Shown here: in pieces, positions 1 through 64,000 of the stretch
How positions within the stretch are numbered: the stretch's first letter is position 1
How the letters are laid out: every line of letters begins with the position of its first letter
DNA from: Halichondria panicea
Taxonomy: Eukaryota > Porifera > Demospongiae > Suberitida > Halichondriidae
DNA length: 64,000 nt
NCBI RefSeq assembly: GCF_963675165.1
Contig: NC_087381.1
Span: 1,302,001 to 1,366,000, forward strand
Direction of reading: 5' to 3'
The notes under the pieces: model-generated
Seen by the model: only the letters and a program-made list of their open reading frames with translations
Databases searched by the model: none
Told to the model about the DNA's origin: nothing
Made by a program: the position numbers and the translations under genes

Positions 1-534
1 TGGTAGACTTTACTTGCTTATTAGCACTGCTCAGCTGCTCAGAAAAGTTGTTTTGAAGGAGCAAAATTGAATGACTGAATTGAGCTTGTAGGATTTGAAT
101 CTGTTGACTGGATTGGTTGTTCAGTTGCTCGTTCATGGACTGTAATTGCTTATTGGTACTGATCATCTGGTTCTTCAACTCTATATTGGTGTACACCAGT
201 GCTGCCACAGCTACCAACAGAGACAGAACAAAAGCTATGACGGCAAAAATTGCAAACCATTTTTTACCATATTCATTTTTAGCCACTTCTTGCCTTATTC
301 TCTTTGTGTTGCTTTTGTTGTCCAGGACACTACTTTCGTTAGATTTAGTATCTCCAGCAGTATCATACGTTATGTATCCAGTGTTCTCAACGGTACTGTA
401 CTTATTATCTGTTTGGGTGAGACTTCTCTGGTTGATATTGTAGGCAGTGTTTTCCTGCAATGAAGTGGCTTGTGTTTCTCTTTCTCTTCTGTTGTTAGCG
501 TGCACAATATATCGTAGGCAGTGTTTAGCTCCAT
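1..534 (-). pseudogene. P1: 5' part of FReD-like type II receptor paralogue, cut by window edge
   Basis: This is the N-terminal part of a long-stalk family member; the 3' part lies beyond the left edge. The ATG is at 534 within the usual leader. Two extra bases near 507-514 (compare the tail of P14) shift the frame right after the first eight codons. From about 505 down to base 1 one frame stays open. It encodes the tyrosine-containing tail with YSTVEN, the basic stretch before the membrane, a hydrophobic helix (FAVIAFVLSLLVAVAALVY) and the start of the Gln/Asn-rich stalk with NQSS and NFS glycosylation sequons. The only visible lesion is the +2 shift, so this could also be an assembly error in an otherwise intact gene. 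Confidence 0.8.
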
Positions 535-1332
535 CTTAATTCACTGTTGAAACTCTACCATGCATTGACTCGATATAGAGATGTTGTTACTCTACATAGT
601 TATACAGACTTTGCTGTGTGTTGTATACATCCCAGACATGCAGCACTCGATCACATTGTTTGTCATTCCTCAGTTATACAGTGTATGTCTTCAAATAGCT
701 GATACAGGCTGATATGTTGAGAATTGTATGTGGGAGGCTGCCTATTTGCTTAACTAGGCATATTGTTTGTGAATTAATTCATAGGCCGGGGATTCTTAGC
801 TATTAACAATACACAGTAAAAACACATTCGTTACAGTAACATAAAACATGTTAAATAAAACTCATAGAAATGACATAAATTTCTGTCATTTAACACTAAA
901 ATACGATGATGTGTCTCATAAAACATAATTATGTGTTTTTGCTGTGTAGAGGTGAAAGAGGTGCATAACTGCTGATCGACCCAATTAATAAAAATAATTC
1001 CTAAACCATACATGCAAGCTAGAAGACACGGTCTTGCTAATGGAAGGGTTTGCCTTCGCTAACCAACAAGCGGAATTTCCCCAACCACAACTGAGCAGTT
1101 AGTACGTGATGATGCACTGTTATAACTAAAGAAAAAATTTGTTTGCAAATCCACGAATAAAAATCCAGAGAACGTGGCTAGAAGCCTATAGAAGCTGTTA
1201 GTTTTCATCGCATTGTGAGAAGTTACAGCTGGAACAGACACACATACACACACACTTACCGTATCCCTCGTGTGGCTACGCCTCAAGGCATAATTAGTGT
1301 ATATAAAACTAATTATGGTAACCCTTTTATGT
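535..1332. other. Upstream flank of P1, no gene seen
   Basis: The first 200 bases are the family's shared leader and upstream flank, recognisable but diverged. Beyond about 740 I see only AT-rich single-copy-looking sequence. The part around 1,140-1,200 resembles sequence at 37,640-37,700 and 49,810-49,880, so it includes a low-copy dispersed repeat. Confidence 0.5.
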
Positions 1333-1800
1333 TATAGATAGTACATGGGCATGAAGTATCTATGTGTTATAGTGTCCCATATCACGAGGGCTTTGCCCGA
1401 GGGATAAGGGACACTATATAACCTTAGATCATGTTTGCCATAAATACTGCAATTTGATTGGCTAAAGGAAGTGTTCTATCCAACTTAGAAAATCATGTAC
1501 TTATTAAGAAAATCGTGTACTTACTTAGAAAATCATGCACTTCACTTAGAAAATCATGTAGCAAAGATTAGATAAGAACATTCAAATCTGATTGGCTAAA
1601 TACTCATGGTTGCTATGATCTAAAATACTTAGACACTGTTTAGGAAGTTTCCACATGATGTAGAAGTCCTCAGGGCTAGTAGAACCCTCACTGCATTCGG
1701 GATACTACAACCAGCCCTTTGGGCTTCTAAATCATGTAGAAACTTCCTAAACAGTGTCTAACTATTATATAGATACCGAATGCACATGTGCTAACTGATT
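1333..1800. repeat. Nested palindromic foldback repeats
   Basis: An outer palindrome (arms at about 1,336-1,420 and 1,775-1,795, paralogous to the complete copy at 62,600-62,720) is split by a second palindrome at about 1,630-1,765 whose ends read TTAGACACTGTTT and its complement. The core of the outer one is a GC-richer hairpin, CGAGGGCTTTGCCCGAGG. The inner family recurs at 6,815-6,912 and 18,866-18,986. No coding potential is seen. Confidence 0.7.
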
Positions 1801-2615
1801 TAGATTCCACTTTTCATTGGCTGCCTCAGGCAAGAAGTGTATCTATAAAAGCAGCAAGCCTTAGCAACAGCTTTATTTTTGAAAATGTCCTGTTCTGATA
1901 AGCTAGATGATTTCTGCTTCTCTGCTAAAAAACCTTTGCATTGGCCTTGCTTCAATATTAGAATGGACAAACTAGTGACTCCACCTTGTGCAGGAAGCGC
2001 TCTGCAACAAATGAGCCCAGCCTCCTCTTTTCTCTGCACTCAAGCTTCTAAGAGTCAGTAAACTGTTCAGATCTGTATGACTAGCTAGCAAGGAACAGCT
2101 TGTAGCAATGCTACAGTGCACTATCGTTCCCAAAAAGACACAGGAGTCTACTGAAGTAAACAATTTTGAAACATGGCTACAGGATAGAAACAGAAGTCAA
2201 GAGGACAAAGTTGACAAGTGCTACATGTAGAAGACATGCTTTCATGGTTGTGACAATGGACCCAGAACAGTTAAAATCATTGGCTCTTAGTGTTCCTCAT
2301 AGAGACAAGAAAAGATACTGGTGAACCCTACCATTAACCCAGCAAACGCTATAGAAACTGGTAGTGAAAAAAAACTGAACAGCCATAGCTAATTTTCATG
2401 CATGCAGCTACAGATTTACTTATCATTTCTGTACATTCAAAAAATTATACTTGTACTTTATATACCCTCAAGCTTATAATTCCCTGGGAAACTATGAGAT
2501 TATGGCTCATAATTCCCTGCTAAACACATACAAGTGGGATCTAAAAAATTGTAACACACATTAATTTCTATGTCTCGTCCTGCTATAGTGTCTATAATTG
2601 TTTTGAGCGTGCGAT
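1801..2615. other. P2 3' flank with a TATA-like site, no clear gene
   Basis: Just right of the foldback lie an inverted CCAAT box (ATTGGCT near 1,817) and a TATA-like CTATAAAAG near 1,842, followed by a 60-codon open frame from 1,879 that I do not recognise. The same arrangement follows the related palindrome at 62.7 kb, so it belongs to the repeat and is probably not a host gene. The last 60 bases are the 3' flank shared by several family copies. Confidence 0.35.
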
Positions 2616-3878
2616 TCAACGGACGTACACATCAACTAGCTCAATGGGTGTGTCTTCATTGCTAATGCGCTCATCACCACAAAGCCTCAACTCAATATCA
2701 TCTGTAGTTGGTTGAGGGAGTTGCTTGCAGAACCACGGTGGATTGTTGAACTCACAGCAAGCACTGGTACTCCCGCATTCCTGACCATCCCAGAGTGGAT
2801 CATCAGGGTAAAAGGTATCACTAAATGCTCGTCGACTTCCAGTTTCACAGAAGTAATCTTGACCAATGAATGGAGGTACAACTCCATCCCAGGGGAGGTC
2901 AGGTCTTGTGCAGGGACATACCCGTCTATCGATTTGAGTTTCATCGACTGCATTCACAAATGTCCAGATGTGCTGACGAGGCGAGTTACCATGAGTTAGG
3001 CTCACGCCATCAACGTAAATATCATCAATAGATACCTTTCTGTTGAAGAAATATGGAGTGAAAGCATCCGGAGTGCTACTTTGATATGCAATGATTCGAC
3101 CACAAACTTTTGAATACTCCACCCCATAAGTTGAATAGGTAGTAGACAGACATCCCAGTGCACGTTTTCCACAAGTACGCAGTGGTGGTGTCGTCCTGAT
3201 TACCAGTCTAAATCCTTCTGGGCAGTTTTGGTTGGAATCGGTCATGTCAAGGTTGGCTACTCTCATCCATCCTCCTGCAGTGTTGCACCTACAACTTGTT
3301 CGAATCATGTCACAGTAGACCTGGACAGGAGAGCTAGTACTCTCAGTCACAATCCAGTATTCTCCTGATAGTCGGTCTTGAGAGATGTCACTGCAAGAGC
3401 TAGCTGGGTTGTTGATTGTTCCAAGATTAAATGGATCAATTGTGTTGGATTGGTTATTTAGTTGTTCCGTCATTGACTGATCCTCCTGGTTCTTCAACTC
3501 TATATTGGAGTACGCGAGTGCTGCCGCGAGTGCTGCCACAGCTGCTAACAGAGACAAAAAAACAAAAGCTAGGACGGAAAGGATTGCAAACCGCTTCTTA
3601 GTACATCCATTTTTAGTTAAGACTTGCCTTGTTCCACTATTTGTATTGCTCAGAACGTTGGAGGTAGAATTAGTTTCTGCTGTAAACACTTCTCTGTTTA
3701 CTGCATAGGCTGTGTTAATTTTCGATGCAAATGTTTCTCTCCCATTGTTCTCAACCACAGTGTAGCCATTATCTTGGGTAGAATCGTTATTGTAAGCAGT
3801 GTTTCCTTGCAATGCAATGGCTTGTGTTTCTTTTGTGTTGTTAGCGTGCGCAACTTTGTAGGCAATGTTTACTTCCAT
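2616..3878 (-). CDS. P2: FReD-like type II transmembrane receptor, intact, short stalk
   Basis: The frame is complete: 420 residues and one exon, with ATG at 3878 in the conserved leader. Residues 1-95 are a polar cytoplasmic tail with repeated Tyr sites (NTAY at 29, NGYTVVEN at 39). Residues 97-122 are a hydrophobic helix preceded by Lys/Arg (CTKKRF), so N-in/C-out topology is expected and there is no signal peptide. The stalk is short (123-156) with an N-glycosylation sequon (NQS). Residues 158-420 are the cysteine-rich domain, starting with SSCSDI, SGEYWI, VQVYCDM and GGWMRVANLDM like the N-terminal part of fibrinogen-related domains. It then follows a family-specific pattern ending in NNPPWFCKQLPQPTTDDIE. 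Function is unknown; a cell-surface binding or recognition role is inferred. Loop after the sixth Cys: GKRALGC, close to P4 and P17. Confidence 0.9.
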   Translation of the reverse strand: MEVNIAYKVAHANNTKETQAIALQGNTAYNNDSTQDNGYTVVENNGRETFASKINTAYAVNREVFTAETNSTSNVLSNTNSGTRQVLTKNGCTKKRFAILSVLAFVFLSLLAAVAALAAALAYSNIELKNQEDQSMTEQLNNQSNTIDPFNLGTINNPASSCSDISQDRLSGEYWIVTESTSSPVQVYCDMIRTSCRCNTAGGWMRVANLDMTDSNQNCPEGFRLVIRTTPPLRTCGKRALGCLSTTYSTYGVEYSKVCGRIIAYQSSTPDAFTPYFFNRKVSIDDIYVDGVSLTHGNSPRQHIWTFVNAVDETQIDRRVCPCTRPDLPWDGVVPPFIGQDYFCETGSRRAFSDTFYPDDPLWDGQECGSTSACCEFNNPPWFCKQLPQPTTDDIELRLCGDERISNEDTPIELVDVYVR

Positions 3879-4595
3879 AATTCACTGTTGAAACTCCACC
3901 AGACCACAGGCTTGAAATAGAGAGGCTGTTACTGTATTGAGGTGCTGGCCATTGCAATAGTTACAGGTTGTGTTATAAGAGAATTTGGTGACTTGCATGA
4001 GGATGATTCTACCACTTGCATAACCGTGTGCATTCATTTTGACACTTGACAAAACAGCAAAACACATTTTATTACATAATCAATACAACACTAAGCGTGC
4101 AGAGCTATTTTGTAACTAATTGTAAGCACAATTATACTACAACTGAGAAGAGGTCCGACATGCATGCTGAATCACTACAAATGCTAGTGCATTGACCTCA
4201 ACATCATCACGTGACCGCATTGACATTAATGCACTGAATTTGTAGTGATTCATGCACGCATGTCGGACCTCCTAGCTCTGACTACAACTAGAGCACTAAA
4301 GTACAGAACCCTCGGCGCTAGTTGCATGCATGGGGCTGTATAAAATCCGATAATTTCATATAAGAGATGTCCTATATTGGTGGGAGGGGCTGCTGGATGC
4401 TGCACAATGTTCACTAGCAGTGGGGCAGGATGGGTACGACATTGAAAATGATGCATAATAATAGTATGCACACATGCTCAATTTAAATATTTATACTGTG
4501 AACCATTTCATTCATCATTTGTCAATTGCTAAAAAGTGAAAGGAAAAATAGATCTATGCATGCTACTCTCTTTCTGATGGTGCCAGTGTCCCAGT
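3879..4595. other. Upstream flank of P2
   Basis: The conserved leader (3,879-3,935) is followed by diverged family upstream sequence. Unlike several copies I see no TATAAAAC at the usual distance. A direct/inverted 8-12 base motif pair around the TGCATG words at 4,155 and 4,250 also occurs upstream of P6 and P12. No gene is seen. Confidence 0.45.
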
Positions 4596-4599
4596 ATCG

Positions 4600-4925
4600 C
4601 CAAGAGTTTATGATAGAGAGAGAGTATCGAACGTAGGCATACTGTACATCAGATGTATGCGGAGAGTAACGTGACTTCCTGTATCTGTCACAAGCTTGGA
4701 ATTTGCACACTGACCAATCCAAGTGTGGGTGATGTCATCTATCAAGAAAGTAGATTACATCACCCACACTTGGATGGGTTGTAGATTACATCACCCACGC
4801 TTGGATTGGTCAGTGTGCAAATTCCAAGCTTGTAACAGATACAGGAAGTCACGTTACTCTCCGCATACATCTGATACACAGTATGCCTACGTTCGATACT
4901 CTCTCTCTATCATAAACTCTTGGTA
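4600..4925. repeat. Long hairpin, arms about 140 bases
   Basis: Bases 4,600-4,738 and about 4,778-4,925 are nearly perfect reverse complements (for example GCCAAGAGTTTATG on the left against CATAAACTCTTGG on the right). The short loop carries an internal near-repeat of the arm end (ATTACATCACCCAC twice). An RNA across it would form a long stem. Bases 4,950-5,115 resemble 53,240-53,410, a flank shared with the P21 locus. Confidence 0.8.
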
Positions 4926-5331
4926 TCGCTTGATCATCTCCCCCCACCCTCTGCCTAGTACCTGGGAGCGAGATGCTCTATCCTCTCCATTAATTATTCC
5001 GTTTACTTAATCTAACAGTAAATTAATTACCGTACCGTACTTCCTTGCGTTGCTGTCCCGTTTTTACGCCAGCGTTTTAACAACCGTTTGAAAAATGCAA
5101 CTGAAAGCTTATTCTGACGACTACTGTTATAGTACATGTATATCTAATTCTATCACGTATTGTATAGTGCATGCTAATTCTGCTGTTGGATAAAAGTATG
5201 ATGTAAATACGATTGCGTATATATGTGACTACATTGCTAACAAAAAAGAAAATTACTGCATTAAAATAACCTGGCCATTCAACCATGGCATATTAGTGTC
5301 TATTCGCATTTAATTGTCTTGAGCGTGTGGT

Positions 5332-5662
5332 TCAACGAACGTACATCTCAACTAGCTTAAGGTGACATATTTTCATAGGTAGATTTGTTTGTGTTCACTG
5401 TTTAGCTCATTTTGATGGTATTAAATTCTGCTAATTCTTGTGTTCAAGTTGTGAAATTAATGTTATTATAACGTTTCTAATTACTAAAAAGTGGGTTTAA
5501 TGAGATTCATTACAATTTCTAATTATCTGCGAGTACACATTTTTGCGATTTTGCTCTCATTCGCAGAAATAGCAGAAATTAATACTCGCAAAAATATGTC
5601 ACCTTAAGGTAGCTCGATGGGTGCATGTGTCTTCATTACTAGTGCTCTCATCGCTACGAAGC
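5332..5662 (-). pseudogene. P3: C-terminal relic of a family member, split by a MITE
   Basis: The minus strand reads the last 25 or so codons of the family: a degraded SNEDT segment (5,610-5,655), then LVEMYVR and a TGA at 5,332-5,334. A 243-base transposon is inserted between. The first part also has a four-base insertion (CACA to CACATGCA) that breaks the frame. The 3' flank (TTAATTGTCTTGAGCGTG) matches that of P9 and P17. A short relic of the 5' end of a copy (codons for NVAY in the leader context) lies at about 5,976-6,022, so most of the gene body has been deleted. Confidence 0.75.
5361..5603. mobile_element. MITE with TTAA target duplication (piggyBac or Kolobok type)
   Basis: The 243-base element has perfect 13-base terminal inverted repeats, GGTGACATATTTT, and is flanked on both sides by TTAA (5,357-5,360 and 5,604-5,607). 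It has no coding capacity. TTAA target duplications are typical of piggyBac and Kolobok superfamilies; I cannot tell which. It sits inside the P3 relic. Confidence 0.8.
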
Positions 5663-5975
5663 AGGCAAATTTTTTACATAATTATGTGCTTTTTGAAACA
5701 ATCTCGAAGCTTCGCAAACTTTTTTACTTAGTACTATAGCTGCAGGAGGGAGAAAAGAGCTGCAAAAAAGCTGAACTGTATATACAGCATCTAGATTTGT
5801 ACTTCTGGAGTGTTTGGGCTTTGCCCGGTTTCTGCAATCCTTTTTAGCAACAATCAAGTCGATGATTTCCCACTTTTTTTGCACCTTTCCTGCCTATAGA
5901 TTCCCAATAATTGCAGTCTATAATTATTATGCAGTAAATGTTGCATGCAAATGTTCAATTGTACAAAGTGCCTCC

Positions 5976-6400
5976 ATCGAGGCATGCGCAACATTGTATA
6001 GGCAACGTTTGGATCCACTGTTGAAACTCTACCACTGACTTGAAATAGACAGGCTAATATACTGTCAACATGTGTTAGTTATTGCAGTTACAAGAGAATT
6101 GTGGGAGGCTTGTATGATGATTCTACCACTTGCATGTTTGTTTTGACCCCTTGAATGATGATTCTTTCATTTAGTCACTGTTCCTACTATATTTAGTTGT
6201 TTGACATAATTATTACATGTATATGGCAATGTTCGTACACAGAGTATGATGATTGGATATTGATTGCTTGTAGTAACATCTTCTCATTTGTTCTGGTTAT
6301 AATTATTACAGCAATTGCAGCACTAAGGTCTGAGACTAGTCTTCTTAATATTGCCAAAACTTTGTCATAGTTTACTCAAATTACTTCTGTCTATCTATCT
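5976..6400 (-). other. 5' remnant and upstream flank belonging to P3
   Basis: Bases 5,976-6,060 match the start codon region and leader of family members, with the ATG deleted (leader runs into GGATCCAAACG). Bases 6,060-6,400 match the upstream flanks of P5/P6, P7, P11 and P19, including the conserved CATGCAAGTGGTAGAATCAT words on the minus strand. Confidence 0.6.
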
Positions 6401-6590
6401 ACCGTATATATAGCGGGTAAGTTCCGATTAGTTAGTTTGTGGATATTATTTTTGGGGTTGCTGTTTGTACTGCAGGTAAAGATAGTCAATAATCTCTTCA
6501 ATCGTTTGTAAAATATTCACGTTCAGGGCTTTAACCACGAAAACAATGAACTTTTTGCCCCCCCCCCCCAAAAATATCCCGCTATTACGT
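6401..6590. mobile_element. MITE of the GCGGGTAA family
   Basis: The ends read ACCGTATATATAGCGGGTAA and, inverted, ACGTAATAGCGGGATATTT. Related copies or fragments occur near 12,560-12,850, 17,409-17,620, 17,990-18,100, 25,040-25,227, 30,515-30,640, 30,880-30,940, 45,228-45,330, 45,367-45,552 and 52,461-52,655, mostly in family upstream flanks. A run of 12 C residues lies near its right end. The element is noncoding. Confidence 0.7.
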
Positions 6591-6814
6591 AGAAGTGATA
6601 AGCTCCAAGCAGAAATAATGTAATGGCATACCATGGCCAGTTAACCACATAATTATATAATATATACAACATTAATGAAGTTGATGACAGGCCACTTTCA
6701 ATTGTTTATTTTTAGTAAGTCATCTGATGCCAACCAGTTACTTACAGGTTTTATGTTATAAGAGTAGTGTGGTGTGAGAGCTAGGCTGCACATTACAGGG
6801 TGCTTATAAATAAT

Positions 6815-6912
6815 AGTTAGACACTGTTTTGGAAGTGTCTATGGGCCTAATGGCACTGATTTAGTATCCCGAGCGTTTCTAAATCACATGGACATCGATA
6901 AAACAGTGTCTA
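6815..6912. repeat. Palindromic foldback, TTAGACACTGTTT family
   Basis: The inverted ends TTAGACACTGTTTT and AAAACAGTGTCTA enclose a core that matches the inner palindrome at 1,630-1,765 and the one at 18,866-18,986. It is noncoding. Bases 6,913-7,350 to its right are AT-rich 3' flank of P4, with short repeats of CCCATGTACTT near 7,035-7,065 that recur inverted at about 18,700-18,730. Confidence 0.7.
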
Positions 6913-7353
6913 GATACTAGTGCGCATGCGTAAACCACTTGACTACAATACAATTACTTGACAACGGAGTACTAGATATACTAAGTAAATTTGCAGATAT
7001 ACTAAGTCCCATAGTATACCTGCTCTGGCACTTTTCCCATGTACTTCCCATGTACTTCCCATGTAGATCTTATCAACTAGTGTCTAATTATAATTATGAC
7101 TACAATTTGGAATCGAGAATTCTTGTAGACTATGTACTATGATTATAACATAATTATAGTTGATATTGTACTCTATGCAAGATGGTTTCTTGCTTATGCT
7201 TGCATGCGTCAGTTTGTATTTAATATGAGAAAACTATTCATGACAATATAAAAAGCATAATAATTAAAAATTAAACAAGTGGTGTTCTTGCATGGTTACT
7301 ATTTTTTTAACTTGCGTTATGTTGAGTGTTTAATGTGTTCAATTTAAATACTT

Positions 7354-8761
7354 TCAGCGTATGTGCATCTCAACTAGCTCAATTAATGGGTGTGTTTTCA
7401 TTAAATGTCCTCATTACCACAAATCCTCAACTCGATATCGTCTGTAGTTGGTTGAGGGAGTTGCTTGCAGAACCAAGGTGGATTGTTGAACTCAAAGCAA
7501 GTACTGTTACCCCCGCATCTCTGACCATCCCAGAGTGGATAATCAGAATAAAAGGTATCATAAGTAAAGAGCTGTCGGCTTCCAGTTTCACAGAAGTAGT
7601 CTTGACCGATGAAGGGAGGTACAAATCCAATGTATAGGGGAAGTCGGGACGTGTACAAGGACAAGCCTCGCCATCGGATCGGGTTTCATCGATTGCATTG
7701 ACAAATGTCCAGATATGCTGACAAGGTGACTGTCCATGGGTTAGGCTCACACCATCAATGTAAACATCATCAATAGATAAAGCTCTGTTTTTGAAATATG
7801 GAGCAAAAGCATCTGGTGAACTGTTTTGAAATGCAATGATTCGACCACAAACCTTTGAATACTCCACCCCATAAGTTGAATAGGTAGTAGACATCCCAGT
7901 GCATGTTTGCCACAAGTACGCAATGGTGGTTTTCTGTTCTGGTTACCAGTCTCAATCCCTCTGGGCAATTTTGGTTGGGATCGGTCATATCCAGGTTGGC
8001 TACCCTCATCCATCCTCCTGCAGTGTTGCAGCTACAGCTTGCTCGATTCATGTCACAGTAGACCTGAACAGGAGAGCTAGTACTGTCAGTGGTAATCCAG
8101 TATTCTCCAGATGGTCGGTCTTGAGGGATGTCTTTGCAAGAGCTTGCTGGGTTTCCTATTCTAGTTCCAGGGTAGAATGCCATTGGACCTAACTCCGCAA
8201 TAATGGACTGTACGTCATTGAGGTCTCGAATAATAATTTCAATTTCCTCAGAAGTGTTACTTGAAAGAGCTAGGATTGAATTGCTGAGTTGACTGGATTG
8301 GTTGTTTAGTTCCTCGTTGGTAGACTGTACTTGCTTATTAGTACTGCTCAGTTGCTCAGAAAATTTGTTTTGAAGGGAGTAAAATTGAATTACTGAGTTG
8401 AGCTTGTAGGATTTGAATCTGTTGACTGGATTGGTTGTTCAGTTGCTCGTTCATTGACTGTACCAGCTTATTGGTACTGATCATCTGGTTCTTCAACTCT
8501 ATATTGGTGTACACCAGTGCTGCCACAGCTACCAACAGAGACAGAACAAAAGCTATGACGGCAAAAATTGCAAACCATTTTTTACCATATTCATTTTTAG
8601 CCACTTCTTGCCTTATTCTCTTTGTGTTACTTTTGTTATCCAGGACACAACTTTCGGTAGATTTAGTATCTCCAGCAGTATTACGCAGTGGCAGTGGCTT
8701 GTGTTTCTCTTTCTCTTCTGTTGTTAGCGTGCACAACATTGTAGGCAGTGTTTAGCTCCAT
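7354..8761 (-). pseudogene. P4: FReD-like receptor paralogue, long stalk, multiply frameshifted
   Basis: Full-length remnant with ATG at 8761. The tail runs into a stop (QATATA then TAA) because a segment is missing. A separate frame restores the membrane helix and stalk to about 8,356, where one extra base in the LLLQNNF codons shifts it again. The ectodomain is split by one-base insertions in the RTEPPLRT codons (about 7,930) and PYTGVVPP codons (about 7,640), and by a four-base deletion before STTYSTYG. A last shift lies at GNEDI close to the C-terminus. Loop after Cys 6: GKHALGC, as in P17. The many independent lesions make this a clear pseudogene. Confidence 0.9.
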
Positions 8762-10322
8762 AACATTCACTGTTGAAACTCTACCAGAGAGGCTGTTACT
8801 GTATATACAGACTCTGCTGTGTTGTATACATCTCAGTGCAGCACGCGCTACATTTCCTTGTTTTTTCTAATTGGTATTTACCGCTTACACAGTATGTCAT
8901 CTGCTTTCGATCGACAACAAGTGTGGGAGGCTGCCCATTGGGAATTCTTAGCTAAACTCTATAATATACTTGAGTTGAGTTGGGTCCTCAAGGCCACTGT
9001 TGTTGCATACTTGTTTCAGATCTACCTCCCTCCTCGGTTTTGCTCACCGCCTCCATTAAGTCATTACTGCTGATGTCAGCACTATTTGACGTCAAAGTTC
9101 AAAAAAATCAAACGTCACTTCTATCTATTAGTACAACCAGTAGGTTGTACATAGAATTGACACTCACAGTGCTATTGACTGTGTGTGTTTTCAATTATTG
9201 CACACATTTTCACTCGTGTTCAAAATGCTCTATTTCTGCAGGAAAAGGCCACATCAAGAAACTGACTGAACAGATAGCTTATTATAATTATACTTAGTGG
9301 TTTGATATACTTAGTGGTTTGACATAACTTGCAATGTTTATATAGAGCAAGCCAATATTGATTACCGGCCGTAGTAATATAATTATTGGTGTATGGTGGG
9401 CCGTTTGTTTCAAAATTCAAATGTTACATTTTCATTCAGATTACAATACATATTCATTCAAGATACACGTTCATTCAAGATTTTGATGCATTCATATATA
9501 TACATTAATTCGTTCAAGATATGCATACAGTCATTAAAACACAACGTTTAATTATAAGAGATGATTAATGGTCAAAACTCGGAAATCGGCAATTAAATCT
9601 GCTTGACCTCCTGTTAAATTTTCGTTGAACTGCCCAAATAAACATTTTCGTACAATTACCTTGAATAATTTGATTTTCGTACGTACCACACTTACGTTAC
9701 CACTAATTGATAACAGCTGCATGATGTACATATTAAATTATACAGTTTTCAAAATATTTTTAAAGTTTTTTCCGAATTTTTTTAATTTACTTTCCTCGAC
9801 TTTTTGACCCTCTTGAACCTCCTTTGGGGTAGCGGAGGATACATGTATATGCATAGATATATGTGTGCATATTCTTCTAAGGTGTGCATGGTCATAGATA
9901 AACGAAAGGGAGGCAGAGCGATAGAGAGAGAGCAGAGGAGGATTGTCACGGTTAAAAGTATGAAGCTGCTGCTTCTGGAGGATTAAATCCCACTCAGCTA
10001 GCTCTCCGGAGTCCGGAGATACTAAAAAAAGAATAGATGTCCTGAATGGAATTCAATTAAAGTTCTCATTCAGGAAGCAGCTTTTGCACATTTTGCATGA
10101 ATTCGAATGCATAAAAATCTTGTATGAAAATTGCACATCTTGATTGAATACTTCAATGAATGTATAAAACGTTCGTGTACAGGTTACGATTAGTGTTATT
10201 ACTTCGTAGGGAATTGCTACAGCTATCACGACGTTCATAGCAATTATTATAGCTGCTATATTATTCAGTTTCTACTCTTGGTTCTAGAGCTATAGCTACA
10301 GTGTGTAAAAACGAAAATGTGT
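8762..10322. other. P4 upstream flank and AT-rich spacer, no gene seen
   Basis: The leader of P4 reaches to about 8,815. The remainder is AT-rich, with simple-sequence stretches (TTCATTCAAGAT words at 9,430-9,520) and no frame with recognisable similarity. Bases 10,190-10,320 are the P5 3' flank, also present next to P22 at 58,860-58,990. Confidence 0.45.
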
Positions 10323-11582
10323 TCAGCGAATGTATATTTCGGTAATCTCAATTGGTGTGTCTTCATCACGTAAAGGTTGATCAGCACAAATCCTCAACTC
10401 GATATCGTCTGTAGTTGGTTGAGGGAGTTGCTTGCAGAACCATGGTGGATTGTTGAACTCACAGCAAGTACTGGTACCCCCGCATCCCTGACCGTCCCAG
10501 AGCAAATCATCAGCATAGAAGATACCATTATTAAAGAGCTGTCGGCTTCCAGTTTCACAGAAGTAATCTTGACCGATGAATGGAGGTACAACTCCAGTGT
10601 AGGGACGGGGACGGTCAGGTCTTGTGCAGGGACATACCACTGTTCTCATAGAGCTATCTTCATGAAGTGCGTTAGCAAATGTCCAGATGTGCTGACGAGG
10701 CGAGTGACCATGGGTTAGGCTCACACCATCAACGTAACCATCATCAATAGATAAAGCTCTGTTATCGAAATATGGATCGAAAGCATCCGGAGTACTATCT
10801 TGATATGCAATGATTCGACCACAAACGTTCGAGTACTCCACCCCATAAGTTGAATAGGTAGTAGAAGTACATCTTCGTTCCATTCGGCCACAAGTACGCA
10901 ATGGTGGTTCTTCCCTGGTTACCAGCATCAATTCTTCGGGGCAATTTTGGTTGGGATTGGTCATGTCAAGGTTGGCTACCCTCATCCATCTTCCTGCAGT
11001 GTTGCAGCTACAGCTTGTTCGATTCATGTCACAGTAGACCTGAACAGGAGAGCTAGTACTGTCAGTGGTAATCCAGTATTCTCCAGATGGTCGGTCTTGA
11101 GGAATGTCACTGCAAGAGTTTGCCGGGTTGTTGATTGTTCCAAGATTAAAAGGCTCAATTGTGCTGGATTGGTTATTTAGTTGTTCCGTCGTTGACTGAT
11201 CTTCTTTGTTCTTCAACGCTATGTTGGTGTATACCAGTGCTGCCACAGCTAGCAACAGAGATAAAAAAGCAATAGCTAGAACGGAAAGGATTGCAAACCA
11301 CTTCTTATCACATTCATTTTTAGCACATCCTTGCCTTTTTTTCTTTGTATTGTTCAGAACGTTGGAGGTGGAATTAGTTTCTGTTGTAAACACTTCTCTG
11401 TTTATTGCATAGGCTGTGTTATTTGTTGATGCAAATGTTTCTCTCCCATTGTTCTCAACCATAGTGTAGCCATTATCTTGGGTAGAATAGTTATTGTAGG
11501 CAGTGTTTCCTTGCAATGCAATGGCTTGTGTTTCTCTTCTCTTGTTGGCGTGCGCAACTTTGTAGGCAGTGTTTAGCTCCAT
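10323..11582 (-). CDS. P5: FReD-like type II transmembrane receptor, intact, short stalk
   Basis: 419 residues, single exon, ATG at 11582. The tail (1-94) contains NTAY at 29 and NGYTMVEN at 39; the basic CDKKWF precedes a helix at 96-118. The stalk is short (119-149) with sequon NQSS. The cysteine-rich domain spans 151-419 with all framework motifs (SGEYWI, VQVYCDM, GGWMRVANLDM altered to GRWMRVANLDM, IGQDYFCETGS, NNPPWFCKQLPQPTTDDIE). Loop after Cys 6: GRMERRC, shared with P23. C-terminal variable stretch: ADQPLRDEDTP, shared with relic P22. A TATA box lies about 80 bases upstream. Family function is unknown; a surface recognition role is inferred. The 5' third has an inverted near-copy in P13. 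Confidence 0.9.
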   Translation of the reverse strand: MELNTAYKVAHANKRRETQAIALQGNTAYNNYSTQDNGYTMVENNGRETFASTNNTAYAINREVFTTETNSTSNVLNNTKKKRQGCAKNECDKKWFAILSVLAIAFLSLLLAVAALVYTNIALKNKEDQSTTEQLNNQSSTIEPFNLGTINNPANSCSDIPQDRPSGEYWITTDSTSSPVQVYCDMNRTSCSCNTAGRWMRVANLDMTNPNQNCPEELMLVTREEPPLRTCGRMERRCTSTTYSTYGVEYSNVCGRIIAYQDSTPDAFDPYFDNRALSIDDGYVDGVSLTHGHSPRQHIWTFANALHEDSSMRTVVCPCTRPDRPRPYTGVVPPFIGQDYFCETGSRQLFNNGIFYADDLLWDGQGCGGTSTCCEFNNPPWFCKQLPQPTTDDIELRICADQPLRDEDTPIEITEIYIR

Positions 11583-11658
11583 AATTCACAGTTGAAACTC
11601 TACCACTGACTTGAAATAGAGAGGCTGTTACTGTGCATGGGGTTATGTAGTTGCCGTG

Positions 11659-11666
11659 TTTTATAC
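11659..11666 (-). promoter_or_regulatory. TATA box of P5
   Basis: The minus strand reads CTTAGTATAAAACACGG about 80 bases before the P5 ATG. The same TATAAAAC with the preceding GTGCTGCACTTA occurs before P7, P11, P13 and P19 at 78-91 bases, so the core promoter is part of the duplicated unit. Confidence 0.6.
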
Positions 11667-13309
11667 TAAGCGGTGCAGCACTCGGTAAATATTTCCCTTT
11701 CTAATGCATCGATGAGTTACAGGTTGTTGTGTAACTTGTTTACAAGAGAAGTGTGCACGGGAGGCTTGCATGGTGATTCTACCGCTTGCTTGTTTGTTCT
11801 GACTGCTTGCATGATGATTCATTCATTTTGGCACTGCATGTGCATGATAACACAACACCTTGTACCATGGTTTCACCAAAGATCGGTTTTAATTACATGC
11901 ATATAATTATTATACCATGGCTGCCACAATAATGCTCTTCTTGCAGAAACTTCGATATTTGCTGTGTATACTTTCGCCGAGTGCATTACGTTATTGAGAG
12001 TCCATCTAAGTGCACCAGCAGTAAAAAATGCCAATTTGGCTAGCTAGTTCTCAGTGAAGGATTTAGTGCTGTCACATTGATCTATAGTTATACAGCTTGA
12101 CCAGTTTCTACCTGGCTACATTTGAACCTCAATGTCTCAATTTGCTTGTATTTTTCATGAGAAGCTGTGCACTCAAATGAATCTCGGCTAGCTAAGTATG
12201 GTTTCATTCCAGTGGTATCTTCCTATATTCAGTAAGTGTTTATGTCATTTGATACCATGCAACAGTTACAAGTTGTGGCATAAGAGAATTGTGAGAGGCT
12301 TGTGTGATGATTCTACCACTTGCATGTTTGTTCTGACCCCTTGAATGATGATTCTTTCATTTAGTCACTGTAAACACCAATTATTACATGTGTGGCAATT
12401 CGTACACAGAGTATGATGATTGGATATTGATTGCTTGTAGTAACATCTTCTCATTGTTCTGGTTATAATCATTACAGGAATTGCAGCACTAAGGTCTGAG
12501 ACTAGTCTTCTTAATGTTGCCAACACTTTGTCATAGTTTACTCAAATTAAAAAAACATATATAGCGGTAAATCCGATTAGTTAGTACGTGGATATTATTT
12601 TAGGGGATTACGGTTTGCATTCATGTACCTTAGGGTACATTGGCTGTGGTCAGCCTGAAGCCTTCTCTTATAACATAATTATAACCTGTAAGTACTTACC
12701 AAGAAATAAGAAACAAATCTTAATGCCCTGGAAGTTCTGTTATTAATTTCATCAATGCATGTTACAATAATTATGTGGTTAACTGGCATGCCATTACATT
12801 ACTTTCTGCTTGGACCTTATCACCTCTAAAGCATATACCGTAATAGAGCAGGTAATTTTTAGGGGAGTAAAAATGTCATTGTGTTCGTTTTTGAAGCCCG
12901 GAACCCGAATATTTTATCGACGACTGAAGAGATTATTGACTACCTTTACACCCTAGCAGGGTAATGGGATTTGTACCCTGGAGTATCCTGAGAGTTTCAA
13001 TGTATATCCCTTAGTATCAGAGCACATCATGGTACAAATAACTATAGACTATAATTTATGTTGTACTCTATAGTAATATTGCACTCTATATAGTAAGAAA
13101 CCATCTTGCATAGATGCAAGATGGTTTCTTACTATGTTTGCATGTGTCAGTTTGTATTTAATATGAGTTCAATTTAAAGCATAATAATCATGCTAGCTAA
13201 AAATTAATACTTATATATAACGAATGCTCTTGGTGACTTCAGTGTTTTCAATTACAATAACTAATACGTACAGAACATGCGTTATGTTGAGTGTTTAATG
13301 TGAGTACTT
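11667..13309. other. Family flanks between P5 and P6, with MITE fragments
   Basis: Bases 11,667-12,560 are the upstream flank of P5, homologous to the flanks of P7, P11, P13 and P19. Two GCGGGTAA-family MITE ends occur near 12,560 and 12,835 with foreign sequence between. Bases 13,020-13,309 are the 3' flank of P6, related to 7,150-7,350 and 19,000-19,210. No independent gene is seen. Confidence 0.6.
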
Positions 13310-14392
13310 TTAGCGTATGTACATCTTAACTATCTCAATGGGTGTGTCTTCATTACTAATGACCTCATCACCACAAAGCCTCAACTCAATATTGTCTGTA
13401 TAATTATAGTTGATTGAAGGCGTTGCTTGCAGAACCACGGTGGATTGTTGAACTAGTACTGGTACCCCCGCATCCCTGACCATCCCAGACTGGATCATCG
13501 GAATAGAAGATATGGTTATTATGACTAATGTGTTGTCAGCTTCCAGTTTCACAGAAGTAATCTTGACCGATGAAGGGAGGTACAACTTCAGTATAGGGGA
13601 GGTTAGGTCTTGTGCAAGGACACACACTAGAATCGGATTGAGTTTCATCGATTGCATTCACAAATGTCCAGATGTGCTGACAAGGCGAGTGACATAGGTT
13701 AGGCTCACACCCTCAACGTAAACATCATCAATAGATAAAGTTATGTTGAAGAAATATGGGTGAAAAGCATTTTGGAGTGCTACTTTGATATGCAATGATT
13801 CGACCACTTGAGAGATGTCACTACAAGAGCTAGCTGGGTTCATTCTTGTTCCAGGATAGAATGCCATTAGATCTAACTCAGCAATAATATACTGTAGGTC
13901 ATTGAGGTCATTAAGGTCTCGAATAATAATCATTTTGCTCAGAAATGTTGCTTGAAAGAGCTAGGATTGAATTGCTGAGTTGACTGGATTGGTTGTTTCC
14001 CTCGTGGATTGTACGTGCTTGTTGGTACTGATCATCTGGTTTTTCAACTCTATATTGGTGTACACCAATGCTGCCACAGCTACTAACAGAGACAGAACAA
14101 AAGCTATGATGGCAAGGATTGCAAACCACTTTTTAGCACATCTATTTTTAGCCAATTGCAAGCCAAGCCTTTTTTTCTTTGTATTGCTCAGAACAAGTAG
14201 AATTGATTTCTGCTGTAACCACTTTTCTGTTTATGCATAGGCTGTGTTATTTTTCGATGCAAATATTTCTCTCCCATTGTTCTCAACCATAGTGTAGCCA
14301 TTATTGTAAGCAGTGTTTTCCTGCAATGCCACGGCTTGTGTTTCTCTTCTGTTGTTAGCGTGCGCAACTTTGTAGGCAATGTTTAGTTCCAT
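13310..14392 (-). pseudogene. P6: FReD-like receptor paralogue with large internal deletion
   Basis: ATG at 14392, TAA at 13310-13312. The tail is frameshifted near 14,200. The membrane helix is intact (about 14,050-14,130), and the stalk is shortened. The ectodomain starts NPASSCSDISQ and jumps directly to VVESLHIKV (out-of-frame SKVCGRIIAYQ region), deleting roughly 100 codons including the GGWMRVANLDM core. Near the end, an 8-base AT insertion (TAATTATA) sits at the QPTTD codons. P12 shares the internal deletion, so it predates the inverted duplication. Confidence 0.9.
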
Positions 14393-15466
14393 AATTCACT
14401 GTTAACTCCACCGGACCACTGGCTTGAAATAGAGAGGCTGTTACTGTATTGAGGTGCTGCGTTAAGTACAGCACTCGGTACATTTCCTTGGTACATTTCC
14501 CTTTCCTGATTTTTCCTTCTTTTAAAGCATTGCAGCAGTTACAGGTTATGCATGTTATAAGAGAATCGTGGGTGACTTGCATGATGATGCATAACCGTGT
14601 GCATTCATTTTGGCACTTGACAAAACAGTAGTCAAAGCTAGTGCACAACACATCTTATTACATAATCAAGTGTGTAGAGCTTTTGTAGTACAACTCAGAA
14701 GAGGTTCGACATGTACGCATGAATCACTGCAAGTGCTAGTGCATTGGCCTGGCTGGACATTATCACGTGACCGCATTGACATTAATGAACTTGTAGTGAT
14801 TCATACATGCATGTCGATTAGAGCACTAACGTGCAGAACCCTCGGTGGTTGTACCATAATTTCACATGAAAATAAGCTGCAGCTTTCCTACATTGGTGAG
14901 AGCTGCTGGATGTTCACTAGCGGTGGGGCAGGATGAGTACAAATTTTACTCCATGAAAATTACACCCTACATACACGGTATTTGGTATTTCAGTCATCTG
15001 ATGTCAAGGTTGAGAAGTGTGGGAAGCTGCACATTTTAGGGTGCTTAAGAATAACTATAAATTTTGGAAATCATCGCTGCACATTTCAGGGTGCCTATAC
15101 ATTTTGGAATTAGGGAAATCTTATAATTGATTGAAATAATTGTGTAGGGTGGGCTTCTCACCAAAATAATATTAATATCGCTACAAACTGAGATGTAAGT
15201 TCCTACAATGCCGATATAATTATAGTGTCTGCACTCGATAGCTTGTCAATCATGACTCCATTGCTAACATAAAAAGAACGTTAACATAATTATTGTGCTA
15301 CATGTACATGCATATAGTGTACGTATAAAACTAATTATGGTAACCTGTCATATAATTATACCGAAGGTGGCCATCAATCCCAGAAGCTAGTTTGATTCAT
15401 ACACACATTAATGCCTATGTCTCGTCCTACTATAGTGTCTATGAATAATTGTCTTGAGCGTGATAT
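14393..15466. other. Spacer between P6 and P7, no gene seen
   Basis: This is the P6 leader and upstream flank, then the P7 3' flank. It is closely matched in inverted orientation by 27,650-28,686. No frame with similarity to known proteins is seen. Confidence 0.6.
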
Positions 15467-16761
15467 TCAACGAACGTACATCTCAATTATCTCAATGGGT
15501 GTGTCTTCATTGCTAATGACCTCATTTCCACAAAGCCTCAACTCGATATTGTCTGTAGTTGGTTGAGGGAGTTGCTTGCAGAACCACGGTGGATTGTTGA
15601 ACTCACAGCAAGTACTGGTACCACCGCATCCCTGACCGTCCCAGAGTGGATCATCAGGGTAGAAGATAAGCCTAAAGCGCTGTCGGCTTCCAGTCTCACA
15701 GAAGTAATCTTGACCAATGAAGTGAGGTACAGTTCCAGCGTAGGGGAGGTCAGGTCTTGTGCAGGGACATACCGCTTCGTTAATAGAGCTATGTTCGTGA
15801 AGTGCGTTAGCAAATGTCCAGATATGCTGACGAGGCGACTGTCCATGGGTTAGGCTCACACCATTAACGTAAACACCATCAATTGATAAAGATTTGTCAT
15901 GAGTGAAACCATCTGGACTGCCACTTTGATATGCAATGATTCGACCACAAACTTTCGAATACTCCATCCCATAAGTTGAATAGGTAGTGGAAGTACATCC
16001 TGCTGGTCCTTCCACTCGGCCACAAGTACGCAGTGGTGGTTCTGTCCTGGTTACCAGTCTCAATCCCTCTGGGCAGTTTTGGTTGGGATCGGTCATGTCA
16101 AGGTTGGACACCCTCATCCATCCTCCTGTAGTGTTGCAGCTACAGCTTGTTCGATTCATGTCACAGTAGACCTGAACAGGAGAGCTAGTGGTGTTAGTGG
16201 CAATCCAGTATTCTCCAGATGGTCGGTCTTGAGGGATGTCACTGCAAGAACTTGCTGGGTTGTTGATTGTTCCAAGATAAAGTTTTTCAAGAATGCCCTG
16301 CAGTTGCTCGGTCATGAACTGCATTTGCTTATTGCTACTGCTCATCTGGTTCTTCAACTCTTTGGTACTGATCATCTGGTTCTTCAACTCTACATTACTG
16401 TACACTAGTGCTGCCACAGCTATTAACAGACACAGAACAAAAGCTATGACAGCAAGAAATGCAAACCACTTTTTAGTGCATTCGTTTTTAGCTAAGCGGT
16501 GCCCTTTTTCCTTTGCATTGCTCAGAACGTTGGAGGTAGAATTGGTTTTGTTGTACACATTTTTCCATAGGCTGTGTTATTTTTCGATGCGAATGTTTCT
16601 CTCCCATTGTTCTCAATGAGACTGTAGACATTATCTTGGGAGGAATTTATTTCATCTGAAGAAATCTCGTTGATATCATAAGCAGTGTTTTCCTGCAATG
16701 CAGTGGCTTTTCCTCGTCTGTTGTTGGCGTGAAAAACATTGTAGGCAACGTTTGGCTCTAT
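15467..16761 (-). pseudogene. P7: near-intact FReD-like receptor paralogue; start codon lost, one-base frameshift
   Basis: Almost identical to intact P11 over its whole length. Two differences disable it: the start ATG (equivalent to 26,350) is ATA at 16,759-16,761, and an A5 run in the tail is A4 (16,546-16,549 on the plus strand reads four T), shifting frame after about 70 codons. Downstream of that the frame is open to the TGA, covering membrane helix, medium stalk (two copies of ELKNQM) and the complete cysteine-rich domain with loop GRVEGPAGC. An upstream GTG in frame with the ATA exists but use of it is unlikely in an animal gene. The homopolymer difference could be a sequencing error; the start loss is a substitution. 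Confidence 0.85.
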
Positions 16762-16838
16762 AATATTCACTATTGAAACTCTACCACTGACTTGAAATAG
16801 AGAGGCTGATACTGTATGGAGTTATTATAGGTACTGCG

Positions 16839-16846
16839 TTTTATAC
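16839..16846 (-). promoter_or_regulatory. TATA box of P7
   Basis: The minus strand reads CTTAATGTATAAAACGC about 80 bases upstream of the lost start. It matches the P11 promoter exactly over the box. Confidence 0.55.
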
Positions 16847-17408
16847 ATTAAGTGCAGCACTTGGTAAGTATTTCCCTTCCAGATTTGTCTATAATGCATC
16901 GATGAGTTACAGGTTGTTGTGTAACTTGTTTACAAGAGAAGTGTGCATGGGAGGCTTGCATGATGATTCTACCGCTTGCTTGTTTGTTCTAACTGCTTGC
17001 GTGATGATTCATTCATTTTAGCACTGCATGCGCATGATAACACAACACCTTGTACCATGGTTTCACCAAAGATCGGTTTTAATTACATGCATATATACCT
17101 TGGCTGTTACAATAATGCTCTTTTTGCAGAAACTTCGATAGTTGGTGTGTATACATTCCTGTACTTTTATAGGAAGTTTTGCAAGGTGCATGCATGTGGA
17201 TGGTGCTTAGAACACACACTTAGCCAAGACTAAGTTTAGTTATACAACTTGACCAGTTTTCTACCTGGCTGCATTTGAATCCATTTCATTCAATGTCTCA
17301 ATTTGCTTGTATTTTTCATGAGAACAGTAACTAGTTTAACAGGTTCAGCTGTGCGCTCAAATGAATCTCGGCTAGCTAAGTATGGTTTCATTCCAGTGGT
17401 ATCTCCCT

Positions 17409-17620
17409 ACAGCGTATATAGCGGGTAATTTTCGTGTGGTAAAATATTCGTTATTTTCGTGGGCAGGCTGACCTCCACGAAATTTTAACGTAGGCATGGC
17501 TTATCAGAACGTAGGAATGCCGTGCAGCCACGAGACTAAACGAAATTTTTACTCACGAAAACCACCGTTTCTCGAGTTGAACGAATTTTTACCCCACGAA
17601 ACTTACCCGCTATACGGTAT
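17409..17620. mobile_element. MITE of the GCGGGTAA family, variant with TA target site
   Basis: The element begins CAGCGTATATAGCGGGTAA and ends, inverted, CCGTATAGCGGGTAAG; several inverted ATTTTCGTG/CACGAAA words lie inside. It interrupts the P7 upstream flank. The right arm of the inverted duplication (near 25,590) has the uninterrupted sequence, so the element inserted after the duplication or was lost there. A TA dinucleotide flanks both ends. Confidence 0.7.
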
Positions 17621-17624
17621 TCAG

Positions 17625-18860
17625 TAAGTGTTCATGTCATTTGATACCAACAGTTACAAGTTGTGGCATAAGAGAATTGTGGGAGGTTTGTGTGATGATT
17701 CTACCACTTGCATGTTTGTTCTGACCCCTTGAATGATGATTCTTTCATTTAGTCACTGTTCACACCATATTTAGTTGTTTGACATAATTATTACATGTGT
17801 GGCAATGTTCGTACACAGAGTAGGACAATTGGATATTAATTGCTTGTAGTAACATCTTCTCATTTGCTCTGGTTATAATTATTACAGCAATTGCAGCACT
17901 AAGGTCTGAGACTAGAGTCTTCTTAATATTGCCAAAACTTTGTCATAGTTTACTCAAATTAAAAAAGCACTTTTATCTATCTATCTACCGTATATATAGC
18001 GGGTAAGTTCCGATTAGTTAGTATGTATTATTATTGGGGTTGCTGTTTGCAATGCAGGTAAAAGTGGTCAATAATCTCTTCTCTTTTGGTGGGAGGTGGG
18101 GCACTTTCAAATTTTTGTATGTCATATAATGGCACTGCTATATTCCTTTGATCTCAGAGATCAAAAGGCAACAAGTATAAGAGAAGTATGAATTTACTAA
18201 CAAATTAAGACTGATAAAATTAATAGGCATGCTTTTCTTGATTATTATAATTATACCAGGTAACCATTATCTTAGCTTTTAGCCTTGATTCCAATTTGCT
18301 TGGATTACTTAACTGTATGGTGTTTACTGTTTACTCATAAAAAAGTTGCGAGCTTTCAGCAAAACTATAAGTTCATTGCATGCATGCTTAAGATAGTTTC
18401 AATGCTAGTTTGTGTGTTACATGCAGTAGATACATTTCAATGGAACCAAAAGCATATAATGAAAACCTAGTTTGGGGCAGCCAGCATACAGAATAGCGAC
18501 AGTGGCCATACTTTAGAGAGCCGGAATAGCGACAGTCTACTGCATATATGCTTTATAGAGGTGGTAAGCTCCAAGCAGCAATTTTGTTATAAGAGTATAT
18601 AGTGTGGGGTGTGGGAGCAGCTATAGGCTGCACATTATTTTTAGTGTGCTTATAATTAAATTTGGAATCGAAATAGACACTAGTTGATAAGATCTACATG
18701 GGAAGTACATGGGAAGTACATGAGAAAAGTGCCTCAGAGCAGGTATACTATGGGACTTAGTGTACCTTCAACTTACTTATATATACTTAGTGTTCTGTTG
18801 CCAAGTAATTGTATTGTAGTCAAGTATCGAGAGCAAGGTTTGAGCATGCACACTAGTCTA
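17625..18860. other. Outer P7 flank and spacer, no gene seen
   Basis: Bases 17,640-18,100 continue the shared upstream flank (paired with 25,060-25,560) and end in a partial GCGGGTAA MITE. Bases 18,110-18,860 are AT-rich without recognisable coding sequence. Three CATGGGAAGTA words near 18,700 mirror those at 7,035. Confidence 0.5.
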
Positions 18861-18865
18861 AATGA

Positions 18866-18986
18866 GTTAGACACTATGTGATTTAGAAGCCCTCAGCCAC
18901 TTTAGTACCCTCGCTACGCTCGGGATACTAAATCAGTGCCCTTGGGCTTCTAAATCCCATAGACACCTCCAAAACAGTGTCTAACT
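18866..18986. repeat. Palindromic foldback, TTAGACACTGTTT family
   Basis: Inverted ends AGTTAGACACT and AGTGTCTAACT flank a core with CTCGCTACGCTCGGG. It is related to 1,630-1,765 and 6,815-6,912. Confidence 0.7.
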
Positions 18987-19213
18987 ATTATATAGTTGAT
19001 GTTGTACTATGATTTGTACTCTATGCAAGATGGTTTCTTGCTATGCTTGCGTGTGTCAGTTTGTATTTATAAATGAGAAAACCATTGAATGTAAAGCAAT
19101 AATTATGCTAGCTAAAAATTATAGCGTGTGATCTTGGTGACTTAATATTGCAATAACTAATACGTACAGAACATGAGTTAGTTGAGTGTTTAATGTTTAT
19201 AATAAGTATTTTC

Positions 19214-20476
19214 AGCGTATGTACATCTCAACTAGCTCAATGGGTGTGTCTTCATTGCTAATAAACTCATCACCACAAAGCCTCAACTCGATATCGTCTG
19301 TAGTTGGTTGAGGGAGTTGCTTGCAGAACCATGGTGGATTGTTGAACTCACAGCAAGTACTGGTACCCCCGCATCCCTGACCGTCCCAGAGTGGATCATT
19401 AGGGTAGAAGATATGACCACCACGCTGTCGGCTTCCAGTTTCACAGAAGTAGTCTTGACCGATGAGGGAGATACAACTCCAGTGTAGGTGCGTTCAGGTC
19501 TTGTGCAGGGACATACCTGTCTATGGGATTGAGTTTCATCATGTGCACCAGCAAATGTCCAGATGTGCTGACGAGGTGACTGACCATAGGTTAGGCTCAC
19601 ACCATCAACGTAAACATCATCAATAGATAAAGATATGTTGAAGAAATATGATCTAAAAGCATCCGGAGTACTACTTTGATATGCATTGACTCGACCACAA
19701 ACTTTTGAATATTCAACCCCATATGTTGAAAAGGTAATAGACACACATCCTGCTTGTCCTTCCACTCGACCACAAGTACGCAATGGTGGTTCTGTCTTGT
19801 TCACCAGTCTGAGTTCGTCTGGGAAGTTTTGGTTGGGATCGGTCATGTCAAGGTTGGCTACCCTCATCCATCCTCCAGCAGTGTTGCAGCTACAGCTTGT
19901 TCGATTCATGTCACAGTAGACCTGAACAGGAGAGCTAGCGGTGTTAGTGGCAATCCAGTATTCTCCAGATGGTCTGTCTTGAAATATGTCACTACAAGAG
20001 CTAGCTGGGTTGTTGATTGTTCCAAGATTAAAAGGCTCAATTGTGCTGGATTGATTATTTAGTTGTTCCCTCATTGACTGATCCTCCTGGTTCTTCAACA
20101 CTATAGTGGTGTACACGAGTGCTGCCACAGCTACTAACAAAGACAAAAAAGCAAAAGCTATGACAGCAAGGATTGCAAACCACTTCTTATCACATTCATT
20201 TTTAGCACATCCTTGCCTTTTTTTCTTTGTATTGCTTAGAACGTTAGAGGTGGAATTAGTTTCTGTTGTAAACACTTCTCCGGTTATTGCATAGGCTGTG
20301 TTAATTTTTGATGCAAACGTTTCTCTCCCATTGTTCTCAACGACACTGTAGCCATTATCTTGGGAGGAATATCTCTCATCTCGAGAAATTTCGTCGTTAT
20401 TGTAAGCAGTGTCTTGTGTTTCTCTTTCTCTTCTGTTGTTAGCATACACAACATTGTAGGCAGTGTTTGGTTCCAT
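19214..20476 (-). pseudogene. P8: FReD-like receptor paralogue, one-base deletion late in the ectodomain
   Basis: ATG at 20476; TGA at 19,214-19,216. Tail, membrane helix (about residues 102-124), short stalk and the first two thirds of the ectodomain are open. The tail has NGYSVVEN. A single missing base near 19,464 (CCCTTC becomes CCCTC in the VPPFIG codons) shifts the frame. The shifted frame happens to stay open for about 60 more codons and ends at 19,283, so a protein of 397 residues with a wrong C-terminus could be made. In the original frame the rest (DPLWDGQGCGGTSTCCEFNN and the end EMYIR) is intact. Loop after Cys 6: GRVEGQAGC. It could be a sequencing error; otherwise a recent pseudogene. 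Confidence 0.85.
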
Positions 20477-21524
20477 AATTCACTATTGAAACTCTATATA
20501 TCACTGACTTGAAATAGAGAGGCTGTTACTGTACATGCATGCGGTTAGTTGTCGTGTTTTACATTTTACTAAATGCAGCACTCGGTATATTTCCCTCTAA
20601 TTGATATCTTACTTTATAATTATGTCAACAGTTACAAGAGAATAGTGGGAGGCTTGTGGTATGTTGATTCTACCGCTCGTATGTTTGGTCTAACCCCTTG
20701 CATGATGAGTTATTCATTTTGGCACTGTTTGTTACACACCTTGTTGCCCAGTGAGTGGGCAGATCAAAGCAATCCAGTGCTCAGTATAATTATGGCATGT
20801 TGCATCACTACCATGGCAACCCGTGCTGGGCAATAACTAATACATAAGTATACTTAGTAGTTTGACACAATTATTATGGCAATGTTTGTACAGAGCAGAA
20901 CGATATTGATTCCTCGTAGTAAACACCAATTGCAGCACTAAAGATATTTGCATGAATTCCCCTCATTTATAACTTTGTCATCAAATGTCATAAAGATACT
21001 TGCATTAAGAATTGCCCTCTTAATAATTATAATTATAACTTTGTCATAGTTTATTCAAATGTCATAATTACCAATTATGGTGTAGTAATTACAAACACTA
21101 ACTGTATTAAATTGCAATCACAACATGCTAAAATTCTGATAATTAGATCTATAAGTGGCAGATGTTTCTATGCTCCAAAATAATAATTGTTACGGATTCG
21201 ATATATGCAGAATGATAACAAAGCCTACACTTAAACAGTTCACTCATTGTATGAGGAACCAGATCAATACACGTACCACATGCCGAGATACTACGATCAG
21301 CCCTTGGTCTTCTAAATCACTTAGAAACTTCCCTTGTTTAGGCGTTACGTACACAGGACTTGCACATTCCAGAGCTGTTATGGCTAGAGAATAGTGCATT
21401 ACACGCATCCTTATGACGCTCCAATTGCTCCTGATAAAACACAGCAACTATAACTCTCTATACAGTTATTATTATGTAAAAGCCTCTCTATTTAAAGTCA
21501 GTGACAGAGTTTCAACAGGGAATT
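20477..21524. other. Divergent intergenic region between P8 and P9
   Basis: P8 (minus) and P9 (plus) are transcribed away from each other here, and this is the centre of the strand switch. The P8 side has leader and a degenerate TATA (TGTAAAAC). Bases 20,745-20,840 hold a repeat (TTGCCCAGTGAGTGGGCAGA) that recurs at 55,300-55,380. Bases 21,060-21,500 are directly duplicated at 40,195-40,580. No gene is seen. Confidence 0.55.
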
Positions 21525-23010
21525 ATGGATCCAAATGTTGCCTACATGTTGTGCACGCTAGCAACAGAAGAGAAAGGGAAACACAAGTCACTGCATCGCA
21601 GGAAAATACAGCTTACAATGCCAACGAGAAAAATCTCACCCAAACAGATAAGGATAATGAGTACAGTACCATTGAGAATACTGGATACACTACTGGTGAT
21701 ACTAAACCTACCAAAACAGGTAACAAAAACAACACAAAGAGAATAAGGCAAAAATTGGATAAAAATGAATATAGTAAAAAACAGTTTGCAATTCTTATAA
21801 TTCTTGTCATCGTAGCTTTTGTTCTGTCTCTGTTGCTAGCTGTGGTAGCATTGGTGTACAGCAATATAGAGTTGAAGAACCAGATGATCAGCACCAATAA
21901 GCAAGTACAGTCCATGAACGAGCAACTGAACAACCAATCCAGTCAACAGATTCAAACCCTACAAGCTCGACTCAGTGATGCAATTTTGCTTCTTTAAAAC
22001 AACTTTTCTGAGCAGCTAAGCAGTACTAATAAGCAAGTACAGTCTACCAATGAGCAACTGAACAACCAATCCAGTCAACTCAGCAATTCAATCGTAGCTC
22101 TTTCAAGCAAGATTTCCGAGCAAAACAAACATATTTTGAGAAATCTCAACGATGCACATGCAGTCTATCCTTGAAGAACTGGAGCCACTTTATCTTGGAA
22201 CGATCAACAACCCAGCTAGCTCTTGTAGTGATATCCCTCAAGACCGACCATCTGGAGAATATTGGATTGCCACTGACAGTACTAGCTCTCCTGTTCAGGT
22301 CTACTGTGACATGAATCGAACAAGCTGTAGCTGCAACACTACAGGAGGATGGATGAGGGTAGCCAACCTTGACATGACCGATCCCAACCAAAACTGCCCA
22401 GAGGGATTGAGACTGGTAACCAGGACAGAACCACCACTGCATACTTGTGGTCGAGTAGAAGAACCAGGATGTACTTCCACTACCTATTCAACGTATGGGA
22501 TGGAGTATTCGAAAGTGTGTGGTTGAATCATTGCATATCAAAGTAGTACTCCGGATGCTTTTAATCCATATTTCGACAACATACTTTTATCTATTGATGA
22601 TGTTTACGTTGATGGTGTGAGCCTAACCCATGGTCAGTCGCCTCGTCAGCACATCTGGACATTTGCTGGTGCACATGATGAAACTGTTTCCAATGGACGG
22701 GGATGTCCCTGCACACGACCTGACCTCCCCTACACTGGAGTTGTACCTCCCTTCATTGGTCAAAACTACTTCTGTGAAACTGCAAGCCAACAAGGAATGG
22801 GGTAAAATTACCTTCTATTCTGATGATCCACTCTGGGATGGTCAGGGATGCGGGGGTACCAGTACTTGCTGTGAGTTCAACCATCCACCGTGGTTCTGCA
22901 AGCAACTCCCTCAACCAACTACAGATGATATCGAGTTGAGGATTTGTGGTAATGAGAGCATTGGTAATGAAGACACACCCATTGAGATAGTTGATATGTA
23001 CGTTCGTTGA
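21525..23010 (+). pseudogene. P9: FReD-like receptor paralogue, long stalk, at least five lesions
   Basis: ATG at 21525. One base is missing from the AYNV codons (about 21,544), shifting the tail. Tail, helix and stalk then read on to a TAA at 21,995-21,997 where others have CAA (LLLQNNF). A four-base insertion (GCACAG to GCACATGCAG, about 22,150) shifts the frame before the ectodomain. A TGA at 22,524-22,526 replaces CGA in VCGRII, and another shift lies near 22,795 after CETASQQ. The end DMYVR is intact with TGA at 23,008. Loop: GRVEEPGC, as in P21. The C-terminal part and 3' flank (22,870 onward) are directly duplicated with P17. Confidence 0.9.
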
Positions 23011-23941
23011 AACACACGCTCAAGACAATTAAATGCAAATAGACAGTATTAGAGCCGAGACCGGGTACATGCACCATTTTTTGATTTTATCAATCATAAC
23101 TTTTAGCTTCTAATCTATTGTGGTCTAGATGATAATTAGTTACACATATATTATACATTAATGCACATTACATAGTTCTGACAGAGTCAGTATAGTAACG
23201 TTTTCTTTCTATTAGCAATGGAGTCACGTACGTATCACATAATTATTATAATTAACCACAACATTGGTATGTAAGATACAATAATTATATTTAACATTCC
23301 AATGGTGTAGTAATATCCCCCCATTTCCTCGAGGGAAAAAAGGGGGGGTTTGGTAAACTGCGGGGCCACTCCCTCACTGTGCCAACATTCATACCACTGC
23401 ATGCCTGAACAGCACCTTTTTAAAGCCTTATGCCGATGATTGCTTTGGCCGCTTGGCCACGTCATCTGCTAGGCCGCTTGGCCATACCACATTCATTATA
23501 GTTTTTATTATAATTATGCTTAGTAATTACCTATACTATAATCTAGGGGAGTGAAGCTTAAGTTCCCATAAATGTGAGAGAGTGGTGCAATGCCCCGACA
23601 GCAATCACGCCCGAAGGCGGAGAAGTATGGTAAATATACAAAATAAGCGTAACTAACAACATTTTCAAACCATGCTATATATAAGGGTGGGAAGGGAGGG
23701 AAGACTTTGCAGCTGACAACTGAATATGTTTATGCTTGTGATAGAGCTAGCAGTAGCTATAGTGCATGCACAATGATTGTATTATGCGCATTATGTGCAA
23801 CACATGATCCTTATACCTGGCCTTGCATTTGACCACAATTATGCTGCTAAACAGGAAGTGGCCCCATCTGATGTTAACTGCATTTAAATGCATGCCTTTA
23901 AATGCTATGACAAATGACGATAACAAATGACTAAGTATAGG
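23011..23941. other. P9 3' flank, no gene seen
   Basis: Bases 23,011-23,290 match 43,157-43,440 (P17 3' flank). Bases 23,300-23,930 are absent from the P17 copy and contain an A/G-rich run (AAAAAAGGGGGGGT) and a repeated TAGGCCGCTTGGCCA word near 23,450-23,485. No recognisable coding sequence. Confidence 0.5.
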
Positions 23942-24436
23942 ATATACCACACCTAAGAGGAGGATATATAGGGTGCATATCCTCCGAGTAGGTGTGGCAT
24001 ATCTGACTTATACCACGTTGACCGCAGCACTATAAAAGGACCTCCCCCTAGCAACAATTCAATCCACAATGCAGACCTGCAAAAAAGAACAAGACTATGC
24101 TGGATTTTTCAGCCGTCAAAGAGCTAGTTGAGCAATATGTCGACTCCTACAGATGCTCAAGAGTTGACCATTCGACATCCCTTACTGGATTTGCAAGCTC
24201 TTCTTGGATAAAATGTATCTAAACCACGCCCATGCCATGGAAGCTTAGCCATCTTGTTGGAGAGCACCTTCCGTGTTTCTGCCGTCGTTTTGAGTCTTAA
24301 TACAGTCAAGCCTAGCTCTTTTCTCTTTGCTTACTTTCTTGAAAAAACTAAAAAACAACTTGAAAACTGTGCATGCCTGGGGCTGTATGCTACAGCTGTT
24401 GATCAATTAGTGGTGACGTATATAAGTGTGGTATAA
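23942..24436. mobile_element. TIR element with internal TATA box, copy 1
   Basis: The ends are imperfect inverted repeats (ATATACCACACCTA and its mirror TAAGTGTGGTATAAT). Inside are a TATA box (CTATAAAAGG), a short 5' sequence, a degraded form of the small frame that is intact in copy 3 (59,323-59,869), and a second open stretch (ESTFRVSAVVLSL and onward). A 16-base deletion and a one-base insertion break the small frame here. Three copies occur in the window. Confidence 0.65.
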
Positions 24437-24685
24437 TGTGTGTTAACAGTGCCAAAAGACTCATCATGCAAGGAGTCAGAACAAACATGCGAGTGGTATA
24501 AAATCATCATACACAAGCCTCCCACTATTCTCCTGTATAACTGTGTGGCAAACACATACTGAATAAGGAGATATCAATTAAAGAGAAATAATTATACCAG
24601 TGCTGTACTTAATATACACAGCAACTATAATTGTAAGCAGCCTATATCTATTTCAAGTCAGTGGTAGAGTTTTAAGTGAATTTAA

Positions 24686-24960
24686 TGTATCCAAACACTG
24701 CCTATATACAATGTTGTGCACGCTAACAACAGAAGAGAAAGAGAAACACAAGCGCCCCTGCATTGCAGGAAAGCACTGCTTATACAATAATGACGAAATT
24801 TCTTGAGATGAGAGATATTTCTCCCAAGATAATGGCTACAGTGTCATTGAGAACAATGGGAGAGAAACGTTTGCATTGAAAATTAACACAGCCAATGCAA
24901 TAAACGGAGAAACAAATGTAACAGAAAGCAATTCTTGGAACAAGAGTATTGCTGCATAAT
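24686..24960 (+). pseudogene. P10: N-terminal relic of a family member
   Basis: The leader (24,650-24,685) and the first 85 or so codons of a tail are recognisable (NTAY, NGYSVIENNGRETFA in fragments). They are broken by an altered AYDVVHAN region and a TGA after DEIS, and end abruptly at SNSWNKS followed by unrelated AT-rich DNA. Membrane helix, stalk and ectodomain are missing. P18 is a direct duplicate with the same truncation point. Confidence 0.8.
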
Positions 24961-25039
24961 AATTATATAATTATAATTATGTGGTTAACTGGTATGCCAT
25001 TTACATTATTTCTGCTTGGAGCTTATCACCTCTAAAGCA

Positions 25040-25227
25040 TACCATAATAGCGGGTAATTTTCGGCGGCCAAAAAGTTCATTGTTTTCGTGTTAAAATCCT
25101 GAACGCGAATATTTTAACAACGATTGAAGAGATCATTGACCACCTTTACCTGCATTGCAAACAGCAACCGCAAAAATAATATCCACAAACTAACTAATCG
25201 GAACTTACCCGCTATATAATACGGTAT
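25040..25227. mobile_element. MITE of the GCGGGTAA family
   Basis: Ends ACCATAATAGCGGGTAATT and inverted ACCGTATTATATAGCGGGTAA. The interior matches 6,401-6,590 in inverted orientation. It lies at the inner edge of the right arm of the inverted duplication; a TAGATAGATAG microsatellite follows. Confidence 0.7.
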
Positions 25228-26258
25228 AGATAGATAGATATAGATAGAAATGATTTTTTTATCTGAGTAAACTATGACAAAGTGTTGGCAACATTAAGAA
25301 GACTATAGTCTCAGACCTTAGTGCTGCAATTGCTGTAATAATTATAACCAGAACAAATGAGAAGATGTTACTACAAGCAATCAATATCCAATCATCCTAC
25401 TCTGTGTACGAACATTGCCATATACATGTAATAATTATGTCAAACAACAAAATATGGTGTGAACAGTGACTAAATGAAAGAATCATCATTCAAGGGGTCA
25501 GAACAAACATGCAAGTGGTAGAATCATGCCTCCCACAATTCTCTTATACCACAACTTGTAACTGTTGGTATCAAATGACATGAACACTTACTGAATATAG
25601 GGAGATACCACTGGAATGAAACCATACTTAGCTAGCTGAGAATTCATTTTAGCGCACAGCTGAACATGTTAAACTATTTACTGTTCTCATGAAAAATACA
25701 AGCAAATTGAATGAAATGTAGCCAGGTAGAAAACTGGTCAAGTTGTATAACTATAGAGATCAATGTGACAGCACTAAATCCTTCAGAACTAGCTAGCCAA
25801 AATTGCGTATTTTAATGCTGGTGCACTTAGATGGACTCTCGGTTACGTAATGCACTCGGCGGCGTAAAGATTAAAACCTAGTCTTGGCTAAGTGCGTTCT
25901 AAGCACCAACCACATGCATACACCCTACAAAACTTCCTATAAAAGTACAGGAATGTATACACAGCAAATATCGAAGTTTCTGCAAAAAGAGCATTATTGT
26001 GACAGCCAAGGTATATAATATGCTAAAACCGATCTTTGGTGAAACCATGGTACAAGGTGTTGTGTTATCATGCGCGTGGTACCAAAATGAATGAATCATC
26101 ATGCAAGCAGTTAGAACAAACAAGCAAGCGGTATAGAATCATCATGCAAGCTTCCCATGCACACTTCTCTTGTAACAAGTTACGCAACAACCTGTAACTC
26201 ATCGATGCATTATAGACAAATCTGGAAGGGAAATACTTACCAAGTGCTGCACTTAATG
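25228..26258. other. Upstream flank of P11
   Basis: This is shared family upstream DNA paired with 16,850-18,090. It contains two blocks of the GTCAGAACAAACATGCAAG type (25,497-25,530 and 26,098-26,130), each followed by a CAAGCCTCCCA or GCTTCCCATGCACACTT word; these recur upstream of P13, P14, P15 and P19. No gene is seen. Confidence 0.6.
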
Positions 26259-26266
26259 TATAAAAC
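26259..26266 (+). promoter_or_regulatory. TATA box of P11
   Basis: TATAAAAC 91 bases before the ATG at 26,350, inside the conserved stretch AAGTGCTGCACTTAATG. The conserved leader CCTCTCTATTTCAAG follows downstream. Confidence 0.65.
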
Positions 26267-26349
26267 GCAGTACCTACAATAACTCCATATACAGTATCAG
26301 CCTCTCTATTTCAAGTTAAGTCAGTGGTAGAGTTTCAATAGTGAATATT

Positions 26350-27645
26350 ATGGAGTCAAATGTTGCCTACAATGTTTTTCATGCCAACAACAGACAAGGA
26401 AAAGCCATTGCATTACAGGAAAACACTGCTTACGATATCAACGAGATTTCTTCAGATGAAATAAATTCCTCCCAAGATAATGTCTACAGTCTCATTGAGA
26501 ACAATGGGAGAGAAACACTCGCATCGAAAAATAACACAGCCTATGGAAAAATGTGTACAACAAAAACCAATTCTACCTCCAACGTTCTGAGCAATGCAAA
26601 GGAAAAAGGGCACCGCTTAGCTAAAAACAAATGCACTAAAAAGTGGTTTGCATTTCTTGCTGTCATAGCTTTTGTTCTGTCTCTGTTAATAGCTGTGGCA
26701 GCACTAGTGTACAGTAATGTAGAGTTGAAGAACCAGATGATCAGTACCAAAGAGTTGAAGAACCAGATGAGCAGTAGCAATAAGCAAATGCAGTTCATGA
26801 CCGAGCAACTGCAGGGCATTCTTGAAAAACTTTATCTTGGAACAATCAACAACCCAGCAAGTTCTTGCAGTGACATCCCTCAAGACCGACCATCTGGAGA
26901 ATACTGGATTGCCACTAACACCACTAGCTCTCCTGTTCAGGTCTACTGTGACATGAATCGAACAAGCTGTAGCTGCAACACTACAGGAGGATGGATGAGG
27001 GTATCCAACCTTGACATGACCGATCCCAACCAAAACTGCCCAGAGGGATTGAGACTGGTAACCAGGACAGAACCACCACTGCGTACTTGTGGCCGAGTGG
27101 AAGGACCAGCAGGATGTACTTCCACTACCTATTCAACTTATGGGATGGAGTATTCGAAAGTTTGTGGTCGAATCATTGCATATCAAAGTGGCAGTCCAGA
27201 TGGTTTCACTCATGACAAATCTTTATCAATTGATGGTGTTTACGTTAATGGTGTGAGCCTAACCCATGGACAGTCGCCTCGTCAGCATATCTGGACATTT
27301 GCTAACGCACTTCACGAACATAGCTCTATTAACGAAGCGGTATGTCCCTGCACAAGACCTGACCTCCCCTACGCTGGAACTGTACCTCACTTCATTGGTC
27401 AAGATTACTTCTGTGAGACTGGAAGCCGACAGCGCTTTAGGCTTATTTTCTACCCTGATGATCCACTCTGGGACGGTCAGGGATGCGGTGGTACCAGTAC
27501 TTGCTGTGAGTTCAACAATCCACCGTGGTTCTGCAAGCAACTCCCTCAACCAACTACAGACGATATCGAGTTGAGGCTTTGTGGAAATGAGGTCATTAGC
27601 AATGAAGACACACCCATTGAGATAGTTGAGATGTACGTTCGTTGA
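26350..27645 (+). CDS. P11: FReD-like type II transmembrane receptor, intact, medium stalk
   Basis: 431 residues from the ATG at 26,350, which occupies the family start position; an in-frame GTG nine bases earlier is not a credible start. The tail (1-98) has NTAYDIN, NVYSLIEN (Tyr 46) and NNTAYG. CTKKWF precedes the helix at 99-121. The stalk (122-163) contains a tandem duplication of ELKNQM followed by SSSNKQMQFMTEQL, a likely short coiled coil. The ectodomain (165-431) contains 16 cysteines and all framework motifs. Loop after Cys 6: GRVEGPAGC. One variable loop is shorter than in relatives (GFTHDKSLSID instead of DAFTPYFFNRxLSID). P7 is its almost identical inverted copy but is disabled. 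Function unknown; surface recognition is inferred. Confidence 0.9.
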   Translation: MESNVAYNVFHANNRQGKAIALQENTAYDINEISSDEINSSQDNVYSLIENNGRETLASKNNTAYGKMCTTKTNSTSNVLSNAKEKGHRLAKNKCTKKWFAFLAVIAFVLSLLIAVAALVYSNVELKNQMISTKELKNQMSSSNKQMQFMTEQLQGILEKLYLGTINNPASSCSDIPQDRPSGEYWIATNTTSSPVQVYCDMNRTSCSCNTTGGWMRVSNLDMTDPNQNCPEGLRLVTRTEPPLRTCGRVEGPAGCTSTTYSTYGMEYSKVCGRIIAYQSGSPDGFTHDKSLSIDGVYVNGVSLTHGQSPRQHIWTFANALHEHSSINEAVCPCTRPDLPYAGTVPHFIGQDYFCETGSRQRFRLIFYPDDPLWDGQGCGGTSTCCEFNNPPWFCKQLPQPTTDDIELRLCGNEVISNEDTPIEIVEMYVR

Positions 27646-28686
27646 ATATCACGCTTAAAACAATTATTCATAGACACTATAGTTGGACGAGACATAGGCA
27701 TTAATGTGTGTATGAATCAAATTAGCTTCTAGGATCGATGGCCACCTTCAGTATAATTATATGACAAGTTACCATAATTAGTTTTATACGTACACTATGT
27801 GCATGTACATGTAGCACAATAATTATGTTAACGTTCTTTTTCTGTTAGCAATGGAGTCATGATTGACAAGCTATTGAGTGCAGACACTATAATTATATTG
27901 GCATTGTAGGAACTTACATCTCAGTTTGTAGCGATATTAATATTATTTTATCGAGAAGCCCACCCTACACAATTATTTCAATCAGTTAATGGGATTCCGA
28001 TTCCAAAATTTATAGTTATTCTTAAGCACCCTGAAATGTGCAGCTTCACTTCACCACACTTCTCAACCTTGGCATCAGATGACTGAAATACCAAATACCG
28101 TGTATGTAGGGTGTAATTTTTGTGGAGTAAAATTTTGTACCCATCCTGCCCCACCGCTAGTGAACATCCAGCAGCTCTCACCAATGTAGGAAAGCTGCAG
28201 CTTATTTTAATGTGAAATTATGGTACAACCACCGAGGGTTCTGCACTTTAGTGCTCTAATCGACATGCGTGCATGAATCACTACAAGTTCATTAATGTCA
28301 TTGCGGTCACGTAATAATTTCCAGCCAGGCCAATGCACTAGCACTTGTAGTGATTCATGCACACATGTCAGACCTTTTCTGAGTTGTACTACAAAAGGCT
28401 CTACACGCTTGATTATGTAATAAGATGTGTTGTGCACTTTGACTACTGTTTTGTCAAGTGCCAAAAATTAATGAATGCACACGGTTATGCATCATCATGC
28501 AAGTCACCCACGATTCTCTTATAACATGCATAACCTGTAACTGCTGCAATGCTTTAAAAGAAGGACGAATCAGGAAAGGGAAATGTACCAAGGAAATGTA
28601 CCGAGTGCTGTACTTAACGCAGCACCTCAATACAGTAACAGCCTCTCTATTTCAAGCCAGTGGTCCGGTGGAGTTAACAGTGAATT
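27646..28686. other. Spacer between P11 and P12, no gene seen
   Basis: Mirror of 14,393-15,466: P11 3' flank followed by P12 upstream flank. No coding sequence recognised. Confidence 0.6.
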
Positions 28687-30185
28687 ATGGAATTAAACAT
28701 TGCCTACAAAGTTGCGCACGCTAACAACAGAAGAGAAACACAAGCCATGGCATTGCAGGGAAACACTGCTTACAATAATGGCTACACTATGGTTGAGAAC
28801 AATGGGAGAGAAATATTTGCATCGAAAAATAACACAGCCTATGCATAAACAGAAAAGTGGTTACAGCAGAAATCAATTCTACTTGTTCTGAGCAATACAA
28901 AGAAAAAAAGGCTTGGCTTGCAATTGGCTAAAAATAGATGTGCTAAAAAGTGGTTTGCAATCCTTGCCATCGTAGCTTTTGTTTTGTCTCTGTTAGTAGC
29001 TGTGGTGTATACACCAATATAGAGTTGAAAAACCAGATGATCAGTACCAACAAGTACGTACAATCCACGAGGGAAACAACCAATCCAGTCAACTCAGCAA
29101 TTCAATTCTAGCTATTTCAAGCAACATTTCTGAGCAAAATGATTATTATTTGAGACCTCAATGACCTCAATGACCTACAGTATATTATTGCTGAGCTAGA
29201 TCCAATGGCATTCTATCCTGGAACAAGAATGAACCCAGCTAGCTCTTGTAGTGACATCTCTCAAGTGGTCGAATCATTGCATATCAAAGTAGCACTCCAA
29301 AATGCTTTTCACCCATATTTCTTCAACATAACTTTATCTATTGATGATGTTTATGTTGAGGGTGTGAGCCTAACCTATGGTCACTCGCCTCGTCAGCACA
29401 TCTGGACATTTGTGAATGAAACTCAATCCGATTCTAGTGTGTGTCCTTGCACAAGACCTAACCTCCCCTATACTGGCGTTGTACCTCCCTTCATCGGTCA
29501 AGATTACTTCTGTGAAACTGGAAGCTGACAACACATTAGTCATAATAACGGTATCTTCTATCCCTAACCCTATGATCCAGTCTGGGATGGTCAGGGATGC
29601 GGGGGTACCAGTACTTGCTGTGAGTTCAATAATCCACCGTGGTTCTGCAAGCAACTCCCTCAATCAACTATTTGTGACAGGCTCTGGGAAAACCAGACTA
29701 TTGGAGCAGAATTTAGTATTGAGCTACAGCTAAATTTATGCCTACAGTATAAAATCTCAAATAAAATGTTATTGATGTATAAGTATCTACAGTCCTTCTA
29801 CTACCTCTCTGTAAAATCTGATGCTCTAAATCCAACTCTTTCCATCGAAACGCTTCGTCCAAAGTTTCGCTATTACCTTATTTTTCCTAATTAAGCAATC
29901 TTTGAGAGTCGTTTTTCTCGATACTACATTTTACGGCTTCGAGTTTCCAACGTGCATGACTCGGGTATGAAACTAGGTATGTGAACACTAAGCACATCAT
30001 TGTGTAGGCAATGCTCTGCTCTATTATTTGGTACATTAATCACACATATTTTAGTCTGCTCCAATAGTCTGGTTTTCCCAGAGCCTGTCACATTTACAGA
30101 CAATATTGAGCTGAGGCTTTGTGGTGATGAGGTCATTAGTAATGAAGACACACCCATTGAGATAGTTGAGATGTACATACGCTAA
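28687..30185 (+). pseudogene. P12: FReD-like receptor paralogue, internal deletion plus MITE insertion
   Basis: Inverted counterpart of P6, sharing its shortened tail with a TAA (AYA then stop near 28,846), shifted helix and the same ectodomain deletion joining SCSDISQ to VVESLHIKV. A further loss in the helix (LVAV directly followed by VYTP) and a stop after CETGS (29,526-29,528) are specific to this copy or region. The C-terminal codons QLPQSTI are separated from TDNIELRLCGDEV by a 420-base transposon. The last codons VEMYIR are intact with TAA at 30,183-30,185. Confidence 0.9.
29673..30092. mobile_element. 420-base MITE with perfect 38-base terminal inverted repeats
   Basis: The ends are perfect inverted repeats of 38 bases (29,673-29,710 and 30,055-30,092), starting TGTGACAGGCTCTGGGAAAA. 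It inserts into the QPTTD codons of P12 and is absent from P6 at the matching place. Flanking bases (CTATT before, TTTAC after) do not give an unambiguous target duplication. There is no transposase; the superfamily is not assigned. Confidence 0.85.
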
Positions 30186-31960
30186 AAGTACTCACATTAA
30201 ACACTCAACATAACGCATGTTCTGTACGTATTAGTTATTGCAATTGAAAACGCTTAAGTCCCCAAGAGCACTTGATCGTTGTATAAGTATTAATTTTTAG
30301 CTAGCATGATTATTATGCTTTAAATTGAATGGTTTTCTCATATTAAATACAAACTGACACACATTGACACTGTGCACACATAGTAAGAGTGCAATATTAC
30401 TATAAATTATAGTCTATAGTTATTTGTACCATGATGTGCTCTGATACTAAGGGATATACATTGAAACTCTCAGGATATTCCAGGATACAAATCCCATTTA
30501 ATACCCTGCTAGGGTGTAAAGGTAGTCAATAATATCTTCAGTCGTCGGTAAAATATTCGCGTTCCGGGCTTCAACAACCAAAACAATGAAATTTTTGCTC
30601 CCCCAAAAATTACCTGCTATATTACGGTATATGCTTTAGAGGTGATAAGCTCCAAGCAGAAATAATGTAATAGCATACCAGTTAACCACATAATTATTGT
30701 AGCATGCATTGATGAAGAACTTCCAGGGCATTTTCAACACAAATATACTTTAAGATTCGTTTCTTATTTCTCTCTTTATTTGGTAAGTACTTACAGGTTA
30801 TAATTATGTTATAAGAGAAGGCTTTAGGCTGACCACAGCCAATGTACCCTAGGGTACATGAATGCAAACAGTAACCCCCTAAAATAATATCCATGTACTA
30901 ACTAATCGGATTTACCGCTATATATGTTTTTTTAATTAATTTTGAGTAAACTATGACAAAGTGTTGGCAACATTAAGAAGACTAGTCTCAGACCTTAGTG
31001 CTGCAATTGCTGTAATAATTATAACCAGAGCAAATGAGAAGATGTTACTACAAGCAATCAATATCCAATCATCCTACTCTGTGTACGAACATTGCCACAC
31101 ATGTAATAATTATGTCAAACAACTAAATATGGTAGGAACAGTGACTAAATGAAAGAATCATCATTCAAGGGGTTAGAACAAACATGCAAGTGGTAGAATC
31201 ATCACACAAGCCTCCCACAATTCTCTTATGCCACAACTTGTAACTGTTGGTATCAAATGACATGAACACTTACTGAATATAAGGAGATACCACTGGAATG
31301 AAACCATACTTAGCTAGCCGAGAGTTCATTTGAGTGGGCAGCTGAACCAGTTACTGTTCTCATGAAAAATACAAGCAAATTGAGACGAAATGGATTTAAA
31401 TCCAGCCAGGTAGAAAACTGGTTTAACAGGTCAAGCTCTATAATTATAAAAAGATAAATGTGACAGCACTAAATCCTTCAGAACTATAGCTAGCCAAAAT
31501 CGCGTATTTTAATGCTGATGCACTTAGATGGACTCTCGGTTATGTAATGCACTCGGTGACACACAGATTAAAACCTAGTCTTGGCTAAGTGTTGTGTGTT
31601 CTAAGCACCATCCACATGCATACACCTTACAAAACTTCCTATAAAAGTACAGGAATGTATACACAGCAAATATCAAAGTTTCTGCAAGAAGAGCATTATT
31701 GTGACAGCCAAGGTATTATAATTAAATGCATTTACTGAAAATTTTGATCTTTGGTGAAACCATGGTACAAGGTGTTGTGTTATATATATCATGTGCTAAA
31801 ATGAATGAATCATTATGCAAGCAGTCAGAGCAAACAAGCAAGTGATAGAATCATCATGCAAGCCTCCCATGCACACTTTTCTTAAAGTTACACAACAACC
31901 TGTAACTCATCGATGCATTAGAAATCTGGAAGGGAAATATTTATCGAGTGCTGCACTTAG
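30186..31960. other. P12 3' flank and P13 upstream flank
   Basis: Mirror of 11,667-13,309 with GCGGGTAA MITE pieces at about 30,515-30,640 and 30,880-30,940. Upstream GTCAGAACAAAC-type blocks occur near 31,165 and 31,825. No gene is seen. Confidence 0.6.
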
Positions 31961-31968
31961 TATAAAAC
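31961..31968 (+). promoter_or_regulatory. TATA box of P13
   Basis: TATAAAAC 88 bases before the ATG of P13, preceded by CGAGTGCTGCACTTAG, the same core promoter as P5, P11 and P19. Confidence 0.6.
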
Positions 31969-32048
31969 ACAGGAACTAGACATTAACCTCATGCAGAGTA
32001 TAACAGCCTCTCTATTTCAAGTCAGTGGTAGAGTTTCAACAGTGAATT

Positions 32049-32520
32049 ATGGAGCTAAACACTGCCTACAAAGTTGCGCATGCTAGCAAGAGAAGAGAAA
32101 CACAAGCTATTGCATTGCAAGGAAACACTGCTTACAATAACGATTCTACCCAAGATAATGGCTACACTATGGTTGAGAACAATGGGAGAGAAACATTTGC
32201 ATCGAAAAATAACACAGCCTATGCAATAAACAGAGAAGTGTTTACAACAAAACCTAATTCTACCTCCGATGTTCTGAGCAATACAAAGAAAAAAAGGCAA
32301 GGATATGCTAAAAATGAATGTGATAAGAAGTGGTTGGCATACATCTGAGCAATACCAATAGTGGAACAAGGCAAGGCTTGGCTAAAAATGAATGTGCTAA
32401 AAAGTGGCTTGCAATTTTTACTGTCATAACTTTTGTTCTGTCTCTGTTGCTAGCCGTGGCAGCACTGGTGTACACCAACATAGAGTTGAAGAACCAGATG
32501 ATCAGTACCAATAACATTAA
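32049..32520 (+). pseudogene. P13: chimeric, 3'-truncated family member
   Basis: ATG at 32,049 in an intact leader. The first 97 codons match P5 (NTAY, NGYTMVEN, KKRQGYAKNECDKKW). The frame then runs into a second, partly overlapping tail segment (LSNTNSGTRQGLAKNECAKKW, as in P2) in another frame, giving a TGA at 32,346-32,348. After this the second segment supplies a complete helix and the first stalk residues (VYTNIELKNQMISTN). At about 32,515 it stops against the minisatellite that normally lies far upstream of a copy. The ectodomain is absent. This looks like two unequal recombination junctions. Confidence 0.85.
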
Positions 32521-32529
32521 TAAGTTAAC

Positions 32530-32715
32530 AGTTCTAACAACATGCAAGCTGTCAGAACCATCATCCAAGCGGAAGAATAAAAGCTGTCAGAACCATTATC
32601 CAAGCGGAAGAATAAAAGCTGTCAGAACAATCATACAAGCTGTCAGAACAATCAGTCAGAACAATCATGCAAGCTGTCAGAACAATCATGCAAGCAAAAG
32701 AATCATACAAGCTTC
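32530..32715 (+). repeat. GTCAGAAC minisatellite upstream of P14
   Basis: Irregular tandem repeats built on AAGCTGTCAGAACAATCAT with CCAAGCGGAAGAATAAA spacers. This expands a motif that occurs once or twice upstream of other copies. The matching tract upstream of P15 is at 35,330-35,540; an inverted-orientation tract lies upstream of P23 at 61,905-62,215. Confidence 0.75.
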
Positions 32716-32905
32716 CTGTAATTCTCTTATAACATAACCTGTAACTGTTGGTATTGATGACTTAAACACCTACTGAAAGGAAATAACAATTAGAAGGGAA
32801 ACGATTGCTGCACTAGTAAAACATACGTTCAGCAACTATACGATAAGTCTATATATATAACAACCTCTCTATATCAAGCCAGTGGTAGAGTTTCAACAGT
32901 GAATT

Positions 32906-34513
32906 ATGGAGCTAAACACTGCCTACGATGTTGTGCATGGTAACAGAGAAATACAAGCAATTGATTTGCAGGAAAGCATTGCCTACAATGTCAACCAGAG
33001 AAGTCTCACCCAAACAGATAATGAGTACAGTACCATTGAGAACACTGGATACAATACTGCTGGAGATACTAAATCTACCGAAAGTGTTTTGGACAACAAA
33101 AGCAACACAAAGAGAATAAGGCAAGAAGTGGCTAAAAATGAATATGGTAAAAAACGATTTGCAATTCTTGTCATCGTAGCTTTTGTTCTGTCTCTGTTGG
33201 TAGCTGTGGCAGCACTGGTCTACACCAATATAGAGTTGAAGAATCAGATGATCAGTACCAATAAGCAAATACAGTCCATGAACGAGCAACTGAACAACCA
33301 ATCCAGTCAACAGATTCAAATCCTACAAGCTCAACTCAGTCATTCAATTTTACTCCTTCAAAACAACTTTTCTGAGCAGCTGAGCAGTACTAATAAGCAA
33401 GCACAGTCCATGAACGAACAACTGATCATGAACAACCAATCCAGTCAACAGATTCAAATCCTACAAGCTCAACTCAGTCATTCAATTTTACTCCTTCAAA
33501 ACAACTTTTCTGAGCAGCTGAGCAGTACTAATAAACAAGTACAGTCTACCAACGAGCAACTGAACAACCAATCCAGTCAACTCAGCAATTCAATCATAGA
33601 TCTTTCAAGCAACATTTCCGAGCAAAACAAACATATTTTGAGAAATCTCAATGATGCACAGTCTATCCTTAAAGAATTGGAGCCACTACTTTATCTTGGA
33701 ACAATCAACAACCCAGCTAGCTCTTGTAGTGATATCCCTCAAGACCGACCATCTGGAGAATACTGGATTGCCACTAACACTACTAGCTCTCCTGTTCAGG
33801 TCTACTGTGACATGAATGGAACAAGCTGTAGCTGCAACATTGCAGGAGGATGGATGAGGGTAGCCAACCTTGACATGACTGATCCCAACCAAAACTGCCC
33901 AGATGGAATGAGACTGGTTACCAGGACAACAGCACCACTGCGTACTTGTGGTGGCCAAATCGAACGACAAGTAGGATGTACTTCCACTACCTATTCAACT
34001 TATGGGGTGGAGTATTCAAACGTTTGTGGTCGAATCATTGCATATCAAAGTAGTACTCCGGATGCTTTTGAGCCATATTTCACAAACAGAGCTGCATCTA
34101 TTGATGATGTTTACGTTGATGGTGTGAGCCTAACCCATGGACAGTCGCCTCGTCAGCATATTTGGACATTTGCTAATGCACTTGATGAAGTTCGATTTAA
34201 CGGTTATGTATGTCCCTGCACAAGACCTGACTTGACCTATACTGGAGTTGTACCTCCATTCATCGGTCAAGACTACTTCTGTGAAACTGGAAGTCGACAA
34301 GCATTTATTATTGGTATGTTCTATCCTGATGATCCACTCTGGGATGGTCAGGGATGCGGGGGTACCAGTACTTGCTGTGAGTTCAACAATCCACCGTGGT
34401 TCTGCAAGCAACTTCCTCAACCAACTACAGACGATATTGAGTTAAGGCTTTGTGGTAATCAAATACCAGACGAAGACTCACCAATTGAGATTGTGGAAAT
34501 ATACATTCGCTGA
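32906..34513 (+). CDS. P14: FReD-like type II transmembrane receptor, intact, longest stalk
   Basis: 535 residues, single exon, ATG at 32,906 in the usual leader; the longest copy in the window. The tail (1-84) has AYNVNQRSLTQ, NEYSTIEN (Tyr 41) and NTGY (Tyr 49), and YGKKRF precedes the helix at 85-106. The stalk (107-267) consists of a block of about 45 residues present twice in near-identical form (about 118-162 and 163-208: SMNEQL, NQSSQQIQILQAQLSHSILL, QNNFSEQLSSTNKQ). A third, diverged block follows with ILRNLNDAQSILKELEP. It is rich in Gln/Asn and sequons (NQS, NFS, NIS), with hydrophobic spacing that suggests a coiled coil. The ectodomain spans 268-535, with loop GGQIERQVGC after Cys 6 unique in the window and C-terminal variable stretch GNQIPDEDSP. 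Function unknown; surface recognition is inferred. Confidence 0.92.
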   Translation: MELNTAYDVVHGNREIQAIDLQESIAYNVNQRSLTQTDNEYSTIENTGYNTAGDTKSTESVLDNKSNTKRIRQEVAKNEYGKKRFAILVIVAFVLSLLVAVAALVYTNIELKNQMISTNKQIQSMNEQLNNQSSQQIQILQAQLSHSILLLQNNFSEQLSSTNKQAQSMNEQLIMNNQSSQQIQILQAQLSHSILLLQNNFSEQLSSTNKQVQSTNEQLNNQSSQLSNSIIDLSSNISEQNKHILRNLNDAQSILKELEPLLYLGTINNPASSCSDIPQDRPSGEYWIATNTTSSPVQVYCDMNGTSCSCNIAGGWMRVANLDMTDPNQNCPDGMRLVTRTTAPLRTCGGQIERQVGCTSTTYSTYGVEYSNVCGRIIAYQSSTPDAFEPYFTNRAASIDDVYVDGVSLTHGQSPRQHIWTFANALDEVRFNGYVCPCTRPDLTYTGVVPPFIGQDYFCETGSRQAFIIGMFYPDDPLWDGQGCGGTSTCCEFNNPPWFCKQLPQPTTDDIELRLCGNQIPDEDSPIEIVEIYIR

Positions 34514-35329
34514 ACACTTTTTCACTTAGCTATATAGCTAGCTGCATGCTGCTATAAACATTTAAGAAAGTAGAAACTGAATAATACAGCAGCTATGAAC
34601 ATAATAGCTATATCAATTTCCTACCTATTATATATTGAGCAGTTCATATTTGCCCATGCATGCAACACAACTGATTGAGTCGCTATATTGCCATGCCCAT
34701 GGCCATGCAAACTCATGAGTGAAACTACATCAATGGTGAATACTCATAGAACACTTGAGGCTAAAAACATTATAACATACAAATTAACTCATGACTTTGT
34801 GCAGTATACTATATAGGTATACGACAGCCATCCCTCAACACATGGTCTGCATGGTCTGATTAAATAATCTTACTTGCTTAAAAACTCATTAGTCAACTTT
34901 CGGGCATGAGCTATAAATTAGCTGAAAAGAAAATGTCAACAGTTATTCAATTTCTGGATTTCAAGAGTTCAGTTGATTTCAGTTGATTTCAGGAGTTGAG
35001 TTGACCTTAAAGAGTTGATTCTATGTGAGAGTTGATCTATATACTGACATGCAGTTAACGTCATGCAAAGCTGCTCTTGTAAGAAATGATAATATACCGC
35101 GTAAAATGAGCAGCCTCCCATGCATACTTCATTTATAACACACAACCATTGTCTTCAAATTAGACAAATTTGGGGAGAAAATAAAACAAATCCGCTGAAC
35201 TGTATAAAACCAATATGAGCGTATTAGCTTTATAGTACTACCGTTCTCTCGCGAAAATACGGTACGGAACAGGATCTATCGTTGCCAAGTAATATTATGT
35301 CAAACCAATAATTATGGTGTGCATGTTAA
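34514..35329. other. P14 3' flank, no gene seen
   Basis: The first 100 bases resemble the P5, P15 and P23 3' flanks (GTAGAAACTGAATAATA). The rest is AT-rich, with a short repeat TTGATTTCAGTTGATTTCAG near 34,970. No coding sequence recognised. Confidence 0.5.
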
Positions 35330-35540
35330 CAGTTCTAACAACATGCAAGTTGTCAGAACCATTATCCAAGCGGAAGAATAAAAGCTGTCAGAACAAATCC
35401 AAGCTGTCAGAACAATCAAGCAGAAGAATAAAAGCTGTCAGAACAATCATCCAAGCTGTCAGAACAATCAAGCGGAAGAATCGTGCAAGCTGTCAGAACA
35501 ATCAGTCAGAACAATCATACAAGCTGTCAGAACAAGCTTC
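35330..35540 (+). repeat. GTCAGAAC minisatellite upstream of P15
   Basis: Direct duplicate of the tract at 32,530-32,715 with a different number and order of units (AAGCTGTCAGAACAATC). The bases after both tracts, up to the P14 and P15 start codons, are practically identical, so P14 and P15 arose by direct duplication that included this block. Confidence 0.75.
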
Positions 35541-35730
35541 CTGTAATTCTCTTATAACATAACCTGTAACTGTTGGTATCGATGACTTAAACACCTACTG
35601 AAAGGAAATAACAATTAGAAGGGAAACGATTGCTGCACTAGTAAAACATACGTTCAGCAACTATACGATAAGTCTATATATATAACAACCTCTCTATATC
35701 AAGCCAGTGGTAGAGTTTCAACAGTGAATT

Positions 35731-37192
35731 ATGGAGCTAAACACTGCCTACGATGTTGTGCATGGTAACAGAGAAATACAAGCAATTGATTTGCAGGAAA
35801 GCATTGCCTACAATGTCAACCAGAGAAGTCTCACCCAAACAGATAATGAGTACAGTACCATTGAGAACACTGGATACAATACTGCTGGATACTAAATCTA
35901 CCGAAAGTGTTTTGGACAACAAAAGCAACACAAAGAGAATAAGGCAAGAAGTGGCTAAAAATGAATAATTATGGTAAAAAACGATTTGCAATTCTTGTCA
36001 TCGTAGCTTTTGTTCTGTCTCTGTTGGTAGCTGTGGCAGCACTGGTCTACACCAATATAGAGTTGAAGAATCAGATGATCAGTACCAATAAGCAAATACA
36101 GTCCATGAACGAGCAACTGAACAACCAATCCAGTCAACAGATTCAAATCCTACAAGCTCAACTCAGTCATTCAATTTTACTCCTTCAAAACAACTTTTCT
36201 GAGCAGCTGAGCAGTACTAATAAACAAGTACAGTCTACCAACGAGCAACTGAACAACCAATCCAGTCAACTCAGCAATTCAATCGTAGCTCTTTCAAGTA
36301 ATACTTCTGAGCAAAATGAAATTATTATTCGAGACCTCAATGACCTGCAGTCTATTTTTGCTGAGTTATAGGTCCAATGGCATTCTATCCTGGAACAATC
36401 AACAACCCAGCTAACTCTTGCAGTGACATCCCTCAAGATCGACCATCTGGAGAATACTGGATTGCCACTGGTTCTCCTGTTCAGGCCTACTGTGACATGA
36501 ATCGAACAAGCTGTAGCTGCAACACTGCAGGAGGATGGATGAGGGTAGCCAACCTTGACATGACTGATCCCAACCAAAACTGCCCAGAGGGATTGAGACT
36601 GGTAACCAGGACAGAACCACCATTGCATACTTGTGGCCGAGAAGGACCAGGATGTACTTCTACTACCTATTCAACGTATGGGGTGGAGTATTCGAAAGTT
36701 TGTGGTCGAATCATTGCATATCAAAATAATACTCTGGATGCTTTCACTCCATATTTCATTAATATATCTTTATCTATTGATGATGTTTACGTTGATGGTG
36801 TGAGCCTAACCTATGGACAGTCGCCTCGTCAGCACATCTGGACATTTGCTGGTGCAGTCGATGAAACTCGATCCGATGCTCATGTGTGTCCTTGCACAAG
36901 ACCTGACCTCCCCTACCCTAGAGTTGTACCTCCCTTCATTGGTCAAGACTACTTCTGTGAAACTGGAAGCCTACAGCGCTTTATTTATAATACCTTCTAT
37001 TCTGATGATCCACTCTGGGATGGTCAGGGATGCGGGGGTACCAGTACTTGCTGTGAGTTCAACAATCCACCGTGGTTCTGCAAGCAACTCCCTCAACCAA
37101 CTACAAACGATATCGAATTGAGGATTTGTGGTGAGCAATCTTTAGTCGATGAAGACACACCAATTGAGATTGCCGAAATATACATCCGCTGA
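35731..37192 (+). pseudogene. P15: FReD-like receptor paralogue with three small indels
   Basis: ATG at 35,731. The first half is a near-identical copy of P14. A two-base deletion (GGAGATACT to GGATACT, about 35,888) ends the tail frame. A four-base insertion (GAATATGG to GAATAATTATGG, about 35,966) lies just before the helix. A two-base insertion (GAGTTAGG to GAGTTATAGG, about 36,370) ends the stalk frame. From 36,377 to the TGA at 37,190 the whole ectodomain is open, starting MAFYPGTINNP. Its stalk has one repeat block, not two. Ectodomain loops (GREGPGC, FAGAVDETRSDAH, GEQSLVDEDTP) match P20 and P23, not P14, so the 5' and 3' halves have different closest relatives. Confidence 0.9.
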
Positions 37193-38264
37193 ACATGTTT
37201 TCGTTTCTATTCATAAGCTAGCTCTCAAGAGTAGAAACTGAATAATAGCATACAGTGCTTATAATTTTATACATTTGGAACATTAATCATGTAACTTGAT
37301 ACGCATGTTCATAATATAGATTATAATATATTATATATTATTTGAATCAGTGGAAATTGTTCATACTAATTTTTTCATGGTTATTTTTATTTACAGCAGT
37401 CGCCTGAACATTTTACGACATTGAAATGTACACAAAGACTATAATTATGTAGCCATTTTTGAGCTAATCTATGTCACTGATTCATGCAGGGAATTGCTAC
37501 AGTTATCATGTATAGTATAGTAACAACCTGTATTGTTTAGCATTAACAACTATGAGGTGTTAAATTATAGAACAAGTGTATAGGCAACCCAAAAGTTATT
37601 ACTAGAACAACACATTTTTCAGTAGAACGAAACATCATTTTGCAAATCCATGAATTAAAAATTAAAACCCATGACAAGAAGCCTATAGAAACTCTTACTT
37701 GCACTTCATCGTTGTTTCAGTATGACACTGTACAATTGGTTTAAACATGATACTTACATGCAGATGGATAGTACAGAGCACTGTACATGTACCATGATGT
37801 GCTGTGACACTAAGGAATATCCATTGAAACTCTCAGGATACTCCAGGGTACAAGTCCCATGTACCCTGCTAGGGTACATTGGCTTGTGTTCAGCCTAAAG
37901 TCCTCCCTCCACCCTTTAAGGACCATCTTGAAAAGTACTGCGACAAAAATTGTGAGAAGCACAAAAATGTGTACACCCACTTGGATTACATTGTGAAGAT
38001 CAGTATCCAATCAGATTCACTAAAACTACACGACCGCATTTGAAACCGGTTGTCTGAATTGTAAATGTGGTTTATCAAGTGCAAGCACACGCACACAAAA
38101 CATGCAGGGATCAAAGAGTGTTTACTACTACTAAGTTGTAAATGGGTTGGATTAACAGCGGTTCTAGTTATTCATAGTACAAGCTACCTGTACCATGGAT
38201 ATCTGTACGGTGGCCCGAGGTATACACCTACTCCATTTTGCATTTGCGGTTCATTTCACAGTTC
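37193..38264. repeat. P15 3' flank; arm of second inverted duplication
   Basis: Bases 37,193-37,480 match the P20 3' flank directly and the P23 3' flank inverted (59,870-60,200). Bases 37,490-37,720 pair inverted with 59,090-59,230, and 37,750-38,264 with 56,600-57,120. No gene is seen. Confidence 0.65.
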
Positions 38265-38385
38265 ACCTGCGCTTCTGCAGTTCAACTACGCTTCTGCACT
38301 TGGCTTATGCAGTTGGCTTTTGCAGTTGACTTTTGCAGTTGACTTTTGCAGTTGGCAGTTGACTTTTGCAGTTGCTCAATCACAA
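38265..38385. repeat. 13-base minisatellite, short allele
   Basis: Repeats of TTTTGCAGTTG(A/G)C. The inverted counterpart at 56,345-56,560 has many more units. Open frames across it are an effect of the repeat and not genes. Confidence 0.75.
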
Positions 38386-38502
38386 TGATCACAATTCCAT
38401 ATGATTTACAGCATTATAAGGACATAGAAATATTGTACAGCAGTACCTAGAAATGCTGATAGCAAGTCTGTATAACAGGTTACCATAATCAACATATATT
38501 TC

Positions 38503-38818
38503 TTAATAAGAAACAGGCAAGCCAATGATTATGCTGGCTAGCTAGCTGTGTCTAATATCTCTTGTGTCTGTCTGTGTTTGAACAATTATTTGTAAGGTCT
38601 CCACGAGTAAAAATATTTCATCAACAGATAGTTGAAATGGGGTATTCAATATTAATGTCTGCATATATATCCGGCAGTCCTATTACCCGTATACCGTTGA
38701 GTTGTTGCAAATGTGCCATGATAAAACACAGACAGACACAGCAGAGATATTAGAATTAGACACAGCTATAGCTATAGCTATAGCCAGCATAATTATTCTC
38801 TTGCCTGTTTCTTATTAA
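38503..38818. mobile_element. MITE with long terminal inverted repeats, copy 1
   Basis: About 316 bases with outer ends TTAATAAGAAACAGGCAAG and its complement. The inverted similarity extends about 75-90 bases inward (GCTGTGTCTAAT, CTGTCTGTGTTT). A second copy lies at 55,906-56,218 in the paired duplication. TTAA at both ends may be the target duplication. Confidence 0.7.
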
Positions 38819-38912
38819 AGCACATGTTGATGTCATGTGAGATTGTGAGATTGAGCAACTGAAAAAGTCAACTGCAGAAGCGAACTGCAGAAGCGAACTG
38901 CAAGAAGATTTT

Positions 38913-38996
38913 GTGCAATTCTTGTCATCGTAGCCGAGTTTTATTCTGTCTATATTGCTAGCTGTGGCAGCACTAGTGTGCATGTACACCAATATA
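38913..38996 (+). pseudogene. P16: membrane-helix relic of a family member
   Basis: About 80 bases match the helix and first stalk codons of the family (CAATTCTTGTCATCGTAGC to ACACCAATATAGA), with frame disruptions. It is fused to the minisatellite sequence on the left and unrelated DNA on the right. It is the inverted copy of the broken 5' end of P21 at about 55,150-55,240, including the same junction. Confidence 0.75.
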
Positions 38997-38999
38997 GAT

Positions 39000-40194
39000 A
39001 ATATATATAGTGTAAGTGTTACTAAGGTATACTCAGCAATAGTACATGCAATCATGCGGCAAGTAGTATTCTTATCTGATATTTGGTCCAGGAGCGCATA
39101 CAGTGTGTTCACAATCTCATTGTCCAGCTCAGGATTTGCTGTCGACAGCAACCGTGACAATCCCCTCCGAGGGCAAGTACTATGGCCTGTCAACTATAAC
39201 GCTCATCACCTACCAATTATAGGTTCAGCACAGCATTCACAGTAGCTCTGTATGGGATGCGGGGTAAATTTTGTAATGAAAGTAACTAAATACACATCTT
39301 CTAGTATATTTTATGTGGTGAGATGGTGAGATGTCGTAGATACTCTCAACTACAGAGCCATGAGCAACTTCAGAATTCAACACATACTTTGTCAAAAACA
39401 CCGATCCTTCTACTGTTGAGAAAGTGAGAGAGTGAATTTATTAGCAATTACATTGTCTGCAAATCCTTCTTCATTGATGTAGTGAAATAATCGTCCAGAA
39501 AATGTGCAATGTCATTGAAATAGTGAAGTCCACGTTTGAATTAAGGCAATTAATATATTAGTGTCACGTTGACAATTATTAAGAGTTGTGGTAATCGTGA
39601 GGGACAATTGAGATACTGGAAATAATCAGTAATCTCCTCGATCCTTGATGGTACTGACCACACCCATTTCACAGGAGTTCAATCTCATTGAATGTGACAA
39701 GTCAATATGTCTGGCAAGGATCTGTGTGCATTTACTAGGTTGTGCGATTGTGACAGCACTTCCTGTAAAACCCCATTTCCTGTCAATTAAAACAACCTTA
39801 CCGTAATGAAACTTTCGGACTCAGTGCTCAGTAACTAGTTGCTGCGAATTGATCATCCCTCGCAAAGTTTGCATATGTTGATGCTTGCAAAACATTCTAG
39901 TAATATGGTATAGTAATTCCTACATTGTACACATGTTATTGCCAAAGATCTGAGGTTGTTGCAGTCCAGTTTATTCTAGCTAGCACGATCTCTACAACCC
40001 ACCCACCCACTCACCTGTGGCTGTGGTTGTGTTGTGTAATGTGTAAGGGGGCCGTACATTACCGTAGAATCTGAACGACAGACTATGTAACATTGACTTG
40101 GAACATCACCTATACGTGTAAGAAATAGCTATTAGACTTCACTATAATAATAACACCATTACTGTACGGAAATTGAAAACTAACTCATCTCATG
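39000..40194 (-). other. Non-family spacer with weak open stretches on the minus strand
   Basis: No family sequence. On the minus strand, 39,415-39,239 is open for 58 codons (starting VEGSVFLTKYVL) and is preceded by an acceptor-like TTTCTCAACAG. Further up, about 39,760-39,430 has long open pieces (AVTIAQPSKCTQIL; FHYINEEGFADNVIANKF) interrupted by one or two stops. I recognise no domain. It could be decayed exons of an unrelated gene or chance. Bases 40,075-40,195 are an inverted repeat of 52,685-52,800. Confidence 0.3.
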
Positions 40195-40582
40195 GTGTAG
40201 TAATTACAAACACTAACTGTATTAAATTGCAATCACAACATGCTAAAATTCTGATAATTAGGTGGCAGATGTTTCTATGTTCCAAAATAATAATTGTTAC
40301 GGATTCGATATATGCAGAATGATAACAAAGCCTACACTTAAACAGTTCACTCATTGTATGAGGAACCAGATCAATACACGTACCACATGCCGAGATACTA
40401 TACGATCAGCCCTTGGTCTTCTAAATCACTTAGAAACTTCCCTTGTTTAGGCGTTACGTACACAGGACTTGCACATTCCAGAGCTGTTATGGCTAGAGAA
40501 TAGTGCATTACACGTATCCTTATGACGCTCCAATTGCTCCTGATAAAACACAGCAACTATAACTCTCTATACAGTTATTATT
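40195..40582. repeat. Direct duplicate of 21,060-21,500
   Basis: Nearly identical to the sequence upstream of P9 (TAATTACAAACACTAACTG and onward to TACAGTTATTATTAT). It shows that P9 and P17 with their flanks are a direct duplication. The match stops at 40,582, exactly before the unusual P17 5' end. Confidence 0.8.
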
Positions 40583-43156
40583 ATACTAGGGTGACACAAG
40601 GTGTCATGGGGCGAGCGTGTTAGCAGTACAGGTGGTTCACTGTGTTGTGAATACCTATGCCTGTCTGGCCTCAGGAGTCTCTGTAGAAAAAAAAACACTG
40701 GCTTATCAGTAATAATATTGGAAGAGAAAAATACACAACCAACACTGATGGAGGTAAATGCACTAATTCTGACAGTGTTCTTGGACATCACACAGAGAAT
40801 AAGGCAAGAAGTGGTTAAAAATGAATCTGGTAAAAAACGGTTTGCAATTCTTGCTGTCATAGCTTTTGTTTTGTCTCTGTTGGTAGCTGTGGCAGCACTT
40901 GTATACACCAATATAGAGTTGAAGAACCAGATGAACAGTATCAACTGAACAACCAATCCAGTCAACAAATTCAAACCCTACAAGCTCAACTCAGTGATTC
41001 AATTTTGTTCCTTCAAAATAACTTTTCTGAGCAGCTGAGCAGTACTAATAAAATAAGCAAGTACAGTCTGCCAACGAGCAACTGAACAACCAATCCAGTC
41101 AACTCAATGACGTACAGTCCATTATTGCTGAGTTAATCAACAACCCAGCTAGCTCTTGCAGAGATATCCCTCAAGATCGACCATCTGGAGAATACTGGAT
41201 TACCACTGACAGTACTAGCTCTCCTGTTCAGGTCTACTGTGACATGAATCGAACAAGCTGTAGCTGCAACACTACAGGAGGATGGATGAGGGTAGCCAAC
41301 CTTGACATGACCGATCCCAACCAAAACTGCCCAGAGGGATTGAGACTGGTAACCAGGGAAGAACCACCATTGCGTACTTGTGGCAAACATGCACTGGGAT
41401 GTCTGTCTACTACCTATTCGACGTATGGGGTGGAGTATTCAACAGTTTGTGGTCGAATCATTGCATATCAAAGTAGCACTCCGGATGCTTTTACTCCATA
41501 CTTCTCTAACAGATTTTTATCTATTGATGATGTTTACGTTGATGGTGTGAGCCTAACCCACGGTCACTCGCCTCATCAGCACATCTGGACATTTGTGAAT
41601 GCAGTCAATGAAACTCAAACCGATAGACGGGCATGTCCCTGCACAAGACCTAACCTCAACTACATTGGAGTTGTACCTCCCTTCATTGGTCAAGATTACT
41701 TCTGTGAAACTAGAAGCCAACAGCACGTTATTCATAATACCTTCTACCCTGATGATCCACTCTGGGATCATAGATACTATAAATTACATGGATATGAAAC
41801 GCCTCCGTAAACGGACGTTTGGGCTGGGATGATGATTGCCTCGGATGTAACGGTCTAGTATACGAATTTTTCCGAATAAAAATGGCTACTGAAAGTGTGT
41901 CTCGTTGTTCCAGCTCTGAGAGCGTCTCAGATGACTTTTGAAAATTTCTGACAGAGAATGATGATGATGGAGGCTTGACAATAACAAGAATACACTTTAC
42001 ATGTGCATTCTGCATGGGATTTAATATAGCACAAAATATTATTATTATTTAATAACAAAAACTATGTGTCTAGATAGATTGGAAATGAATGAATCATGAT
42101 AATGCTTGGCTATAATAGCTGATGTGGAGTAGAGGCTTTGACATAGACATGTGGACGTCACATTCTCGTGTCATTCTTTCGCCAGTCAATGAATGGTTCC
42201 TTCTTCTCGCAAGGCATTGTCTGAGGTGTAGTCTGGCTGCAAAACATAAGCAAACAGTCAAGTATGACATTGTAACTACTATAATAATTATACGAACGAA
42301 TAATAATTATGTAGCTATAATTTCATAATCAAAAAATAATAAATAATCAACAACAATTCATTGAGAGCGTGAATTTTTAGTACATTTGAACTTGCTTTTT
42401 AGCCAAACTAAGACATGTGCATCAATAAAACTTTGTGGACCCGGTGAACATGCTCTTACTCTATGCAATAAAACTTAGTACAGACATTCAACAAATATGG
42501 TTCAAGAAATCAACTGACACAAAGAAGGACACTTTAAAACACCTTCAACTGTTTGTAACCAGATAGTTAAAGCATACACAAGGTCAAAAGTAAGTGGACC
42601 CAGTACCTATACCTACTGGCTAACTACTACACAAAAAATAAACACAGTAATTCTTTTCAAACAGCAGATCAACTAACACAAAGTTATTAATAGAGTGAAT
42701 ATAGCCATTTTCAGCTCCACAAATCAGCTACAACGCTCTAACTGGAACAATCATAACTAAAACTTACTTTACAGACCTAGTTAAAGCCAATCATAGTGGT
42801 GGTCTATCACTTCAGCTTTCAATCGTACACTCTTGTGACAACAGATTCTTTGCTTGCCAGTAGCTCTTCATTTTCTGGTAGCTGTGAGACAATCCTCCTC
42901 CCAGCAAAACTCCCGATACTATCTGGAATCACTGTAATCTAGAGGCGTTTCATATCCATGTAATTTATAGTATCTATGCTGGGATGGTCAGGGATGCGGG
43001 GGTACCAGTACTTACTGTGAGTTCAACAATCCACCGTGGTTCTGCAAGCAACTCCCTCAACCAACTACAGACAATATCGAGTTGAGGCTTTGTGGTGATG
43101 AGGGTATTAGCAATGAAGACACACCCATTGAGATAGTTGAGATCTATGTTCGTTGA
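40583..43156 (+). pseudogene. P17: FReD-like receptor paralogue, foreign 5' end, transposon in last third
   Basis: The first about 195 bases (40,583-40,775) are not family sequence and replace leader, promoter and most of the tail; a possible ATG is at 40,748. Family sequence resumes in the tail (RIRQEVVKNESGKKRF) with an intact helix. Stalk frames break after NQMNSIN (deletion), at an AATAA duplication (about 41,046), and where INNPASSC follows directly on a shortened linker. The ectodomain is open from there to 41,768, with loop GKHALGC. A 1,210-base transposon then splits DPLWD from WDGQGCGG. The end EIVEIYVR and TGA at 43,154-43,156 follow the element. Confidence 0.9.
41769..42978. mobile_element. 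1.2-kb non-autonomous DNA transposon, perfect 37-base TIRs
   Basis: Terminal inverted repeats 41,769-41,805 and 42,942-42,978 are perfect, beginning CATAGATACTATAAATTACA. The gene sequence CTGGGAT is duplicated on both sides (41,762-41,768 and 42,979-42,985), a seven-base target duplication. Removing the element and one duplicate gives the sequence of the other family copies. Inside I find no transposase; open frames are short. Seven-base duplications are uncommon; eight (hAT, P) or nine (Mutator) are usual, so the superfamily is left open. Confidence 0.92.
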
Positions 43157-43471
43157 ATTACACGCTCAAGACAATTAAATGCAAATAGACAGTATTAGAG
43201 CCGAGACCGGGTACATGCACCATTTTTTGATTAATAATTTTATCAATCATAGCTTTTAGCTTCTAATCTATTGTGGTCTAGATGATAATTAGTTACACAT
43301 ATATACATTAATGCACATTACATAGTTCTGACAGAGTCAGTATAGTAACATTTTCTTTCTATTAGCAATGGAGTCACGTACGTATCACATAATTATTATT
43401 TAACCGCAACATTGGTATGTAAAATACAATAATTATATGACAAATAACGATAACAAATGACTAAGTATAGG
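43157..43471. repeat. P17 3' flank, duplicate of 23,011-23,290
   Basis: Closely matches the P9 3' flank, then jumps at about 43,437 to sequence equivalent to 23,905, so about 600 bases present downstream of P9 are missing here (or were inserted there). Confidence 0.7.
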
Positions 43472-44635
43472 ATATACCACACCTAAGAGGAGGATATATA
43501 GGGTGCATATCCTCCGAGTAGGTGTGGCATATCTGACTTATACCACGTTGACGCAGCACTATAAAAGGACCTCCCCCTAGCAACAATTCAATCCACGATG
43601 CAGACCTGCAAAAAAGAACGAGACTATGCTGGATTTTGCAGCCGTCAAAGAGCTAGTTGAGCAACATGTCGACTCCTACAGATGCTCAAGAGTTGACCAT
43701 TCGATGTCCCTTACTGGATTTGCAAGCTCTTCTTGGATAAAATGTATCTACGCCCATGCCATGGAAGCTTAGCCATCTTGTTGGAGAGCACCTTCCGTGT
43801 TTCTGCCGTCGTTTTGAGTCTTAATACAGTCAAGCCTAGCTCTTTTCTCATTTCTTGAAAAAACTAAAAAAACAACTTGAAAACTGTGCATGCCTGGGAC
43901 TGTATGCTACAGCTGTTGATCAATTAGTGGTGACGTATATAAGTTATAGTTATTGACTGGTTGACTAGTAATTATGGCTTATAACCAACCAACGCCGAGG
44001 GCGTAGCCCGAGGCTGAGGTTAGTTATAAACCATAATTACTAGGCAACCAGTCAACAACTGATTTATTTACTGCAAAAACAGCAAAACAGTCATTTGAAC
44101 ATCAATGGAGACAGTCAAGCTTGCTCTCACAGCCACTTTTGTGCCTCAGAATATGCAGTTAGAACAGTCACAGCTGTCAAGTATTAGAGCTAGCTACTTC
44201 TCCAAGCAGCTAGGTTCTACTGGAAGCCATAAACTTTGACCAGACCCGCCCACCAATATCAGCAGCTGCCGTTTTCAATTTGCATTGCACAAGTCTACCT
44301 ATACCAACACTGCACTGTACTCCTTTACCTCTGAGCCACAGCCTTGACTAGAAACACAGAGCAAGGATTGAACTGCAGTGTTTCAAGCCTCATGAACATG
44401 CAATAAGTAGCTTAGACTGCTAGCTAGCTCAGGTCAATGTGACAATAGCACAAAACATAGTCTACAAAAACTTTTTGCGTGCTGTATTGCTATTTTACTG
44501 TGTACAAATTGTCAAGATGATTCAAAAGTTGAATAGTGCTTGTAGGAAGTAAAAATATGAGCCATAAAAATATGGCTCATATTCACTGGAAATCACCTAG
44601 GATACGGAGTGAATCAGTAAATAAGTGTGGTATAA
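43472..44635. mobile_element. TIR element copy 2, with a nested 680-base insertion
   Basis: Same ends and interior as 23,942-24,436. Between 43,943 and about 44,620 a foreign segment interrupts the right end, flanked by ATAAGT on both sides. The inserted segment starts with a palindrome (GACTGGTTGACTAGTAATTATGG with its complement near 44,020-44,060, hairpin GAGGGCGTAGCCCGAGG) and has no recognisable gene. The small frame of copy 3 is broken here by the same deletion as in copy 1. Confidence 0.65.
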
Positions 44636-44876
44636 TGTGTGTTAACAGTGCCAAAAGACTCATCATGCAAGGAGTCAGAACAAACATGCGAGTGGTATAG
44701 AATCATCATACACAAGCCTCCCACTATTCTCCTATATAACTGTTGGCAAACACATACTGAATAAGGAGATATCAATTAAAGAGAAATAATTATACCAGTG
44801 CTGTACTTAATATACACAGCAACTATAATTGTAAGCAGTCTATATCTATTTCAAGTCAGTGGTAGAATTTTATGTG

Positions 44877-45160
44877 AATTTAGTGTATCCAAACACTGCC
44901 TACGATGTTGTGCACGCTAGCAACAGAAGAGAAAAAGAAACACAAGCCCCTGCATTGCAGGAAAGCACTGCTTATCTAGTACAATAATCACAAAATTTCT
45001 TGAGATGAGAGATATTCCTCCCAAGATAATGACTATACAGTGTCATTGAGAACAATAGGAGAGAAACGTTCGCATCGAAAATTAATACAGCCTATGCAAT
45101 AAACGAAGAAACGAATATAACAGAAAGTAATTCTTGGAACAAGATTATTGCTGCATAATT
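44877..45160 (+). pseudogene. P18: N-terminal relic, direct duplicate of P10
   Basis: The leader is followed by GTGTATCCAAACACTGCC where P10 has ATG. The tail AYDVVHASNRREKETQAPALQ is readable here, then breaks after ESTAY. It ends at the same SNSWNK point as P10 and runs into the same AT-rich sequence. No helix or ectodomain. Confidence 0.8.
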
Positions 45161-45366
45161 ATATAATTATAATTATGTGGTTAACTGGTATATGCCATTA
45201 CATTATTTCTGCTTGGAGCTATCACCTCTAAAGCATACCGTAATAGCAGGTAATTTTCGGGGGCCAAAGAGTTCATTGTTTTCGTGTTAAAAATATGTTA
45301 CCAACGATTGAAGAGATTATCGACCACCTAAACAAACAGCAACCCCCAAAATAATATCTAAAGCAT

Positions 45367-45552
45367 ATACTGTAATATGCAGGTCATTTTTTGGGGGAGC
45401 AAACATTCATTGTTTTCATTGTTGAAGCCCGGAACGCGAATATTTTACCAACAACTGAAGAGATTATTGACCACCTTTACCTGCAGTGCAAACAGTAACC
45501 AAAATAATATCCACGTACTAACTAATTGGATTTACCCGCTATATATACGGTA
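45367..45552. mobile_element. MITE of the GCGGGTAA family
   Basis: Inverted-orientation relative of 6,401-6,590, with a partial additional copy just left (45,228-45,330), followed by TAGATAGATAGATAG. Right of it, 45,560-46,520 is the P19 upstream flank shared with P7, P11 and P13. Confidence 0.65.
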
Positions 45553-46521
45553 GATAGATAGATAGAAGTTATTTTTTAATTTGAGTAAACTATGACAAAG
45601 TGTTGGCAATATTAAGAAGACTAGTCTCAGACCTTAGTGCTGCAATTGCTGTAATAATTATAACCAGAGCAAATGAGAAGATGTTACTACAAGCAATCAA
45701 TATCCAATCATCCTACTCTGTGTACGAATTGCCATACATGTAATAATTATGTCAAACAACTAAATATGGTGTGAACAGTGACTAAATGAAAGAATCATCA
45801 TTCAAGGGGGTCAGAACAAACATGCAAGTGGTAGAATCATCACACAAGCCTCCCACAATTCTCTTATGCCACAACTTGTAACTGTTGGTATCAAATAACG
45901 TGAACACTTACTGAATATAGGAAGATACCACTGGAATGAAACCATACTTAGCTAGCCGAGATTCATTTTAGCGCACAGCTGAACATGTTAAACTATTTAC
46001 TGTTCTCATGAAAAATACAAGCAAATTGATTGAAATGCAGCCAGATAGAAGTTGTATAACCTAACCAATGTGACAGCACTAAATCCTTCACTGAGAACTA
46101 GCTAGCCAAAATTGCGTATTTTAATGCTGGTGCACTTAGACCTTAGTGCTTGGTTACGTAATGCACTCAGCGGCATAAAGATTAAAACCTAGTCTTGGCT
46201 AAGTGTGTTGTGTTCTAAGCACTATCCACATGCATACACCTTACAAAACTTCCTATAAAAGTACAGGATTGTATACAATTATATATATGCAACTGATTTT
46301 TGGTGAAACCATGGTACAAGGTGTTGTGTTATCATACACATGCAGTGCTAAAATGAATGAATCATCATGCAAGCAGTCAGAACAAACAAGCAAGCAGTAA
46401 AATCATCATGCAAGCCTCCCATGCACACTTCTCTTGTAACAAGTTACACAACAACCTGTAACTCATCGATGCATTAGACAAATCTGAAAGGGAAATATTT
46501 ACCGAGTGCTGCACCGCTTAG

Positions 46522-46529
46522 TATAAAAC
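46522..46529 (+). promoter_or_regulatory. TATA box of P19
   Basis: TATAAAAC 88 bases before the ATG, with CCGAGTGCTGCACCGCTTAG upstream and the leader CCTCTCTATTTCAAGTCAG downstream, as in the intact copies. Confidence 0.6.
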
Positions 46530-46609
46530 GTGGGAAGTACATTAACCCCATGCATGCACAGTAACAACCTCTCTATTTCAAGTCAGTGGTAGAGTTTCAA
46601 CTGTGAATT

Positions 46610-47860
46610 ATGGAGCTAAACACTGCCTACAAAGTTGCGCACTCCAGCAAGGGAAGAGAAACACAAGCAATTGCATTGCAAGGAAACACTGCCTACAATA
46701 TCTATTCTACCCAAGATAATGGCTACACTATGGTTGAGAACAATGGGAGAGAAACATTTGCATCGAAAAATAACACAGCCTATGCAATAAACAGAGAAGT
46801 GTTTACAACAGAAACTAATTCCACCTCCAACGTTCTGAGCAATACAAACAAAAAAAGGCAAGGATGTGCTAAAAACAGATGTACTAAGAAGTGGTTTGCA
46901 ATCTTTACCGTCCTAGCTATTGCTTTTTCCTCTCTGTTAGTAGCTGTGGCAGCACTGGTGTACACCAATATAGTGTTAAAGAACCTGGAAGATCAGTCAA
47001 TGACGGGACAACTAAATAACCAATCCAGCACAATTGAGCCTTTCAATCTTGGAACAATCAACAACCCGGCAAGCTCTTGCAGTGACATCTCTCAAGATTG
47101 ACCATCTGGAGAATACTGGATTGCCCCTGACACTAGCTCTCCTGTTCAGGTCTACTGTGACATGAATCGAACAAGCTGTAGCTGCAACACTGCAGGAGGA
47201 TGGATGAGGGTAGCCAACCTTGACATGACTGATCCTAACCAAAACTGCCCAGAGGGATTGAGACTGGTAACCAGAACAGAACCACCATTGCGTACTTGTG
47301 GCCGAATAGAAGGACCAGCACGATGTGTGTCTACTACCTATTCAACTTATGGGGTGGAGTACTCAAAAGTTTGTGGTCAAATCATTGCATATCAAAGTAG
47401 TACTTCAGATGCTTTCGATCAATTCTTCAAAAACAGATCTTTATCTATTGATGATGGTTATGTTGATGGTGTGAGCCTAACCCACGGACAGTTGCCTCGT
47501 CAGCACATCTGGACATTTGCTAATGCAATCGATGAAACTCAATCCAATAGATTGGTGTGTCCTTGCACAAGACTTGACCTCCCCTACATTGGAGTTGTAC
47601 CTCCCTTTATTGGTCAAGACTACTTCTGTGAAACTGGAAGCCGACAAGAACATACATTTACTTTCTACCCTGATGATCCACTCTGGGACGGTCAGGGATG
47701 CGGGGGTACCAGTACTTGCTGTGAGTTCAACAATCCACCGTGGTTCTGCAAGCAACTCCCTCAACCAACTACAGACGATATCGAGTTGAGGCTTTGTTCT
47801 GATGAAAGCATTTATGATGAAGACACACCCATTGAGATAATAGAGATGTACGTACACTAA
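46610..47860 (+). pseudogene. P19: FReD-like receptor paralogue with a single premature TGA
   Basis: ATG at 46,610, stop at 47,858. The only lesion is TGA at 47,099-47,101 where all relatives have CGA (the Arg of QDRPSGEYW); reading continues in the same frame on both sides. Tail (NTAY, NGYTMVEN), helix (about 104-126), short stalk and the whole ectodomain are otherwise intact, with one in-frame codon loss nearby (APDTSSPVQ). Loop GRIEGPARC; C-terminal variable stretch SDESIYDEDTP unique here. The last codon is CAC (His) instead of Arg. A CpG-type C-to-T change explains the stop. A null allele of an otherwise functional gene is plausible. Confidence 0.88.
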
Positions 47861-48435
47861 AATAGACATATTGAATCATTTCTAGAACTGAAGACATTAA
47901 TAAATAATGTACAGCCACTTACATTGTGAGTTAACTTCATTAATTAAAGGCATGCATGTATGTACAATGTACCGTACTATACTATCAAAACACAACTATA
48001 TTTAATGAGCATAACTTAATTGAGTTCTGGTAGTCCAGATTTAAGTTTTTGTGGTTTTCTGAAAGTTTAGAAACAGTGTTTTCAAATCATTTTCACCCAA
48101 TTTAAGCAAAAGGAATGGTACAACATCTAAAATTAAGAGCTAAGCACATGCACCATTTGACAATAATTAGTACAGGGCACTCATGAGAATTTCCACCGGT
48201 AGTTTTGTCTGCACAAGCGACAGCTAAAATATCAACAAGTGTATAGTACATGTACATTAAGTATACGGTATACCCTGTCCAGAAATTGTCAATTAAGGAA
48301 AGTATGTACATGCACTAAAAAAGAAAGGCCAACAAACTAACAAGGATGCTACTAAACAGTTTTACACACATGCATGTATATAATTATTACAGCAATAATT
48401 GTAACCCTACTTTGGAGATCCCACTACTAGGGTGT
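47861..48435. repeat. P19 3' flank and a dispersed repeat
   Basis: Bases 48,170-48,435 (GAGAATTTCCACCGGTAG to GGAGATCCCACTACTAGGGTG) recur at 52,020-52,285 in the same orientation without a neighbouring gene. The repeat ends exactly where family sequence of P20 begins, suggesting insertion or recombination at this point. Confidence 0.65.
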
Positions 48436-49282
48436 ACACCAATATAGAGTTGAAGAATAACCAATCCAATCTTGGAACAATCAACAACCCAGCAAGCTCT
48501 TGTATAATAGTGACATCCTTCAAGACCGACCATCTGGAGAATATTGGATTGTCACTGACAGTACTAGCTCTCCTGTTCAGGTCTACTGTGACATGAATCG
48601 AACAAGCTGTAGCTGCAACACTGCAGGAGGATGGATGAGGGTAGCCAACCTTGATATGACTGAATTCAACCAAAACTGCCCCGAGAGATTGAGACTGGTG
48701 AACAGGACAGAACCACCATTGCGTACTTGTGGCCGAGAAGGACCAGCAGGATGTACTTCCACTACGTATTCAACTTATGGGGTGGAGTATTCGAAAGTTT
48801 GTGGTCGAATCATTGCATATCAAAATAATACTCTCACTCCTTATTTCATTAACATATCTTTATCTATTGATGATGTTTACGTTGATGGTGTGAGCCTAAC
48901 CTATGGACAGTCGCCTCGTCAGCACATCTGGACATTTGCTGGTGCAGTCGATGAAACTCGATCCGATGCTCATGTGTGTCCTTGCACAAGACCTGACCTT
49001 CCCTACACTAGAGTTGTACCTCCCTTCATTGGTCAAGACTACTTCTGTGAAACTGGAAGCCGACAGCGCTTTATATAATACCTTCTATTCTGATGATCCA
49101 GTCTGGGATGGTCAGGGATGCGAGGGTATACCAGTACTTGCTGTGAGTTCAACAATCCACCGTGGTTCTGCAAGCAACTCCCTCAACCAACTACAAACGA
49201 TATCAAATTGAGGATTTGTGGTGAGCAATCTTTAGTCGATGAAGACACACCAATTGAGATTGCCGAAATATACATCCGCTGA
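48436..49282 (+). pseudogene. P20: 5'-truncated FReD-like receptor paralogue
   Basis: Family sequence starts in the last helix codons (VYTNIELKN) and jumps straight to NLGTINNPASSC, so tail, helix and stalk are missing. A five-base AT insertion (TGTAGTGAC to TGTATAATAGTGAC, about 48,503) shifts the frame. The ectodomain is then open to about 49,075, with loop GREGPAGC and FAGAVDETRSDAH as in P15 and P23. A two-base loss (TTTATTTATAAT to TTTATATAAT) and a two-base gain (GGTACC to GGTATACC) follow, after which the C-terminus GEQSLVDEDTP and AEIYIR is intact; TGA 49,280-49,282. The 3' flank matches P15. Confidence 0.88.
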
Positions 49283-50701
49283 ACATGTTTTCGTTTCTAT
49301 TAATATTAAAGCTAGCTCTCAAGAGTAGAAACTGAATAATAGCATACGGTGCTTATAATTTTATACAGTCATGATAACTGTAGCAATTCCCTGCATGGAA
49401 CATTAATCCCTGGAACATTAATCGTGTAACTTGATACGCATGTTCATAATAATATAGATTATATATATTATTTGAATCAGTGGAAATTGTTCATGCTAAT
49501 TTTTTTCATGGTTATTTTTATATACAGCAGTCGCCTGAACATTTTATGACATTGAAATGTACACAAAGACTATAATTATGTTGCCATTTTTGAGCTAAAT
49601 CTAAAAGTGTGTGATATTGACTTCATGCATGCATGTATATGCACTATTAGAAATCAACATAATTATAGAGTATCATTATATAGGTCTATGCTGACAACCA
49701 CACCAGTTATTATGCCTCGGTGTGCATGCGCAAGCGAGGTATACGGTAGTGTGTGTTTGTGTGTTTGTGTGTGTGTGTAGACCGCTACAGCTGCTCAAGG
49801 ATGAATCAAGTGCAAGTAAGAGTTTCTATAGGCTTATAGTCATGTTTACTTGGATCATAATTCGTGGATTTGCAAAATAATGCTTCGTTCTCGAGTTACG
49901 CCTAGTTTTGCTTACTTGGAATGCCATGCATTGCAGTCTTTTCAGAAGAGTCCGTAGCAAAACTTGTTCACCGAGTGTTACTACTCTACTTAGTAGTTAG
50001 CTCTGCACTAGAACGCTAGCTGCAAGAGTGAGCAGAGAGCTGCAAGGCTCTGCTGACTTGCAGCCTTAGACTCGATCGTTTTTAACAATAATCAGAGCTG
50101 ATCATTACCCACTATTTGCATACAAAGATGTTCATCACTTGTGATGATTATAATCTGACAATGTGACAGTGTGTATAAAAAGCTAGCTATTAGTAGTTTT
50201 ATGTTATGTAGCTTTGGCACCTCCACCGAGGCATCAGCACCCGCGGTGCTTTCATTGTACCATTAACAACAGCTGATGGCATGCAGGTCAATGGAAGGTA
50301 ATATTTTAATTAAAAAAATTGAGGAAACAACAGTGGGACACACTTGCAATCAATCGTTATTTCAGGCCATACATGCATGCAGTCCCACACACAATGTTGA
50401 GGTTATTACTTGTATGGTATGTACTATATACGATGGGTATAAACGTGTGCATGCAGTCCATGCGTTCTATGCATGTATGTTATTATGTTATTTCAGGCCA
50501 TGTATATAATCTCCCACAAAACTTGATATGCTAACATGGTGTACGTGTACGAAAGCACCACGGGTGCTGAAGCCTCTTGGGGAGATCCAAAGCTACATAA
50601 CATAAATCTACTAGTAATAGCTTTTATATACACATTGCTAGACTCGCAAGACATCACTGTTGCACGGCAAACAGTAGACAAACTTTGTGTATAGAGACTT
50701 A
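49283..50701. other. Repeat-rich spacer, no gene seen
   Basis: Bases 49,283-49,620 are the shared P15/P20 3' flank. A GT-rich microsatellite lies at 49,750-49,780. Near 50,220-50,235 and 50,550-50,570 are inverted words (AGCACCCGCGGTGCTTTC and AAAGCACCACGGGTGCT), and TTTATGTTATGTAGCTTTGG recurs inverted at about 50,590-50,610, so 50,200-50,610 is a loose foldback. No recognisable coding sequence. Confidence 0.45.
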
Positions 50702-51969
50702 TGAGGTGCCGTTTGTCTCAAAACTGTGTAAAAGTGAGACATAAGCCCCGTTTACACGACACCTAATCCGGGTCAGATTTTTCTGAGTAGTGGACATAGT
50801 AAAATGACCGGCACTATAATTTCATTTGCGCAAACATTGGCTGATAGGAAGCTACAGGCTTACTCTAGAAACACCCACGAACATGTACAACACCTCAGAA
50901 TTAGCCCTTTGTGCTTACTCACAGCTAAACTGCTTCTGACACAACCTGAACCACCTCCAAAGGTGGGTTGGCTAATCCGGATTAGAACCCGGATAAGGGC
51001 CGTTTACACGAATGCGGTTAGGTTTAATCCGGATTCCAACCCGGATTAAAGGAATCCGGATTCCAACCCGGATTAAAGGCCTCGTGTAAACAGGGCTATA
51101 TATATATATGTCCATGCATGGGTATTTATAAATGTACATGGGTATATGGGTATATATAAATGTCCATTGGTATATATAAATGTCCATGGGTATTTATAAA
51201 TGTCTATATTAGGTATATATTTATATATATCTTTAGTCCATGGGTATTTTAAAATGTTAGTGGGTATTTATCAAAGTGAGGGTATTTATCAGAAGGTGAT
51301 GATACTTTTCAAGGTGTGGTTTTGTTACATTACAAGGGATAGTCACAAGACTGTTACATAACCTGCCATATGGACACAAGCAAGCCACGCCCCTTCACTC
51401 TAAAAAGGGTCTAGTAACAGTGTGCATATCAGTGGAGCCTGTGCGCCGCCAATCAGATTGTAGATGTGCATAAAACGTCATCATCAACTCATAAAACCAC
51501 ACCCACATAATGTCATGGATTAGCATGCTGAGCAGCTAATCTGCCATGCTTACCATAGAGTGGGCACATGCATGCCGGCACCTGCAGTTGCCAGACCCTT
51601 CTTCGAGTGAAGGGGCGTGGCTTGCATTGTGACCATGTGGCAGGTTGTGTAACGGTCACGTGACTATCACTGTAATGTAACAAAACCACACCTTGAAAAG
51701 TATCATCACCTTATGATAAATACCCTCACTTTGATAAATACCCATGGATATATATATAAAATCTTTGATAACTAACATTTTTAAATGCCCATGGAAAATA
51801 CCCATAGACATTAATTTATATACCTATGGACATTTAAAAATACCCATGGACATTTATAAATACCCATGGATATTAATTTATATATACCCATGGACATTTA
51901 TAAATACCCATGGACATATATATATGTCTCACTTTTACACAGTTTTGAGACAAACGGCACCTCATATAG
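50702..51969. mobile_element. Composite foldback element with nested MITE
   Basis: The outer inverted repeats of about 43 bases (from TATGAGGTGCCGTTTGTCTC at 50,700 and its complement ending near 51,969) enclose a second element at 50,743-51,098. That inner element has ends AGCCCCGTTTACACGA and its near complement, and TCCGGATT repeats inside. A pair of arms of about 310 bases follows (51,100-51,412 against 51,592-51,930). Those arms contain tandem TGTCCATGGGTATTTATAAA units and GGGCGTGGCTTGC. A partial third outer end (TTTTGAGACAAATGGCACC) follows at 51,970. No coding sequence. Confidence 0.7.
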
Positions 51970-52019
51970 TTTTGAGACAAATGGCACCTTATATATATGT
52001 CTGTCTGCACTATACACTG

Positions 52020-52285
52020 GTAAGACAATAATCAATAGAGCTAGGGTACTTATGAGAATTTCCAACGGTAGTTTTATCTGTGCAAGCGATAGTTAGAATA
52101 TAAACAAGTATTGTACATTAAGTATATATGGTATACCCTGTCTACCAATTAAGGAAAGTATGTACACTCAAGGCCACAAAAGAATAACAATGATATCACC
52201 AACCAAACAGTTATACACCTGTATTAAATAGCAATAATGATTACACTATGACCCTAATTTGGAGATCCCACTACTAGGGTGGTGT
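52020..52285. repeat. Second copy of the dispersed repeat at 48,170-48,435
   Basis: Same orientation and order (GAGAATTTCCAACGGTAG to GGAGATCCCACTACTAGGGTG). Here it is followed by unrelated sequence instead of a receptor copy. Confidence 0.65.
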
Positions 52286-52460
52286 GTTTAGCAGGGAACT
52301 ATTGGCCATATCTAAAGTATTTGTGTTGCATGAGAGTGCCGCCCTGGAAATTCTGTCATCAATTTTATGGCTTTATTAATGCTGTATGTGGCTGGCTAAC
52401 TCAGGTATGCATGCCATAGACTTCCTTGTATACAAAATCCTAACTTTCAGGACTCATCAC

Positions 52461-53650
52461 TAAAATTACGGCGGGTAATTTTCGGGGGGCAAACATTTCA
52501 TGACATAGTTTTCCTAGTTGAAGCCCTGAGCACGAATATTTTACTCGAATGAAGCGATTATTGACCACCTTTACCTGCAGTGGCACCACGAAATTAATAT
52601 CCACAAACTGACTAAATATTGCTCAACCACGAATGTTGAAATTATACCTACTATAGATAGAAGAGCTGGTAGATAGAAGTGCTTTGATGAGTTAGTTTTC
52701 AATTTCCTTACAGTAATGGTGTTATTATTATAGTTAAGTCTAATAGCTATTTCTCACACTTAGGTGATGTTCCAAGTCAATGTTACATAGTCTGTCTTAC
52801 ATAGTCTGTTTTTAATTACAAAGTGAATTGGCTCACTCGTAAAGGTTTTCCAATTATAGTAAGGTATTGTTTTGTACTAATGCGTGTGAAGATCACACAC
52901 ACTGTTACTGTTACCTATTACAATGTCATGTGTAGTAGCTGTTAGAATAAAGTCCCTGTTCCGTTTTGCGTTGCACATAAAATTATAGCAAGGCTGCAAA
53001 CAGAAATATAACGATAATTGAACGCACCATAATCACGATTTTTCGCCACTTTATACTGAGTCAGCAACATTGAGACACAAAGATCCAAGAAAGGCAGCTT
53101 CGTCTAGCTAGCCATTGTGGAAGGCTAGCGCTAGTGAGATCAGTGTATGCAGAGAGTTCATTTCTACCGTATAGCAGGTTATTTCGTATGGTAGAAATGG
53201 AGTATCCCAGTATTGCTTGATCATCTTCCCCCACCCCTCACCTAGTATCAGCTGGCACTGAGATGCTCTCCTCTCCAATATTCTGTTTTTACGCTAATGT
53301 AACAGTAAATCAATTAACTTGCCGTAATAATTTTTAATGAACTGCCTTGCATTGCTGTCCCGTTCTTTACAGAAGCGCTTCAACAGCCATTTGAAAAATG
53401 CTACTGAAAGCTTATTCTCTATAATAATTGTCATTAATTTTGTCATGTATTGTATCGGGCCACCAATTCTGCTGTTTGAATAGTATGGTAAAAGTGAGAT
53501 GTAATACGTAACCCCATTGCTAACAAAAAAAAAAAGTTACTATATTAATGTAATGCAACCTGGCCATTCAACCATAGATGATTACAAACTAGATTTTTTT
53601 AAAACAGCATGTACCCAGGTCTCGGCTCTAATACTGTCTATCTGCATTTA
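52461..53650. other. MITE remnant and spacer, no gene seen
   Basis: Bases 52,461-52,655 are a diverged GCGGGTAA-family MITE. Bases 52,685-52,800 are inverted to 40,075-40,195. Bases 53,150-53,410 resemble 4,600-5,115 (P2/P3 spacer), and 53,540-53,650 match the inverted 3' flank of P9/P17 (TCTCGGCTCTAATACTGTC). No coding sequence recognised. Confidence 0.5.
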
Positions 53651-53659
53651 ATTGTCTTG

Positions 53660-55240
53660 AGCAAATGTCCAGATGTGCTGACGAGGCGACTGACCATGGG
53701 TTAGGCTCACACCATCAACGTAAACATCATCAATAGATAAAAATCTGTTGTCGAAATATGGATTGAAAGCATCCGGAGTTCTACTTTGATATGCAATGAT
53801 TCGACCACAAACTTTCAAATACTCCATCCCATACGTTGAATAGGTAGTGGAAGTACATCCTGGTTCTTCTACTCGGCCACAAGTACGCAGTGGTGGTTCT
53901 GTCCTGGTTACCAGTCTCAATCCCTCTGGGCAGTTTTGGTTGGGATCGGTCATGTCAAGGTTGGCTACCCTCATCCATCCTCCTGCAGTGTTGCAGTTAC
54001 AGCTTGTTCGATTCATGTCAAAGTAGACCTGAACAGGAGAGCTAAAGGTGTCAGTGGCAACCCAATATTCTCCAGATGGTCGGTCTTGATGGATATCACT
54101 ACAAGAGCTAGCTGGGTTGTTGATTGTTCCAAGACAAAATGACTCCAGTTCTTCAAGGATAGACTGTACGTCGTTGAGATTTTTCAAAATATGTTTGAAA
54201 TGTTGCTTGAAAGATCTACAATTGAATTGCTGAGTTGACTGGATCGGTTGTTCAGTTCCTCGTTGATAGACTGTACTTGCTTATTGGTACTGCTCAGCTG
54301 CTTAGAAAAGTTGTTTTGAAAGAGTACAATTGAATCATTGAGTTGAGCTTGTAGGGTTTGAATCTGTTGACTGGATAGGTTGTTCAGTTTCTCGTTCATG
54401 GACTGTACAGTGCATCCAGTCTAGAGAGTAGAATACAAAAATTGGTGAGTAGTTGTACTTAGATGTATCTCAAGATTGGAACATTTCTAAGAAATTGTGC
54501 TGATACCATTGTATAGGTAAAAGAATAAGCTACAACACAGTTCAAAAATATTTCCCCAAAAGTTGTTGTAGTGGGAAATAATTTTAGGAGATAATGGGGT
54601 GATTATAAAAAAATGTACGTAACATCAATTATCTCTGGAACTAAAGTATTTTTGGAAAATTTTTTCTTATCAAAAGTTTAACAATTTATTCAAGCTTACT
54701 CTGTGTAATTTTTAGACCTTAGCCGTGAGATTGTCTTCAAATCTCTCCCTAACCGAAACGGCACTAAAAACTAGCAATTTTGAGCACTGCAGAGGATGTG
54801 TAGATATTTAAGTAACATCGAATCTTTCATAAGATAGCCAAACTATCTATAGATGTTGTGACAAAGTTCCAAACCTTAGCCGGAAACCGTTGGCCTTTTC
54901 TCTCCCTAACCGATTACCCACTATAACAATTGGGTACTGTTTTATTAATCACAACAAACCCACCATCTTATGTTGTCATGGAAACAATTTTGGACGTATT
55001 GTAGCTCATTCATTTGCCCACTCAATGGTATCAGCAGATTTTCTTAGAAATGTTCCAATCATAAGATATTTACATTTAAGTACAACTACTCACACATTTT
55101 TGGTATTCTACTGGATGCACTGTACTTGATTTGGTACTGATCATCTGGTTCTTTAACTCTATATTGGTGTACACTAGTGCTGCCACAGCTAGCAATATAG
55201 ACAGAATAAAAGCTACGATGACAAGAATTGCACAAAATCT
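53660..55240 (-). pseudogene. P21: FReD-like receptor paralogue truncated at both ends, with MITE
   Basis: On the minus strand: the helix (from about 55,240, already broken at its start) and first stalk codons, a 715-base MITE, then the rest of a long stalk (SMNEKLNN, LQAQLNDSIVLFQNNFSK). A frameshift follows at about 54,195 (SNIS then NIF), then the ectodomain from NPASSCSDI to RQHIWTF. There the last about 120 codons are deleted and the 3' flank (GCTCAAGACAATTAAATGC) follows directly. One framework Cys is changed (VQVYFDM instead of VQVYCDM). Loop GRVEEPGC as in P9. No tail or promoter remains. Confidence 0.88.
54408..55122. mobile_element. Tc1/mariner-like MITE with TA target duplication
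   Basis: 715 bases. The ends are imperfect inverted repeats (CAGTGCATCCAG at the outer edge; then AGAATAC, AAAAAT, GTGAGTAGTTGTACT inside), flanked on both sides by TA (54,406-54,407 and 55,123-55,124) within the stalk codons of P21. TA duplication and CAGTG ends are typical of Tc1/mariner. A diverged inner inverted symmetry continues (for example CTTAGCCG/TCTCCCTAACCG words near 54,720 and 54,880). No transposase frame is seen. Confidence 0.8.
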
Positions 55241-55823
55241 TCTTGCAGTTCGCTTCTGCAGTTGACTTTTTCAGTTGCTCAATCTCACAATCTCACTTGT
55301 TGCCCAGTGAGTGGGCAGATCAAAGCAATCCAGTGCTCAGTATATGGCATGTTGCATCACTGCCATGGCTACCATATATTGCACTGGATTATATGCACTT
55401 GCACTGTGTGTAAATGCAGTAGATTTCTTTAACCATTTGGGACTTATGCCCCACCATCCCACCTAATAACTCATTTGGTTCGTTTTATAGGCTACTACTT
55501 TTATAACTACTAGTGGGAAGAAAACCTAAAAATTTACTATGGAATTCAGCAAACTAATGAATACACTAAATTCCTTCAAAACACATGTCTTTTATTACGA
55601 TTTATATGACCAGTCAGACGAGTTTAACGTTATTGGGCAACAAATTAGTTATTGCAGGTGCCCTCGTGCAACATGCCATATATTGCACTGGATGACATAA
55701 TGCCCGAGGGCCGCAGGCTGCAGGTCCCGAGGGCATTATATTGCTCCAGTGCAATATATGGCATGTGTTGCACTCTGGCTGGGCAATAACTAATACATGA
55801 CATCAACATGTGCTGATCTGATT
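55241..55823. repeat. Repeat block inserted beside P21
   Basis: A few minisatellite units (TTCGCTTCTGCAGTTGACTT), then sequence absent from the paired region at 38.8 kb. Bases 55,300-55,380 match 20,745-20,840, and 55,640-55,800 are a foldback with TTGCACTGGAT and CCAGTGCAATATATGGCATG arms around a CCCGAGGGC core. No gene. Confidence 0.6.
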
Positions 55824-55901
55824 CTGATCATGTGAGCTGTCCTACCTTAATTAATTAATTAATTAATTAATTAATTAAGGTAGGACAGCTCACATGATCA
55901 G
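55824..55901. repeat. Perfect 78-base palindrome with AATT microsatellite centre
   Basis: From CTGATCATGTGAGCTGTCC to its exact complement, with eight TTAA/AATT repeats in the middle. It could extrude as a cruciform. It adjoins the MITE at 55,906. Confidence 0.9.
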
Positions 55902-55905
55902 TTAA

Positions 55906-56218
55906 TTAATAAGAAACAGGCAAGAGAATAATTATGCTGGCTATAGCTATAGCTATATAGCTGTGTCTAATTCTAATATCTCTGCTGTGTCTGTCTGTGT
56001 TTTATCATGGCACATGCATTTGCAACAACTCAACGGTATACGGGTAATAGGACTGAGATATATGGAGACATTGAATACCCCATTTCAACTATCTGTTGAT
56101 GAAATATTTTCACTCGTGGAGACCTTACAAATAATTGTTCAAACACAGACAGACACAAGAGATGATTAGACACAGCTAGCTAGCCAGCATAGTCATTGGC
56201 TTGCCTGTTTCTTATTAA
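55906..56218. mobile_element. MITE with long terminal inverted repeats, copy 2
   Basis: Same element as 38,503-38,818 in inverted orientation, ends TTAATAAGAAACAGGCAAG. It is part of the second inverted duplication. Confidence 0.7.
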
Positions 56219-56344
56219 GATATATATGTTGATTATGGTAACCTGTTATACAGGCTTGCTATCAGCATTTCTAGGTCCTGCTGTACAATATTTCTATGTC
56301 CTTATAATGCTGTAAATCATATGGAATTGATGTGATCATTGTGA

Positions 56345-56560
56345 TTGAGCAACTGCAAAAGTCAACTGCCAACTGCAAAAGCCAACTGCAAAAGTCAACT
56401 GCAAAAGCCAACTGCAAAAGTCAACTGCAAAAGCCAACTGCATAAGCCAACTGCAAAAGACAACTGCAAAAGCCAACTGAAAAAGCCAACTGCAAAAGCC
56501 AACTGTAAAAGCCAACTGCAGAAGCCAACTGCAAAAGCCAACTGCAGAAGCGTAGTTGAA
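56345..56560. repeat. 13-base minisatellite, long allele
   Basis: About 15 units of CCAACTGCAAAAG with single-base variants. Because 13 is not a multiple of three, each frame cycles every 39 bases, which produces long artefactual open frames on both strands. The inverted counterpart at 38,265-38,385 has about half as many units. Confidence 0.85.
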
Positions 56561-57400
56561 CTGCAGAAGCCCAGGTGAACTGCGAAATGAACCGCAAATG
56601 CAAAATGGAGTAGGTGTATACCTCAGGGCCACCGTACAGATGTCCATGGTACAGGTAGCTTGTACTATGAATAACTAGAACCACTGTTAATCTAACCCAT
56701 TTACAACTTAGTAGTAGTAAACACTCTTTGATCCCTGCATGTTTTGTGTGCGTGTGCTTGCACTTGATAAACCACATTTACAATTCAGACAACCGGTTTC
56801 AAATGCGGTCGTGTAGTTTTAGTGAATCTGATTGGATACTGATCTTCACAATGTGATCCAAGTGGGTGTACACATTTTTGTGCTTCTCACAATTTTTGTC
56901 GCAGTACTTTTCAAGATGGTCCTTATAAAGGGTGGAGGGAGGGCTTTAGGCTGAACACAAGCCAATGTACCCTAGCATGCAGGGTACATGGGACTTGTAC
57001 CCTGGAGTATCCTGAGAGTTTCAATGGATATTCCTTAGTGTCACAGCACATCATGGTACATGTACAGTGCTCTGTACTATCCATCTGCATGTAAGTATCA
57101 TGTTTTAAATCAATTGTAGAGTGTCATACTGAAACGACCCACATACTGCTGGACAAACAAATAAAGCTATCATGCACAGCAGAATGATGACAAGCATTTA
57201 ATTCCTAGTCATGTTCGTACACATAGTCATGTTAGTTTAGACCGGACAAACAAAGAAAGCTATCATGAACAGCTATATAGACACAAAATTAATTATGCCT
57301 CGAGGCGTAGTCATGTGAGGGATATGCTCCTCCTTCTCCTCAACGTGCTTAACAGATGACGAAACTAACAGCCTCCACAGGCTTCTTACCAGTCACGTTT
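56561..57400. repeat. Arm of second inverted duplication
   Basis: Bases 56,561-57,120 are inverted to 37,750-38,264. Bases 57,120-57,400 have a GGACAAACAAA(T/G)AAAGCTATCATG word twice (57,152 and 57,244). No gene. Confidence 0.65.
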
Positions 57401-57404
57401 TGAT

Positions 57405-58010
57405 TCGTTCTTTTTTTTATTTATTTTATTTTATAATAATTCAGCATATAGCATAGGATATACACAATTAGCTAGTAGCTAGATGTAAAGTGCATCCTAA
57501 ACAGAAAATATTTAAACACACTGACAGTAATAATTATTAATATCTTCTATGTTGTACTTACTAACAAGTTTGTTCCATAAAGTTACAGCGTGTGGGAAGA
57601 ATGAGTATTGGTACATTGATGTTCGAAATCTAATTGGTACCAGGGAGAGCCCATTAACTGAATGGCTATTGTAGACAATCTCCCTTCTTTCAACCGGTGG
57701 GTTGGGAAAGTCTATCATGTCATGTAAAATGTTGTACAAGTGGCACATTCTTGCAACTACTCTTCTTGTCTCCAGACTTGTAAGGCCAGATGCTGACAGC
57801 AGTTCTCCCTGCTTTAGATCCCACTGACCCAGACACACTCTCATGGCAAATCTCTGTACTTTTTCCAGGTTTTCTATATCACTTCTATAGTGGGGACTCC
57901 ATACTTCTGAACCATATTCCATATATGTGGCTTTTATATAGTTTTAAGAGAGTGGATGGAGATGCATTGGTTGAGAACCTTCGATAAAGTAGACCAATTA
58001 GTTTTCTTGT
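57405..58010 (-). mobile_element. 3' end of a non-LTR retrotransposon (LINE), decayed
   Basis: The minus strand encodes the conserved C-terminal tail of a reverse-transcriptase ORF: YGSEVWSPHYRSDIENLEKVQ, RRVVARMCHLYNILH, then SFFPHAVTLWNKL and a stop near 57,512 (136 open codons from 57,922). The preceding codons (RRFSTNASPSTLLKLYKSH) are in another frame, so a shift lies near 57,925, and everything further upstream, including the catalytic RT domain, is missing. An A-rich tail in minus orientation (T-rich at 57,410-57,440) marks the 3' end. This 5'-truncated structure is typical of LINE insertion. Similar tails occur in CR1/Jockey/RTE-like elements; I do not assign a clade. Confidence 0.85.
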
Positions 58011-58993
58011 TTTGTTACAAATGGTTTAAAAAAATTTTTTTTTTATTTTTGTTAAAAATGTAATATGAGGGTTGACCCAGATATTCTTTCTCGAGTTATA
58101 ACTTTTACACAGTGAAGGCTAGCTGTTACAGTTTGCAGTCTCTTCAAAGTCTTTCGTAGCTGTACTATAGCGCTAGCTGTTTGCAATAGTGAATTGATCC
58201 ACATGCATACTTTCAATAGAGATCTGCTTTTCTAAATCTTCATATTGCTTGTCAAGAGTGATCATGCATGGCTGTCACAATAATTTATTGCTATACATAC
58301 AGAAACTTCGATATTTGCTGTATACAATCTCGAGGAAGTTTTGTAGGTTTATGTGGACGGTGCTTTAAGTATTATTTAGAACATACAACTTAGCCAAGTT
58401 TTAATCTGTGTGCCTGCGCCTAATGTACTGACCACGTTAACCTCGAATCCATCCAAATGCATTAGCATTGAAATACGCGATTTTGTCTAGGTTCTATAAA
58501 GGATTTAGTGTTGTCACATTGATCTCTATAATTATATAGCAGCCTCGCGTACAGCTTGCCATTTATACAGCTTGACTTGTTAAACCAGTTTTCTACCTGG
58601 CTGCATCTGATCCAACAGTATATAACTGGTCCAGCTGTGTATGTCAACAGACCGTTACTATCTGGCTATTCACTCTCCTCTGACTCAACTAGGCCATAGG
58701 CATCAATATCCTCACTGTCAAGCTGCCTTAAAACCTCGCTAAGATTATCCTACGAAGATCTTGTATCATGTTCATAGCATTTATAAATATTTAGACGAAT
58801 GTTTTAACTTCTACTATTAGTGTATAATTATAGCTAATACGCTTTCTTAAGTGTGCACAGGTTACACAATTAGTATTATTACTTTGTAGGGGATTGCTAC
58901 AGCTATCGTGTTCATATCAATACAGCTGCTATATTATTCAGTTTCTACTCTTGGTTCTAGAGCTAGCTATAGTGTGTAAAAACGAAAACCTGT
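58011..58993. other. Family flank remnants, no gene seen
   Basis: Bases 58,250-58,640 resemble the outer upstream flank of P5/P7 (AGAAACTTCGATATTTGCTGT, CCAGTTTTCTACCTGGCTGC) without a gene attached. Bases 58,860-58,993 match the P5 3' flank at 10,190-10,320. Confidence 0.5.
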
Positions 58994-59079
58994 TCAGCGG
59001 ATGTATAATTCGGTAATCTCAATTGGTATGTCTTCATCGAATGAAGATTGATCAGCACAAATCCTCAACTCGATATCGT
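58994..59079 (-). pseudogene. P22: last 28 codons of a family member
   Basis: The minus strand reads DIELRICADQ, SSFDEDIPIEITELYIR and TGA at 58,994-58,996; closest to P5. It breaks off at 59,080 into sequence paired with 37,560-37,720. Nothing of the rest of the gene is present nearby. Confidence 0.8.
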
Positions 59080-59322
59080 GTGTCTGCTCAAGGTTCGATG
59101 AAGTGCAAGTAAGAGTTTCTATAGGCTTCTTGTCATGGACCAAAATGTGTTGTTCTAGTAACAACTTTTGGGTTGCCTATACACTTGTTCTATAATTTAA
59201 CACCTCATAGTTGTTAATGCTAAACAATACAGGTTGTTACTATACTATACAATTCTCTGCATGGAACATTAATCCCTGGAACATTAATCGTGTAACTTGA
59301 TACGCATGTTCATAAGTATAGG

Positions 59323-59869
59323 ATATACCACACCTATAAGAGGAGGATATATAGGGTGCATATCCTCCGAGTAGGTGTGGCATATCTGACTTATACCACG
59401 TGACCGCAGCACTATAAAAGGACCTCCCCCTAGCAACAATTCAATCACGATGCAGACTGCAAAAAAGAACAAGACTATGCCGGATTTTGCAGCTGTCAAA
59501 GAGCTAGTTGAGCAACATGTTGACTCCTACAGATGCTCAAGAGCTTCCTTGGTCCAAGCGTTGACCATTCGACGTCCCTTACTGGAGTTGCAAGCTCTTC
59601 TTGAATAAAATGTATCTAAACCGCGCCCATGGACCCATGGAAGCTTAGCCATCTTGTTGGAGAGCACCTTCCGTGTTTCTGCCGTCGCTTTGAGTCTTAG
59701 TACCGTCAAGTATGGCTCTTTTCTCTTTGCTTACTTTCTTGAACAAATGAAAAAACAAAAAAAACAACTTGAAAAACTGTGCATGCCTGGGGCTGTATGC
59801 TAATATTCTATATATCCTACAGCTGTTGACCAATGAGATCAATTTGTGGTGACGTAAGTGTAGTATAAT
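59323..59869. mobile_element. TIR element with internal TATA box, copy 3 (least decayed)
   Basis: Ends ATATACCACACCTATAA and inverted ATTATACTACACTTA. Compared with copies 1 and 2 it lacks their one-base insertion and 16-base deletion, so its small frame is open. It adds a few A residues in AAAAAACAAAAAAAACAAC. Confidence 0.65.
59450..59608 (+). CDS. Small open frame inside TIR element copy 3
   Basis: 52 codons from ATG 59,450 to TAA 59,606-59,608, or 43 codons from a second in-frame ATG at 59,477. A TATA box (TATAAAA, 59,413) lies 37 bases upstream of the first ATG, so a transcript would have a very short leader. The peptide (starting MQTAKKNKTMPDFAAVKEL, later RASLVQALTIRRPLLELQA) is basic and looks helical; I recognise no family. 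In copies 1 and 2 it is broken by the same deletion. It may be the first exon of a lost autonomous transposon gene; a second open stretch follows at about 59,660-59,806. Whether it is expressed is unknown. Confidence 0.35.
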   Translation: MQTAKKNKTMPDFAAVKELVEQHVDSYRCSRASLVQALTIRRPLLELQALLE

Positions 59870-60206
59870 ATAGATTATATGAATCAGTGACATAGATTAG
59901 CTCAAAAATGGCAACATAATTATAGTCTTTGTGTACATTTTCAATGTCATAAAATTAATGTTCAGGCGACTGCTGTAAATAAAAATAAGCATGAAAAAAA
60001 TTAGTATGAACAATTTCCACTGATTCAAATAATATATATAATCTATATTATGAACATGCGTATCAAGTTACACGATTAATGTTCCAAATGTATAAAATTA
60101 TAAGCACCGTACGCTATTATTCAGTTTCTACTCTTGAGAGCTAGCTTTTCAGTTTCTACTCTTGAGAGCTAGCTTTAATAAATTATGAATAGAAACGAAA
60201 ACATGT
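59870..60206. other. P23 3' flank
   Basis: Inverted match to the P15 and P20 3' flanks (TGAATCAGTGACATAGATTAG, TTCAGTTTCTACTCTTGAG twice in tandem at 60,120-60,175). No gene. Confidence 0.6.
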
Positions 60207-61680
60207 TCAGCGGATGTATATTTCGGCAATCTCAATTGGTGTGTCTTCATCGACTAAAGATTGCTCACCACAAATCCTCAATTCGATATCGTTTGTAGTT
60301 GGTTGAGGGAGTTGCTTGCAGAACCACGGTGGATTGTTGAACTCACATGCAGCAAGTACTATTACCCCCGCATCCCTGACCATCCCAGAGGGGATCATCA
60401 AGGTAGAATATACGACTAACTGCTTGTCGGCTTCCAGTTTCACAGAAGTAGTCTTGACCAATGAAGGGAGGTACAACACTAGTGTAGGGGAGGTCAGGTC
60501 TTGTGCAAGGACACACATGAGCATCGGATCGAGTTTCATCGACTGCACCAGCAAATGTCCAGATGTGCTGACGAGGCGACTGTCCATAGGTTAGGCTCAC
60601 ACCATCAACGTAAACATCATCAATAGATAAAGCTCTGTTAATGAAATATGGAGTGAAAGCATCCGGAGTATTATTTTGATATGCAATGATTCGACCACAA
60701 ACTTTCGAATACTCCACCCCATAAGTTGAATAGGTAGTAGAAGTACATCTTCGTTCCATTTGGCCACAAGTACGCAATGGTGGTTCTGTCCTGGTTACCA
60801 GTCTCAATCCCTCTGGGCAGCTTTGGTTGGGATCGGTCATGTCAAGGTTGGCTACCCTCATCCATCCTCCTGCAGTGTTGCAGCTACAGCTTGTTCGATC
60901 CATGTCACAGTAGACTTGAACAGGAGAGCTAGTACTGTCAGTGGCAATCCAGTATTCTCCAGACGGTCGGTCTTGAGAGATGTCACTACAAGAGCTTGCT
61001 GGGTTGTTGATTATTCCAGGATAGAATGTCATTGGACCTAACTCCGCAATAATGGACTGTACGTCAATGAGGTCTTCATTTTGCTTGGAAATGTTGCTTG
61101 AAAGAGTTAGGATTGAATTACTGAGTTGACTGAATTAGTTGTTCAGGTCCTCAATGGTAGACTGTACTTGCTTATTAGTACTGTTCAGCTGCTCAGAAAA
61201 GTTGTTTTGAAGGAGTTAAATTGAATCACTGAGTTGAGCTTGTAGTGTTTGAATCTGTTGACTGGATTGGTTGTTCAGTTCCTCGTTCATGGACTGTACT
61301 TGCTTATTGGAACTGATCATTTGGTTCTTCAACTCTATATTGGTGTACACCAGTGCTGCCACAGCTACCAACAGAGACAGAACAAAAGCTATGACGGCAA
61401 GAATTGCAAACCATTTTTTACCGTATTCATTTTTATCCAATTCTTGCCTTATTTTCTTTGTGTTGCTTTTGTTGTCCAAAACAATTTCGGTCGATTTAGT
61501 AGCTTCAGCAGTATTATACGTTATGTACGTAGTGTTGTCAACGGTACTGTACTCATTTTCGTCTGTTTGGGTGGGGCTTTTCTGGTTGGCATTGTGAACA
61601 ATGTTTTCCTGCAATGCAGTGGCTTGTGTTCCTCTTCTGTTGTTAGCATGCACAACATTGTAGGCAACGTTTGGCTCCAT
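60207..61680 (-). pseudogene. P23: FReD-like receptor paralogue, long stalk, several small indels
   Basis: ATG at 61680. Tail (NEYSTVDN, NTTYITY), helix and first stalk block are open for 154 codons to a stop caused by one missing T (TCAATTTTACTC to TCAATTTAACTC). The rest of the stalk has more stops (about 61,136). The ectodomain is open from 61,032 (MTFYPGIINNP) to a four-base insertion, CACAGC to CACATGCAGC in plus orientation at about 60,347, inside TCCEFNN. After it the C-terminus is intact (GEQSLVDEDTP, AEIYIR, TGA 60,207-60,209). Loop GQMERRC resembles P5, while FAGAVDETRSDAH and the C-terminus match P15 and P20, a mosaic pattern. Confidence 0.9.
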
Positions 61681-61757
61681 AATTCACTATTGAAACTCTG
61701 CCACTGGCTCAAAATAGAGAGGCTGTTACTATAATTATAGACTTAGCTGAATGTTGG

Positions 61758-61766
61758 TTTTATATA
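61758..61766 (-). promoter_or_regulatory. TATA box of P23
   Basis: The minus strand reads CTTAGTATATAAAACC about 80 bases before the ATG, preceded by GAGTGCTGCA as in the other copies. Confidence 0.55.
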
Positions 61767-61904
61767 CTAAGTGCAGCACTCGATCAGTATACATGCGTTT
61801 CCCTTCTAGGTTTGTCTAATTGATACTCCTTACTCAGTAGGTGTTTAAGTCATCGATGCGAACAGTTACAGGTTGTAGGAGGCTACCTTATATCCGATAT
61901 TGCA

Positions 61905-62215
61905 TGATTGTTCTGTCAGTTTGAATGATTGTTCTGACAGCTCGCATTATTGTTCTGACAGCTTGGATATTTGTTCTGACCACTCATGATTGTTGACAGC
62001 TTGGATGTTTGTTCTGACCACTCATGTTGTTCTGACACGCAGCTTTGATGTTTGTTCTGACCACTCACGATTGTTCTGACAGCTTTGATGTTTGTTCTGA
62101 CCACTCATGTTGTTCTGACACACAGCTTTGATGTTTGTTCTGACCACTCACGATTGTTCTGACAGCTTTGATGTTTGTTCTGACCACTCATGATTGTTCT
62201 GACAACTTTGATGAT
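61905..62215 (-). repeat. GTCAGAAC minisatellite upstream of P23
   Basis: Tandem units combining TGTTCTGACCACTCA(C/T)GATTG and TTCTGACAGCTTTGATGTT, about 10 in total. It is the same motif, in the same position relative to the gene, as upstream of P14 and P15, but independently arranged. Confidence 0.75.
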
Positions 62216-62599
62216 GATTCATTCATTTGGAACTGTTAGAGTGGTTTAACATAATTATTACCTGATAATTATTGATTCCTGTAGTGCTAAATGAAATAGT
62301 ATAAATGTAGCTAGCTATGCAATGCTCAATATCACTTGAGGGGGCACTGAATTCCTTGGAGTCAAGAGAGTTGACCACACCCGGCTAGTTTACGACAACG
62401 GTAGTTCTCATAGTGATACGCTCATAGTTATGGTTTTCAACTGATGCAGTTCAGCATTAGATTCATTTCCTCTTCTTATTTGAAGACAAAGTTATACAGG
62501 TTATTATAATGCAGTGTGGGAGGCTAACCCATTTTAAGTGCTTAAGTATGAATTTATAGAATTGGGAATTCCTATTAGTTGACTGCAGTACTCTATGTT

Positions 62600-62720
62600 A
62601 TAGTTAGAACATGGGCAAGAGGTATCTATATGTGTTATAGTGTCCCAAAGCTCGAGGGCTTTAGCCCGAGGGATGAGGGACACTATAACCATAGATACCG
62701 AATGCACATGTTCTAACTGA
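62600..62720. repeat. Palindromic foldback with GAGGGC core
   Basis: Arms GTTAGAACATGGGCAAGAGG and CATAGATACCGAATGCACATG with complement in the other half, around CTCGAGGGCTTTAGCCCGAGG. It is the complete relative of the interrupted copy at 1,333-1,800, and like it is followed by ATTGGCT and TATATAAA (62,738-62,785). Right of it, 62,880-63,000 holds irregular repeats of CAGCCTGTA. No gene in 62,216-63,100. Confidence 0.65.
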
Positions 62721-63104
62721 TTTAGATCCCAAAACCTATTGGCTACTAGAAATGCACTAGCTTAGCAACAGTCAACCTATATAAACAACCAACCTAGCAA
62801 CTGCATCATTATTTTTTTGAAAACTACACAGCCAAAAATCCACGGGGCGTATCAGGTCCGTTACATGTCCATTACAGGACGTTTACCACATCCTGATACG
62901 GGACCGTTGGGTAGACACTACTGAACAGGCCGTTCACATACAGCCTGTAAACAGCCCGTACAAACAGCCTGTATTCAGCCTGTATCATACTGTTCTCATG
63001 CACAATTTAATAAGCTAGTATCATGCTTCAAAAGGTCACAATTCAAAGACAAAGAAGACAAGAACAAGATATATATATATATTAATTTCTGTTCAGCTAC
63101 ATTA

Positions 63105-63939
63105 TGTCTCTCATTATCATGTCCGTGTCTTCACATCCCCACGGTGGCACTGCAGATAAAAACAACCAGTTGAACCGTACGTTAACGCCACATAAGTATA
63201 CTAACTTACTGTATTTATATTCGTCTTGTTTTTGTGCACAAAGATAGACTCTGAGGAGAAGAGGCTGGGAATTATACAAAAAATACACCACTGCTTACCG
63301 GCGTACTATGAAGTCAGTGACAGCTTGAAGGGCCGTTCTTCATCTCCGAGATAGCTCGCCAGCTGTACACTAATAATACTTATTCACATAGATTAAACTA
63401 AGTTGCTTACCAGGCAATTGTTGCATTCTCTTTATCATTCGTCTAAAAACTTCAATCTATGAGGCATATAATGTATCACCAAACACATACAAAATAATGG
63501 CACTTACCTAACACACCCACACTCCAACTCGGCATGCCAATAAAGAAATCATTAAATAACATGTGTAACGAGTGCTAAAGATGAAAACAATAAACAAACC
63601 TTGAATTTTGCAACATCTGAAGAAGAGTTAGAAGATTAAAAGAACACACCACTGTGAATAATCTTACCGGCGTACTATGAAGTCAGTCAACAGCTTACAG
63701 TGTGCTGTACACATTACAAGGGCTCTTTTTCATCTCAAAGATATCTCGCAACTGTACACCAATACGCTATTCACACAGATTACATAGTTGCTGAATTTTC
63801 TTACCAGGAAACTGTTGCTTTATCTTTAGTTCATTCTTCTGACAACATCTAGTGTCTACAGAAGCAATAACGTATCACAAAACACAATAGAACAGTGGCA
63901 CTTACGTAATTAGCCCAGACTTCAACTCGGCAGCATTAT
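63105..63939 (-). other. Possible multi-exon transcript with tandemly duplicated exon module
   Basis: On the minus strand, short segments bounded by AG and GTAAG follow each other: 63,939-63,906, 63,855-63,805, 63,751-63,668, then a second set ending at 63,508, 63,456-63,411, 63,362-63,299, then about 63,252-63,210 and a terminal piece 63,157-63,105. The two sets are homologous (offset about 370-400 bases) and both keep the splice-like borders, for example TAGTACGCCG followed by GTAAG. The last two pieces join in frame (LCAQKQDEYKY to MPPWGCEDTDM, stop 63,105), but the earlier pieces contain stops in every joined frame that I tried. This is either an untranslated or noncoding spliced RNA or a decayed gene; its 5' end lies beyond the window. 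Confidence 0.35.
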
Positions 63940-64000
63940 CTAAAGTCAATTTGATCGCGTGTTTAATATGTGAATGCTAGTGAAAGAGAATAACAAACCT

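Follow-up and report, generated by a model that had tools for sequence, protein, structure and literature searches.

Organization of the gene family

The window, by which we mean the whole 64-kb stretch of sponge DNA that was analysed, holds a cluster of genes for putative type II membrane receptors composed, when intact, of a cytoplasmic tail, one transmembrane (TM) helix, a stalk and a globular head. At least 23 copies had been claimed in an earlier note; we counted 21 copies or fragments, with HSPs grouped by eye. The four-part layout that the note gave to every copy applies to the intact ones but not to most of the 21, because these carry stops, frame changes or truncations, or are tail-only or 29-aa pieces. 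Just four of the 21 run from Met to stop in a single frame.

5..508, minus: N-terminal part of a copy at the left window edge, continuing leftward; open frame without the usual start
2616..3881, minus: intact copy with tail, TM helix, short stalk and head; ORF of 421 aa stop to stop; tail motif YTVV only
7404..8764, minus: broken copy
10323..11585, minus: intact copy, 420 aa stop to stop; tail motif YTMV only
13313..14395, minus: broken copy, left arm of inverted duplication
15467..16764, minus: copy with open head and frame change in tail, left arm of inverted duplication
19215..20479, minus: copy with frameshift in head
21548..23007, plus: broken copy
24783..25034, plus: tail fragment
26350..27645, plus: intact copy, right arm of inverted duplication; tail motifs YSLI and YGKM
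28684..30182, plus: broken copy, right arm of inverted duplication
32046..32512, plus: tail and TM fragment
32906..34513, plus: intact copy, 535 aa; stalk repeated and coiled-coil-like; ITSM TAYDVV and YSTI in tail; head modelled
35728..37192, plus: copy with open head and upstream frame changes
40781..43153, plus: broken copy with about 1.2 kb of other sequence between its parts
44892..45152, plus: tail fragment
46607..47860, plus: near-complete copy with one in-frame TGA
48432..49279, plus: broken copy
53612..55303, minus: broken copy
58997..59083, minus: C-terminal 29-aa fragment
60207..61683, minus: copy broken in stalk and near C-terminus
61900..62215, minus: tandem units of about 21 bp upstream of a copy

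Units similar to the 21-bp one lie upstream of 18 of the 28 starts examined, in gene orientation. An Rfam scan of the window gave no match at the gathering threshold.

The same assembly contains at least 110 matches to the family, about 66 of which span the head in one stop-free frame (hand count). A hydropathy script found a TM-like helix in 28 of 43 ORFs of at least 250 aa, and type II topology was assigned from this script together with the positive-inside layout judged by eye. The same head also occurs behind secreted-looking, mucin-like (C5 0.93-0.95 and 1.62 Mb) and collagen-stalk (L048, L049) front ends. From the 43 ORFs a script cut out 41 heads, of which 31 exceeded 235 aa and entered the alignment. 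Analyses of variation, pN/pS and recombination used 27 of these, leaving out C5_1321283m, 1338365p, 1317467m and 1300925m; the 27 include 1287067m and 1294905m, which have open heads and doubtful 5' ends.

Sequence and predicted fold of the head

Counted on the alignment, 16 cysteines are indeed the common form of the head, as had been noted. The label 'FReD-like', however, suits its N-terminal piece and not its body. At E<=0.1 the N-terminal YCD...GGW piece is matched by the profile GGGWT_bact (NF040941) in 35 of 39 members (best E 2e-8), with member 1 below the curated cut-off (27.2 against 30 bits). Fibrinogen beta chains were matched over profile positions 1-77 at E of about 0.01, and the only two other PDB sequences matched had E values of 0.16 and 0.58. 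No head matched Pfam Fibrinogen_C along its full profile above the gathering score; 4 of 39 matched it at E<=0.1 (best 0.005), and the matched ranges, where shown, did not extend past the first 38-49 of its 221 positions. COLFI exceeded its cut-off in one of the four whole intact window proteins, again over the N-terminal piece. No Pfam family covers the body, either in these four proteins or in the 39 heads.

Models of two heads (pLDDT 86.5 and 85.5, pTM 0.87) predict that the body is a jelly-roll beta-sandwich of the CBM/MAM/Eph type, at modest Z. A FReD fold for the whole head was judged unlikely, the sequence match being confined to the start; no fibrinogen or intelectin appears among the 50 fold matches listed for either model, an absence that is not proof. 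The first model had a porphyran-binding CBM as its top match, and domains of this type recur often in the lists for both models. Identity to the jelly-roll binding domains compared (CBM16, porphyran-binding CBM 8xmz, meprin MAM, Eph ligand-binding) is low, at 3-15%, the Z level is not decisive, and the family head differs from them in its 16 cysteines. The parts of the copy at 32906 are as follows.

32906..33163, plus: cytoplasmic tail, 86 aa, with conserved tyrosines
33164..33220, plus: hydrophobic core, single transmembrane helix (best 19-aa hydropathy window; Lys/Arg on the N-terminal side, type II)
33245..33581, plus: tandem 138-bp repeat, coiled-coil-like stalk
33725..33850, plus: FReD-like N-terminal piece (YCDM...GGW), model residues 1-42
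33851..34510, plus: predicted jelly-roll body, model residues 43-262
33950..33976, plus: variable loop R1, connection S2-S3
34070..34096, plus: variable loop R2, connection S4-S5
34172..34210, plus: variable loop R3, connection S6-S7
34295..34327, plus: variable loop R4, connection S6-S7
34454..34471, plus: variable loop R5, connection S8-S9

Relatives of the head were found in Myxococcota-type bacterial proteins (L059, L060, L062; fragment L061), with 28-32% identity over most of its length, C-terminal strand included. In contrast to the sponge family, these have fewer cysteines and no such tail was seen in them; two are fused to MopE-type repeats. Only in two bacterial relatives does Fibrinogen_C reach its cut-off, over its first 46-49 positions only. 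By eye, the bacterial relatives look exported. A phage or viral origin was rejected, with no match in phages and no confirmed relative in viral contigs.

These data bear on a reading of the family as adhesion or extracellular-matrix proteins, in which the head would bind sugar or matrix, the front ends would act as tethers and the variety of loops would reflect many fixed partners, not recognition of self or an immune function. The collagen-stalk, mucin-like and secreted-looking forms fit such a role, as do the CBM matches and the exported look of the bacterial proteins. We nevertheless judge it quite unlikely in view of the tyrosine motifs in the tails and of the fast turnover, pseudogenes and mosaicism described below, which are unusual for structural proteins.

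Loop variation and selection

The earlier note quoted five variants of the loop after the sixth cysteine, all of which we located in the window.

3170, minus: GKRALGC
10889, minus: GRMERRC
16021, minus, and 27091, plus: GRVEGPAGC
33950, plus: GGQIERQVGC
36635, plus: GREGPGC

Variation is concentrated, as proposed, in the five named stretches, which have a mean of 1.51 bits where the framework has 0.42 (27 open heads); when the five-segment mask was shifted circularly, no other position did as well (1/261, the mask itself). Some variability is found elsewhere, 15 of the 40 most variable columns lying outside the five loops. Length varies in all five; in loop 5 the difference is a single residue in one copy, and two other short strings there are pattern artefacts. 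Distinct gap patterns number 13 in the loops and 7 in the longer framework. Strand connections that hold the five loops alternate with those that do not; the former have 0.64-1.26 bits per connection segment, and the other four average 0.39-0.56 bits. The variable loops would therefore cluster at one end of the jelly roll, a placement deduced from strand order. Predicted strands S2a and S9 are also variable.

Loop dN/dS was 0.75 by the loops' own dS (95% interval 0.63-0.90) and clearly above 1 only against the framework synonymous rate, where loop dN over framework dS was 1.48 (1.29-1.74; 351 pairs), rising to 1.99 (1.77-2.22) in the 69 pairs with pS of 0.1-0.2. Framework dN/dS was 0.30. The contrast in pN/pS between loops and framework was repeated on 23 copies outside the window. 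Synonymous differences were themselves raised in the loops (pS 0.397), with values of 0.242, 0.267 and 0.261 up to 20 codons away and 0.182 beyond. The gradient expected if long conversion tracts had carried the loops is thus weak, which indicates that the rise in loop pS is mostly local and may come from multi-hit codons, which make up 49% of the loop codons that differ; the NG86 estimate in the loops is uncertain. Neither uniform variation nor a loop dN/dS well below 1, both of which were looked for, was seen. There is good support for a diversified, putative recognition family in which the framework is fixed and the loops vary, and variation beyond that of the framework is focused on putative contact loops, as in hypervariable families.

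Diversity of this kind could also arise without a recognition role, if exposed loops drift under relaxed constraint in a tandem family subject to birth and death. The many broken copies, the own-dS ratio of 0.75, the two variable strands and a tail dN/dS of 0.72 (14 tails, two classes) are what such drift would leave. We regard it as unlikely, since the most variable connections alternate with more conserved ones opposite, loop dN exceeds framework dS with a 95% interval above 1, open copies differ in loop length without loss of frame and framework dN/dS is 0.30.

Duplication, mosaicism and probable gene conversion

A PHI-type test, run with our own script and not a published program, rejected clonality (0 of 1000 permutations). 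Along the head the nearest neighbour switches between front-end classes, loop combinations are distinct in all 27 heads, and in the 23 C5 copies no linkage at the 0.05 level was seen for 8 of the 10 loop pairs. Two segments of the window form an inverted duplication.

13406..17237, no strand assigned: left arm, partner 25874-29671
25874..29671, no strand assigned: right arm, partner 13406-17237

In about 1.1 kb of one gene body the arms are nearly identical, with 0-1 mismatches per 100 columns; elsewhere they are more diverged, at 0-8 and mostly 2-8. This low mismatch in the gene body is a direct signal of conversion. Among exact tracts of at least 80 nt, entries joining two intact copies numbered 78 (counted twice) and those joining an intact copy to a pseudogene 80; pseudogenes may have acted as conversion donors.

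Tyrosine motifs in the cytoplasmic tails

Motifs were counted in 25 tails, after two collagen-type tails and three with broken 5' ends were left out; the 25 include at least four (1253982p, 1292655m, 1321283m, 1581389m) whose genes are broken in another part. Observed numbers were above all 1000 shuffles for Yxx[ILVM] (47, 17.0 expected), NxxY (59, 12.9 expected) and ITIM, defined as [SIVL]xYxx[IVL] (14, 3.6 expected); ITSM-type motifs, TxYxx[VI], equalled the highest shuffle (6, 1.2 expected). A canonical ITIM or ITSM is present in 14 of the 25 tails and in one of the four intact window copies. Tail tyrosine columns average 0.19 bits against 0.88 (14 tails, two classes). A lower dN/dS around the tyrosines was looked for in these tails and not found (0.74 against 0.71), which counts against a signalling role. 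The same genome has a gene with SH2-SH2-PTP exon order at C3:8.403-8.406 Mb, which we take, from domain order and sequence features rather than database comparison, to be SHP2-like.

The motifs might alternatively be activating or endocytic (hemITAM, YxxPhi, NPxY-like), making the membrane members uptake or scavenger receptors of a filter feeder. The excess of NxxY, the many non-canonical YxxV/I motifs and a residue at -2 that is often N rather than S/I/V/L lend this some weight; against it stand the exact ITIMs repeated three times each in the tails of C5_1594530m and C5_1600336m and the SHP2-like partner, though such a gene has other jobs in animals. We consider it possible but doubtful.

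Discussion

Taking together the architecture, variation pattern, mosaicism, motif enrichment and presence of an SHP2-like gene, all read from the sequence, we give about an even chance to a large, fast-turning recognition family with secreted relatives, diversified by gene conversion, whose membrane members signal through phosphotyrosine. Membrane members look like single-ORF type II proteins with NxxY and YxxV/I motifs in the tail, one helix, a coiled-coil-like stalk and a disulfide-rich head. Ligand would be contacted by the five variable loops that are expected at one end of its predicted jelly roll. New sets of loops would arise through duplication, both tandem and inverted, and through ectopic gene conversion that involves genes as well as pseudogenes. 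Loops would in this way be recombined between copies whose tails or secretion signals differ, with selection preserving the framework. Ligand binding would lead to phosphorylation of tail tyrosines and recruitment of SH2 proteins, such as the SHP2-like phosphatase, most likely with a dampened cell response as the outcome, as in NK-complex lectin-like receptors. Because the tails look built to signal and the loops differ on one frame, the receptors may tell self or friend from foe. A stronger version appears distinctly improbable to us: in an early-branching animal, a combinatorial, germline-shuffled repertoire built on one jelly-roll head, shared with Myxococcota, whose five loops assort largely independently and are renewed by gene conversion from pseudogene donors. 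Mounted on phosphotyrosine-signalling, secreted, mucin and collagen fronts, this repertoire would serve self/non-self or symbiont recognition and would have arrived independently at the function of NK receptors.

The recognition family that we favour resembles the type II receptors of the NK complex (Ly49, NKG2A; NKC cluster) in its topology, stalk and globular head, and, as described for that complex, in clustered genes with pseudogenes and ITIM-type motifs in an N-terminal tail (PMC1193534). It differs in its head, which by sequence is not a C-type lectin domain and is modelled as a jelly roll, in its single-ORF genes, in its mosaic loop exchange and in its occurrence in what is probably an early-branching animal. 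Pfam scans of the four whole proteins at E<=1 and of the 39 heads at E<=0.1 gave no C-type lectin domain match, and a match of the Ly49 N-terminal-region model to one protein (E 0.57) is at chance level; the likeness is one of analogy, not homology. The resemblance to FREPs suggested in the earlier note extends to a diversified invertebrate family and a FReD-like start. Mollusc FREPs are secreted and have one or more Ig-like domains before the fibrinogen domain. The comparison is weak because no Ig family was matched in Pfam at E<=1 in the four intact window proteins, the body is predicted to be a jelly roll and only the start of the head is FReD-like.

Little is known of the genes that let sponges discriminate between self and non-self or between partner and pathogen. 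Surveys, in the parts available to us, centre on NLR, SRCR, GPCR and Ig families. Fibrinogen-domain genes are among the responders to microbial signals in Dysidea avara (PMC6208332) and Halichondria panicea (PMC8242945), and we saw no description of the present family in the portions consulted of these texts. A literature search of titles and abstracts returned none, and the motif strings NNPPWF, DPLWDG and GQDYFC were not found in the text searched. The tail tyrosine motifs, mosaic loop exchange across front ends, high pseudogene load and bacterial relatives go beyond the earlier note. If our reading is true, a type II family diversified by gene conversion and bearing phosphotyrosine tails would have converged with the NK receptors of vertebrates, and would provide a concrete, testable candidate for recognition in sponges.

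Copy number and architecture

A search of the 39-contig assembly (131,455,214 bases) returned at least 110 matches to the receptor family, about 66 of which, by hand count, cover without a stop the head, i.e. the 16-cysteine extracellular domain made up of a short FReD-like N-terminal piece and a predicted jelly-roll body. These matches are clustered on contigs C5 (0.88–0.95, 1.25–1.38 and 1.58–1.62 Mb; the window is C5:1302001–1366000) and C13 (4.09–4.42 Mb), with the rest scattered on other contigs. The genome encodes collagen-like proteins and an SHP2-like phosphatase, which indicates an animal; the sponge origin given in the earlier note is plausible. Translation of the window recovered the loop motifs quoted in the earlier note, and tblastn with three copies as queries, followed by grouping by hand, gave 21 recognisable copies or fragments. 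A stop-to-stop ORF scan showed that four of these run from Met to stop in a single frame and that the remainder are interrupted or truncated, or extend past the window edge. The previous count of at least 23 was inflated by broken genes.

Inspection of ORFs genome-wide found the head joined to several N-terminal parts, or fronts:

Type II membrane forms, whose tails differ
C5 0.88–0.93 Mb, secreted-looking coiled-coil forms starting MKYQLL
C5 0.933 and 0.945 Mb, TEPAATTDPP-repeat forms in an ORF without a start; a related one at 1.618 Mb
L048 and L049 (loci outside the window), collagen stalk and short tail
L053, L056 and L057 (also outside), short forms, secreted in appearance by eye

The TEPAATTDPP-repeat forms probably have an upstream exon. 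Hydropathy indicated a TM-like helix in 28 of 43 ORFs of at least 250 aa. The stalk is encoded by a tandem repeat whose copy number varies, with a 138-bp unit at window 33245–33581, and one ORF outside the window reaches 742 aa.

Relatives of the head

In 35 of 39 heads the start matched (E≤0.1) the bacterial 'fibrinogen-like YCDxxxxGGGW' model. Among Pfam models at the same E-value, COLFI matched 18 and Fibrinogen_C four of the 39, with E-values that put these matches short of the cut-offs; the COLFI cut-off was exceeded, by 0.3 bits, in one of the four whole window proteins. A head profile aligned with fibrinogen beta chains over positions 1–77 (E of about 0.01). The likeness to FREPs drawn in the earlier note was mostly mistaken. 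When genomes from 84,980 prokaryote species were searched, pattern first, four loci encoding head relatives (28–32% identity) were identified. Three of them bear a Myxococcota or Myxococcales title and the fourth is titled Bifidobacterium, probably a mislabelling because its GC content is 0.67. Two of these relatives passed the Fibrinogen_C cut-off, over the first 46–49 profile positions, and in the same two the head is fused to MopE metal-binding repeats. The bacterial relatives (L059–L062) are found on Myxococcota-type MAG contigs.

Loop variation and substitution rates

Variation had been described as concentrated in five loops or stretches, and this pattern was correct: mean variability among 27 open heads was 1.51 bits in these stretches versus 0.42 in the framework, which is the remainder of the head. 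The five-stretch mask exceeded every other shift (1/261, being the mask itself), and 25 of the 40 most variable columns lay inside the stretches and 15 outside. Pooled pairwise dN/dS over 351 pairs was 0.75 for the loops (bootstrap 0.63–0.90) and 0.30 for the framework (0.27–0.34), with the same overall values for the 23 copies outside the window alone; the corresponding figures were 1.11 and 0.37 in 69 pairs with pS of 0.1–0.2, and 0.69 and 0.29 in 281 more distant pairs. Values of pS were also raised in the loops (0.397 versus 0.238), dropping to 0.242 within five codons of them, and half of the differing loop codons had two or three bases changed. Loop dN divided by framework dS was 1.48 (1.29–1.74), and 1.99 (1.77–2.22) in the 69 close pairs. 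We read this substitution pattern as diversifying change, for which the choice of neutral yardstick is debatable. The loops, which span about 18% of the length, held 11 of 27 and 9 of 20 differences in two recent pairs and one of four in a third, recently converted pair.

Two distant heads (L047:97–792 and L043:925–1602) are natural loop deletions that lack the third variable segment, including its CPC cysteine pair.

Mosaicism and gene conversion

The statistic of a PHI-type test was 0.731 (null 0.783), and none of 1000 permutations was as low. The nearest neighbour shifts along the head and crosses front-end classes; copy C5_1607929m, for example, is closest to C5_1600336m in some alignment windows and to C5_1590130m, at 100%, in another. 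Eight identical tracts of at least 100 nt were present among the 27 heads, three of them joining different front-end classes. All 27 five-loop combinations were distinct and, among 23 C5 copies, linkage was confined to the neighbouring loops 2–3 (r 0.49, 2/1000) and 3–4 (r 0.26, 15/1000), the other eight of ten loop pairs showing no significant linkage (59–669 of 1000). The window also contains an inverted duplication:

Window 13406–17237 and 25874–29671, arms of about 3.8 kb separated by a centre of 8.6 kb

Within one gene body these arms differ, for about 1.1 kb, by 0–1 mismatch per 100 columns, compared with 0–8, mostly 2–8, elsewhere, and this near-identity marks gene conversion directly. 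Exact tracts of at least 80 nt numbered 80 between intact heads and pseudogenes and 78 entries between intact heads (each counted twice), figures compatible with transfer in either direction; some of these tracts are shared by heads 300 kb or more apart.

Tandem repeats

Window 12305–12355, 26093–26151, 32546–32695, 35337–35535 and 61900–62215, a tandem unit of about 21 bp in variable number
Window 51117–51922 and 56368–56551, 20–64-bp tandem repeats plus 14 copies of a 13-bp unit in tandem, at a distance from receptor genes

Upstream of many copies, at about 165–230 bp and again at 700–930 bp, the 21-bp unit is present in the orientation of the gene. Of its 63 matches in 125 kb, 57 lie no more than 1.5 kb upstream of a start, and at least one unit precedes 18 of 28 starts. 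The repeats may form a promoter array or may have been carried along by duplication.

Tail motifs and a putative signalling partner

Background on ITIMs, SHP and the NK complex is given in PMC1193534. A Yxx[ILVM] motif is present in 23 of 25 tails, and 14 of the 25 have a canonical ITIM or ITSM. Counts of ITIM, Yxx[ILVM] and NxxY were above all 1000 shuffles and that of ITSM tied with the highest, these counts being non-independent owing to paralogy. Repeats inside one tail (NVAYNVV, NIAYNII, NIAYNIV and NPAYNIV, in C5_1594530m and C5_1600336m) are better evidence than shuffle counts across paralogous tails. In 14 aligned tails the mean for four Tyr columns (three cytoplasmic) was 0.19 bits versus 0.88 for the other columns, and substitution rates beside these columns were no lower than elsewhere in the same tails. 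On contig C3, two SH2 exons precede a set of PTP exons that includes HCSAGIGRTG, the same order as in SHP2.

A crowd of PTP-domain exons lies outside the window at 0.04–2.6 Mb of contig C4 and makes up most of those listed among 176 PF00102 matches, which suggests that phosphatase genes have expanded in tandem in this genome.

We conclude that the receptor family is real, large and diversified and that it combines its parts in a novel way. It is most likely a recognition system, with a phosphotyrosine output predicted from sequence.
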